NCBI GenBank assembly: GCA_944381935.1
Contig: CALWMN010000023.1
Location: 1 to 41,269, forward strand
Direction: 5' to 3'
DNA length: 41,269 nucleotides
DNA from: an uncultured Mediterraneibacter sp.
GTDB taxonomy: Bacteria; Bacillota; Clostridia; Lachnospirales; Lachnospiraceae
A program made the translations under genes and the position numbers. Shown here piece by piece: positions 1 to 41,269 of this stretch. Below the pieces are notes generated by a model that had not been told where the DNA came from, did no database searches, and saw only the letters and a program-made list of their open reading frames with translations. Numbering within the stretch: position 1 is the stretch's first letter; each line of letters opens with the position of its first letter.

Positions 1-105
1 AAGGGTCCCCTAAGTGTGCAGCGCACGGTGGTAGGCAGATGGATGATCTTTCTTTGTATGTAGTTTTGAAGGTACATGGACGTTTACATATGGGATGAGA
101 GAAAG
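1..105. other. window edge, no assignable gene
   Basis: No recognisable coding sequence. One + frame stays open from base 3 to about base 95 and could be the 3' end of a gene lying left of the window, but its residues suggest no family. The hairpin just after it would fit the end of such a transcript. Confidence 0.3.
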
Positions 106-136
106 CACCCGAAAGAGGAATCTTCCGGGTGTTTTG
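106..136 (+). terminator. intrinsic terminator of an upstream gene
   Basis: CACCCG (106-111) pairs with CGGGTG (126-131), with a short AGA/TCT continuation inside, and is followed by TTTTGCCGTTTTT. It probably ends transcription coming from left of the window. Confidence 0.55.
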
Positions 137-177
137 CCGTTTTTAAGGAAATTGTTCTGACCCTCTGTGCGTGGCGA

Positions 178-207
178 TTGCTAGCAGGAACGGTTTTGTG
201 ATATCAT
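178..207 (+). promoter_or_regulatory. promoter of the NUDIX/VOC pair
   Basis: TTGCTA (178-183), an 18-bp spacer, then TATCAT (202-207) preceded by TGA, an extended -10. It lies about 50 bp upstream of the NUDIX start. Confidence 0.5.
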
Positions 208-255
208 GGTTCTGGCAGAGACACAGAAAGAGTCTGGAAGGAGAGAATAAATCAT

Positions 256-885
256 TTGAAGAAGATAGACAGAAATGAAAAGTGGCTGGAATGGGCAGTG
301 GAGCTTCAGAGCCTTGCGCAGGCAGGGCTTTATTATGGAAGGGACAGGTTTGATCTGGAGCGGTATGAGAGGATACGCTCCATTGCAGCGGAGATGATCA
401 GCTATAAGACGGAGATACCGACAGAAAAAGTAGAAGGCCTTTTCTGCAATGAGACGGGATACCAGACACCAAAGCTGGATACCCGTGCAGCAATTTTCCA
501 GGATGGCAAAATCCTGCTTGTCCAGGAAAATAACGGTACATGGTCTATGCCGGGAGGCTGGGTGGATGTGGACGTCTCTGTGGGAGAAAATGTGGTCAAG
601 GAAGTAAAGGAAGAGGCAGGGCTGGATGTAAAGACGGATCTGGTCATTGCCGTACAGGACAGGGAAAAACACAATCTGCCTGTGTACGCCCACAAAGTTT
701 GCAAGATCTTTGTGCTCTGTTCTGTGATCGGCGGTTCTTTTAAGAAAAATATAGAAACAGTCGGGAGTGGATATTTTGGATTGGACGAGCTGCCCTGCCT
801 TGCGGAAGAAAAAAACAATGCAGGGCAGATTAAGATGTGCTTTGACGCGTACCGTGCAAAGGAATGGAAGACAGTGTTGGAATGA
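256..885 (+). CDS. NUDIX hydrolase with N-terminal YjhB-type domain
   Basis: This 209-residue protein is probably a nucleoside-diphosphate-X hydrolase; the ADP-ribose pyrophosphatase-like branch is the nearest match. The first ~65 residues resemble the helical N-terminal domain of Bacillus YjhB-type NUDIX proteins. The NUDIX box follows as GGWVDVD...GEN...KEVKEEAGLDV at about residues 97-122, with K in place of the usual R of REUxEE. The start is TTG at 256, chosen because AAGGAGAG at 238-245 is well placed and the protein then has the family length. It forms a two-gene unit with the VOC gene 20 bp downstream. The true substrate cannot be read from sequence. Confidence 0.85.
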   Translation: MKKIDRNEKWLEWAVELQSLAQAGLYYGRDRFDLERYERIRSIAAEMISYKTEIPTEKVEGLFCNETGYQTPKLDTRAAIFQDGKILLVQENNGTWSMPGGWVDVDVSVGENVVKEVKEEAGLDVKTDLVIAVQDREKHNLPVYAHKVCKIFVLCSVIGGSFKKNIETVGSGYFGLDELPCLAEEKNNAGQIKMCFDAYRAKEWKTVLE

Positions 886-904
886 TGATAAGGAGGGCAG
901 AGGA

Positions 905-1288
905 ATGAAACTGAAAAATATATTGCTTGCAGTAAATGACATTGAGCGGTCAAAAGTATTTTACAGAGAACTGTTCGGGCTGACCCCGATCCTTGAGCAG
1001 GAAGGAAACATAATCCTGACAGAAGGACTGGTCCTCCAGGACGCCAGGACATGGGAGGAAGCACTTGGCTGTCCGGTTATCTCTCCCAACCATGCGTCGG
1101 AACTTTATTTTGAGGAGCCGGACATCGGGCGGTTTGTAAAGGTGCTGAAGGGATATAAAGAAGAGATTCGCTACGCGGAGCAGCTGACAGTGCTGCCCTG
1201 GGGGCAGAAGCGGATTCGGATTTATGATCCGGACGGAAATCTGATCGAAGTCAGGACGCCGGCAGCAAGAGAGCAGAATTATGAATGA
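905..1288 (+). CDS. VOC/glyoxalase-superfamily protein
   Basis: A 127-residue single-module vicinal-oxygen-chelate protein. The N-terminal pattern (LAVNDIERSKVFYRELFGL) and the C-terminal IYDPDGNLIEV are typical of the glyoxalase/bleomycin-resistance fold. Such proteins dimerise to form a metal-binding active site; the substrate varies widely and is not predictable here. ATG at 905 follows AGGAGGG at 891-897, which favours this start over an in-frame start at 767 lying inside the NUDIX gene. Probably co-transcribed with the NUDIX gene. Confidence 0.8.
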   Translation: MKLKNILLAVNDIERSKVFYRELFGLTPILEQEGNIILTEGLVLQDARTWEEALGCPVISPNHASELYFEEPDIGRFVKVLKGYKEEIRYAEQLTVLPWGQKRIRIYDPDGNLIEVRTPAAREQNYE

Positions 1289-1365
1289 TACAGGGATCAG
1301 AGAAGAGGAGACTTTCACAGGACCAGTGACATAGGCCTGGCCGTAAAAGCATACGGTTTTCGGGG

Positions 1366-1394
1366 TTGACAAACCTACTTTTCAAGGGTACGAT
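1366..1394 (+). promoter_or_regulatory. livJ promoter
   Basis: Consensus TTGACA (1366-1371), a 17-bp spacer and TACGAT (1389-1394), about 30 bp before the livJ start. Confidence 0.75.
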
Positions 1395-1426
1395 ATCTTT
1401 TAGTAACTAAAAAAGGAGGAGTTATT

Positions 1427-2602
1427 ATGAAGATGCTTAAAAAAACAGCAAGCCTGATGCTTGCGTCGGCTCTAATGGTTTCGCTGGCAGCATGCGGAAG
1501 CGACAGTGGTTCATCAGGCTCGTCGGGTTCGGATACCTTTAAAATTGGCGGTATCGGACCTACGACAGGTGACAATGCAATTTATGGAACAGCAGTAGAG
1601 AACGGAATACAGCTAGCGGTAGATGAGATCAATGCAGACGGCGGTATTAACGGATATCAGATAGAATATCAGTTTGAGGATGACCAGTCTGACTCAGAGA
1701 AATCAGTTAATGCATACAATACACTGAAAGACTGGGGAATGCAGATGCTGGTCGGAACAGTTACCTCTACACCCTGTACAGCAGTTGTTGAGGAGACACA
1801 TGCAGACAATATGTTCCAGCTTACGCCTTCCGCTACTGCGGTTGAGAGTATCCAGTATGACAATGCATTCCGTATGTGTTTTTCAGACCCGAGCCAGGGA
1901 TCTGCTTCAGCAGATTATATAGCGGAAAACGGACTGGCTTCCAAAATAGCTGTTATCTACAACAGCTCTGATACGTATTCTTCCGGTATTTATCAGACGT
2001 TCGTTACAGAGGCACAGGCAAAGGGGCTGGAGATCGTTGCGACAGAAGCATTTACTGCGGACAGTAAGACGGATTTCTCTGTTCAGCTCCAGAAAGCAAA
2101 GGATGCAGGAGCGGATCTTGTATTCCTCCCGATTTATTATCAGGAGGCTTCCCTGATCCTGGCACAGGCGAACAACATGGATTTCGCACCGGCATGGTTC
2201 GGATGCGACGGAATGGACGGCCTGCTTGCGTTGGAAGGCTTTGATACCAGCCTTGCAGAGGGACTGATGTTTCTGACGCCGTTTACGGCTGATGCGGAAG
2301 ATGAGGCTACACAGACATTTGTGGCAGATTATAAAGAAAACTTCGGAGAGACACCGAATCAGTTTGCAGCAGATGCGTATGATTGCCTTTATTCGATCAA
2401 AGCAGCAGCTGAACAGGCAGATATCACACCGGAGATGAGCATATCGGACATTTCCGATGCGATGAAGACCGCTATGACGGAGATCACGATTGATGGTCTG
2501 ACCGGAAAGCAGATCACATGGGGAGAGGACGGAGAACCTTCCAAAGATCCAACTGTAGTTGTAGTAGAAGGCGGAAAATATGCAGTGCTTCAGGCTGAGT
2601 AG
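1427..2602 (+). CDS. livJ: ABC substrate-binding lipoprotein, branched-chain amino acid type
   Basis: This 391-residue protein is the extracellular solute receptor of the adjacent LivHMGF importer. It has a lipoprotein signal with lipobox LAAC (Cys at residue 23), a Ser/Gly-rich linker, then a type I periplasmic-binding fold beginning FKIGGIGPTTGDNAIYG. The internal NGIQLAVDEINADGGINGY block and the C-terminal GLTGKQITWGEDGEPSKDPTVVVVEGGKY are characteristic of LivJ/LivK. Leu/Ile/Val is the family default, but related receptors bind urea, amides or other amino acids, so the ligand is inferred. AAAGGAGG lies just before ATG 1427. A terminator follows the gene, so the receptor can be made in excess of the membrane parts. 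Confidence 0.9.
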   Translation: MKMLKKTASLMLASALMVSLAACGSDSGSSGSSGSDTFKIGGIGPTTGDNAIYGTAVENGIQLAVDEINADGGINGYQIEYQFEDDQSDSEKSVNAYNTLKDWGMQMLVGTVTSTPCTAVVEETHADNMFQLTPSATAVESIQYDNAFRMCFSDPSQGSASADYIAENGLASKIAVIYNSSDTYSSGIYQTFVTEAQAKGLEIVATEAFTADSKTDFSVQLQKAKDAGADLVFLPIYYQEASLILAQANNMDFAPAWFGCDGMDGLLALEGFDTSLAEGLMFLTPFTADAEDEATQTFVADYKENFGETPNQFAADAYDCLYSIKAAAEQADITPEMSISDISDAMKTAMTEITIDGLTGKQITWGEDGEPSKDPTVVVVEGGKYAVLQAE

Positions 2603-2650
2603 AACATCAGCCTGATGTGAGGCATACAGATAGAATTTTAGAAGCATAAT

Positions 2651-2700
2651 AGAGGATGCAGGCAGCCTGAACAGGCATTGCCTGCATCCTCTGTTTCTTA
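2651..2700 (+). terminator. terminator between livJ and livHMGF
   Basis: A 14-bp stem (2651-2664 with 2679-2692), extended by an inner GCCTG/CAGGC pair, followed by TGTTTCTTATGTTT. It probably lets most livJ transcripts end here while some read through. Confidence 0.8.
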
Positions 2701-2762
2701 TGTTTATGTTTAAGGAATGAGGTAGGGAAACGAACGAAAAAACAGACGAACGTGACTTTATA

Positions 2763-2792
2763 TTGCTATTGGGATAAAAAATATGCTATAAT
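2763..2792 (+). promoter_or_regulatory. second promoter, for livHMGF and downstream genes
   Basis: TTGCTA (2763-2768), an 18-bp spacer, and a perfect TATAAT (2787-2792) preceded by TGC, an extended -10. It lies between the livJ terminator and livH. Confidence 0.7.
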
Positions 2793-2844
2793 TAGCTGAT
2801 GTTCGACAATAAGATAAGATGAATGAGAATGGAAGGGAATGGAT

Positions 2845-3729
2845 ATGAGCTTTATATCTTATTTGATTAATGGATTAAGTCTTGGCAGTGTATATGCGAT
2901 CATTGCCCTCGGGTATACGATGGTTTACGGTATCGCCAAGATGCTGAACTTTGCTCATGGAGATGTCATCATGATCGGAGCATATGTGGCATTGCTTAGT
3001 ATGACCCAGGCAGGACTGTCTCCCCTGGCGGCAATCCTCATCGCAGTTGTCGTTTGTACGGCCCTTGGCATCGTGATTGAGAGGATTGCATATAAACCGC
3101 TTAGAAATGCCTCTTCTTCTCTGGCGGTGCTGATTACTGCGATCGGCGTGAGCTATCTGCTCCAGAATGTGGCTCTTCTCCTTTTTGGGGCAAATGCACA
3201 GTCTTTCCAGTCAGTTGTGAAATGGGGCGGGTTGTCTCTGGCAGGAGGAAGCCTGAAAATTTCGGGAGAGACAGTTGTGACAATCATTGCATGTATTATC
3301 ATCATGATTGTCCTGACATTTTTTGTCCAGAAAACAAAGCCGGGACAGGCGATGCGGGCAGTATCGGAAGATAAGGGCGCCGCGCAGCTAATGGGGATTA
3401 ATGTGAACGGTACGATCGCCCTTACCTTTGCCATTGGTTCTGCTCTGGCGGCGGTGGCAGGCGTTCTGCTGTGTTCCTCATATCCAAGCCTTACACCATA
3501 TACAGGAGCCATGCCGGGAATCAAAGCATTTGTGGCAGCGGTATTCGGCGGTATCGGTTCGATACAGGGAGCATTTATCGGGGGACTTCTCCTGGGAATC
3601 ATTGAAATCCTTGGAAGGGCATATATTTCTTCCCAGATGGCGGATGCACTCGTGTTTGCCGTGCTTATTATTGTGCTTCTTGTGAAGCCTACAGGACTTT
3701 TAGGTAAAAAGATTCAGGAGAAAGTGTAG
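2845..3729 (+). CDS. livH: ABC permease LivH
   Basis: An inner-membrane permease of about 294 residues with some eight hydrophobic segments. It opens with the LivH hallmark YLINGLSLGSVYAIIALGYTMVYGI and contains AHGDVIMIGAY. A conserved PGIKAFVAAVFGGIGSIQGAFIGG cytoplasmic loop precedes the last helices and contacts the ATPase. Two in-frame ATGs exist (2839, 2845). The second is preferred because GGAAGG at 2831-2836 gives normal spacing only to it. It pairs with LivM to form the heterodimeric channel. Confidence 0.9.
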   Translation: MSFISYLINGLSLGSVYAIIALGYTMVYGIAKMLNFAHGDVIMIGAYVALLSMTQAGLSPLAAILIAVVVCTALGIVIERIAYKPLRNASSSLAVLITAIGVSYLLQNVALLLFGANAQSFQSVVKWGGLSLAGGSLKISGETVVTIIACIIIMIVLTFFVQKTKPGQAMRAVSEDKGAAQLMGINVNGTIALTFAIGSALAAVAGVLLCSSYPSLTPYTGAMPGIKAFVAAVFGGIGSIQGAFIGGLLLGIIEILGRAYISSQMADALVFAVLIIVLLVKPTGLLGKKIQEKV

Positions 3730-3733
3730 GTGT

Positions 3734-4801
3734 ATGGGTATGTTGAAGAAAATGAGTAAAAATACACGGAGCAATCTGATTACTTACGGCATTGTCATCG
3801 CAGCATTCCTTATCATGCAGACGCTTATCACTACAGGGAGCATTTCCAGCCTGCTGGAGGGACTTATGGTTCCGCTGTGTATCTATGTGATCCTGGCGGT
3901 TTCCCTGAACCTGGTTGTGGGCATACTGGGCGAGCTGAGCCTGGGGCATGCCGGATTTATGTGTGTGGGAGCCTTCACCAGCGCCTTTTTCTCAAAGTGC
4001 ATGAGAGATGTCATCACATCGTCTCTGTTGAGATTTTTCCTGGCCCTGCTGATCGGAATTGCAGTTGCCGCGGTGTTCGGGTTGATTATCGGGATTCCTG
4101 TTCTCCGCCTTAAGGGAGACTATCTTGCGATTGTAACCCTCGCATTTGGCGAGATCATCAAAAACCTTGTAAACGTGCTTTTTATAGGAAGGGACTCCAA
4201 TGGATTCCATTTTTCTACAAAGGATGTGATGGATCTTAACATGGAGCCGGACGGCACGGTTCTTGTCAACGGACCCCAGGGGATTACCGGAACACCGAAG
4301 GACTCCACCTTCCTGATCGGAGTCATCCTGATCCTGATTACCCTGTTTATTGTGACGAATCTTATAAATTCCAGGGACGGCCGTGCGATCATGGCGATCC
4401 GTGACAACAGGATAGCGGCTGAGTCCATCGGGATCAATGTGACGAAATACAAGCTTATGGCGTTTACGATATCGGCTGCACTTGCCGGAGCGGCAGGAGT
4501 GCTGTATGCCCACAATCTTTCCACGCTAACGGCGACGACGAATAATTTCGGTTATAATATGTCAATCACGATCCTCGTCTTTGTTGTGCTGGGAGGCATC
4601 GGGAATATCAGAGGCTCTATTATAGCGGCTGTCATACTGACACTTCTGCCGGAGCTTCTAAGAGGGCTTTCCGATTACCGTATGCTCATCTATGCGATTG
4701 TGCTCATCATCATGATGCTGTTTAACTGGGCGCCAAAAGCAATTGAGTGGAGAGAAAAATATTTTTCGTTTGGAAAAAGAAAAAAGGAGGCTGTGAAATA
4801 A
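3734..4801 (+). CDS. livM: ABC permease LivM
   Basis: 355 residues, the second permease of the importer. The motif [27 protein letters not shown] and the later [22 protein letters not shown] are LivM signatures. A hydrophilic stretch of about 40 residues sits in the middle, between TM groups, and the basic C-tail [12 protein letters not shown] is cytoplasmic. It begins 4 bp after livH, and its TAA overlaps the A of the livG start, indicating tight translational linkage. Confidence 0.9.
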
Positions 4802-5562
4802 TGGCGGCATTATTGGATGTGAAAAATCTTGGCATTTCTTTCGGCGGTCTCCGGGCGGTGAACGCTTTCAATATCTCAGTTGAGAAGGAAGAACTGTACG
4901 GGCTGATTGGGCCAAACGGCGCAGGCAAGACAACGGTCTTTAACCTTCTGACAGGGGTCTATAAACCCGACAGCGGGAAGGTTCTACTGGACGGTGAGGA
5001 CATTACGGGAAAGAAGACGATCGATATCAGCAAAGCGGGAATTGCAAGAACGTTCCAGAATATCCGGCTGTTCAAGCAACTAAGCGTCCTGGATAATGTT
5101 AAGGTAGGACTCCACAACAAACACCACTATTCTACGATTGAAGGGATATTGCGCCTTCCCCGCTATCGCAGCGTGGAGAAGGAGATGGATGAGAAGGCGA
5201 TGGACTTACTTAAAGTTTTTGAGCTTGAGCAGGTTGCGCAGCAGCTCGCATCTAATCTGCCTTATGGACAGCAGAGGAAGCTGGAGATCGCCAGGGCGCT
5301 CGCGACAGAGCCTAAGCTTCTGCTCCTGGATGAACCGGCTGCGGGCATGAATCCGAATGAGACCGGAGAGCTGATGGACATGATCCGGTTTGTCAGGGAA
5401 CAGTTCCATATGACGGTCCTTTTGATTGAACATGATATGAAGCTCGTAAGCGGCATTTGCGAGAAGCTGACAGTGCTGAATTTCGGCGAGGTGCTCTCTC
5501 AGGGGGATACCGGAACGGTTCTGAACGACCCGCAGGTTATCACAGCATATCTGGGAGAATAG
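4801..5562 (+). CDS. livG: ABC ATPase LivG
   Basis: A 253-residue cytoplasmic ATPase. It has Walker [10 protein letters not shown] (about residues 38-46), the LivG-type signature [15 protein letters not shown] in place of LSGGQ, Walker [14 protein letters not shown], and the switch His in LLIEHDM. The start at 4801 is set by AAGGAGG just upstream and the 1-bp overlap with livM; an in-frame start at 4747 lies inside livM. It energises the LivHM channel together with LivF. Confidence 0.92.
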
Positions 5563-5574
5563 GAGGGAACGGCT

Positions 5575-6285
5575 ATGGCAATGCTTGAAGTGAAAGATTT
5601 GGAAGTATATTATGGTGTTATCCAGGCAATAAAAGGCGTGTCCTTCCAGGTAGAGCAGGGAGAGGTGATCGCCCTGATCGGTGCGAACGGAGCAGGTAAG
5701 ACAACGATCCTGCATACGGTCACGGGACTGCTCTCTCCGAAAAATGGGCATGTATTCTTCGAGGGAAAGGATATCACAAAGGTGCCTGCACATAAGATTG
5801 TCTCGATGGGAATGGCACATGTGCCTGAAGGGCGGCGTGTGTTTGCTGAGCTCAGCGTCTATGAGAACCTTAAGATGGGGGCATATACAAGAAAGGACAA
5901 GAGTGAAATTGAGGAAAGCCTCCAGAATGTCTATAAGAGGTTCCCGCGCCTTAAGGAGAGAAGGAACCAGATGGCAGGTACCCTCAGCGGCGGGGAGCAG
6001 CAGATGCTCGCAATGGGGCGTGCGCTGATGTCGAAGCCGAAAATTATCCTGATGGACGAACCGTCTATGGGTCTTTCCCCGATTCTGGTAAACGAGATAT
6101 TTGATATTATCCAGGCTGTGAGCCAGAGCGGTACAACAGTGCTGCTGGTAGAGCAGAATGCGAAGAAGGCACTTTCGATTGCTGACCGGGCATACGTCCT
6201 TGAAACTGGAAATATCGTCCTGGAAGGAAAGGCGAAGGATCTTCTCGAGGACGATTCCATTAAGAAAGCATATCTTGGAGAATAG
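5575..6285 (+). CDS. livF: ABC ATPase LivF
   Basis: A 236-residue second ATPase of the importer. Walker A is GANGAGKTT (about residues 38-46), signature LSGGEQQMLAMGRAL, Walker B IILMDEPSMGLSP, switch LLVEQNAKKAL. It follows livG by 12 bp with AGGAGGG seven bases before ATG. No terminator separates it from the next two genes. Confidence 0.92.
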   Translation: MAMLEVKDLEVYYGVIQAIKGVSFQVEQGEVIALIGANGAGKTTILHTVTGLLSPKNGHVFFEGKDITKVPAHKIVSMGMAHVPEGRRVFAELSVYENLKMGAYTRKDKSEIEESLQNVYKRFPRLKERRNQMAGTLSGGEQQMLAMGRALMSKPKIILMDEPSMGLSPILVNEIFDIIQAVSQSGTTVLLVEQNAKKALSIADRAYVLETGNIVLEGKAKDLLEDDSIKKAYLGE

Positions 6286-6296
6286 GGGGGAGCTTC

Positions 6297-6923
6297 ATGA
6301 AAAATATCGTGATCACAGTGTCAAGACAGTACGGGAGCGGAGGCAAGACGATAGCAGCAATGCTTGCCAAAGATCTGGGGATTAACTGTTACAGCAGGGA
6401 AATCCTTAGAATGGCCTCAGAAGACAGCGGAATCAATGAAAGTCTGTTTGGAATGTCAGATGAGAAGATACGCCATGCAGGATGGTTCAAGCTGTTAAGC
6501 CGCCCTTATGAGGGAGAACTGATCCCGCCGGAAGACAGGGAGTTTGTTTCGGACGATAATCTCTTTAACTATCAGGCAAAGGTGATCAAAGAGCTTGCAT
6601 CAAAGGAGTCCTGTATTATTATCGGAAGATGTGCGGATTACATCCTGAAGGATTACCCGAATGTGATGAGCGTTTTTGTACATGCAAACTGGGAATTTCG
6701 CATGGAACGCGCTATGGAGCGCCACAGTATGACCGAAAAAGAAATGCAGAAATATATTGAAAAGACGGATAAGTACAGGGGTGATTTCTACCGGTATCAT
6801 ACGGGATATGAGTGGGAGGACGCGAGAAACTACGACCTGTGTTTAAACAGCGGGAAGCTTGGCTTCCCAAAATGTGTGGATGAGATTAAATCCTATATGA
6901 AGATAAGGTTTGGTTTGGCATGA
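6297..6923 (+). CDS. cytidylate kinase-like protein
   Basis: 208 residues of the cytidylate-kinase-like P-loop family found widely in Clostridia and distinct from housekeeping Cmk. The N-terminus IVITVSRQYGSGGKTIAAMLA carries the P-loop (GSGGKT at about residues 13-18), and IIIGRCADYIL resembles the core strand with its conserved Arg. The natural substrate of this family is unclear. It lies 11 bp after livF and overlaps the next gene by 4 bp (ATGA), so it belongs to the liv transcript. Confidence 0.8.
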   Translation: MKNIVITVSRQYGSGGKTIAAMLAKDLGINCYSREILRMASEDSGINESLFGMSDEKIRHAGWFKLLSRPYEGELIPPEDREFVSDDNLFNYQAKVIKELASKESCIIIGRCADYILKDYPNVMSVFVHANWEFRMERAMERHSMTEKEMQKYIEKTDKYRGDFYRYHTGYEWEDARNYDLCLNSGKLGFPKCVDEIKSYMKIRFGLA

Positions 6924-8143
6924 AATATGATTTTACCAGTATTTTAGACAGACGGGGCAAAGATGCTGTCGCGGTGGACGCCCCGGAGATGGAAGACGCT
7001 TTTGGGCATGAATTTTTCGCACAGGTAAATCTAAGGGAAGGATTTGACAGGATTCCCATGTGGGTGGCAGATATGAATTTCCCGACGGTTCCGACGATCA
7101 CGGAGGCGATCATGGAGCGCACAAAGCATCCTGCGTTCGGCTATTTCATGCCAAGGGATGAGTATTATGAGAAGATCATCCGCTGGCATGAAAAGAGAAA
7201 CAAGGTGCCCGGCCTAAAGAAAGAGTATATCGGGTACGAGAACGGAGTTCTCGGCGGCGTGGTAAGTGCGCTGAATGTACTCTGTTCCAGGGGAGACTCC
7301 GTTCTGTTACATTCCCCCACCTATGTCGGATTTACCGGGACGCTTGTGAATAACGGATACCAGATCGTGCTCAGTCCCCTTAAGAAAGACGGAGAAGGGA
7401 TCTGGCGCATGGATCTGGCTGATATGGAAGAGAGGATCAGGAAGAATAAGATCCACGCGGCGATTCTGTGCAGCCCCCATAATCCGACAGGAAGAGTCTG
7501 GGAGCGGCGGGAGCTTGAGGACGTGATGGAGCTTTTCCGGAAATATGACGTATATGTTATTTCAGATGAGATATGGTCTGACCTGACTCTTACGGGGTAT
7601 CGCCACATTCCGACACAGATGGTATCAGAGGATGCGAAGAACAGGACAGTGGCGCTGTATGCCCCGTCCAAGACGTTCAATCTGGCAGGGCTGGTCGGAA
7701 GCTACCATATCATTTATAATCAATGGCTCAGGGAGCGGATTCTGAAAGAGTCCAGTCTGTGCCACTATAATGAGGTCAATCTTCTGTCCATGTACGCACT
7801 GATCGGAGCTTATGAACCGGAAGGATACGAGTGGGTGGATGAGCTTCGGACTGTCCTGACCGGAAATGTAGATTTCGCTTGCAGGTTTATAGAAGAACAC
7901 TTCCAGGGCGTTGAAGTATCAAAGCCACAGGGGACCTATATGCTGTTCCTCGACTGCAGCCAGTGGTGCCGGGAGCACGGCAGGACGATTGATGAAGTCC
8001 AGAGAGACGGGTTGGAGGTCGGCGTGCTCTGGCAGGACGGAAGGCCTTTCCACGGTGAATATGGGATACGGATGAATCTTGCCCTTCCCTTTAGCAGAGT
8101 GCAGGAAGCCTTTGAAAGGCTTGCCGGATACGTTTTTCAATAA
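6920..8143 (+). CDS. PLP-dependent C-S lyase/aminotransferase, PatB/MalY type
   Basis: 407 residues, fold-type I PLP enzyme of the MalY/PatB cystathionine beta-lyase group. Recognisable blocks are IPMWVADMNF near the N-terminus, CSPHNPTGRVW, VISDEIWSDL (cofactor Asp) and the Schiff-base Lys in APSKTFNLAGL at about residues 253-263. Family members cleave cystathionine or Cys-S-conjugates to thiols, pyruvate and ammonia, and some act as aminotransferases. The start overlaps the kinase-like gene stop (ATGA), so translation is probably coupled. Its placement at the end of an amino acid importer operon suggests it may act on an imported sulfur amino acid; that is inference. Confidence 0.85.
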   Translation: MKYDFTSILDRRGKDAVAVDAPEMEDAFGHEFFAQVNLREGFDRIPMWVADMNFPTVPTITEAIMERTKHPAFGYFMPRDEYYEKIIRWHEKRNKVPGLKKEYIGYENGVLGGVVSALNVLCSRGDSVLLHSPTYVGFTGTLVNNGYQIVLSPLKKDGEGIWRMDLADMEERIRKNKIHAAILCSPHNPTGRVWERRELEDVMELFRKYDVYVISDEIWSDLTLTGYRHIPTQMVSEDAKNRTVALYAPSKTFNLAGLVGSYHIIYNQWLRERILKESSLCHYNEVNLLSMYALIGAYEPEGYEWVDELRTVLTGNVDFACRFIEEHFQGVEVSKPQGTYMLFLDCSQWCREHGRTIDEVQRDGLEVGVLWQDGRPFHGEYGIRMNLALPFSRVQEAFERLAGYVFQ

Positions 8144-8226
8144 ATGCGACAGGGTTCTTCTTTTTTCACGAAAAACGGATGTTATACTATACAAGCCGTT
8201 AAGATGTGAAAAGGAGGAATACGACT

Positions 8227-8904
8227 ATGACGAAACGTAAAAAAATGATCATTGCAGCCGCTGCGGTTCTTGCAGCGGCTTTTATGGCAGCCGCGGGAAT
8301 ATATTTTTATGTAAACCGTTTTGATCCCCAGCGGTATGTGAAAGCTGTGCTGGATATGTCCTATAAAAATCAGGCAGAAGAATATCTTGAGATGGCAGAC
8401 ATTTCAGAGGAAGAGGCAAAGGCTGTTTTTGAAAATAATCTTGATATAACAATGGAAGAATTTCAGTCTGCGGCAATGACGGAAGATCTGAAAGAAAAAT
8501 ACAGGGAGTTGTTCGGTGAAATTGCAAAGCAGGTGAACTATACAGTCGGGGAACCTGAAAAGGAAGGGGACGGCAGTTATCTCGTTCCTGTAAAGGTAAA
8601 GCCGGTGTCTCTGTTCGAGGATACATATGAGGAGTTTCAGACAAAGGCACAGGAGTATGCGGACCAGGTGACAGACAGTGTCATGAAAGGGGAGGAAATG
8701 CCTTCCGATGAGGAGATGCAGAGCAAGGTTTACGAGATATACTATGAAGTATTAAAGGAGAATCTTGATAAGGGACTTCTCTATGGGGAGGCTCAGGACG
8801 TTACGCTGCACGTGGGTCAAAATGACTCCGGTGAGTATGAAATTAACGAGGAGGACATGGAGAACCTGGATGCGCTTCTTATCGCCCCGGTTACGGCAAA
8901 ATAG
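8227..8904 (+). CDS. membrane-anchored extracytoplasmic protein, unknown function
   Basis: 225 residues. A basic start (MTKRKKM) and an Ala-rich hydrophobic helix at about residues 7-30 anchor the protein. The rest is acidic, helix-rich and presumably outside the cell. There is no lipobox Cys, so this is an uncleaved anchor rather than a lipoprotein. No catalytic motif is visible and I do not recognise the family. ATG 8227 is chosen because AAGGAGGA at 8211-8218 is correctly spaced; the in-frame start at 8206 lies before the ribosome site. A TATACT -10-like box at 8183-8188 suggests its own promoter. It is convergent with the histidine kinase gene, 3 bp away. Confidence 0.7.
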   Translation: MTKRKKMIIAAAAVLAAAFMAAAGIYFYVNRFDPQRYVKAVLDMSYKNQAEEYLEMADISEEEAKAVFENNLDITMEEFQSAAMTEDLKEKYRELFGEIAKQVNYTVGEPEKEGDGSYLVPVKVKPVSLFEDTYEEFQTKAQEYADQVTDSVMKGEEMPSDEEMQSKVYEIYYEVLKENLDKGLLYGEAQDVTLHVGQNDSGEYEINEEDMENLDALLIAPVTAK

Positions 8905-8907
8905 TAT

Positions 8908-9798
8908 CTAAGGGAAAAAGAGGCGGATATAGAGCATTCCGTTTCTGTAGTCCGCCTCAATGCTCCCGCCCATCTGCTCCGTCAGTGTGCGGGCGATGGA
9001 AAGTCCAAGGCCGGTCGAACCGGGGGATGCGGTTTCCACGGTATAATATCGGTCAAACAGCCTGCCGGTCAGGATTTCATCAAGTCCCGATGCATGGTTG
9101 GAGAATGTGATCCTGCCGTTTTCTTCCAGTGTAATATTCAGATCTCCGTCACTGTATTTCACGGCATTGCTGACCAGGTTCCCAAAGATGCGTGTGCAGG
9201 CGCTCCGGCTGAGGGTACGGCGGACCTCCGCCTCGGGAATCGAGATAGCAGGCGTGATATTCCGCTCCTTAAGAAGAGCGTAGGAAGCAGAGATACTGTC
9301 CTCCAGGATGCGGTTCAGGACGATCGGTTCAGTTGGCATCTCCCCGATGTCTGCCGTCACAACAGAATAGCGGAAAAGTTCTTCCGAAAGCTGGCAGAGA
9401 ACGTCGGTCCGGCTGCGGATGATCTTCAGATAGCGGGATACATTCCCGCTTTTTTCTTCTTTCTCAAGGAGATCCAGATAGCCGCAGATGGCAGTAAGGG
9501 GCGTGCGCAGGTCATGGGAGATGTTGGTAACGGCGTCCTTTATTTCCCGGTCGCCCATCTGGCAGCGGAGCCGTTCCTCCCTCAGCTTCTGAAGCTGTAC
9601 ATTGATCTTCCCTGCCAGCGCTCTCATGGCACGGTCCCGGCTGCATATGTCGATCAGGGTGTTGGTATCATGCCCAAGCCTGTCGGAAAAGGCGTCTGAT
9701 ATTTCCATTGCAGCCTTTCTCAGAATACAGATTTTGCAGACCAGGATCAGAATGATGATGAAAAGAACGCCTGCCAGGCAGCACAGCCATAATTCCAT
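8908..9798 (-). CDS. sensor histidine kinase of an ABC-linked two-component system
   Basis: 296 residues. A single membrane helix (about 5-25) is followed directly by a dimerisation domain with H-box TNISHDLRTPLTAI (His95). The ATPase has N-box FGNLVSNAVKYS and the STGLGLSIA G-box. There is no extracellular sensor domain, as in kinases of Clostridia that sense antimicrobial peptides through a partner ABC transporter. It is the last gene of the module, 36 bp after the permease gene, with GGGAGGT before ATG. Ligand unknown; peptide or cell-envelope antibiotic sensing is inferred from context. Confidence 0.88.
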   Translation of the reverse strand: MELWLCCLAGVLFIIILILVCKICILRKAAMEISDAFSDRLGHDTNTLIDICSRDRAMRALAGKINVQLQKLREERLRCQMGDREIKDAVTNISHDLRTPLTAICGYLDLLEKEEKSGNVSRYLKIIRSRTDVLCQLSEELFRYSVVTADIGEMPTEPIVLNRILEDSISASYALLKERNITPAISIPEAEVRRTLSRSACTRIFGNLVSNAVKYSDGDLNITLEENGRITFSNHASGLDEILTGRLFDRYYTVETASPGSTGLGLSIARTLTEQMGGSIEADYRNGMLYIRLFFP

Positions 9799-9834
9799 GA
9801 TAAACCTCCCATCCGCGAAAGTTAAAAGCTTCCG

Positions 9835-10674
9835 CTATTTGATATCTTTTTTGCGAAAAGCATACATGCCGATCCCTGCAAAACCGACAGAAATGCCTGC
9901 CGAATAGGCTGCCAGCAGGGGAAGGCGGCCCGCCTCCATGTTTGTAAACTGCACGCACTGCCCGGTGGGGAGAAAGTCGTTGAGAAACTCATATACATCC
10001 CGCTTTGTTCCTTCCAGATAGTTGGGATTGGCAAGGCTTTCCTCTGTCACATTGGTAATGCCGTCATCGGATGTGGCGATAGTCTGCTGCGTGATCGTTT
10101 CAGGCTCATTTAACCGTGCGCGGATGTATATGGCGGCAAAAAGCAGAGTAAAGACGAGCAGTATGTTCACGACTGCCGTGACCGCCCTGTTCTGGCAGAG
10201 CATCGCAATGAGCAGAAAAACGGACGAAAAGGCGACGGATGCGACCAGCATACAGAGTGCGGTTGCGAATACAAGCTCTGGAGCCGCCTCGAAAAATCCC
10301 ATGAGAGGGATACCGACTGCCAGTGCGGCAGACAGATAGAGAAGGCAGATGACTATGCCGGCAATGGCGCATACCACAAAGCTGGAGAGATAGATGTCTC
10401 TTCTCATGTGCCCGACCGAGATCTTGTTCCGTATCGTTCCGTCGCTGTATTCCGTCCCGATAAAGAGACTGATAAAAACGGCGTTCAGGATTCCGGAAAA
10501 GATGGAAAAAGAAAAGAACAGATTATCAATGACAGGTTTGTCCCCGGATGCAGTTGTAGTGATGTAATTCATGGCTGACATGAACATACCGAAACAGACA
10601 GAATAAATACAGCATATAAGAAAATATTTGTTTCTATATAAGCGGCTGACATTTGCTGACAATAACCTACTCAT
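9835..10674 (-). CDS. ABC-2-type permease
   Basis: About 279 residues and six hydrophobic segments, with a large outside loop between the first and second halves and again near residues 205-245 (LNEPETITQQTIATSDDG...). This is the layout of single-permease exporters for lantibiotics, bacitracin and related peptides. The start MSRLLSANVSRLYRNK at 10674 is preferred: it overlaps the ATPase stop by 8 bp, and GGAGGAAAGAAGG sits directly upstream. The paired ATPase is encoded just before it. Confidence 0.82.
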   Translation of the reverse strand: MSRLLSANVSRLYRNKYFLICCIYSVCFGMFMSAMNYITTTASGDKPVIDNLFFSFSIFSGILNAVFISLFIGTEYSDGTIRNKISVGHMRRDIYLSSFVVCAIAGIVICLLYLSAALAVGIPLMGFFEAAPELVFATALCMLVASVAFSSVFLLIAMLCQNRAVTAVVNILLVFTLLFAAIYIRARLNEPETITQQTIATSDDGITNVTEESLANPNYLEGTKRDVYEFLNDFLPTGQCVQFTNMEAGRLPLLAAYSAGISVGFAGIGMYAFRKKDIK

Positions 10675-11581
10675 CCTTCTTTCCTCCAATCAGATTCATA
10701 TAATAACTCTCCAGGCTTTCCTCACATTCTGTCAGGGATATCACATCGCAGTCCTTCTTAGCGAGGGCAAGAGTCAGTTTTGACACATTTACTTTTGCAT
10801 AGATATCTGCCATTGTGTCAGAGCAGATCTTATATTCTAATCCCAGTTCATCCATTACACGGGTAAAGGCGCGGATATCGGACACCTGCACCCGGATGCA
10901 TCTGCGGCATGCAGCCTCCAGCTTTCGGGCGCTGATTTCCTTGATCATATGCCCGTTGTCAATGAAGCCGTAATGTGTCGCAAGCCGGGAAAGTTCGTCC
11001 AGGATATGGCTGGAGACAAGAAAAGTAATGCCGCGTTCCTGATTGAGCTTCAGGATCAACTCTCGGATCTCTATGATCCCCTGTGGATCGAGGCCATTGA
11101 TTGGTTCGTCGAGTATGACGAAATCAGGGCTGCCCGAAAGTGCAATGGCGATCCCCAGGCGCTGCCGCATCCCCAGGGAGAAATGTTTCACTTTTTTCTT
11201 CCCTGTATTCTCAAGTCCGACCAGCTTTAGAAGCTCCGGGATACTGTTAAAATCCGGAAGTCCTATGATCCGGTACTGTTCCCGCAGGTTTTCATATGCC
11301 GTCATATCAAGGTAGAGGGAAGGCGTCTCGATCACAGCGCCCATCCTCCGGCGGCACTTCGCAATCCTTTGGTCCGTACTGTCGACGCCATACAAAGTAT
11401 AGTCCCCCGAGCTGGGATGCTGCAGACCACAGATCAGGCGGATGAGAGTAGTCTTTCCGGCCCCGTTCTTCCCGATAAATCCATAGATAGAGCCTTTCGG
11501 CACATGTATGGAAAAATCATGGAGCGCTTTAAAATGCCTGTAATGTTTGCTCAGCGAATCCGCTGAAAGAATATAGTCCAT
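10667..11581 (-). CDS. ABC transporter ATPase, BcrA/lantibiotic-export type
   Basis: 304 residues. Walker A GKNGAGKTT (about residues 38-46), signature FSLGMRQRLGIA, Walker B FVILDEPINGLDP and switch SSHILDEL are all intact. The C-terminal ~90-residue extension is typical of BcrA-like exporters. It powers export or removal of a peptide by the overlapping permease. ATG 11581 follows GGAGGAT. Upstream lie four direct repeats that probably bind the response regulator, so it may be induced separately from the regulator gene. Confidence 0.88.
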   Translation of the reverse strand: MDYILSADSLSKHYRHFKALHDFSIHVPKGSIYGFIGKNGAGKTTLIRLICGLQHPSSGDYTLYGVDSTDQRIAKCRRRMGAVIETPSLYLDMTAYENLREQYRIIGLPDFNSIPELLKLVGLENTGKKKVKHFSLGMRQRLGIAIALSGSPDFVILDEPINGLDPQGIIEIRELILKLNQERGITFLVSSHILDELSRLATHYGFIDNGHMIKEISARKLEAACRRCIRVQVSDIRAFTRVMDELGLEYKICSDTMADIYAKVNVSKLTLALAKKDCDVISLTECEESLESYYMNLIGGKKDE

Positions 11582-11617
11582 AAGAATATCCTCCAGTAAG
11601 TATTTTTGACATAGGCC

Positions 11618-11675
11618 ATTCTATATGGAAGGAGTAAAGAAACCGGTAAAGAAAAGGGTAAAGAAACCGTAAAGA
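11618..11675 (-). promoter_or_regulatory. response-regulator-type direct repeats and promoter of the ABC-kinase genes
   Basis: GTAAAGA occurs four times on the + strand at 11634, 11646, 11658 and 11669, that is TCTTTAC reading with the ABC genes, at spacings of 12, 12 and 11 bp. A -10-like TAGAAT (complement at 11618-11623) lies just downstream and no good -35 is present. Helically phased direct repeats replacing a -35 are typical of promoters activated by OmpR-type regulators. Confidence 0.65.
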
Positions 11676-11680
11676 TTTTT

Positions 11681-12346
11681 TCAGGCATCCTCATTCAGCT
11701 TAAAGCCGATTCCCCACACAGTCTCAATATAGTCTTTCCCGTTCCCCTCTTTTAGTTTCTTTCTCAGGTTGCTGATATGGACCTTCAGAGAGCTTTCCAT
11801 GCAGTCGGGAGTATCCTCGCTGATCCGGTCCAGCATGACAGACTTGGTGATAACCTGGGAAGGATTCTGCATGAGAAGCTTTAAAATGGCATATTCCGTC
11901 GGGGTGAGCCTGACAGGAGTGTCGCTCACCGTGACAGACCGGGAGAGGCAATCCAGCCTGATTTCGTCAAAGCAGAGAAAGGAAGTAGAAGAGCCGCCTT
12001 TTTGCCGGAGCTGTACAGCGATCCGGGCAAGAAGCTCCTCCGTGTGAAATGGCTTTGTGACATAGTCAACGGCTCCGTCCAGCAGCAGGCTGACCTTATC
12101 ACTTACCTCTGTTTTCGCGCTGACTATGATGACAGGAATACCTTTGATCAGGGGGAGAAGCTCTTCCCCTCTTAGTCCGGGCAGCATCAGGTCAAGCAGG
12201 ATAAGGTCAGGCGTGTGAGAGGAAAGATACAGCAGTGCTTCTGTTCCCGAATAGGCGCGTGCAGTGCCGTAGCCTTCCCTTTCCAGCACTTCTTCCAGCA
12301 TGTCTCCAATATAGACGTCGTCATCCACAATCATGATATTCTTCAA
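11681..12346 (-). CDS. OmpR/PhoB-family response regulator
   Basis: 221 residues. The receiver domain has acidic pocket VDDD (about 7-10), phospho-acceptor Asp52 in LLDLMLP and the conserved Lys in YVTKPF. The winged-helix output domain contains LTPTEYAILKLLMQN, VKVHISNLRKKL and VWGIGFKL. The start is taken as TTG 12346, because GGAGGG lies seven bases upstream and the protein then begins right at the receiver strand (MKNIMIVDDD). A longer frame starting at 12457 adds residues that do not belong to the fold. It precedes the repeats that it probably binds. Confidence 0.85.
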   Translation of the reverse strand: MKNIMIVDDDVYIGDMLEEVLEREGYGTARAYSGTEALLYLSSHTPDLILLDLMLPGLRGEELLPLIKGIPVIIVSAKTEVSDKVSLLLDGAVDYVTKPFHTEELLARIAVQLRQKGGSSTSFLCFDEIRLDCLSRSVTVSDTPVRLTPTEYAILKLLMQNPSQVITKSVMLDRISEDTPDCMESSLKVHISNLRKKLKEGNGKDYIETVWGIGFKLNEDA

Positions 12347-12513
12347 GGCAGATCCCTCCATAGCTTCTGTTCCTGCGGCGCCTTGTCTGCAAGCCGCCGC
12401 GTCAGTAATCATTTTAGTTGCTGTTGCCGGGAAATGCAATGGGAAATCACAGATCATAAAACTCTCTCTATCTGGCCTGTATTTGATAAACGATATCTGA
12501 ACTGGATTAAGAA

Positions 12514-12542
12514 AGTATAAACTATTCTAAAATAAGTGGTAA
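12514..12542 (-). promoter_or_regulatory. candidate response-regulator promoter
   Basis: On the - strand TTACCA (12537-12542), a 17-bp spacer and TATACT (12514-12519). It gives a leader of about 160 nt. It sits back to back with the promoter of the 50-residue peptide gene. Confidence 0.45.
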
Positions 12543-12546
12543 AAGT

Positions 12547-12575
12547 CTGACAGAAGCTTTTCTTTCTGTTAGAAT
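12547..12575 (+). promoter_or_regulatory. promoter of the small peptide gene
   Basis: CTGACA (12547-12552), a 17-bp spacer, TAGAAT (12570-12575) preceded by TGT, an extended -10. It lies 54 bp before the small ORF. Confidence 0.65.
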
Positions 12576-12629
12576 ACAGACAGTGAAGCAACAATTAACA
12601 GGAAGATTCATTTACAGGAGGAAGAGAAT

Positions 12630-12782
12630 ATGTCGTTGGAACGTTATTATAGATTGATTAACAGTGGAATAGGGAAGAAGCTGAAAGAAGTATTAAACAG
12701 CCTGATCCCGGGTGTGGTTCCCGAACCGGTTCCGGTCAGGGTACCCGTCCAAAGACCGGGAAGACAGACTGGCAGACCATAA
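12630..12782 (+). CDS. 50-residue cationic Pro/Val-rich peptide, unknown function
   Basis: The peptide starts MSLERYYRLINSGIGKKLKE and continues into a Val/Pro-rich half (about 27-43: LIPGVVPEPVPVRVPVQ) ending in a basic tail. It has no signal sequence, Cys pairs or TM segment. Coding is supported by AGGAGGAAG at 12617-12625, an upstream consensus promoter and a strong terminator 12 bp after the stop, so it forms a complete monocistronic unit. It is divergent from the response regulator of a peptide-export module. It could be a regulatory or secreted peptide, a small ribosome- or membrane-associated protein, or a toxin-like product; none can be chosen from sequence. Confidence 0.65.
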   Translation: MSLERYYRLINSGIGKKLKEVLNSLIPGVVPEPVPVRVPVQRPGRQTGRP

Positions 12783-12793
12783 CTTGGACAGAG

Positions 12794-12834
12794 ACAGCAG
12801 CCGCAGGCGCAGAAAGCCGGGCTGCTGTTTTTTT
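12794..12834 (+). terminator. intrinsic terminator of the small peptide gene
   Basis: ACAGCAGCC (12794-12802) pairs with GGCTGCTGT (12820-12828), followed by seven T. Confidence 0.85.
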
Positions 12835-12847
12835 GCGGCAGCGACGA

Positions 12848-12878
12848 GCCAAAGCCCGGGTTTGCCCGGGACTTTGGC
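12848..12878. repeat. strong GC-rich hairpin
   Basis: GCCAAAGCCCGGG (12848-12860) pairs with 12865-12878 around a TTTG loop with one bulged A. No T-run follows on either side, so it is not a standard terminator. The rest of 12879-13028 shows no gene and no convincing promoter. Confidence 0.6.
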
Positions 12879-13028
12879 GACCGCTCACAATCCCGGAATG
12901 CGCCTTTAGGAACTTCCAGTGATTGTGTGAGAAATTTATGCAGTGTGATGGAACTGTTTCCAGATTCGTGTTAAACTTGTAAAGGACGATTATGTGAGAA
13001 AAGATTACATCGAAGGGGAGAATGAACG

Positions 13029-13955
13029 ATGATAAAGGAAAAGAACTTACGGGTTTTCTGTGCTTCTGTACTGGCTGCTTTTGCATTGAGCGCATGTGGC
13101 AGCATCCCTGCCACAGAGGATGGAGTCACCGGGAGGGAGGCTCAGAGCCTGGAATATGAAACAGTGGCAGAGGTTCCGGAGTATGACGGGGAACCTTATG
13201 TAGAGATCAATGAGAACCAGCCGGAATTTTCCGAGGAAGAGATCACGGCGGTCTCCTTTGAAGCATACAGTGAGCTGGATGAGCTTGGGAGATGCGGCGC
13301 CGCGGAGGCGTGCATCGGGGAGGATCTCATGCCGACAGAGGACCGGGAGAGCATCAGCAGTGTAATACCGACAGGATGGGAAAACAACAGGTATGAAAAT
13401 GTAGACGGAGAGTATCTGTACAACCGCTGCCATCTGATCGGTTATCAGTTGTCAGGAGAGAACGCGAATAAGGAAAATCTGATCACAGGGACACGTTATA
13501 TGAATACAGAAGGGATGCTTCCCTTTGAGGATATGGTGGCAGAGTACATACATGAGACAGACAATCATGTCATGTACAGAGTAACGCCGGTCTTTGAGGA
13601 GGATAACCTGGTGGCGTCAGGAGTACAGATGGAGGCTGAGTCGGTGGAAGATGACGGCGAGGGAGTCTGCTTTAATGTATACGTATATAATGTCCAGCCG
13701 GATATAACGATCGATTATGCCACAGGGGCAAACTGGCTGACGGAGGATGGCGGAGCGGCTGAACAGGCAGAGACCTCAAATGAGAAGGTCGCCCGGGAAC
13801 AGGCTTATATCATTAATGTAAACAGCCGTAAATTCCATAAGGCAGACTGTTCCGGAGCCGAAGATATCAAGGAGGAGAATAAACGGGAGTACATCGGAAA
13901 CCGCAAAGAGCTGGTCAAAGAAGGATATGAGCCGTGCGGGAGATGCAATCCATAG
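13029..13955 (+). CDS. secreted DNA/RNA non-specific nuclease lipoprotein
   Basis: 308 residues. A lipoprotein signal with lipobox LSAC (Cys23) places it on the outer face of the membrane. The central domain is a beta-beta-alpha-Me nuclease of the Endonuclease_NS type: NRCHLIGYQLSGENANKENL at about residues 132-151 has the general-base His135 and the metal-ligand Asn, with R and H where other members have a DRGH-type motif. The C-terminus (about 268-308) is an Ada-like zinc-binding tail with FHKADC and EPCGRC. It probably degrades extracellular nucleic acid, for nutrition or uptake; the substrate preference is unknown. A weak GGGGAG precedes ATG. Confidence 0.8.
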   Translation: MIKEKNLRVFCASVLAAFALSACGSIPATEDGVTGREAQSLEYETVAEVPEYDGEPYVEINENQPEFSEEEITAVSFEAYSELDELGRCGAAEACIGEDLMPTEDRESISSVIPTGWENNRYENVDGEYLYNRCHLIGYQLSGENANKENLITGTRYMNTEGMLPFEDMVAEYIHETDNHVMYRVTPVFEEDNLVASGVQMEAESVEDDGEGVCFNVYVYNVQPDITIDYATGANWLTEDGGAAEQAETSNEKVAREQAYIINVNSRKFHKADCSGAEDIKEENKREYIGNRKELVKEGYEPCGRCNP

Positions 13956-14024
13956 AAGATATGAAGAAACATTACAAGAAGCGCAATTATTGAGACAAAT
14001 ATATGGCTGTGAGGTGAATCATTT

Positions 14025-14393
14025 ATGGAAATAAAAAAGATTGATTGCGATTTTTCAGTATGCAAGGTAGAAAATTATTCCCTTGTGGATTTAGATACTG
14101 AGTTTTGTTTTACAGGAAAAACAGATGAAGAAAAATCGCTGGTATGTCCTGCAAATAAAGTACCGTCTAATGTAATTGAGAGGGATGATGGGTGGAAAGC
14201 CTTTCGGATTCAGGGAATTTTGGATTTCTCATTGATTGGGGTATTATCTCAAATTTCTGGAATCCTGGCACAGAATAAAATCGGCATTTTTGCAATCTCA
14301 ACATTTAATACAGATTACATATTGGTTAAAAGAGAAAATTACCAGAGAGCAATAGAAGTTCTGAATAATGCAGGGTACAAAACCGTAGAATGA
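14025..14393 (+). CDS. ACT-domain protein
   Basis: 122 residues of the small ACT family (COG3603-like). The C-terminal half, FRIQGILDFSLIGVLSQISGILAQNKIGIFAISTFNTDYILVKRE, is a typical ACT ligand-binding fold with the helix-turn around GVLSQISGILA. These proteins are thought to bind amino acids; no catalytic domain is attached. GAGGTGA precedes ATG. This is the last gene before the mobile element. Confidence 0.75.
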   Translation: MEIKKIDCDFSVCKVENYSLVDLDTEFCFTGKTDEEKSLVCPANKVPSNVIERDDGWKAFRIQGILDFSLIGVLSQISGILAQNKIGIFAISTFNTDYILVKRENYQRAIEVLNNAGYKTVE

Positions 14394-14467
14394 TAAAATT
14401 CGGTTGATGAAACAGGATCTCACAGCAAAGAAACAGGGGGGGAACAATGATTTGAGATTTTCCTTTT

Positions 14468-14498
14468 TGATACCCTGTCTGATACCCTTTGATTTCCC
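14468..14498 (+). repeat. arm-site-like repeats outside the element
   Basis: TGATACCC at 14468 and 14480 and TGATTTCCC at 14490. Spacing and distance to the tRNA-end repeat (55 bp) match those of the integrase arm sites at the right end of the element, although these lie on the chromosomal side. Confidence 0.45.
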
Positions 14499-14507
14499 GA
14501 TAAAACA

Positions 14508-14550
14508 AAAGAGCCAGAAACGCTTATTTTTCAAGCATTTCTGGCTCTTT
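14508..14550. terminator. bidirectional terminator, probably the original tRNA-Trp terminator
   Basis: AAAGAGCCAGAAA (14508-14520) pairs with TTTCTGGCTCTTT (14538-14550), with an inner GCTT/AAGC stem. Read on the - strand it is followed by TGTTTT. Before the element inserted, this hairpin would have lain just after tRNA-Trp. It may also end the ACT gene transcript. Confidence 0.75.
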
Positions 14551-14553
14551 AAT

Positions 14554-14575
14554 AGCAGGGGATGAGAGAATCGAA
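14554..14575 (-). repeat. left attachment site: duplicated 3' end of tRNA-Trp
   Basis: 22 bp identical to 22765-22786. The sequence covers the acceptor 3' strand, the T-stem 3' side and part of the T-loop of tRNA-Trp; homology stops after that. Confidence 0.88.
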
Positions 14576-14654
14576 TTTCGATACTCCCAGCGCCCTCATA
14601 AGTGGAAAGCCTTATATTTCCTTGCTTTTCTTTGCTCCTTAAAGTTTTCAATAT

Positions 14655-14684
14655 TGATTACCTCTGATTACTTTTGATTACCTT
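14655..14684 (+). repeat. left integrase arm-type repeats
   Basis: TGATTAC at 14655, 14665 and 14675, exactly 10 bp apart, immediately beyond the integrase stop and about 80 bp inside the left attachment site. The same motif is repeated at the right end. Confidence 0.65.
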
Positions 14685-14687
14685 CTC

Positions 14688-15953
14688 CTAGATTGCCAGA
14701 GCTTTTTCTATCTGCTCTCGTTTGCGTTTTTCGGTCTTATTGCTGTAATAATAATATTTTTTCGTTGTCGTAATATCAGCGTGTCCCATTTGTTCAGCAA
14801 CAATACTGTCGTCTACATCAGCGTCAATCAGAGTAGTGCCATAAGTTTTTCTCGCTTTATGGATTGACCTGTGGTGCAAATGTAGTTCCTCGCATATACT
14901 TGTTATCCGTTTGTTGAACGTATTTTCACGAATACGTTTTCCATTATTCATAAAAAGAAATTCGCCGTGCGGATTGAGTTTCATAATTTCATTCAAAATC
15001 CATACTGCTGTATCTGTAATCAACAAATCACGATTTCCGGCATCTGTCTTTGCAAACTCTTCAATCCCGACTACCCATTTATTAGTATCAGTATCTTTAT
15101 ACTTAATCTCTGTCCGTCTGATGTGAATAATATGTCCGTCTATGTCTTCTCTTTTTAATGCGGACAGTTCTCCTACTCTCATACCAGTCACAAAAACGAG
15201 CAACACTCCTAAATTCCATATTGTCGGATTGCTTTTTACATAGCTTGCTATACATGGAATTTCATCTTCAAAGAAGATTTCATCCTGCTTTGTTTTGACT
15301 TTCTTCGCAAAAATTGTTTTCGGCAGTTCCAAATCACCGAAAAACTGTGTAATACTGATATCAGTATATTTTTTCTTTTTTCCATACTTAAAAATGCCGT
15401 TGAGCAAAAGTCTAAGACCAGAAAACGTTTTTACAGTTAAATTGAAATCACGAATACTTGTCTTGATAAAGTCCTCTAAATCTTCCTCGGTAATATCTTT
15501 AAATCTTTTTACAGATATTTCAGCTTTGGAAAAAAATCTCTCAAAATCTGTACAGTATCGGTCATAAGACTGCTTACGGATTTCTTTATATTCCAGTTTT
15601 TGATTTACCCATTCTGTAAAGACCGTTCTGATATATGGAATTTCCTTGTGTTCTCTGATATATTGGACAACAATATCCTCAATCGCTTTTTGGGTAGTCC
15701 GTTTCTTTAAAACCCTCCCTTTCTTTTCGTCCGGAAGATAGGTATACCATTTCCCATTTTCTCCCTGCCATATCTTGTAGGGATGTTCCTTTAACAATTC
15801 ATATCGTTCTGCCATAGCGAATTGCATTTGAACTCTCTCGTAGTCAATTATACCTTTGTCAATCATAAAATTCAATAAATCTGTATCGCTTGTGGCAGAT
15901 AATTCATCCCTTGTTTTTTCGGGTTCTGGCAGCCTTTCTCCGACACTTATCAC
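14688..15953 (-). CDS. int: tyrosine site-specific integrase
   Basis: 421 residues. The N-terminal region (about 60-170) holds the arm-binding and SAM-like core-binding domains, the latter around VFTEWVNQKLEYKEIRKQSYDRY. The catalytic domain has Arg259 in VTGMRVGEL, HKARKTYG (His365, Arg368), His391 in MGHADITTTKKYYYY and a Tyr nucleophile at about 400. The start is GTG 15953, preceded only by a G-rich run, so translation may be modest. It catalyses integration into and excision from tRNA-Trp, and lies next to the left attachment site as expected. Confidence 0.92.
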   Translation of the reverse strand: MISVGERLPEPEKTRDELSATSDTDLLNFMIDKGIIDYERVQMQFAMAERYELLKEHPYKIWQGENGKWYTYLPDEKKGRVLKKRTTQKAIEDIVVQYIREHKEIPYIRTVFTEWVNQKLEYKEIRKQSYDRYCTDFERFFSKAEISVKRFKDITEEDLEDFIKTSIRDFNLTVKTFSGLRLLLNGIFKYGKKKKYTDISITQFFGDLELPKTIFAKKVKTKQDEIFFEDEIPCIASYVKSNPTIWNLGVLLVFVTGMRVGELSALKREDIDGHIIHIRRTEIKYKDTDTNKWVVGIEEFAKTDAGNRDLLITDTAVWILNEIMKLNPHGEFLFMNNGKRIRENTFNKRITSICEELHLHHRSIHKARKTYGTTLIDADVDDSIVAEQMGHADITTTKKYYYYSNKTEKRKREQIEKALAI

Positions 15954-16604
15954 CCCCAGTCATTAAATAGTCTATGGAAAGTGCAGTTTTTGCTATGGCA
16001 ATTCTGATTTCACAGCAGTCTGACGGCGTTTGTCAGCGCCCACAGGAATTTCACCTTCACATGGTTCTCATGCGACCGTACCCATTGCGTGCGGTGTTTT
16101 CCTACACTCAAGCTGTGGCTGTACGGGAGTATCATTATCAGACAGCGCAGGTCATGGCTAAGAGAAGTGACAACCCCTCTTTTATGGACGCCGGCATAAT
16201 ATCGCTCGCTTGGCAGGGAAAAGGTCATGGCGTACCAGTCCATATGGCTCACTGGCTGTCCAATGTATCAGACTGCTTTATTTACTTGTCAAAGAACAGT
16301 TGAAAGAAGAAAACCTCTTTACACTTAACACTCGCTATGCAGAGGGAAGATTGATACCCAAAATTGAAAACAATCTTTTCTTTTTCGCCATTAGTACGAA
16401 TGAGCGATATGGTTCAGGCAATCCTCAGCAGGCTTTCTTCTTCACCTAACAGCTACCCGTCAATCCCTCTGTCTGCCAACTTTTCAAGCATTTTTTCCTC
16501 TTTCTATTATCAATACAAATGAGAGGTGCTTTTCTGGCAATCATGGATAAACTTTCTTCTTTCACCCCATATCTGTACGGGAAAAGCGGTTTTGTTGCAT
16601 GAAA
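15954..16604. other. 650-bp stretch without a supported gene
   Basis: Between the integrase and the relaxase. Short frames exist on both strands (for example a - strand frame of 80 residues at 16010-16252, and + frames of up to 109), but none has a good ribosome site or a recognisable domain. The position corresponds to where a larger Tn916-type element would carry transfer genes, so this may be a deletion remnant. Confidence 0.5.
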
Positions 16605-17816
16605 TTAAAAAATACCGTCATTTTCTGATGAAACGGCGGTATCTATCCTATCCTCTGGCTTTGATTTTTCCAGCAGTAATAAATGCTTATGTTTTTCCTT
16701 TAGCTCCGTATTGTCCAGCATATCACGGAGTATGGTGGTATTATTCTGTTTGTCCAGTTCCTCAACCATTTTCAGTGTCGGGGCGACTTGTCTGTGTAGC
16801 CAGTTTAACGCCTTTTGCAGAGTGAACGGCTCCGGCTGTGTGGTCAGCTTTATCTTTTCTCTGTGTTCGCCAATAAACCACGCCCAGTCTGCATTTAATT
16901 TCCACTTGCTCTTAGGCTTGCCGTCCTCACGGTCAACAAAGCGGACATAATAATTGATGATAGAAAAGGCGGTGCGCTCCACATCATAATAGGTCAGCAT
17001 ATCCGCAACGGCATGATAGGCTCGTTCATTCTTCAGACGTATCTCGAAACGGTTCTTGATTTCTGCCGTTTCCATGTCTGTACCGTTCTTGTGGTACTGT
17101 TCATGGTCTTTTTCATATAGACAGAAATACAGTTCGCTTTTTGTAGACCCGATATAGAGGGTATTTCCTGTGCTCTCTGGAATATCATCACCATTTTTCT
17201 GTGTACCTTTGTAGCCTTTCTCCCCACGGAAACGGGAGACAGCTTCGCCACGTTCCCATTTTTCAATCAGTTTTGGAATATTTAAGATACCCACACGGTC
17301 ATTGACGGCAAGGTCAAGACGCTTCACCACACCGCCGGCAGTCAGACAGTCCAGCATAAAATCATACCAGCTTTGCTCCTGCGCCAGCAGATAGCTTTCC
17401 ATTTGACGACAACCTTTCCCTTTCATTTCCATAAGAACACCCAGCACTTCAGTGTGGGAAACCATGACCTGAATATCGCCCAAAAGATAGCTTTCCTCAT
17501 AGCCGTATTTCCCATAGTCCTCATGGAGAAAATATTTCTCTTTAAGGTGCATAACTCTTTGTATCACGGTCAATGCGTCCGTAGTGGGGAAACGCACTCT
17601 GAAATAATCAATGAGCAGGAATAGCGGTTCTTCTGGATTGAAGCGTTCTATCTGCTTCTGGATTTCCTCCTTTAAGGCTTCTGTGAGCTGTGTCTTACCG
17701 TTTTCAATGCGGTTATAGTATTCACGGCTGATACCGCAGGCAACCGCTAGTCTTGACTGTGATACGCCGTAGCGTTCACGCTTTTCTTTCAGTTCTTGTA
17801 TAAAAACATTATTCAT
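16605..17816 (-). CDS. MOBT relaxase / rolling-circle replication initiator (Tn916 Orf20-like)
   Basis: 403 residues. A Cro/C1-type HTH at about residues 5-60 (KRERYGVSQSRLAVACGISREYYNRIENGK) is followed by a Rep_trans-type initiator domain with KRLDLAVNDR (about 163-172), TLYIGSTKSELYFCLYEKD and FEIRLKNERAYHAVADML. This architecture is that of Orf20 of Tn916 and NicK of ICEBs1, which nick oriT and also start rolling-circle replication of the excised circle. The oriT-like region lies directly upstream, as in those elements. Confidence 0.88.
   Translation of the reverse strand: MNNVFIQELKEKRERYGVSQSRLAVACGISREYYNRIENGKTQLTEALKEEIQKQIERFNPEEPLFLLIDYFRVRFPTTDALTVIQRVMHLKEKYFLHEDYGKYGYEESYLLGDIQVMVSHTEVLGVLMEMKGKGCRQMESYLLAQEQSWYDFMLDCLTAGGVVKRLDLAVNDRVGILNIPKLIEKWERGEAVSRFRGEKGYKGTQKNGDDIPESTGNTLYIGSTKSELYFCLYEKDHEQYHKNGTDMETAEIKNRFEIRLKNERAYHAVADMLTYYDVERTAFSIINYYVRFVDREDGKPKSKWKLNADWAWFIGEHREKIKLTTQPEPFTLQKALNWLHRQVAPTLKMVEELDKQNNTTILRDMLDNTELKEKHKHLLLLEKSKPEDRIDTAVSSENDGIF
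16607..16641 (-). terminator. terminator overlapping the relaxase 3' end
   Basis: TACCG (16613-16617) pairs with CGGTA (16637-16641), with a longer imperfect inner stem. On the - strand it is followed by TTTTTTAATTT, across the stop codon region. Confidence 0.5.
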
Positions 17817-17989
17817 AAATCACTCATCCTTTCGTCTCGTTGCATGAAAAAAGGACAGTCAATATAAAATCAACTGTCCTCAGATATGCAGTATTCAGTT
17901 TATATGGTAAAGCAGGCGCATTTTAAATCACACTTTGGAAATGCTGTTACAGCGCATAAACAAAGGATTTTTACGCCTTGCGGAATATA

Positions 17990-18150
17990 GTTTCCAGTTA
18001 CTTGTGCCCCCCTTGTTAGATAACGGGGGCTTTATGGCTCGCTGACGCTCGCCCCACCGTCAGAGTGAACCAGCCGTTTGCCAGCAAAGCTGGCATGGCT
18101 TGATGTCTTACGACCGCCACCACGTCTGGATCACTCCGGCGGTGTAGCCT
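17990..18150. other. candidate origin of transfer (oriT)
   Basis: The 343-bp gap upstream of the relaxase holds a chain of inverted repeats. C6 at 18007-18012 and G5 at 18025-18029 flank GTTAGATAAC (18015-18024, a GTTA/TAAC inner pair); TGCCAGC/GCTGGCA lies at 18079-18095; ACCGCC/GGCGGT at 18113-18143. The oriT of MOBT elements is found upstream of the relaxase gene and, from memory of ICEBs1, includes a C-run/G-run inverted repeat around the nick site. The exact nick position is not deducible. Confidence 0.55.
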
Positions 18151-18159
18151 TTTATAAAA

Positions 18160-18396
18160 CTATTTTATCTTGATTTCAAACTTCAAGATTGCCTTTAGCA
18201 TGGCGGTGTGAATATCTCCTTTCCATTCTTCATCCACTCTCATAATAACCTTTCCGTTTTCGTGGTAAAACGGACGTAAACAAAGCTTTGATATATAAGC
18301 GTCATAAAATTTCAGGATTTTATCAATAGCAGCTTTATCGCCACTAGACGCTTTACAGATAAGTTCAAAAGAAGGATATCCATAATTCTTTTTCAT
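18160..18396 (-). CDS. HTH_16-type small protein (Tn916 Orf8-like)
   Basis: 78 residues, beginning MKKNYGYPSFELICKASSGDKAAIDKILKFYDAYISKLC, the pattern of the helix-turn-helix_16 family that accompanies the Orf7-type sigma factor in Tn916-related elements. It follows the sigma gene by 6 bp. Probably involved in control of element genes; the mechanism is not established. Confidence 0.8.
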   Translation of the reverse strand: MKKNYGYPSFELICKASSGDKAAIDKILKFYDAYISKLCLRPFYHENGKVIMRVDEEWKGDIHTAMLKAILKFEIKIK

Positions 18397-18402
18397 TCAT
18401 AG

Positions 18403-18813
18403 CTAACCCATATCTTTCAGTAAAGTTTTCATTTTTTCCAGACCTTTGTTCCTTGTATATCCAACAGCAGAACGGGAGATATGATAGAGTCTTGAGATTT
18501 CTCTATCGTTCATATCACGGAAATAGTAAAGGAGTATGAAATCCCTTTGTCTTTCCGATAATTCTCTTAACGCAATAGCGATTTTTTCGTCATTAACATG
18601 GACAACAAAGTGCTGTACACAAAACTCTGTCATGTCGTAGAGATAAGTATCAACTGTACCTTGTTCGTACAAAGGTGTTGCACTCATTTCACTAAACAGT
18701 ACTTCATACTTTGAGCGTCTGATAAGTTGTTTTCTTTTCTGTTTCAGAGTGCCTTTTATGGTTGCCATTATTAAGGCGTTGAATTGTAATCTGACAATCT
18801 CTTTAAAGGACAT
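18403..18813 (-). CDS. sigma-70-like factor (Tn916 Orf7-like)
   Basis: 136 residues. The C-terminal half is a sigma region 4: LRELSERQRDFILLYYFRDMNDREISRLYHISRSAVGYTRNKGLEKMK (about residues 83-130), with the HTH at ISRLYHISRSAVGYTRNKG. The N-terminal half is a reduced region-2-like segment. In Tn916-type elements this protein pairs with the following HTH gene. Located at the end of the ABC cassette, 16 bp after the permease. Confidence 0.82.
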   Translation of the reverse strand: MSFKEIVRLQFNALIMATIKGTLKQKRKQLIRRSKYEVLFSEMSATPLYEQGTVDTYLYDMTEFCVQHFVVHVNDEKIAIALRELSERQRDFILLYYFRDMNDREISRLYHISRSAVGYTRNKGLEKMKTLLKDMG

Positions 18814-18829
18814 GGCTTCATGATTTTAC

Positions 18830-19489
18830 CTAATATTCTTTTGCTTGAAAAACACAACGTGATAGAAAATAAGAACATACAAAAGCCACAACTGTAATTC
18901 CCACAATAGCCAGCAGACTTATATAGTATGTCGTATCAGATACCCCGTTATCACTAACTAATATATTTATCAGTATACTGATACCAGCAATAATAACAAC
19001 TGAAATAGCCAGGCTGATTATTGCTATTATCTCAATTTTTTCAGCTCCCAGATAATAATATAATGGATAAAAAATTGCCCCGATAAAAATTGCCAGGACA
19101 CCTCCGCCTAAAACAAGCGTAACAGCATCACGAAATCCATAATAAAAATATTGATTGCCATGAATAATTACGGTAAGAAGCATAAAAAAAGCTACAATTA
19201 CAATACTAACTGCACACCAGCATAGATGACTGATATAATAGCTTTGAACAATATTTTTTCGCTTGACAGGTAATGATATTTTATACTTATACCATTTGGA
19301 CAGACTTTCTTTTCTCAAACACAACACGACTAATATAGATAATATAGGAGAAAGAGCCAGAGAAAAGATACTCAGCAAAGAGGAATTTCCAGTAACAGAA
19401 ACTACAACACCAAAAATAACGGCAAGCGGAAATAAAATCTTCATATTCTCTTTCACTACCATAAAATTGTTTTTTAAAAGACCTTTCAT
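18830..19489 (-). CDS. ABC-2-type permease of the GntR-linked transporter
   Basis: 219 residues and about six hydrophobic helices, with a basic cytoplasmic start (MKGLLKNNFMVVKENMKI). It fits the small ABC2_membrane family partnered with YtrB-like ATPases. Its start overlaps the ATPase stop by 4 bp (ATGA). It probably forms a two-subunit exporter or envelope-stress transporter; the substrate is unknown. Confidence 0.8.
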   Translation of the reverse strand: MKGLLKNNFMVVKENMKILFPLAVIFGVVVSVTGNSSLLSIFSLALSPILSILVVLCLRKESLSKWYKYKISLPVKRKNIVQSYYISHLCWCAVSIVIVAFFMLLTVIIHGNQYFYYGFRDAVTLVLGGGVLAIFIGAIFYPLYYYLGAEKIEIIAIISLAISVVIIAGISILINILVSDNGVSDTTYYISLLAIVGITVVAFVCSYFLSRCVFQAKEY

Positions 19490-20352
19490 ACTGTTTCCCC
19501 CTTTACTAAAAGCAACATGATTTCGTCAACGGTTGTATGGTCAGTAACAACTTTGGGATATTTTTTCCGAGCTTTTTTTATATCGGAAACCAAAACATCT
19601 ATCTGATAATCCTTTTTACGATAAGCGACAATATCCCCTTTGTCCAAGGTTGAAAAATTCTTTTCTGTACATCGTAAAACAGCATAGTTGTAAATAAGGT
19701 TATCTTTTGTTTCTGTCAAAATAATCTTTCCTCTGTGGATAAATGTAATGTAATCTGCAATTCGTTCTAAATCGCTGGTAATATGCGACGACAACAATAT
19801 GGAGTGATTTTCATTTTCAACAAAATCCAAAAAAATATCTAAAATTTCTTCACGCATTACGGGGTCTAATCCACTGGTCGCTTCATCCAAAACAAGTAAT
19901 TTAGGATGATGAGACAGTGCGACTGCAATAGCCAGTTTCATAGTCATTCCCTTAGAATATTTTGCAAGTTTCTGGCTGGGCTTCAAATGAAATTTCTCCA
20001 GATATTCATAAAACAACGGCGTATCCCACTGCTTATAAATGCCTGCCATAATATTGGAAAGCTGGATTGCCGTTAAATAATTCGGGAAATTATCGCCGTC
20101 ATATACAACACCTATATCTTCCCTGACAGATACATCATCGTCGTTCATTTCTTTCCCAAAAATCTCTATTATTCCATGTTCCTTTTTCAGCGTGTTCAGA
20201 ATACAGCCTATAGTTGTTGTTTTTCCGGCACCATTTTCGCCAACAAAACCCATAACAGTTCCCTTTGGTAAAGCAAATGAAATATTGTCTAAAGCAAAAT
20301 CTGACCCTTTATACTGTTTACATACCTCTTGCAGTTTTAAAGCATAATTCAT
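19486..20352 (-). CDS. ABC ATPase, YtrB-like
   Basis: 288 residues from MNYALKLQEVCKQYKG. Walker A GENGAGKTTTIG, signature YSKGMTMKLAIAVAL, Walker B LLVLDEATSGLDP and SSHITSDLERIADYI are intact, followed by a C-terminal ~70-residue tail. The start at 20352 is set by GGAGGA in the end of gntR; the longer frame to 20421 runs inside gntR. Family members with a YtrA regulator are linked to cell-wall antibiotic or peptide stress. Confidence 0.88.
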   Translation of the reverse strand: MNYALKLQEVCKQYKGSDFALDNISFALPKGTVMGFVGENGAGKTTTIGCILNTLKKEHGIIEIFGKEMNDDDVSVREDIGVVYDGDNFPNYLTAIQLSNIMAGIYKQWDTPLFYEYLEKFHLKPSQKLAKYSKGMTMKLAIAVALSHHPKLLVLDEATSGLDPVMREEILDIFLDFVENENHSILLSSHITSDLERIADYITFIHRGKIILTETKDNLIYNYAVLRCTEKNFSTLDKGDIVAYRKKDYQIDVLVSDIKKARKKYPKVVTDHTTVDEIMLLLVKGETV

Positions 20353-20353
20353 A

Positions 20354-20731
20354 TTATTCGTCCTCCATATAGAATAGTGTAAGTATTTCCTGCAATTTAG
20401 AAAGCGGAATATTATTTGCACGTCCTATGTCTGCGGCAATCTGTAGATGTTCTTCTGCAATACGTTGTTGCTCTTCTTGATAAAATTCTTTATTTTGAGC
20501 AGATACAAAACTCCCTCTTCCTATTGCGGTTTCAATAAATCCGTCACGTTGCAAATCTTCATAAGCCTTTTGGACGGTGATAACACTTACATGAAGCGAT
20601 TTTGCTAAAGAACGCATTGAAGGAAGGCTTTCCCCGGCTTTTAATTCTTCGCTCATTATCATTGCCTTAATTTGAGAAGTTATTTGTTCATATATTGGTT
20701 TGTCAGCATTATTACTAATGATAATGTCCAC
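20354..20731 (-). CDS. GntR-family regulator, YtrA subfamily
   Basis: 125 residues. A winged-helix DNA-binding domain with PIYEQITSQIKAMIMSEELKAGESLPSMRSLAKSLHVSVITVQKAYEDLQRDGFIETAIGRGSFV is followed by a short ~45-residue helical tail, the YtrA layout. The GTG start at 20731 follows AAAGGAGGA; an in-frame TTG start at 20749 would lie before the ribosome site. It heads the cassette and probably represses it through the palindrome just upstream. Confidence 0.88.
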   Translation of the reverse strand: MDIIISNNADKPIYEQITSQIKAMIMSEELKAGESLPSMRSLAKSLHVSVITVQKAYEDLQRDGFIETAIGRGSFVSAQNKEFYQEEQQRIAEEHLQIAADIGRANNIPLSKLQEILTLFYMEDE

Positions 20732-20750
20732 AATTCGTCCTCCTTTCAAA

Positions 20751-20798
20751 TGTACTTAATGTATAAGTACATTTTATACATTTGTTTAACTTTGTCAA
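20751..20798 (-). promoter_or_regulatory. promoter and operator of the GntR/ABC cassette
   Basis: On the - strand TTGACA (20793-20798), a 16-bp spacer and TAAAAT (20771-20776). A perfect palindrome TGTACTTA-N5-TAAGTACA (20751-20771) covers the expected transcription start, a standard place for a GntR repressor to act. Confidence 0.75.
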
Positions 20799-20840
20799 GA
20801 AGAAACTATATTTTTCTTCACTTTATTTGTTTGCATAAAA

Positions 20841-20893
20841 AAGACCTATCAAGAGTTTGTTACAAAATGATACTTACACTCTTAATAGGACTT
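20841..20893. terminator. orphan hairpin, possible terminator
   Basis: AAGACCTATCAAGAGT (20841-20856) pairs, with a few mismatches, with ACTCTTAATAGGACTT (20878-20893). On the - strand it is followed by CTTTTTTATGC. No gene now ends here; a gene to its right may have been removed. Confidence 0.5.
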
Positions 20894-20924
20894 CTTTAGC
20901 TTTGGAAATTTTCTACAAAAAAAT

Positions 20925-20950
20925 AATCAACTTAGTTTCCTAAGTTGATT
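20925..20950. repeat. hairpin direct repeat, left of the IS
   Basis: A 26-bp sequence able to form a 9-bp or longer stem (TCAACTTAG/CTAAGTTGA) around TTTC. An identical copy in the same orientation follows the IS at 22647-22672, so it is read as a duplicated target. Confidence 0.8.
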
Positions 20951-22646
20951 CAGACTGTAGACAAAGTTGGTGCTGAAGCCTAGCTCCAGCACCACTCTTT
21001 TTGCCAAAATACCAACTCCCATATTTTTTTATAAAGGATAAAAAAGAATCCTGATTTTTTGTTCTTCCTTTCCCTTACATCCAGAATCTTTGCCAGCTTT
21101 TTCAGGTTCATACACGCAAAGGTCAGCCCGGCTTTCATTCTCATTCGAGCGTTTCCGATATATTGTGTGTATCGAAATCCATGCTGTTCTTTTGCACTTC
21201 CGAACACTCTCTCAATGGTTTCTTTTCTCAACATATAAATCTCTTTGTTCCCGATAGTATAGCGGATATCCTCACTGGCTTCCAGATACTCTTCCCAAAT
21301 GTGGCGGGAGATTGTTTTTTCATGCTCTTTGCTTTCTGTACATTTGGAAAGATAAGGACAGTTTTTACAGATGTTTTTATCACTTTTGTATTCTTTATAG
21401 CCATCCCTGTTTGTTGTCCGATAAGTAAGGATCTGATCCGCTGGACAGATATAACAGTCATAGTATTCATCATAGACATACTCATATTTCTTGAAGAATC
21501 CATTTTTGGTCATCGGCCTTTTATATGGAAACAGGGGCTGTATCCCGTCTTTTAACAATTCTCGCGCTATTGCTGGAGTCTTATATCCGGCATCCAATAC
21601 CATCCTTTCCATATCCAGGTCTTTCAACTTGTCGTACAAAGGCCTCCATGTCCTGCTGTCATGTTCATTCCCTGGATGCACAGTATAACCTAAGATCCAC
21701 CCGTGCTTGTCACATGCAGTCTCTATGCTGTATGCAAAAACATGTTTATGTTCGCCTTTTCGGAACCAGCCGCTTTCCGGATCTGAAGTACTGCATTTTT
21801 GCGTTTTGGCTCCTTCCGGGATTTCGTCTGAAGAACCGCTTTCACCAGAAGTGCCGTCGCCCGCTGTGGGAGGTGTATTCGAATCATCCTTTTTTTCTTT
21901 TAAAGGTTTCTTTCCGTGATTTTTACGGTCTTCATTGATTTCTTTTTTTAACTCCTCCTCATACCATAGAGCTTCTTGAGATGCGATCCTCTTTCGCATC
22001 TTTTTGCCGTTCGCACAGGCTTTTACATGGGTAGAATCCACAAACACAGTAGATGTATCTACCAGATGAAACTTCATACATTGTTCGAGGATATGGGAAA
22101 AGATCTGTTCAAACAGATCCGTATCCTTAAAACGGCGGGTATAGTTTTTCCCAAAAGTAGAAAAGTGAGGAACCGGATCCAGCATATCCAGACCGAGAAA
22201 CCAACGATAAGCTACGTTCACTTCGATTTCTTTTATCGTCTGGCGCATACTTTTAATCCCATAGAGATACTGGATAAAAGGGATTTTGATCAGCATCACC
22301 GGATCCATGCTCGGTCTTCCGTTATCCGCACAATACTTGTCTTCTACAAGATCGTAAATAAAGTTCCAGTCAATTGCCCGGTCAATCTTTCGGAGCATAT
22401 GATCCTTTGGTACCATGTCATCCATGCTGAACATCATCATTTGTTCTCTTTTTTTATCGGCATCTCTTGTCATCATAAGCGGAACCTCCTTATAGGATAA
22501 TTATACCATGTGCAGGGAACGCACCGCTTAACTTTAGAGTTGATAAGCAGGGAAATTTTCTTGATAAAAACCGGAAGAATCATTGAAATGTTGATAACTG
22601 CAATAGAAAAGCCCCGGTGTAAACCGGGGACTTTGTCTACAGTCTG
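20951..22646 (-). mobile_element. IS1182-family insertion sequence
   Basis: 1,696 bp bounded by perfect 17-bp inverted repeats (CAGACTGTAGACAAAGT at 20951-20967; its complement at 22630-22646) and holding one full-length transposase gene. A subterminal hairpin (CCCCGG/CCGGGG at 22612-22629) lies inside the right end. It appears intact and possibly active. Confidence 0.85.
20980..22476 (-). CDS. IS1182-family DDE transposase
   Basis: 498 residues. The N-terminal domain is DMVPKDHMLRKIDRAIDWNFIYDLVEDKYCADNGRPSMDPVMLIKI. The DDE core begins at FVDSTHVKACAN, continues through MVLDAGYKTPAIAREL, and ends with an ERVFGSAKEQHGFRYTQYIG-type block carrying the Glu. A Cys cluster at about 365-390 (CYICP, CKNCPYLSKC) is usual in this family. 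The frame is uninterrupted. AAGGAGG precedes the tandem ATGs at 22476/22473. Confidence 0.9.
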   Translation of the reverse strand: MMTRDADKKREQMMMFSMDDMVPKDHMLRKIDRAIDWNFIYDLVEDKYCADNGRPSMDPVMLIKIPFIQYLYGIKSMRQTIKEIEVNVAYRWFLGLDMLDPVPHFSTFGKNYTRRFKDTDLFEQIFSHILEQCMKFHLVDTSTVFVDSTHVKACANGKKMRKRIASQEALWYEEELKKEINEDRKNHGKKPLKEKKDDSNTPPTAGDGTSGESGSSDEIPEGAKTQKCSTSDPESGWFRKGEHKHVFAYSIETACDKHGWILGYTVHPGNEHDSRTWRPLYDKLKDLDMERMVLDAGYKTPAIARELLKDGIQPLFPYKRPMTKNGFFKKYEYVYDEYYDCYICPADQILTYRTTNRDGYKEYKSDKNICKNCPYLSKCTESKEHEKTISRHIWEEYLEASEDIRYTIGNKEIYMLRKETIERVFGSAKEQHGFRYTQYIGNARMRMKAGLTFACMNLKKLAKILDVRERKNKKSGFFFILYKKIWELVFWQKEWCWS

Positions 22647-22672
22647 AATCAACTTAGTTTCCTAAGTTGATT
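22647..22672. repeat. hairpin direct repeat, right of the IS
   Basis: Identical in sequence and orientation to 20925-20950. Its last bases form the beginning of the first right arm-type repeat. Confidence 0.8.
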
Positions 22673-22708
22673 ACTTCTGATTACCTTTTTGATTACCTTC
22701 CGATTACC
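22668..22708 (+). repeat. right integrase arm-type repeats
   Basis: TGATTAC at 22668, 22678 and 22690, and CGATTACC at 22701, spaced 10, 12 and 11 bp. The array ends 56 bp before the right attachment repeat and has the same orientation as the left set. Confidence 0.65.
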
Positions 22709-22764
22709 AAAAATGGAGAGAGTTCAAAAAACCTCCTTTCTACAAGGCTTTTCTCACTCTTTAG

Positions 22765-22786
22765 AGCAGGGGATGAGAGAATCGAA
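22765..22786 (-). repeat. right attachment site within tRNA-Trp
   Basis: 22-bp copy of 14554-14575, forming the 3' end of the intact tRNA-Trp gene plus two bases beyond it. Confidence 0.88.
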
Positions 22787-22837
22787 CTCCCACCAAAGGT
22801 TTTGGAGACCCCTATCATACCATTTGACCAATCCCCT
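22767..22837 (-). tRNA. tRNA-Trp (CCA)
   Basis: A 71-nt cloverleaf on the - strand. The acceptor is AGGGGAT/ATCCCCT with discriminator G; the D-stem is GTCA/TGAT; the anticodon stem is GGGGT/ACCTT with loop CTCCAAA (anticodon CCA); the T-stem is GGGAG/CTCTC with loop TTCGATT. CCA is not encoded. The 3' end has been supplied by the integrated element. A full-consensus promoter lies upstream. Confidence 0.92.
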
Positions 22838-22871
22838 GTATCGCAGCTTTTCTTACATAAGCCACTTGTTA

Positions 22872-22900
22872 AGTATACTGTGGGAGATGAAATTTGTCAA
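22872..22900 (-). promoter_or_regulatory. tRNA-Trp promoter
   Basis: On the - strand TTGACA (22895-22900), a 17-bp spacer and TATACT (22872-22877), about 35 bp before the tRNA 5' end. Confidence 0.85.
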
Positions 22901-23013
22901 GACTTTTTTCTGGCAGCCGTATATGAAAAAATTTCAATGTTTTAATCTTTTTTTAATTTTTCTCTGATATAGTGATCGCATACAAGAGATAGAATATATG
23001 GAGGGTAAAAAGA

Positions 23014-23310
23014 ATGAAAAAAATATCTAAAAAATCTATCGCAATTATTATAGCAGCAGTTATTGTTATCATTGTGGCAGGGCTTGTGGGGGTAAATATA
23101 ATGAAAGTAACTCCGATAGAAGCACAGCAGATTGCGCTGGACCAGGCAGGCGGCGGTGAGATCGTGGAGAGTGAGGTCAGCAGCGAAGGATTATGGAATG
23201 AGTACAGTTATACTGTAGTGAATGGACAACAGTGGTATAAGATTGACATCGGTGGATTTGGAAACATAGAAGAGATGGAAAGTGGAAGCGGAGACTCCTG
23301 GAGATATTAA
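23014..23310 (+). CDS. membrane-anchored PepSY-domain protein
   Basis: 98 residues. One N-terminal helix (about 8-30) leads into a single PepSY-like module: VTPIEAQQIALDQAGGGEIVESEVSSEG...YSYTVVNGQQWYKIDIGGFGNI. PepSY modules are small extracytoplasmic domains suggested to modulate peptidases or signalling. GGAGGG precedes ATG, and TGATATAGT (22965-22973) is an extended -10-like box. The degV start lies 40 bp after the stop, so the two may be co-transcribed. Confidence 0.75.
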   Translation: MKKISKKSIAIIIAAVIVIIVAGLVGVNIMKVTPIEAQQIALDQAGGGEIVESEVSSEGLWNEYSYTVVNGQQWYKIDIGGFGNIEEMESGSGDSWRY

Positions 23311-23350
23311 TACAGTACAGTCGGCAGGACAACCATACAGGAGGAGTGGC

Positions 23351-24223
23351 ATGGCTGATTATGTAGTGACGACAGATTCTAACTCAGATGTGCTTCCCGG
23401 ATTTATAAAAGAAAACGGGTTGACCATCATTCCGCAGTACTATGCATTTGGGGACACAGTTTACGGGGATGAACTCAATATGAGTCCCCACGATTTTTAT
23501 GAGACGATGAGAAACGGGGAACTGCCGAAATCTATGGCGAACAATCCCGCAGTGATCCGGGAACGTTTCGAGAAGATTTTAAAGAAAGGCAAGGATATTC
23601 TTCATATTGCATTTTCCAGCGCGTTAAGCGGAAGCTGTCATAATGTTATAATGACGGCAAACGAGCTTATGGAAGAATATCCCGGCAGAGAGATCCGGGT
23701 ATTCGATTCTCTGAATGCATCGCTTGGAGAAGGGGTGTCTGTGTACCGTGCAGTAGAGCTGTGGAAAGCGGGAAGGAGCAAGGATGAAGTCTATGATATC
23801 CTGATTCAGGAGCGGGATCATGTAAACGTTTCCTTTACGGTAAATGATTTATATCATTTACAGCGCGGAGGCCGCGTATCTAAAACCACCGCAGTTGTCG
23901 GAAGTCTTGTGAATATTAAGCCGATCCTGACCGTAACGTCGTCGGGAGAACTGAAGCCCGACGGGACAGTAAGGGGAAGGAAGAAATCCCTTAAGACCCT
24001 GGTGTCCAGGATGGAAGAAACCCTGGATCCGGATGCATACGGGAAGGAAAGAATGGTTGCAGTCCTGCATGGCGACTGCCTGGATGAAGCAAAGGCAGTG
24101 GCAGACATGGTAAAAGAACTCGAATTTACTAATGTGATCATCAATGACGTGAGTCCCAGCATCGGGACACATGCCGGTCCGGGGGTTGTGGGTCTTGTAC
24201 ATTATGGAAAGCAAAGGCAGTAG
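23351..24223 (+). CDS. DegV-family fatty-acid-binding protein
   Basis: 290 residues. The N-terminal VVTTDSNSDVLPGFIKENGLTIIPQYYAFGDTVY, the central HIAFSSALSGSCHNVIMTA, the YHLQRGGRVS block and the C-terminal SPSIGTHAGPGVVGLVHYG are all DegV hallmarks. In characterised Gram-positive relatives (FakB) these proteins bind a fatty acid for phosphorylation by FakA; no kinase gene is nearby. ATG 23351 follows AGGAGG; the longer frame to 23282 overlaps the PepSY gene. Confidence 0.9.
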   Translation: MADYVVTTDSNSDVLPGFIKENGLTIIPQYYAFGDTVYGDELNMSPHDFYETMRNGELPKSMANNPAVIRERFEKILKKGKDILHIAFSSALSGSCHNVIMTANELMEEYPGREIRVFDSLNASLGEGVSVYRAVELWKAGRSKDEVYDILIQERDHVNVSFTVNDLYHLQRGGRVSKTTAVVGSLVNIKPILTVTSSGELKPDGTVRGRKKSLKTLVSRMEETLDPDAYGKERMVAVLHGDCLDEAKAVADMVKELEFTNVIINDVSPSIGTHAGPGVVGLVHYGKQRQ

Positions 24224-24277
24224 CGGTTCCGCTGCTGTAAAGGGGAAAAGCAGAGAAATATGTTTATAATAAAGCCG

Positions 24278-24306
24278 TTGGCATAGGAATGACATCATGC
24301 TAGAAT
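24278..24306 (+). promoter_or_regulatory. promoter ahead of a short leader or small RNA
   Basis: TTGGCA (24278-24283), a 17-bp spacer and TAGAAT (24301-24306) preceded by TGC. Transcription would begin near 24313, only about 40 bp before a strong terminator. Confidence 0.6.
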
Positions 24307-24350
24307 GAAGCTGCTTGTCAGAGGAATTGCAGTCAAATAAGATTGTTGGA

Positions 24351-24391
24351 GTGGGATAAGCCTGTTTGGGCTTTATCCCACTTCCTTTTAT
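24351..24391 (+). terminator. intrinsic terminator
   Basis: GTGGGATAAGCC (24351-24362) pairs with 24369-24381 with one bulge, followed by TTCCTTTTATAT. It could end degV, a ~75-nt small RNA, or the leader of the broken MATE gene. Confidence 0.75.
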
Positions 24392-24397
24392 ATAGGT

Positions 24398-24660
24398 ATG
24401 ATTATGAACACAAAAACAAAATCTTTATTTCATAATATTTTCCCTGCGATGGGCGGATTATTTGTAACCTATCTCTACAATGTTGTAGTAATATCGGTGT
24501 GCCATTCATTACTTTTGTCGCTGCAGTCGCAGCGATGTTTCCTATGGGCGGCGCAACCGTTGTGGCCATCCGAAAGGGGAGAGGCGATAAGGAGGGAGCT
24601 AACAAGGCTTTTATGACGGCTTTTTCTCTTACCGTATATATATCTTTTTGCTGCAGCCTG
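24398..24660 (+). pseudogene. MATE efflux pump 5' remnant
   Basis: The first ~30 codons (SLFHNIFPAMGGLFVTYLYNVV) are the start of a MATE-family drug/sodium antiporter. After YNVV the reading frame shifts and roughly 20 expected codons are missing. The MATE sequence then resumes in the next frame as VPFITFVAAVAAMFPMGGATVVAIRKGRGDKEGANKAFMTAFSLTVYI. It breaks off at about 24650, well under a fifth of a normal MATE gene. Non-functional. Confidence 0.8.
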
Positions 24661-24927
24661 GACAAAGAGGTTATCACTGTGGACAGGAGCTATTCAGGAT
24701 TGCGGCATGATATTGTCAGCCAGAGAACGTTCAAGTTCAGAAAAAAGGATGGAAATTTGAAACTTCGTTTCCTGGTCGACAAATTTTCTATAGAGCTGTT
24801 TGTTAATGACGGAGAACAGGCATTTTCCATGTGCCTTTATGATACGCCTCAGGAAGCGGGAGATATCCGGTTTTTCGCAGACAAACCGGTGAAGATTGCG
24901 ATAGAAAAATATGATATTGTAGTGTAA
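24661..24927 (+). pseudogene. GH32 sucrose/fructan hydrolase 3' remnant
   Basis: In frame with the second MATE fragment is the C-terminal beta-sandwich of a glycoside hydrolase family 32 enzyme: ITVDRSYSGLRHDI, then LRFLVDKFSIELFVNDGEQAFSM, ending at a stop. The catalytic propeller is absent. The junction near 24655 marks a large deletion that joined two unrelated genes. Confidence 0.75.
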
Positions 24928-24937
24928 ACAATCAATT

Positions 24938-24980
24938 GGGGACGTGGTAAAATTGAATTTTACTACGTCCCCTTTCACAT
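24938..24980. terminator. bidirectional terminator between the GH32 relic and dapA
   Basis: A 17-bp near-perfect stem, 24938-24954 with 24956-24972 (GGGGACGT...ACGTCCCC). T-rich sequence follows on the + strand. It serves the convergent dapA transcript as well. Confidence 0.75.
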
Positions 24981-24992
24981 TTTTTTCACATT

Positions 24993-25877
24993 TTACAGAA
25001 GCCCGAAATCAGTCATTGCCTTCCTGAGAACCTCTCTGTGGGCATCTTCAATCTCTGTCATTGGTGCGCGAAGCGGACCTACCCCCTTTCCCATCATGTT
25101 CATGGCAGCTTTCACCGGGATCGGGTTCACCTCACAGAACAGTGCATTGCACATCGGGATTGCATCAAGCTGCATTTTACAGCTCTCGGCTGTATTTCCT
25201 GTCAGATATTTCTCGACCATGTCATGTACATAAGTGGGGGCAACATTGGATAGGACGGAGATGACGCCGATGCCTCCCAGGGAGAGGATCGGTACGACCT
25301 GATCGTCATTTCCGGAATACAGTTCAATGTTGCCGCCGCAAAGATGCATGATCTCTGCCACGTTTCCGATATTACCGGAAGCTTCTTTCACGCCGACGAC
25401 ATTATCCACCTCTTTTACGAGACGGGCAAGTGTCTGCGGCTGTACATTGCAGCCGGTGCGGCTTGGCACATTGTAAACGATCGCGGGGAGCTTTGTCTCG
25501 CTGCAGATGGCTTTATAATGTGCAACAAGTCCGTTCTGCGTGGCTTTGTTATAATACGGCGTCACGATCAGAAGACCGTCCGCCCCGTCTGCCTCCGCCT
25601 GCTTTGAAAGCTCGATGGCGGTAGCGGTGCAGTTTGAACCTGTCCCGGCTACGACAGGGATCCTGTGTTTTACCCGCTCTACAGTAAAGCGGATCGCTTC
25701 GCTGTGCTCAGCCTCTGTCATGGTGGCAGATTCTCCTGTCGTACCGCAGATGATAATAGCGTCAGTCCCGCCGGCAATCTGTTCCTCCAGAATCTCATCC
25801 AGCTTGTCGTAGTTGATCTCGTAATTTTCCTTCATTGGTGTGACGATGGCTACGCCCGCTCCTTTGAAAATTGCCAT
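24993..25877 (-). CDS. dapA: 4-hydroxy-tetrahydrodipicolinate synthase
   Basis: 294 residues. A TIM-barrel aldolase that condenses pyruvate with aspartate semialdehyde in lysine/diaminopimelate synthesis. Visible active-site residues are the TTGE motif (Thr46, Thr47), Tyr109 in TPYYNK, Tyr135 and Arg140 in IVYNVPSRTG, and Schiff-base Lys164 in VGVKEASGN. AAGGAGGA precedes ATG. The gene stands alone and is controlled by an upstream lysine riboswitch, which confirms the DapA assignment over NanA-like relatives. Confidence 0.95.
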   Translation of the reverse strand: MAIFKGAGVAIVTPMKENYEINYDKLDEILEEQIAGGTDAIIICGTTGESATMTEAEHSEAIRFTVERVKHRIPVVAGTGSNCTATAIELSKQAEADGADGLLIVTPYYNKATQNGLVAHYKAICSETKLPAIVYNVPSRTGCNVQPQTLARLVKEVDNVVGVKEASGNIGNVAEIMHLCGGNIELYSGNDDQVVPILSLGGIGVISVLSNVAPTYVHDMVEKYLTGNTAESCKMQLDAIPMCNALFCEVNPIPVKAAMNMMGKGVGPLRAPMTEIEDAHREVLRKAMTDFGLL

Positions 25878-25904
25878 TCTTTCTTCCTCCTTAAAATTTT
25901 GGTG

Positions 25905-25934
25905 AACATAAAAGAAACGGCAAGATGCGCCGTT
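25905..25934 (-). terminator. riboswitch expression-platform terminator
   Basis: AACGGC/GCCGTT (25916-25921 with 25929-25934), followed on the - strand by TTTCTTTTATG. It lies between the lysine aptamer and dapA, as expected for lysine-induced termination. Confidence 0.75.
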
Positions 25935-25961
25935 CTAAAATATACCTGTTCGTATAAATCA

Positions 25962-26123
25962 GATAGCTCTCCATCCTGCGATGACAGTCATGTCGTTCTT
26001 CACGCCATGCCCAAGAAATAAGATATCAGGGGTTCTTATCCTTTCGGCATTTTCCCCTTTCTGATGATTTCCTCTGTTCCTGATACATCCGTCATCTTAC
26101 TCATGAAAAATGCGACCTCTATC
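25962..26123 (-). ncRNA. lysine riboswitch (L box) of dapA
   Basis: Read on the - strand this ~160-nt leader has the conserved L-box landmarks in order: GATAGAGGTCGC at the 5' side of P1, CATGAGTA, a GCCGAAAGG element, TTGGGCATGGCGTG, GACTGTC, and the closing GGATGGAGAGCTATC. P1 forms between GATAG and CTATC. Lysine binding should favour the downstream terminator and lower dapA expression. Confidence 0.9.
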
Positions 26124-26144
26124 TACGTTTCTGTACTTAATGAA

Positions 26145-26174
26145 ATCATAACACTGCGGTATAGAGACTGTCAA
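26145..26174 (-). promoter_or_regulatory. dapA promoter
   Basis: On the - strand TTGACA (26169-26174), an 18-bp spacer and TATGAT (26145-26150) preceded by TGT. Transcription would start just ahead of the riboswitch. Confidence 0.8.
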
Positions 26175-26230
26175 CTGATTTCCCGCATTTTTGTGGAAAC
26201 AGATCAATGGCAGAAACAGGTCAGAGCCCT

Positions 26231-26259
26231 TTGACATTTTATCCGTATTGTGATAATCT
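26231..26259 (+). promoter_or_regulatory. promoter of the xdh operon
   Basis: TTGACA (26231-26236), a 17-bp spacer and TAATCT (26254-26259). It is divergent from the dapA promoter, 57 bp away. Confidence 0.65.
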
Positions 26260-26269
26260 AAAAGTGCTT

Positions 26270-26307
26270 AAGTGTGAATGACCAGATTTTCATTTACACT
26301 TTTTTTT
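26270..26307 (+). terminator. leader terminator/attenuator ahead of xdh
   Basis: AAGTGTGAATGA (26270-26281) pairs with TCATTTACACTT (26290-26301) with one mismatch and runs into eight T. It lies between the only good + promoter and the first xdh gene, so it should be conditional. The remaining leader to 26357 shows no clear second promoter. Confidence 0.7.
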
Positions 26308-26357
26308 CGCTGTTTTAAAATAAGGATAAGATATGTTTATCGGAAAGGAGAGCCGCT

Positions 26358-27158
26358 GTGATTACAATCGGTAATTATGTGAAGGCAAAGACGCCGGAAG
26401 AGGCATATGAGCTGAACCAGGCGCGCAACAGCAGAGTTATGGGCGGCATGATGTGGATGCGCCTTGGAAATGCCAGGATCAAGACCCTGATCGACTTATC
26501 AGAGCTTGGACTGGACCAGATTGAGGAGACGGACCATGTGTTTAAGATCGGGGCGATGTGCACCCTACGCCAGCTTGAGCAGTGCGAAAGGCTCAGAGAA
26601 GAGTATGGGGATGGGATTGCGGAGGCTGTGCGCCACATTGTCGGCGTGCAGTTTCGCAATCAGGCGACAGTGGGGGGAAGCATATACGGCAGATTTGGAT
26701 TTTCCGATGTGCTGACCGCCCTGCTTGCCCTGGATACATTTGTAGAGCTTTACAGCGGCGGGATTATACGTCTTTCCGAGTTTGTGAACCGCAGGCCGGA
26801 TAAGGATATCCTCCTTTCTATAATTATCCGGAAGGGGAAGCGGAAATTCCGTTATGAGTCGGTCCGCCGGACAAAAACAGATTTCCCGGTGATCGCATGT
26901 GCTGTTGTGACGGGGATTGTACACGGGAGAGAATCCTGGTATTTTACAGTGGGAGCCCGTCCCATGAAGGCGGCGCTTGTGGAAAGAAAATGGCAGATTG
27001 CAAAGGATGTATCAGAAGGGCAGATCAGCGCTTATGCAAAAGAGATCGCCGATGAGTTTACATATGGAACGAATATGAGAGGGAGCGCAGAGTACCGCAG
27101 GCATCTTGCGGAAGTGCTGATTCGCCGCGCTATATGTTCGATTTTGGCAGAGGGGTGA
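26358..27158 (+). CDS. xanthine dehydrogenase-type FAD subunit
   Basis: 266 residues, the FAD-binding subunit of a molybdenum hydroxylase. The N-terminal FAD domain includes TLIDLSELGLDQI and the flavin-contacting VGVQFRNQATVGGSIYGRFGFSDVLTALLALD (about residues 91-122). The C-terminal CO-dehydrogenase-flavoprotein-like domain carries FTVGARPMKA. GTG start with AAGGAG seven bases upstream. First gene of a three-gene operon, passing electrons between the Fe-S subunit and its acceptor. Substrate is probably a purine, from the gene neighbours. Confidence 0.88.
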   Translation: MITIGNYVKAKTPEEAYELNQARNSRVMGGMMWMRLGNARIKTLIDLSELGLDQIEETDHVFKIGAMCTLRQLEQCERLREEYGDGIAEAVRHIVGVQFRNQATVGGSIYGRFGFSDVLTALLALDTFVELYSGGIIRLSEFVNRRPDKDILLSIIIRKGKRKFRYESVRRTKTDFPVIACAVVTGIVHGRESWYFTVGARPMKAALVERKWQIAKDVSEGQISAYAKEIADEFTYGTNMRGSAEYRRHLAEVLIRRAICSILAEG

Positions 27159-27164
27159 GAAGAG

Positions 27165-27629
27165 ATGGAAGTACAGTTTGTTTTGAATAAAAAACAGATC
27201 CGTGTAGATGTAGGTACGGACGCCATTTTATTGAATGTCCTCAGAGACCAGGGGTGTAAAAGTGTAAAATGTGGATGCGAAACGACAAACTGCGGGCTCT
27301 GTACCGTGTGGATCGACGGGAAATCAAGGCTTTCCTGCTCTGTGCTTGCCGCCAGTGTTGCAGGACATGAGATTACGACTCTGGAAGGGGTTGAAAAGGA
27401 AGCGGCAGAGTTTGGCGCATTTCTCGCGGACGAGGGAGCGGAGCAGTGCGGGTTCTGTTCTCCGGGATTCATCATGAATGTGCTTGCGATGCTGCGGGAG
27501 CTTGATAACCCTGGTATGGAAGAGATCAAAGAATACCTTGCGGGCAATCTGTGCAGATGCACCGGATATATGGGGCAGCTCCGCGCGATTCAGAAATATC
27601 TGGAATATAAGAAGGGGGAGATGGAATGA
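27165..27629 (+). CDS. xanthine dehydrogenase-type [2Fe-2S] subunit
   Basis: 154 residues with two ferredoxin clusters. The plant-type one is in CGCETTNCGLCTVWIDGKSRLSC (about residues 36-58). The C-terminal one is in EQCGFCSPGFIMNVLAML and NLCRCTGYMGQLRAI (about 95-145). It relays electrons from the molybdenum centre to FAD. It begins 6 bp after the FAD subunit and overlaps the Mo subunit by 4 bp (ATGA). Confidence 0.92.
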   Translation: MEVQFVLNKKQIRVDVGTDAILLNVLRDQGCKSVKCGCETTNCGLCTVWIDGKSRLSCSVLAASVAGHEITTLEGVEKEAAEFGAFLADEGAEQCGFCSPGFIMNVLAMLRELDNPGMEEIKEYLAGNLCRCTGYMGQLRAIQKYLEYKKGEME

Positions 27630-29929
27630 AGCCAGAGAATATGAGGGTTGTCAATCACCCTGTCGCGAAAGTGGACGCACAGGCGCTGGTGACTGGAAAG
27701 GCTGTGTATACGAACGATCTGGCGCCGTCTGACTGTCTCGTTGTAAAGATTGTCAGAAGTCCCCACGCCCATGCTCTGATCCGGGAGATTGAGACTGCAC
27801 GGGCAGAAGCAGTGCCGGGGATTGAATGTATCCTGACCTATAAAGACTGTCCGGATAAACGTTTTACGATGGCAGGGCAGACTTTTCCGGAGCCGAGTCC
27901 GTATGACCGCCTGATCCTGGACCGGCGTGTCCGCTTTGTGGGGGACGCTGCGGCGATCGTTGCGGGTACGTCTGAGGAAGCGGTCAAAAAGGCGATGAAA
28001 CTGATCAAGATCAAGTATGACGTGCTTGAACCGATACTGGATTTCAGAAAGGCGAAAGACAATGAGATTCTGGTGCATCCGGAGGAAAACTGGAAAAGCC
28101 TGTGCCCGGTTGGAGCGGATAATAAGCGCAACCTGTGCGCCCACGGCGTCAGCGAGTCGGGGGATGTAGAGGCGGTGCTGGAATCCTGCGACTATGTGGT
28201 CGACCGTGTCTATCACACAAAGGCGAACCAGCAGGCAATGATGGAGACATTCCGCACATATACATACCTTGATGCATACGGACGGCTCAACGTGGTATCC
28301 TCCACCCAGGTGCCCTTTCACGTGCGGCGTATTCTCGCCAATGCGCTGGATATCCCCAAACATAAGATCCGCGTGATCAAACCCCGTATCGGCGGAGGAT
28401 TTGGGGCAAAGCAGACGTCCGTTTCGGAGGTGTATCCTGCAATCGTGACCTGGAAGACAGGAAAGCCGGCGAAGATCCTTTTCACCAGGGAAGAATCTCT
28501 GACTGCTTCATCCCCGAGGCACGAGATGGAAATGCATGTCCGTGTGGGCGCGGATAAGGAGGGAAACATCCAGGCGATTGACCTGTATACCCTCTCCAAT
28601 ACGGGGGCGTTTGGCGAGCATGGACCGACGACGGTGGGGCTTTCCGGCCATAAGTCCATTCCGCTTTACGCAAGCCCGAAAGCCTTCCGCTTTTCGTATG
28701 ACGTAGTGTATACGAATGTCATGTCCTCGGGTGCATACCGGGGATATGGGGCGACCCAGGGGATTTTCGCTGTGGAGTCTGCCGTGAATGAGCTGGCGCT
28801 TGGGCTGGGGATGGATCCCACCATCCTTAGGGAGAAGAACATGGTGAGAGAGGGAATGGCCATGCCGGCTTATTATAATGAGACGGCAGAAAGCTGCGCC
28901 CTGGACCGCTGCCTTGCAAGGGCGAAGGAAATGATCGGATGGGATGAGAAATATCCCTGCCGGGATATGGGGAACGGGAAAGTGCGCGGCGTCGGCGTGG
29001 CCCTGGCGATGCAGGGTTCCGGGATCTCCAGTGTGGATACGGGGACTGTCGCCATTAAGATAAATGACGACGGGTATTACAGCCTGATGATAGGAGCGAC
29101 GGATATGGGAACCGGCTGTGATACGATCCTGACGCAGATGGCGGCAGAATGTCTGGACTGTGAGATGGACGATATCCTGGTCCACGGCGTTGACACGGAT
29201 ATTTCTCCTTACGACTGCGGCTCTTATGCTTCCAGCACGACCTATGTAACCGGTATGGCGGTCGTGAAGACGTGCGAGACACTGCGGAAAAAGATCTGTG
29301 AAAGGGGAGCCGGATTTCTTGGCTGTCCGGTAGAAGACGTGGAGTTTGACGGCGAGAGGGTGACGAACTTAAAGACTGGAGAATTTATCACAAGAAAAGA
29401 CATCGGAAACCGGGTGATGAGCTTTAACAATGAGCCGCTCTCAGCCAGCGAGGCGTTTTCTTCGCCCACTTCGCCGCCGCCGTTTATGGCTGGCATTGCC
29501 GAGGTGGAAATTGACAAAGAGACAGGTGTGGCTGAGATGATCGACTATGTGGCAGTTGTGGACTGTGGAACCGTGGTGAATCCGAGCCTGGCGCGCGTAC
29601 AGGTGGAGGGCGGGATTGCCCAGGGGATCGGCATGGCGTTGTTTGAAGATATCGTCTATAATAAGAAGGGGAAAAATTACAGCAATTCCTTTATGCAGTA
29701 TAAGATCCCAAGCCGTCTGGACGTGGGGAAGATACGGGTGGAGTTTGAGAGCAGCTATGAGCCGAGCGGACCCTTCGGGGCGAAATCGATCGGGGAGATT
29801 GTGATTAACACTCCGTCCCCCGCAATCTCCAATGCGATCCAGAATGCGGTCAACGTGACGATAAGGGAACTGCCGATGACGGCAGAAAAGATCTACCGGG
29901 GGATCCGGGAAAAAACAGAAAGAGAATAA
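27626..29929 (+). CDS. xanthine dehydrogenase-type molybdopterin subunit
   Basis: 767 residues, the catalytic subunit. Present are the Moco-contact loop RIGGGFGAKQ (about residues 252-261), the SGAYRGYGATQG block (about 368-379), the QGSGISSVDTGTVAIKINDDG segment, and the C-terminal SGPFGAKSIGEIVINTP with the catalytic Glu (about residue 727). It hydroxylates, or in reverse reduces, a purine or related heterocycle. The locus genes ssnA, ygfK and ygeY are associated with selenium-dependent hydroxylases in other anaerobes, but selenium use here is inference. A terminator follows. Confidence 0.92.
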   Translation: MKPENMRVVNHPVAKVDAQALVTGKAVYTNDLAPSDCLVVKIVRSPHAHALIREIETARAEAVPGIECILTYKDCPDKRFTMAGQTFPEPSPYDRLILDRRVRFVGDAAAIVAGTSEEAVKKAMKLIKIKYDVLEPILDFRKAKDNEILVHPEENWKSLCPVGADNKRNLCAHGVSESGDVEAVLESCDYVVDRVYHTKANQQAMMETFRTYTYLDAYGRLNVVSSTQVPFHVRRILANALDIPKHKIRVIKPRIGGGFGAKQTSVSEVYPAIVTWKTGKPAKILFTREESLTASSPRHEMEMHVRVGADKEGNIQAIDLYTLSNTGAFGEHGPTTVGLSGHKSIPLYASPKAFRFSYDVVYTNVMSSGAYRGYGATQGIFAVESAVNELALGLGMDPTILREKNMVREGMAMPAYYNETAESCALDRCLARAKEMIGWDEKYPCRDMGNGKVRGVGVALAMQGSGISSVDTGTVAIKINDDGYYSLMIGATDMGTGCDTILTQMAAECLDCEMDDILVHGVDTDISPYDCGSYASSTTYVTGMAVVKTCETLRKKICERGAGFLGCPVEDVEFDGERVTNLKTGEFITRKDIGNRVMSFNNEPLSASEAFSSPTSPPPFMAGIAEVEIDKETGVAEMIDYVAVVDCGTVVNPSLARVQVEGGIAQGIGMALFEDIVYNKKGKNYSNSFMQYKIPSRLDVGKIRVEFESSYEPSGPFGAKSIGEIVINTPSPAISNAIQNAVNVTIRELPMTAEKIYRGIREKTERE

Positions 29930-29934
29930 ATACA

Positions 29935-29980
29935 GGGCGGCATGGTTCTAAACAAACCATGCCGCCCTCAGCTTTTTCAT
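29935..29980. terminator. bidirectional terminator between xdh and arcC
   Basis: A perfect 13-bp stem, GGGCGGCATGGTT (29935-29947) with AACCATGCCGCCC (29955-29967), followed by TCAGCTTTTTC. It ends both convergent operons. Confidence 0.85.
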
Positions 29981-30924
29981 CAAAGTGTGATTCTTGTCCC
30001 GGTCTTTCCCAGGATTCCGTCCTTCGCTTTTTCCAGTAGTGTGATCAGTGCCTGCCTTCCCGGTTTGGATTCTGCAAATTCTACAGCCGCCTGAACCTTC
30101 GGAAGCATGGAACCGGGGGCAAAATGCCCTTCTTCCATGTACTGTTTCGCCTCATCTACTGTGACATTATCGAGCCACTTCTCATCCGGCTTCCCATAAT
30201 TGATGGCAGCTTTTTCGACAGCGGTCAGGATGATGAGAAAATCTGCATCCAGTTCTTTTGCCAGCAGGCAGCTCGCGAAGTCCTTGTCGATGACCGCGCT
30301 GGCGCCTTTTAAGTGATTTCCCTGACGCATGACGGGGATACCGCCGCCTCCGCAGGCGATGACCAGATCTCCCGAGTCAACCATCGTGCGGATCGTTCCG
30401 ATCTCGATGATCTCCTGCGGCTTTGGGGAAGCGACCACGCGGCGGTAGCCGCGCCCGGCGTCCTCCTTCATGATATAGTCGTATTTCTCCGCCATAGTGT
30501 CAGCCTGTTCCTTTGAAAGGAAACGTCCGATCGGTTTGGACGGATTTAGAAATGCCGGGTCGTCGGCATCCACGCGGACCTGTGTGATCATAGTCGCGAC
30601 AGGAATGTCTGTGATGCTGCGGTTTAACAGCTCTTCCCGAAGTGCGTTCTGGAGGTCATAGCCAATGTAAGCCTGGCTCATGGCAACGCACACGGACAGA
30701 GGCGTGTTCGGCTGCTGCGGGTCTTCGTGGGTCAGGGCAATCATTGCATTGTTGACCATGCCGACCTGGGGACCGTTCCCGTGTGCCACGACGACCTCAC
30801 AGCCTTCCTCGATCAGATCGACAATAGCTCGGGAGGTGATCTTAACGGCTTTCATCTGTTCAGGAAGAGTGTTGCCGAGGGCGTTGCCGCCCAGGGCAAT
30901 GACAATGCGTTTTTTCTTTCCCAT
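29980..30924 (-). CDS. arcC: carbamate kinase
   Basis: 314 residues of the amino acid kinase fold. IALGGNALGNT at the start, VVAHGNGPQVGMVNNAM (about residues 44-60), the ACGGGGIPV loop and KDFASCLLAKELDADFLIILTAVEKAAINYGKP are diagnostic. It converts carbamoyl phosphate and ADP to ATP, CO2 and ammonia. No arginine deiminase or ornithine carbamoyltransferase is present, so its carbamoyl phosphate probably comes from YgeW. Last gene of the - strand operon, 19 bp after ridA. Confidence 0.93.
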   Translation of the reverse strand: MGKKKRIVIALGGNALGNTLPEQMKAVKITSRAIVDLIEEGCEVVVAHGNGPQVGMVNNAMIALTHEDPQQPNTPLSVCVAMSQAYIGYDLQNALREELLNRSITDIPVATMITQVRVDADDPAFLNPSKPIGRFLSKEQADTMAEKYDYIMKEDAGRGYRRVVASPKPQEIIEIGTIRTMVDSGDLVIACGGGGIPVMRQGNHLKGASAVIDKDFASCLLAKELDADFLIILTAVEKAAINYGKPDEKWLDNVTVDEAKQYMEEGHFAPGSMLPKVQAAVEFAESKPGRQALITLLEKAKDGILGKTGTRITL

Positions 30925-30943
30925 AATGAACCTCCCTGATTTT

Positions 30944-31327
30944 TCAGCCTTCTTTGACAGCCGCGATCGTCTCTACCTCACAGAGAACCCCTTTTGGAAG
31001 TGCTTTGACGGCAACGCAGGAACGCGCCGGATTGCCGGTGAAATATTTTGCATATACTTCATTGAACGCAGCAAAATCAGCCATGTCGGCAAGGAAACAG
31101 GTTGTCTTGACTACGTCCGTAAACGACGCTCCCTGGCTTTCAAGAAGTGCCGCTACATTTTTCATGACCTGCTCTGCCTGTTCCTCAATTGTGGAACCTA
31201 CGACTTCCCCGGTTTCTGGTGAAAGCGGGATCTGACCTGAGAAAAATGCGATTCCATTCAGGATGATTCCCTGGGAATAGGGACCGATTGCTGCGGGAGC
31301 GTTTTTTGTTTCTACATATTTTAACAT
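30944..31327 (-). CDS. ridA: RidA-family enamine/imine deaminase
   Basis: 127 residues with the RidA core: [27 protein letters not shown] at the start, the catalytic Arg in [15 protein letters not shown], and CEVETIAAV at the end. It hydrolyses reactive 2-aminoacrylate-type enamines to keto acids and ammonia. Position in an operon with a diaminopropionate ammonia-lyase, which makes aminoacrylate as an intermediate, gives it a clear task here. AAAGGAGGA precedes ATG. Confidence 0.9.
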
Positions 31328-31380
31328 AATGTTTCCTCCTTTTGTCCTTGATTAAAGTATGTCCTGGGTGTCATTTGTAA

Positions 31381-32574
31381 TTATTTTAAGATCCTCGGCG
31401 TTGATTTTTCTTCGAGTTTCTTAAGGATGTCAGCCGGATCTGCAAATTTTGCCAGGAAGATCATAGCTGCGATAATATATGGCTTATAGCTTGCCTCTTT
31501 GTACAGCGGGTCTCTGTAGCGGTCAAACACGCTTGCGTCAACCTCTCCTTCCTCACAGCTTACGCCCGTGATGTCAGCCGGCAGGCAGTGAAGGTAGAGT
31601 GCTTTCCCGTCTTTTGTCGTGGACATCAGTTCCTCCGTGCATGCCCAGTCCTTGTGCTGTGCGTTCTGGGCGAGGAGTTCTTTCTCCAGTTCCTTGATGC
31701 CTTCCAGATCCCCGTTCCCGTACAGTTCTGTACGTTTTTCCATTGCAGCGAACGGCGCCCAGCTCTTCGGGTATACAATGTCTGCATCCTTGAAGGCTTC
31801 TTTCATGTCGTTCGTCTTTGTGAAGGAGCCGCCGGATTTCTTCGCGTTCTCTGCGGCAACAGCCTCCACCTCCGGGAAGACTTCATAACCTTCCGGGTGG
31901 GCCAGGACAACGTCCATGCCGAAGCGGGTCATCAGTCCGATAACTCCCTGCGGAACCGAGAGCGGCTTGCCGTAGGACGGAGAATATGCCCATGACATTG
32001 CAATCTTCTTGCCCTTTAAGTTCTCAACGCCGCCGAATTCATGGATGATGTGGAGCATGTCGGCCATTGCCTGCGTCGGGTGGTCGATGTCGCACTGCAG
32101 GTTTACGAGGGTCGGTTTCTGCTCCAGGATGCCGTCTTTGTTTCCCTGTGTCACAGCGTCCACAACTTCATGCATATAGGTGTTTCCCTTTCCTATGTAC
32201 ATATCATCGCGGATACCGATGACGTCAGCCATAAAGGAGATCATGTTCGCTGTCTCGCGGACAGTTTCCCCGTGCGCTACCTGGGATTTCCCTTCGTCAA
32301 GGTCCTGCACCTCAAGACCTAACAGGTTACATGCGGATGCGAAAGAGAAGCGGGTACGGGTGGAGTTGTCGCGGAACAGCGAGATCCCGAGACCGCTCTC
32401 AAACACCTTGGTGGAGATGTTGTTTTCCCGCATGTACCGAAGTGCGTCTGCCACGGTGAAGACAGCCTCAAGTTCGTCATCTGTTTTCTCCCAGGTGAGG
32501 AAGAAGTCACCGTTGTACATATCCTTGAAGTTGAGAGAATTTAACTTATCAATATAATCCTGTAACGTTTTCAT
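31381..32574 (-). CDS. ygeW: YgeW-type knotted carbamoyltransferase
   Basis: 397 residues of the aspartate/ornithine carbamoyltransferase superfamily. The carbamoyl-phosphate loop is DNSTRTRFSFASACNLLG (about residues 70-87), and the HCLPADITG motif is near residue 330. It is longer than OTC and lacks the OTC substrate loop, matching YgeW of E. coli, whose natural acceptor is uncertain. In this operon it would run in the phosphorolytic direction, giving carbamoyl phosphate for ArcC. AGGAGGAT precedes ATG. Confidence 0.9.
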   Translation of the reverse strand: MKTLQDYIDKLNSLNFKDMYNGDFFLTWEKTDDELEAVFTVADALRYMRENNISTKVFESGLGISLFRDNSTRTRFSFASACNLLGLEVQDLDEGKSQVAHGETVRETANMISFMADVIGIRDDMYIGKGNTYMHEVVDAVTQGNKDGILEQKPTLVNLQCDIDHPTQAMADMLHIIHEFGGVENLKGKKIAMSWAYSPSYGKPLSVPQGVIGLMTRFGMDVVLAHPEGYEVFPEVEAVAAENAKKSGGSFTKTNDMKEAFKDADIVYPKSWAPFAAMEKRTELYGNGDLEGIKELEKELLAQNAQHKDWACTEELMSTTKDGKALYLHCLPADITGVSCEEGEVDASVFDRYRDPLYKEASYKPYIIAAMIFLAKFADPADILKKLEEKSTPRILK

Positions 32575-32620
32575 ATTTGCTTATCCTCCTGAAATGAACT
32601 GAAATAGTTAATCTTTCTGA

Positions 32621-33934
32621 TTACTCGCTGCAGTAGTTTGCCGGAAGCGCTGCGTAGACAGCCGCGCATGTCACCAGATCCTGCTTCCATGTCTTCTCGT
32701 TCGGGGCGTGTGCCTGCGCTTCTGCCCCGGGTCCGAATCCGATGCACGGGATTCCGTTCCTTCCCATGATGGACACGCCGTTTGTGGAGAAGGTCCATTT
32801 GTCTGTCAGCGGACGGCTCTGGCGCATTTCCAGAGTCTCATCGGCGCCGATCCTCTTATCCCCGTAGAGCGAGGTGTATGTTTTCTCGAGAGCTTTTGTG
32901 ACCTTGTGATCCTTCGGTATCGCCCATGTCGGGAAATAACACTCAATCTCATATACACATCCGGTATAGGAGGGACGGTCGTAGTTATACATGGAGACAA
33001 CAACGTCGTCACCGTATTTCTGCACGCTCGGAAGTGCGCGGATCTCATCGAGGCAGCTTTCCCATGTCTCGCCGAACGTCATGCGGCGGTCAAGGGAAAC
33101 GGCACAGGAGTCAGCAACCGCACAGCGGCTCGGGGAGGTGTAGAAGATCTGGGAAACCGTAACAGTACCCCGCCCGAGAAAGCGTGCTTCCTCCCAGTCC
33201 GGGTTGTACTTCGGGTTGAGCATTTTTACAAGACCTTTGACCTTAGTTCCGTCAGCGTCATCATTTTCATTGAGGGCACGCACGTCCTGGAGAATGTCGG
33301 CCATCTTGTAAATCGCGTTGTCTCCGCGCTCGGGGGCAGATCCGTGGCAGGATACGCCCTTGACGTCGATGCGGATCTCCATACGCCCTCTCTGCCCGCG
33401 GTAGATACCTCCGTCGGTCGGCTCTGTGGATACGACGAACTCAGGACGGATCTTGTCCTCGTTGATGATGTACTGCCAGCAAAGACCGTCACAGTCCTCT
33501 TCCTGGACAGTTCCGACAACCATGATCCGGCAGCCTTCCGGGATCAGGTCCAGATCTTTCATGATCCTTGCGCCGTATACGGCAGATACAAGGCCGCCGC
33601 ACTGGTCCGACACGCCGCGGCCGCCGATCTCGGTGTCGTTTTCATAACCCTTGTACGGGTCGAAGGTCCAGTTCTCGATGTTTCCAATGCCTACGGTGTC
33701 AATGTGTGCGTCATAGGCAATGATCCTGTCCCCGCTTCCCATATAACCGATTACATTTCCCTGAGGGTCAATGATGACTTCATCGAAATCCAGCTTTTTC
33801 ATCTCGGCTGCTATCGTATCGATATGCGCTTTTTCATCGCAGCTCTCCCCCGGGTTCCGGACGATGGCGCGCAGAAATGCGGCCATGTCTTTTTCATAGC
33901 TCTGTGCAGCCTCTTTGATCTTGTTCAAATCCAT
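32621..33934 (-). CDS. ygeY: YgeY-type M20-family hydrolase
   Basis: 437 residues from [18 protein letters not shown] zinc amidohydrolase/peptidase of the M20 family: metal site [10 protein letters not shown] (about residues 73-82), [10 protein letters not shown], catalytic [23 protein letters not shown], and a dimerisation domain with [14 protein letters not shown]. Database names call it a selenium-metabolism hydrolase because of its neighbourhood; hydrolysis of an amide or ureido intermediate of purine breakdown is more likely. The start at 33934 follows AAGGAGAGAG; the frame extends to 34045 but that part is upstream of the ribosome site. Confidence 0.9.
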
Positions 33935-34010
33935 AATTCTCTCTCCTTTTTGATGATAGATGTGAAAAGTTTTCCTGATTGTTTTATTTATATGGAAAGG
34001 AAAAACAGTG

Positions 34011-35216
34011 TTACCTGTCGTTCCCGCCCCAGACAATAGATTCATACCTTCCGGGATCTGTGTCGCCCTCTGTGGAGAAGAGCAGCACCTTTGATTCCTG
34101 ACTCAGCCCGAGGTGTTCTCTAAGCGGTCTGTATTCCTCCATTGTCATGATGCAGGCGAGCGTTCCGAAGGGAGCGGCGCCGGATTCCCCTGACGTTACC
34201 GGGGCGTCGCCTTTGACCGGCGCTGCCAGCATCCTCATGCCTCTTGCCGCAACCCAGTCAGGAGTTGAGATGAAGGTATCTACGTGGTTTTTCAGAATAT
34301 CCCAGGAAATGGTGTTGGGTTCTCCGCAGGCAAGACCTGCCATGATCGTCACCATATCTCCGTCTACGATCCGGATGCCGCCGTCTCCTGCGCATGCGCC
34401 TTTATAAAGGCAGGCAGCGGCGGAAGCCTCCACCACGACTACTTTCGGAGGGTTCTTAGGATACTTGTTCGCAAAGTAACCCTGAACTGCCCCGGCAAGG
34501 GAGCCGACTCCTGCCTGTATGAATACGTGGGTGGGACGGCCACATCCGTTATCATGGAGCTGCTCGTCGGCCTCCATCGCCATCGTACCGTACCCCTGCA
34601 TGATCCAGGCTGGGATCTCCTCGTAGCCGTCCCAGGCAGTATCCTGTACCATGACGCCGTTCTCGGTCTTTTCCGCCATAGCGTTCGCCATGCGCACACA
34701 TTCATCATAATTATATTCTTTGATGGTAGCCTGGGCGCCTTCTGCAAGGATATTGTTGAGCCGCGTCTGGGTTGACCCCTTCGGCATCAGGACAACGGCT
34801 TTCTGCCCCAGTTTGTTGGCAGCCCATGCGACACCGCGGCCGTGATTGCCGTCTGTTGCGGTAAAGAATGTCGCCTGTCCAAATTCCTTTTTTAACTCTT
34901 CCGATGTAAGCACATGATAGGGAAGCTCGGAAACATCCCTGCCGGTCTGTTTTGCTATGTAGCGCGCCATCGCGAAAGATCCGCCCAGCACTTTGAAGGC
35001 GTTGAGGCCGAAACGGTAGGATTCGTCCTTGACATAGACTTCTTTTAGTCCGAGGCGGCCAGCCATGTGGCCGAGCTTTACCAGCGGCGTCACCGTGTAC
35101 TGTGGAAAGCTCTCATGAAAGGCCCTGGCTTTGGAAATCTCCTCCAGGCTCATGATCTTTAGTTGGGAATCCTCGGTTTTCGGCATCTTGTTTACTGCCC
35201 ACTTTATTGTTTCCAT
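34011..35216 (-). CDS. ygeX: 2,3-diaminopropionate ammonia-lyase
   Basis: 401 residues, fold-type II PLP enzyme. Recognisable are the cofactor Lys in [15 protein letters not shown] (about residues 68-82), [15 protein letters not shown], and the [17 protein letters not shown] phosphate-binding region. It splits 2,3-diaminopropionate to pyruvate and two ammonia by way of aminoacrylate. In recent models of bacterial urate degradation it acts on a late ring-derived intermediate. AAGGAGG precedes ATG; 37 bp after the regulator gene. Confidence 0.93.
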
Positions 35217-35253
35217 CGTGAAACCTCCTTAAAATTATTGACCTGATCCAGGA

Positions 35254-35913
35254 TTATCCTTTGTCCATGTAGCTGTAAAGCGTGAATTTTGATATTCCCA
35301 GGAGGGAAGAGACCTTGTCGCCGGACTTTGTGATGAGAAATGCACCGGCGTTGTTCAGATACTGTACTACAGCTACTTTGTCGTCTTTGTTCATCAGTGC
35401 GACCGGCTTGCCTACTGCAGCGATTGCCTGTTCGATAAGCTGGTCAAGCAGTTCTGTCACATTATGAGTGATTGTCTGAGGATCCTTCCTGCCGCTCTCA
35501 TCAGAAGTTTCGCTTTCCTGTCCTGTCTGTATGAGAGGGCGCAGGGCAGACTCAACAGCAAGCAGGGAAGTGATATCATAATTTAAAGAAAAGATATACG
35601 CGATTCTTCCGTTTTCATCCCTGATATAAAGTGTGCTGGATTTCAGGATACGCCCGTCTTCTGTTCTTGTGAGATAGGACAGCCTGTCTTTGATCCTGGA
35701 CGGATCGGCGCTGAGCGTTTCGAGTACGATGCCGGACGGTCCGTCCCCGGTCTGCCGGTTAGATACCTGACCGTTTTCAATATATACGATTGACTTGTCC
35801 AGATCTTCTCTGGTCAGGTCATGAATGACAACCTCACAGGAACTTCCGAACTGAACAGCAAGTCCGTGTGCAAGCTGTTTGAGGAAGTCAAGCTGCTGCT
35901 CCAAGTTTCTCAC
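35254..35913 (-). CDS. PAS_6/HTH_22 transcriptional regulator (YheO/DauR type)
   Basis: 219 residues. A PAS-like sensor domain (about 10-125: GSSCEVVIHDLTREDLDKSIVYIENGQVSNRQTGDG...) is joined by an acidic linker to a DNA-binding HTH_22 domain (about 150-217: RKDPQTITHNVTELLDQLIEQAI...VQYLNNAGAFLITKSGDKVSSLLGISKFTLYSYMDK). It is the first gene of the ygeXYW operon and divergent from ssnA, so it is the obvious local regulator, probably sensing a purine-pathway compound. The start is GTG 35913 with a poor ribosome site; TTG at 35904, nine bases downstream, is an alternative. Confidence 0.88.
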   Translation of the reverse strand: MRNLEQQLDFLKQLAHGLAVQFGSSCEVVIHDLTREDLDKSIVYIENGQVSNRQTGDGPSGIVLETLSADPSRIKDRLSYLTRTEDGRILKSSTLYIRDENGRIAYIFSLNYDITSLLAVESALRPLIQTGQESETSDESGRKDPQTITHNVTELLDQLIEQAIAAVGKPVALMNKDDKVAVVQYLNNAGAFLITKSGDKVSSLLGISKFTLYSYMDKG

Positions 35914-35946
35914 CTGCCTTTTCCAGAATAGTGCCTCTATAGATTC

Positions 35947-35974
35947 ATCATAGCATAAAAAATGAGAGAGTCAA
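35947..35974 (-). promoter_or_regulatory. promoter of the regulator-ygeXYW-ridA-arcC operon
   Basis: On the - strand TTGACT (35969-35974), a 16-bp spacer and TATGAT (35947-35952) preceded by TGC. It would be expressed from next to the palindrome pair. Confidence 0.75.
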
Positions 35975-35982
35975 TACTTTTT

Positions 35983-36017
35983 CTAAAAAATTTTTAGGTG
36001 ATCTAAAAATTATTTAG
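35983..36017. promoter_or_regulatory. paired palindromic operators between divergent promoters
   Basis: Two 15-bp palindromes of the form CTAAA-N5-TTTAG at 35983-35997 and 36003-36017. Their centres are 20 bp apart, i.e. on the same face of the helix. They lie between the regulator and ssnA -35 boxes, so one bound regulator could control both operons. Confidence 0.7.
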
Positions 36018-36025
36018 AATATATG

Positions 36026-36054
36026 TTGCATTTATATAATTTTAATGGTATTCT
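36026..36054 (+). promoter_or_regulatory. promoter of ssnA-permease-ygfK
   Basis: TTGCAT (36026-36031), a 17-bp spacer and TATTCT (36049-36054). A small palindrome TTCTATAGAA (36051-36060) covers the -10 and start region. Confidence 0.65.
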
Positions 36055-36118
36055 ATAGAAAATGAGAGGCGTTTATAGACGAAATGCACAGAAAATGAGT
36101 GGAAAAGGAGATGAGGAA

Positions 36119-37453
36119 ATGCTGATTTTGGGAAACGGCAGAGTCGTTACGAGAGACGGGAAACGTCCCTTTCTTGAGAGCGGCGCTGTGGTCATCGAAG
36201 GGAACACAATCTGCCGGATAGGAGATCTGGAAGAAGTGCGTGCGGCCTATCCGGGAGCAGAGTATATTGATGCAAAGGGCGGTTTGATCATGCCTGCTTT
36301 TATTAATGTACATGAACATATTTACAGTGCGTTTGCGAGAGGGCTTTCTGTGAATGGGTATGATCCGAAAGGATTTCTTGATATTCTGGACGGCATGTGG
36401 TGGACGATCGACAGGAACCTGACGCTTCATGATACTTATCTGAGCGCTGTGGCGACTTACATCGACAGTATAAAAAACGGCGTCACGACAGTGTTTGACC
36501 ACCATGCAAGCTTCGGCTCAATAAGGGGTTCTCTTTTTGAGATTGAGAGGGCTGCGAAGGAAACGGGGGTGAGATCCTGCCTGTGCTATGAGATCTCGGA
36601 TCGTGACGGGAAGGACAAGGCACGGGAATCGGTTATGGAAAATGCGGAATTTATCCGTCATGCCCTGAAAGATGATTCGGGAATGATCGCGGGAATGATG
36701 GGGATGCATGCCCAGTTTACAATTTCTGATGACACGTTTGGCCTGGCGGCAGAGAATAAACCGGATGAGGTGGGATATCACATCCATGTCGCGGAGGGCA
36801 TCGAGGATCTGCATCACTGCCTGAAGCATTACGGGAAGCGGATTGTGGACAGGCTGATGGATCACGGCATCCTCGGGGAGAAAACACTGCTTGGCCACTG
36901 TATTTACATCAATCCGCATGAGATGGATCTGATCCGGGATACGGGCACGATGGTGGTCCATAACCCGGAATCCAACATGGGAAATGCCTGCGGATGCCCG
37001 CCCACTATGAAACTGGTACACCGGGGGATCCTGACCGGTCTTGGAACGGACGGCTATACCCATGACATGATGGAATCCTTTAAGGTGGCGAATGTCCTGC
37101 ACAAACATCATCTCTGCGACCCGACCACCGCCTGGGCAGAGGTACCCCAGATGCTTTTCGAGAATAACGCCAGGATAGCGGGACGCTATTTTAAACAGGA
37201 ACTCGGCGTGTTAAAAGAAGGGGCGGCGGCAGATGTGATCATTGTGGATTATGACCCTCTTACACCGATGAACGAAGGAAATATAAATGGACATCTTGTG
37301 TTCGGCGTGACGGGACATGACGTCGTGACGACAGTGGCGAACGGAAAAGTGCTGATGAAGGACAGGAGACTGACGGAGATTGACGAGGAGAAAGTGATGG
37401 CGGACTGCAGGCAGGCGGCAGCAGGCCTGGCGGATCGGATCAATAGCAGATAG
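36119..37453 (+). CDS. ssnA: SsnA-type amidohydrolase
   Basis: 444 residues of the metal-dependent amidohydrolase superfamily related to chlorohydrolases and guanine deaminase. Metal ligands are visible as HEH (65-67) in PAFINVHEHIYS, His223 in HIHVAEG, His260 in LLGHCIYI and Asp311 in GLGTDGY. It probably deaminates or hydrolyses a purine-derived heterocycle; the exact reaction is not settled. The start at 36119 is set by AAAGGAG at 36104-36110; the frame extends up to 36062 but that start overlaps the promoter. First gene of the + operon, divergent from the regulator. Confidence 0.9.
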   Translation: MLILGNGRVVTRDGKRPFLESGAVVIEGNTICRIGDLEEVRAAYPGAEYIDAKGGLIMPAFINVHEHIYSAFARGLSVNGYDPKGFLDILDGMWWTIDRNLTLHDTYLSAVATYIDSIKNGVTTVFDHHASFGSIRGSLFEIERAAKETGVRSCLCYEISDRDGKDKARESVMENAEFIRHALKDDSGMIAGMMGMHAQFTISDDTFGLAAENKPDEVGYHIHVAEGIEDLHHCLKHYGKRIVDRLMDHGILGEKTLLGHCIYINPHEMDLIRDTGTMVVHNPESNMGNACGCPPTMKLVHRGILTGLGTDGYTHDMMESFKVANVLHKHHLCDPTTAWAEVPQMLFENNARIAGRYFKQELGVLKEGAAADVIIVDYDPLTPMNEGNINGHLVFGVTGHDVVTTVANGKVLMKDRRLTEIDEEKVMADCRQAAAGLADRINSR

Positions 37454-37518
37454 GCGGGGGAAGCGTTCCCTGCTGAAGACCAGATAATAAAAAACGGTGA
37501 GAAAGGATTAAGAGGAAA

Positions 37519-38949
37519 ATGAGTGACAAGAGGATGACGAAAGACAATTCAGAACTTTTTAAATGGGATGGAAACCCGTCTGTAGGACAGATCCTGCCGC
37601 TGGCGGCGCAGCACGTACTGGCGGCGGTAGTAGGATGCGTAACGCCTGCCATCCTGGTGGCGAACGCGGCGAACAATGCAGGGGGCAATGTGAACATGGG
37701 GCTTTTGATCCAGGTGTCCCTTGTGTTTGCTGCACTTTCCACACTGCTGCAGCTCTATGCCAATAAGATCAAGCTGGGGTCCGGGCTTCCGGTTATCATC
37801 GGGGTCAGCTTTGCGTATGTACCGACGATGACGGCGATCGCTGCACAGGCAAAAGATGTGGATACAATCTTCGGGGCAATGGTCATCGGAGGTATTGTGG
37901 CAATTCTGGTGGGTCTCTTTATCCGGCAGATCCGTAAGGTTTTCCCGCCCCTTGTTATTGGCACGGTTATCTTTGCCATCGGACTGTCCCTGTATACGAC
38001 GGCAGTCAACTATATGGCAGGCAACTCGTCCAATACATATGAACTGGTTGTGGAGCAGCAGGGGAAGACGGAGGCTCTTGTGTACGGTTCCTGGCAGAAC
38101 TGGCTGGTGGCGTTCATTACTCTTGGCATTGTTGTTCTGCTGAATCATTATGGGAAGGGACTGTTCAAGCTTGCATCCATCCTGATCGGGCTTCTCTGCG
38201 GGTATGTAGTGGCGCTGTGCTTTGGAATGGTGGATTTCTCTTCCCTTTCCTCAGCAGGCTGGTTCCAGATCCCGATGCCGCTGGCATTTGGCATGAAATT
38301 TGATATATCAGCGATCATTCCGCTGGCGATCCTGTTCCTCGTCAACTCTATCCAGGCAATGGGAGATTTCTCTGCCACGACCAGCGGCGGTATGGACAGA
38401 CTTCCGACAGATGACGAATTAAACGGCGGAATCATCGGATATGGCGCGAGCAATATGGTATGTGCGTTTTTCGGATGCCCCCCGACTGCCACATACAGCC
38501 AGAATGTCGGCATTGTCGGTTCCACGAAGGTAGTGTGCCGGAAAGTATTCTCAGTTGCGGCTTTGATCCTTCTGGTCGCGGGGCTGATCCCGAAATTCTC
38601 CGCGCTGCTGCGCACGATTCCGCAGTGTGTGCTGGGAGGCGCCGTCGCGTCTGTATTTGCCTCTATCGCAATGACCGGAATCAAACTGCTCGTGACAGAG
38701 AAACTGACATACCGCAATACAACGGTAGCGGGGCTGTCAATCGCGATCGGAATGGGCGTCTCTCTGTGCGACGGATGCTTAAACCAGATGACCGCAAGCA
38801 TCCACAGTGCGCTTCATATGAGTATGAGCCTGGAAAGCTTCCAGTCGATCATCAATAATACATTCGCCTCATCACCGGTCGTGCTGGCGACGATCTTTGC
38901 GGTGTTTCTCAATCTGATCCTGCCGAAGGACAAGCCGGATACAGAGTAG
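37519..38949 (+). CDS. NCS2-family xanthine/urate permease
   Basis: 476 residues, about 12-14 membrane segments. LPLAAQHVLAAVVGCVTPAILVA near the start and the NCS2 signature QNVGIVGSTKVVCRKVF (about residues 328-344) identify the nucleobase-ascorbate transporter family. GDFSATTSGGMDRLPTDDELNGGI carries the conserved TM8-9 substrate residues. It is a proton or sodium symporter for xanthine, uric acid or uracil; the locus points to xanthine/urate. It lies 65 bp after ssnA and 35 bp before ygfK. Confidence 0.92.
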   Translation: MSDKRMTKDNSELFKWDGNPSVGQILPLAAQHVLAAVVGCVTPAILVANAANNAGGNVNMGLLIQVSLVFAALSTLLQLYANKIKLGSGLPVIIGVSFAYVPTMTAIAAQAKDVDTIFGAMVIGGIVAILVGLFIRQIRKVFPPLVIGTVIFAIGLSLYTTAVNYMAGNSSNTYELVVEQQGKTEALVYGSWQNWLVAFITLGIVVLLNHYGKGLFKLASILIGLLCGYVVALCFGMVDFSSLSSAGWFQIPMPLAFGMKFDISAIIPLAILFLVNSIQAMGDFSATTSGGMDRLPTDDELNGGIIGYGASNMVCAFFGCPPTATYSQNVGIVGSTKVVCRKVFSVAALILLVAGLIPKFSALLRTIPQCVLGGAVASVFASIAMTGIKLLVTEKLTYRNTTVAGLSIAIGMGVSLCDGCLNQMTASIHSALHMSMSLESFQSIINNTFASSPVVLATIFAVFLNLILPKDKPDTE

Positions 38950-38984
38950 GAAACAGAAGGCTCGGAAAACAGGAGGAAATAATT

Positions 38985-41269
38985 ATGAGTGACATTATGA
39001 GACCTATGTCTTTTGAACAGCTTCTCGGATGGATCTTAACAGAAAAAAAAGAGAACGGCACAGTGTTCGGGACACACCACCCATACTATGCTGCCCCGGA
39101 GTACAACCGGACGATCTTTGGGCGTCCGCTTGAAACGCCGGTGGGACCGGCAGCAGGTCCCCACACGCAGCTTACGCAGAATATCGTGGCTGCGTACTAT
39201 ACGGGAAGCCGTTTCTTTGAGCTTAAAACCGTGCAGATTATGGATGGGGCGGAGCTTTCCGCCTGCGTAAAGAAGCCGTGCATTAAGGCGGACGACGAGT
39301 GCTACAACTGTGAGTGGTCTACGGAGCTGTATGTCCCGCAGGCGATGGAAGAATATATCAAGGCATGGTTTTTGTGCAAGGTGATCTCCAAAGAGTTTGG
39401 CATTGGAAGCATGGATGGCTTCCAGTTTAATATCAGTGTGGGGTATGATCTCGCGGGAATCAAATCAGAGAAGATCGATCATTTCTTAAATACGATGAAA
39501 CAGGCAGAGGATTCCCCGGTCTTCCGGGAGTGCCGGGACTATCTGCTGGAACATGCGGACCTGTTCGAGCGCGTGACAAGAGAGGACATCGAGGGGATCT
39601 CGGGTGAGATCTGCAATTCCGTGACGATCTCAACACTTCACGGATGTCCTCCGCAGGAGATCGAGAGGATCGCGATGTACCTGATTACGGAGAAGGGATT
39701 CCATACTTTTATCAAATGCAATCCGACGCTGCTTGGCTATGAATATGCGAGAAAAACAATGGACGATATGGGGTACGATTACGTTTCGTTCGGAGATTTC
39801 CATTTCAGGGATGATCTGCAGTACGAAGATGCGGTCCCAATGCTGACCCGTCTGATGAAAGTCTGTCAGGAGAGGAACCTGGAGTTTGGTGTGAAGATCA
39901 CGAATACATTCCCGGTGGATGTAAAGCAGAATGAACTTCCAAGCGAAGAGATGTACATGTCGGGCAAATCCCTTTACCCGCTGTCGATCTCACTCGCGGC
40001 AAAGCTTACGGAGGAGTTTGGCGGAAAGCTGCGGATATCCTATTCGGGAGGGGCTGATTTCCATAATATAAAGGGAATTGTAGATGCCGGAATCTGGCCC
40101 GTGACTGTAGCGACAACACTTTTGAAACCGGGCGGATATGACAGGATGGAGCAGATGGCAAAGCTGGTGGAAAAAGAGAATGTGGTATTCGACGGCGTAA
40201 GCGTGGAGGGAACGAAAAAGCTTGCAAAGGACGCGAAAGCCAGTCCCCACCATGTCAAGGCTGTAAAGCCGCTTCCATCCAGAAAGATCAAAAAACAGGT
40301 GCCGCTTATTGACTGCTTCACAGCTCCCTGCCGTGAAGGCTGCCCGATACATCAGGATATCACCGCCTATCTGCAGCTTGTTGAGGAAGGGAAATATGAG
40401 GAAGCGCTCCGGGTGATCACGGAGAAGAACCCGCTTCCATTTATCACAGGGACGATCTGCTCCCATGCGTGCATGAGCAAGTGCACACGCAATTTTTATG
40501 AGGAGCCGGTCCATATCCGCGCGATGAAACTGATCGCCGCAGAGAACGGCTATGACGCTCTGCTGGAAAAGATGGAGGCGCCTGCTCTGACAAGAGGGAA
40601 AAAGGCGGCGGTGATCGGCGGCGGTCCGGCCGGTATGGCAGCGGCATATTTCATGAGGCGGGCAGGCGTGGAAGTCACTCTGTTTGAGAAAACAGGCGCT
40701 CTTGGGGGTGTGGTCCGCCATGTCATCCCCGGGTTTAGGATCTCGGAAGATGCGATAGAAAAAGACGCGTCCCTCCTTGAAAAAATGGGGGTAAATGTCT
40801 GTCTGAATTCTGAGATCACAGAGATCGGGATGCTGAAAAATGCAGGATATACAGACGTGGTCCTTGCAGTGGGGGCGTCGGAACCCGGAGTCCTCCGCCT
40901 GGAGAAAGGAGAATCCGTCAACGCGCTTTCCTTCCTTGCGGATTTTAAAGCCAGCGACGGAAACCTGGATATCGGGAAAAACGTTGTGGTAATCGGCGGC
41001 GGAAATACGGCGATGGATACGGCGAGGGCGGTGAAGCGCACCAGAGGAGTGGAGCACTCGTATCTCGTATACAGACGGACAAAGCGTTACATGCCGGCGG
41101 ACGAGGAAGAACTCGTCATGGCTGTAGATGACGGCGTGGAATTTATGGAGCTTCTTGCGCCGGCCAGACTTGAAGACGGGAAGCTTCTGTGCAAAGTGAT
41201 GAAGCTGGGAGATTTTGACGCATCAGGACGGCGCGGCGTCGTCGAGACGGCAAAAGAGAAGGAAATCCC
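38985..41269 (+). CDS. ygfK: YgfK, putative selenate-reductase-type oxidoreductase (3' end beyond window)
   Basis: 761 codons are visible of a protein that is usually about 1,000 residues long; the frame is open to the last base. It starts MSDIMRPMSFEQLLGWILTE after AGGAGG at 38971. Residues ~1-430 form a dihydroorotate/dihydropyrimidine-dehydrogenase-like barrel. Then comes an Fe-S domain like dihydropyrimidine dehydrogenase domain I (APCREGCPIHQDITAYL at ~446, TICSHACMSKCTRNFYEEP at ~489). Next is an FAD site (AVIGGGPAGMAAAYFMRRAG at ~541) and an NAD(P)H site (VVIGGGNTAMDTARAVKR at ~667). C-terminal ferredoxin clusters should follow outside the window. The selenate-reductase name comes from E. 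coli; a role in reducing a purine intermediate fits this locus better. Confidence 0.92.
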   Translation, partial: MSDIMRPMSFEQLLGWILTEKKENGTVFGTHHPYYAAPEYNRTIFGRPLETPVGPAAGPHTQLTQNIVAAYYTGSRFFELKTVQIMDGAELSACVKKPCIKADDECYNCEWSTELYVPQAMEEYIKAWFLCKVISKEFGIGSMDGFQFNISVGYDLAGIKSEKIDHFLNTMKQAEDSPVFRECRDYLLEHADLFERVTREDIEGISGEICNSVTISTLHGCPPQEIERIAMYLITEKGFHTFIKCNPTLLGYEYARKTMDDMGYDYVSFGDFHFRDDLQYEDAVPMLTRLMKVCQERNLEFGVKITNTFPVDVKQNELPSEEMYMSGKSLYPLSISLAAKLTEEFGGKLRISYSGGADFHNIKGIVDAGIWPVTVATTLLKPGGYDRMEQMAKLVEKENVVFDGVSVEGTKKLAKDAKASPHHVKAVKPLPSRKIKKQVPLIDCFTAPCREGCPIHQDITAYLQLVEEGKYEEALRVITEKNPLPFITGTICSHACMSKCTRNFYEEPVHIRAMKLIAAENGYDALLEKMEAPALTRGKKAAVIGGGPAGMAAAYFMRRAGVEVTLFEKTGALGGVVRHVIPGFRISEDAIEKDASLLEKMGVNVCLNSEITEIGMLKNAGYTDVVLAVGASEPGVLRLEKGESVNALSFLADFKASDGNLDIGKNVVVIGGGNTAMDTARAVKRTRGVEHSYLVYRRTKRYMPADEEELVMAVDDGVEFMELLAPARLEDGKLLCKVMKLGDFDASGRRGVVETAKEKEI

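Follow-up and report, generated by a model that had tools for sequence, protein, structure and literature searches.

A reductive uric-acid fermentation locus of a gut Mediterraneibacter with a conserved candidate operator, a probable out-of-cluster HyuA and an XdhD-like molybdenum hydroxylase trio

The 41,269-nucleotide DNA stretch analyzed here (the window) very probably contains the larger part of a locus for reductive uric-acid fermentation in a gut Lachnospiraceae of the Mediterraneibacter type, the remainder lying on a second contig, C34; this judgment covers the whole explanation, including the pathway steps and the regulator. Oxygen-free uric-acid breakdown clusters are already known, and the new elements are a conserved candidate DNA switch, a HyuA encoded elsewhere and an XdhD-like trio. 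Humans are unable to degrade urate, and part of it is removed by gut bacteria. The regulation of urate genes across these bacteria is called ‘poorly understood’ in the excerpted text of Li et al. (PMC12507026); naming a regulator together with a short, conserved candidate operator makes this question testable.

SsnA, YgfK, YgeY and YgeX, the combination that marks a reductive uric-acid cluster, are encoded together in one cluster, accompanied by the YgeW and carbamate kinase of its ATP-yielding variant. The sequence-only reading, which had proposed an anaerobic purine/urate degradation locus in three facing operons, was right about the pathway: all named genes were found in that layout, and, apart from the three xdh gene products, each protein scores as a member of its family (scores are given as bits/curated cut-off). 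The minus-strand operon is headed by the regulator gene and continues with ygeX (34011-35216), a diaminopropionate ammonia-lyase (TIGR03528, 626.6/532.25) with PDB relatives 5ygr and 4d9g; ygeY (about 32621-33934), an M20 hydrolase of the remaining ureido group (TIGR03526, 656.5/321.5); ygeW (31381-32574), a knotted carbamoyltransferase for ureido phosphorolysis to carbamoyl phosphate (TIGR03316, 800.6/500) related to PDB 2yfk (750 bits); ridA (30944-31327), an enamine/imine deaminase gene; and arcC (29980-30924), a yqeA-like carbamate kinase gene whose score (TIGR00746, 387.8/358.25) supports the ATP-yielding role first proposed for it. RidA passes only the broader Rid family cut-off (TIGR00004, 165.1/106.25) and falls below that of the PRK11401 equivalog (116.3/222). 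Its gene lies inside the ygeW-arcC interval in 22 of the 38 loci holding both ygeW and arcC, lies outside it in 4 and was not found on 12. The divergent plus-strand operon comprises ssnA (about 36119-37453; NF005540, 668.2/444), an aminohydrolase gene for ring opening after yanthine reduction; the gene for an NCS2 nucleobase permease of the urate/xanthine type (37519-38949), which passes TIGR00801 (311.3/291.8) and stays under the TIGR03173 cut-off (347.8/414.15); and ygfK (38985 to the window end at 41269), for the reductive dearomatization of yanthine. The second plus-strand operon, xdhB-xdhC-xdhA, converges on arcC. Between xdhA and arcC lies a bidirectional terminator-like hairpin (29934-29968, no strand), from a consensus scan that returned 20 such sites in the region, where shuffled sequence gave 15.3 ± 3.7.

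The window is the whole of contig C23 and ends with it inside ygfK; the truncation of this gene is therefore an assembly effect. Its score on the window (TIGR03315, 1084.7/835.3) covers the first three quarters of the profile, and the gene resumes at C34:3-707, where profile positions 767-1012 are matched; in the YgfK of a relative, the gap falls between residues 761 and 765. Open frames are continuous through the other cluster genes of C23 and C34 (hyuA being absent). Past ygfK, C34 carries yqeC, yqeB (327.7/220), a ferredoxin gene, a fused Mo/FeS xdhAC (TIGR03311, 1274.9/830.45), molybdate transport genes and Moco genes; the ferredoxin gene is directly 5' of xdhAC in just 43 of 78 loci. Fused enzymes of the XdhAC type are also called xanthine dehydrogenases, both in the name of the TIGR03311 model itself and, in the sections of PMC11448449 seen, for E. 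faecalis EF2570. The genes that had been expected past position 41,269 all exist in the genome: yqeB, yqeC and the Moco genes on C34, a hyuA-like gene on contig C4 and selD on contig C37 (394.8/125, with one in-frame TGA). The joint presence of selD, yqeB and yqeC marks a selenium-dependent molybdenum hydroxylase system.

Gene content, C23-C34 continuity, operator conservation and specificity, and HyuA complementarity were computed in this analysis, and each chemical step of the proposed pathway is taken from the literature. PMC12990295 and the available portions of PMC12507026 describe a reductive route through urate, yanthine, ureidomethyl-hydantoin, diureidopropionate, diaminopropionate and pyruvate, with ATP derived from carbamoyl phosphate. 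According to the same sources, the reactions of YgfK, SsnA, YgeY and YgeW were mostly solved in 2025, which makes their earlier description as still open out of date; there, dispute continues over which ureido group is cleaved first. Urate would enter through the NCS2 permease and would be converted to yanthine by a molybdenum enzyme, most likely the XdhAC of C34, whose labile selenium cofactor would involve SelD, YqeB and YqeC. XdhAC may nonetheless not be, or not solely be, a urate reductase. C. difficile needs selD and yqeB to grow on these two purines, xanthine and urate (PMC11448449, in part). The yanthine ring would be reduced and opened by YgfK plus SsnA to ureidomethyl-hydantoin, which the HyuA-type hydantoinase from C4 would convert to diureidopropionate. 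From this intermediate YgeW would free carbamoyl phosphate, which ArcC would use to form ATP; YgeY would lead to diaminopropionate, and YgeX would turn the latter into pyruvate and ammonia through 2-aminoacrylate, presumably hydrolyzed by RidA. The regulator, acting on tandem 15-bp palindromes, would set both divergent operons together.

The regulator (35254-35913, minus strand) is of the YheO type, with PAS_6 (PF08348, 121.1/27) and HTH_22 (PF13309, 74.1/29.6) both above their Pfam cut-offs, bearing out the proposal that the locus has its own PAS-HTH regulator. The divergent promoter between the two operons is symmetrical around two 15-bp palindromes. On the minus strand, the regulator-ygeX operon has a sigma-70-like promoter (35947-35974; TTGACT-16-TATGAT, TG before the -10) that is conserved in relatives and was found by a consensus scan that shows no overall enrichment (18 sites, compared with 13.4 ± 3.1 for shuffled sequence). 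Candidate operator box 1, the palindrome CTAAAAAATTTTTAG (35983-35997), and box 2, CTAAAAATTATTTAG (36003-36017), lie 20 bp apart and have no strand. The promoter-like TTGCAT-17-TATTCT of the ssnA operon (36026-36054, plus strand), read from the sequence and likewise conserved in relatives, is too weak for the consensus scan, which lists TTTAGA-16-TATAAT at 36013-36040 instead. The two boxes are the sole sites with at most one mismatch in the 3.04 Mb genome. With at most three mismatches, the tandem pattern occurs in 52 of 58 genus genomes, and its reversed control in none of the 58; all 29 promoter regions of the genus-like group have at least one box with at most two mismatches, as do 9 of the 21 that are more distant. 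In the window alone, 3 of 100 dinucleotide shuffles also yield two matches at up to two mismatches, and genome-wide at two mismatches the reversed control of a single box outnumbers the box itself (30 vs 9), so that the case for an operator rests on conservation and not on one genome. The conserved arrangement suggests that the tandem palindromes are most likely the operator of the PAS_6-HTH_22 regulator, which probably controls both operons together as an activator; we infer both the pairing and the sign of control.

The palindromes could instead be the target of another factor, or a DNA-curvature element: they are highly A/T-rich, and among the 21 distant loci that have a regulator homologue, 12 lack any box at two mismatches. 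This appears unlikely, as 60 of the 62 places with the tandem pattern lie 102-378 bp upstream of ssnA, the pattern is absent from the three genus genomes without ssnA, and boxes persist beside regulator homologues of just 54-59% identity at eight loci (Flavonifractor, Anaerobutyricum and a Clostridiales). A further and rather doubtful proposal is that the YheO-type PAS_6-HTH_22 protein is specifically dedicated to switching uric-acid fermentation in Lachnospiraceae and Oscillospiraceae of the gut, binding tandem CTAAAAAWTTTTTAG boxes set symmetrically between the promoters of the two operons. Its signal would be a late intermediate, either D-configured or an enamine (2-aminoacrylate, diaminopropionate or a ureido amino acid), and not urate; such sensing would account for the recurrent pairing with RidA. 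The pathway itself could be broken, since hyuA was not found on C23 or C34, where yqeC follows ygfK after 40 bp; the locus would then be incomplete and non-functional, with urate reduction only partial. We regard this as very improbable, given the open frames of the other cluster genes and the orphan HyuA on C4, which passes its family cut-off (571/393.25) and is 58-61% identical to the cluster HyuA of two other Clostridia loci (L094, L088). HyuA of the C4 type occurs in 11 of 14 ssnA-bearing genomes without cluster hyuA against 4 of 41 with it (Fisher p 3.2e-6, shared ancestry not corrected for); the other 3 of the 14 have no HyuA match at all. The genes beside the C4 hyuA are unrelated, and no operator box was found in the surrounding 19.9 kb at up to three mismatches. 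The missing ring-opening enzyme is probably encoded elsewhere in the genome. The HyuA distribution suggests that a genome may seem pathway-incomplete while the missing step sits elsewhere, and cluster-based predictions of urate-degrading species may consequently misjudge some.

The xdh operon retains the predicted position as a separate convergent unit; its reading as the plain xanthine dehydrogenase of the locus needs revision, given its XdhD grouping and its occurrence in 56 of the 58 genus genomes, two of which lack ssnA. It was seen within ~10 kb of ssnA in just 6 of 58 genomes, although contig breaks could hide a few more. The FAD subunit gene xdhB (26358-27158) of this three-gene molybdenum hydroxylase is YgfM/XdhB-like, scoring best with NF041019 (79.5 bits), then TIGR03312 of the YgfM family (69.1) and XdhB models (~62), all NCBIfam models below cut-off. 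The 2Fe-2S subunit gene xdhC (27165-27629; NF041020 133.3/290, NF043084 128.3/217) and the molybdenum subunit gene xdhA (27626-29929; NF043082 634.4/780, TIGR03313 541/1101.9) complete the trio. None of the three subunits reaches the cut-off of any xanthine dehydrogenase model listed for it (634.4/780 and 597.7/916 for canonical XdhABC), and the TIGR03313 score and separate FeS gene also set the trio apart from a fused XdhD-type Mo/FeS protein. Two trees place XdhA beside E. coli XdhD (99/98, and 100/96 without PaoC); this placement is based on a single XdhD sequence on a long branch, and the tree program gave a warning that long branches meet. By family scores and phylogeny, xdhBCA is not a canonical xanthine dehydrogenase and looks more like a uric-acid reductase, a warning that a three-gene xdh operon is not always xanthine dehydrogenase.

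Two functions can be weighed for the trio. It may still oxidize xanthine (or hypoxanthine) to urate for the locus, replacing the canonical XdhABC of about half of the relatives, a reading to which we give somewhat less than an even chance. Canonical XdhABC, called by a second XdhA match (31-35% identity, at least 276 bits), is absent from 27 of 58 genus genomes, including all 6 with the trio beside the cluster (p 0.007, ancestry not corrected for); canonical XDH occupies the same convergent position in 9 of 17 fetched clusters without an adjacent trio; and outside the genus an NCS2 permease gene lies at most two genes upstream of trio homologues in 11 of 36 loci (family tested for two of the 11). 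Against it stand the XdhD grouping and sub-threshold scores; moreover, a single event may lie behind all six genomes, genes can be missing from draft assemblies, and the trio occurs whether or not the canonical enzyme is present. More tentatively, the trio may be a second urate reductase, akin to XdhD-YgfM of E. coli, that forms yanthine beside or instead of XdhAC. This would fit the XdhD sister grouping, the glutamate at the XdhD Glu606 column in the window xdhA and all 4 other genus sequences aligned (not Glu in XdhA-type and XdhAC rows), and the hyuA-like, ssnA-like and DHODH-like (UacX-like) neighbors that trio relatives have at 5 of 36 distant loci, one of which was checked by family models. 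However, the Glu606 column is gappy and holds Ser, Val, Asn or Gln in 4 of 20 trio-type sequences aligned; XdhD sits on a long branch, and the FAD-subunit tree joins xdhB with YgfM weakly (65/31); the ssnA-ygfK operon already has XdhAC; and at order level 37 of 48 trio-bearing genomes lack ssnA at E 1e-95.

The locus shares ygeW, ygeX, ygeY, carbamate kinase, ygfK, ssnA, an NCS2-type transporter and yqeB/yqeC with the E. coli cluster (ygeW-ygeX-ygeY-hyuA-yqeA, ygfK-ssnA-ygfM-xdhD; PMC12507026, excerpts). Unlike that cluster, it has XdhAC and not XdhD-YgfM beside ssnA-ygfK, hyuA elsewhere, ridA within the operon, a divergent layout, and a PAS_6-HTH_22 regulator where E. coli has YgeV. The trio has in common with E. 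coli XdhD-YgfM the molybdenum subunit clade and the glutamate at the Glu606 position, whereas its Mo and FeS genes are separate and identity is 37.4%. With the C. sporogenes and C. difficile clusters, those of Liu et al. 2025 being taken from the commentary PMC12990295, it shares the XdhAC-type Mo/FeS fusion, selenium-cofactor genes, ssnA, ygeX and ygeY (PMC12990295; PMC12507026 and PMC11448449, both in part); C. difficile has UacX and UacY in contrast to the YgfK and YgeW-ArcC found here (PMC12507026, in part). In C. jejuni, a YheO-type regulator represses an adjacent RidA-family gene, and the abstract of that study describes such linkage as common (PMC4519771, in the sections available). The regulator described here has the same YheO PAS6-HTH architecture and, as in Cj1387c-Cj1388, is accompanied by a RidA-family gene that lies under or close to it, but here the regulator gene is the first of a urate operon and looks onto a tandem palindrome that is conserved.

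The genome assembly behind the window (3.04 Mb, 54 contigs, 99.9% complete) places the entire contig C23 in this stretch. The three-operon layout proposed in the sequence-only reading is borne out, with xdhBCA on the plus strand, regulator-ygeX-ygeY-ygeW-ridA-arcC on the minus strand and ssnA-NCS2-ygfK on the plus strand. The encoded families score above their curated cut-offs, except for all three subunits of xdhBCA, for the permease against its NCS2 subfamily model and for RidA at the equivalog level; the regulator, a YheO-type PAS_6 and HTH_22 protein of 219 residues, has no NCBIfam model and is covered by Pfam. The ygfK gene ends with C23 and is picked up at the start of contig C34: aligned to YgfK of one relative, the C23 part runs to residue 761 and the C34 part starts from 765. 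Beyond ygfK, C34 encodes YqeC (PF19842), a YqeB-MocA-like fusion (TIGR03309, 327.7 bits, cut-off 220), a multi-4Fe-4S ferredoxin of 182 residues, the fused FeS-Mo enzyme XdhAC (TIGR03311, 1274.9 bits, cut-off 830.45) and a MocA-ModE-like fusion followed by modABC-like genes (named by reading of the ORFs). This order is unbroken in named relatives, most of which carry an extra hyuA; in Mediterraneibacter catenae, contig L023 spans the cluster from ssnA to mod. Of the genes sought past position 41,269, yqeC, yqeB and Moco genes were recovered on C34 and selD on contig C37, with one in-frame TGA as expected of a selenoprotein SelD, but hyuA is absent from the cluster and a different HyuA is encoded on contig C4. 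The window also carries mobile-element genes (14688-22476), namely a phage-type integrase (14688-15953), a rolling-circle Rep_trans protein (16605-17816) and a DDE transposase (20980-22476). They are interspersed with an ABC transporter gene (19486-20421), and tRNA-Trp lies just past them (22766-22837).

The 205-bp intergenic region between the regulator gene and ssnA (35914-36118) has a design that is fixed across the genus. A promoter (TTGACT-16-TATGAT) faces the regulator operon, a conserved promoter-like element read from the sequence (TTGCAT-17-TATTCT) faces ssnA, and two copies of a 15-bp palindromic box lie between them, 20 bp apart (35983-35997 and 36003-36017). The distance from box to nearest -35 is 8 bp on either side, so that both promoters see the same arrangement; assuming transcription starts ∼7 bp past each -10, the box centres would lie near -50 and -70. 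The whole genome contains no further site at one mismatch or fewer. Two matches at up to two mismatches arise in 3 of 100 dinucleotide shuffles of the window, and none of 5000 shuffles of the intergenic 205 bp gives two at up to one mismatch. Across the genus, the tandem pattern (up to three mismatches) occurs in 52 of 58 genomes, against none for the reversed control, and 60 of its 62 places precede ssnA by 102-378 bp; the two exceptions, in G004 and G043, are on contigs without ssnA. Three genomes without the tandem site also lack ssnA (G017, G018, G055); in G019 (L154) two boxes are spaced by 19 bp, ssnA of G044 is cut by a contig end, and in G010 the pattern was not found at up to three mismatches, with no apparent cause. 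Among 50 distinct promoter regions (from 54 sequences; two more loci with both genes, at lengths of 0 or 5260, were excluded), all 29 genus-like regions contain one or more boxes with no more than two mismatches, 25 of them two or more, and 9 of 21 distant ones contain one or two. The case for a predicted operator is carried by conservation, the pair being less striking in the window alone. Some genomes have a duplicated operator of four boxes, the second pair lying 147-224 bp past the first in L163, L164 and L169, and 35 bp past it in L044 and L047. A second tandem-like pair on another contig (C1:303340-303375) was rejected as a regulon target: each box has two mismatches, a stringency at which the reversed control is commoner, and the pair falls at the 3' terminus of a gene that reads, from its ORF, as aldolase-like.

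The symmetrical upstream position of the boxes and the weak ssnA promoter suggest that the predicted regulator activates the operons. Alternatively, it may repress them, by analogy with Cj1387c, reported as a repressor (PMC4519771); one alternative promoter-like sequence of ssnA shares bases with box 2. The regulator has no match in a PDB sequence search at E up to 1, and the listings from the open-licence literature yielded neither a regulator of the urate genes nor a YheO-type regulator tied to urate.

The HyuA of C4 exceeds its family cut-off (571 bits, cut-off 393.25) and is encoded near a PTS_EIIC_2 gene and a SAM-HAT gene. In most named genus relatives, hyuA lies between ygfK and yqeC, with L025, L037, L044, L047 and L081 as exceptions; in the window genome the ygfK-yqeC gap is 40 bp. 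Cluster-type HyuA, 41-44% identical to the C4 protein, is present in 41 of the 55 genus genomes bearing ssnA (three without ssnA excluded). The C4 type occurs in 11 of the other 14 (75-100% identity, apart from one match counted at 57%, G010) and in 4 of the 41; the remaining 3 of the 14 have no HyuA match at E 1e-60. This distribution is complementary (Fisher p 3.2e-6, ancestry not corrected). The cluster HyuAs of two other Clostridia loci (L094, L088) share 58-61% identity with the C4 type.

Of the 38 loci with both ygeW and arcC, 22 encode RidA in the stretch between the two, the same 22 in which YgeW is at least 93% identical; 4 others encode it outside this stretch, and 12 showed no RidA. 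The YgeX enzyme class reacts via 2-aminoacrylate. Since 2-aminoacrylate is the classical RidA substrate (PMC6742949, available part), a protective role of RidA in the cluster is likely. The main text of Li et al. (PMC12507026) does not mention RidA, and no paper linking RidA to urate was found in the open-licence literature.

Trees place the Mo subunit of the xdhBCA trio (separate FAD, FeS and Mo subunit genes) with E. coli XdhD and separate it from XdhA and XdhAC (99/98; 100/96 once the long PaoC branch is removed), under a long-branch warning from the tree tool; the FAD-subunit tree (65/31) speaks neither for nor against this grouping. At the XdhD Glu606 position, in a gappy region of the alignment, Glu is found in the window protein and in its four genus relatives among the aligned sequences; 4 of the 20 trio-type proteins instead have Ser, Val, Asn or Gln there. 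Among 295 genomes at order level, the trio is present in 48 (E 1e-150) and ssnA in 35 (E 1e-95; 24 above the family cut-off, the 11 weaker of 46 left out), and both in 11 vs 5.7 expected (p 0.013, ancestry not corrected). The trio is thus probably a purine-linked enzyme of the XdhD clade. Xanthine oxidation is a tentative prediction; urate reduction is the more doubtful of the two, and other chemistry accounts for what is left. Missing purine-binding residues of vertebrate XDH, at what we take to be the relevant positions in bovine numbering, were rejected as an argument that the trio is no XDH: they are equally missing from E. coli XdhA, which leaves the comparison uninformative.

Within the genus, the trio is found in 56 of 58 genomes (79-89% identity), G018 and G042 being without it; the sole xdh matches of G042 are XdhAC-like. 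It was seen adjoining the urate cluster in six genomes (G000, the window genome, and G007, G011, G023, G038, G050), and lies 124 kb from ssnA on the single contig of G012 and about 1.2 Mb away in G029. Because the two are on separate contigs in many drafts, a few more adjacent cases are possible. Canonical XdhABC, judged by a second XdhA match (31-35% identity, at least 276 bits), is absent from all six and present in 31 of 58; among 17 other clusters that were fetched, 9 have canonical XDH at this convergent position (L162, 1476 bases, was excluded from the 20 cluster loci). Of 20 trio loci examined, 18 having been picked for ssnA not being nearby, 12 have dapA as a neighbor, and likewise the window, where a lysine riboswitch (RF00168, 110.7 bits, 25956-26129, minus strand) lies 5' of dapA (24993-25877), between it and the xdh operon.

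Other xdh neighborhoods were also observed. In L190, L195, L196, L200 and L201 (a distant family and one further), an XdhD-clade trio accompanies hyuA-like, ssnA-like (33-36% identity; the single protein scored stays under the SsnA cut-off) and DHODH-like (UacX-like) genes, with a second XDH-like gene in at least four, and may represent a further kind of urate or purine cluster. In the distant L175, L176, L179, L205 and L206, the trio is followed by genes for SelD and a cysteine-desulfurase-family protein (family tested in L175), which suggests a selenium-dependent trio there; a similar-looking desulfurase lies near selD on C37 (L217, by reading of ORFs). Canonical XDH operons of the genus (L151, L155, L156, L158, L165, L168, L169, L170) have a YqeB/XdhC-CoxI-like gene and an amidohydrolase gene 5' of xdhA; the amidohydrolase is 21-24% identical to SsnA and, at a guess, a guanine deaminase.

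Fused XdhAC types are also described as xanthine dehydrogenase, as for the selenium-dependent EF2570 of E. faecalis (PMC11448449, available part), so XdhAC would be the urate reductase of this genome by inference. Its closest named relatives are from Mediterraneibacter and other Lachnospiraceae MAGs, some recorded from chicken. A ferredoxin gene lies immediately 5' of xdhAC in 43 of 78 loci and not in the other 35 (2 of 80 had too little 5' sequence); outside the genus, the pair occurs on stretches without ygfK, ssnA or yge genes in L053, L077, L085 and L087. This neighborhood, while not universal, fits the suggestion of ferredoxin as donor for clostridial reductases in the available text of Li et al. 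(PMC12507026). XdhAC is 79-84% identical to that of the window genome in Desulfosporosinus (L053), Adiutrix (L076) and Eubacterium barkeri (L087), through either strong conservation or horizontal transfer; in L053 and L087 it lies on the stretches without cluster genes.

In the published pathway, as given by Li et al. (PMC12507026) and the commentary by Percudani (PMC12990295, through which Liu et al. 2025 is cited), XdhD or XdhAC converts urate to yanthine, YgfK and SsnA yield ureidomethyl-hydantoin, HyuA diureidopropionate, YgeW and YgeY diaminopropionate, and YgeX pyruvate, with ATP from carbamoyl phosphate. This chemistry largely closes the steps that the sequence-only reading had considered open, while ureido cleavage order, XdhAC donor and stereochemistry are still named as open there. 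The parts that merit follow-up are the predicted module of regulator and operator and the HyuA encoded apart from the cluster. The locus is real and of a known kind, with open frames throughout, and represents a variant in arrangement.
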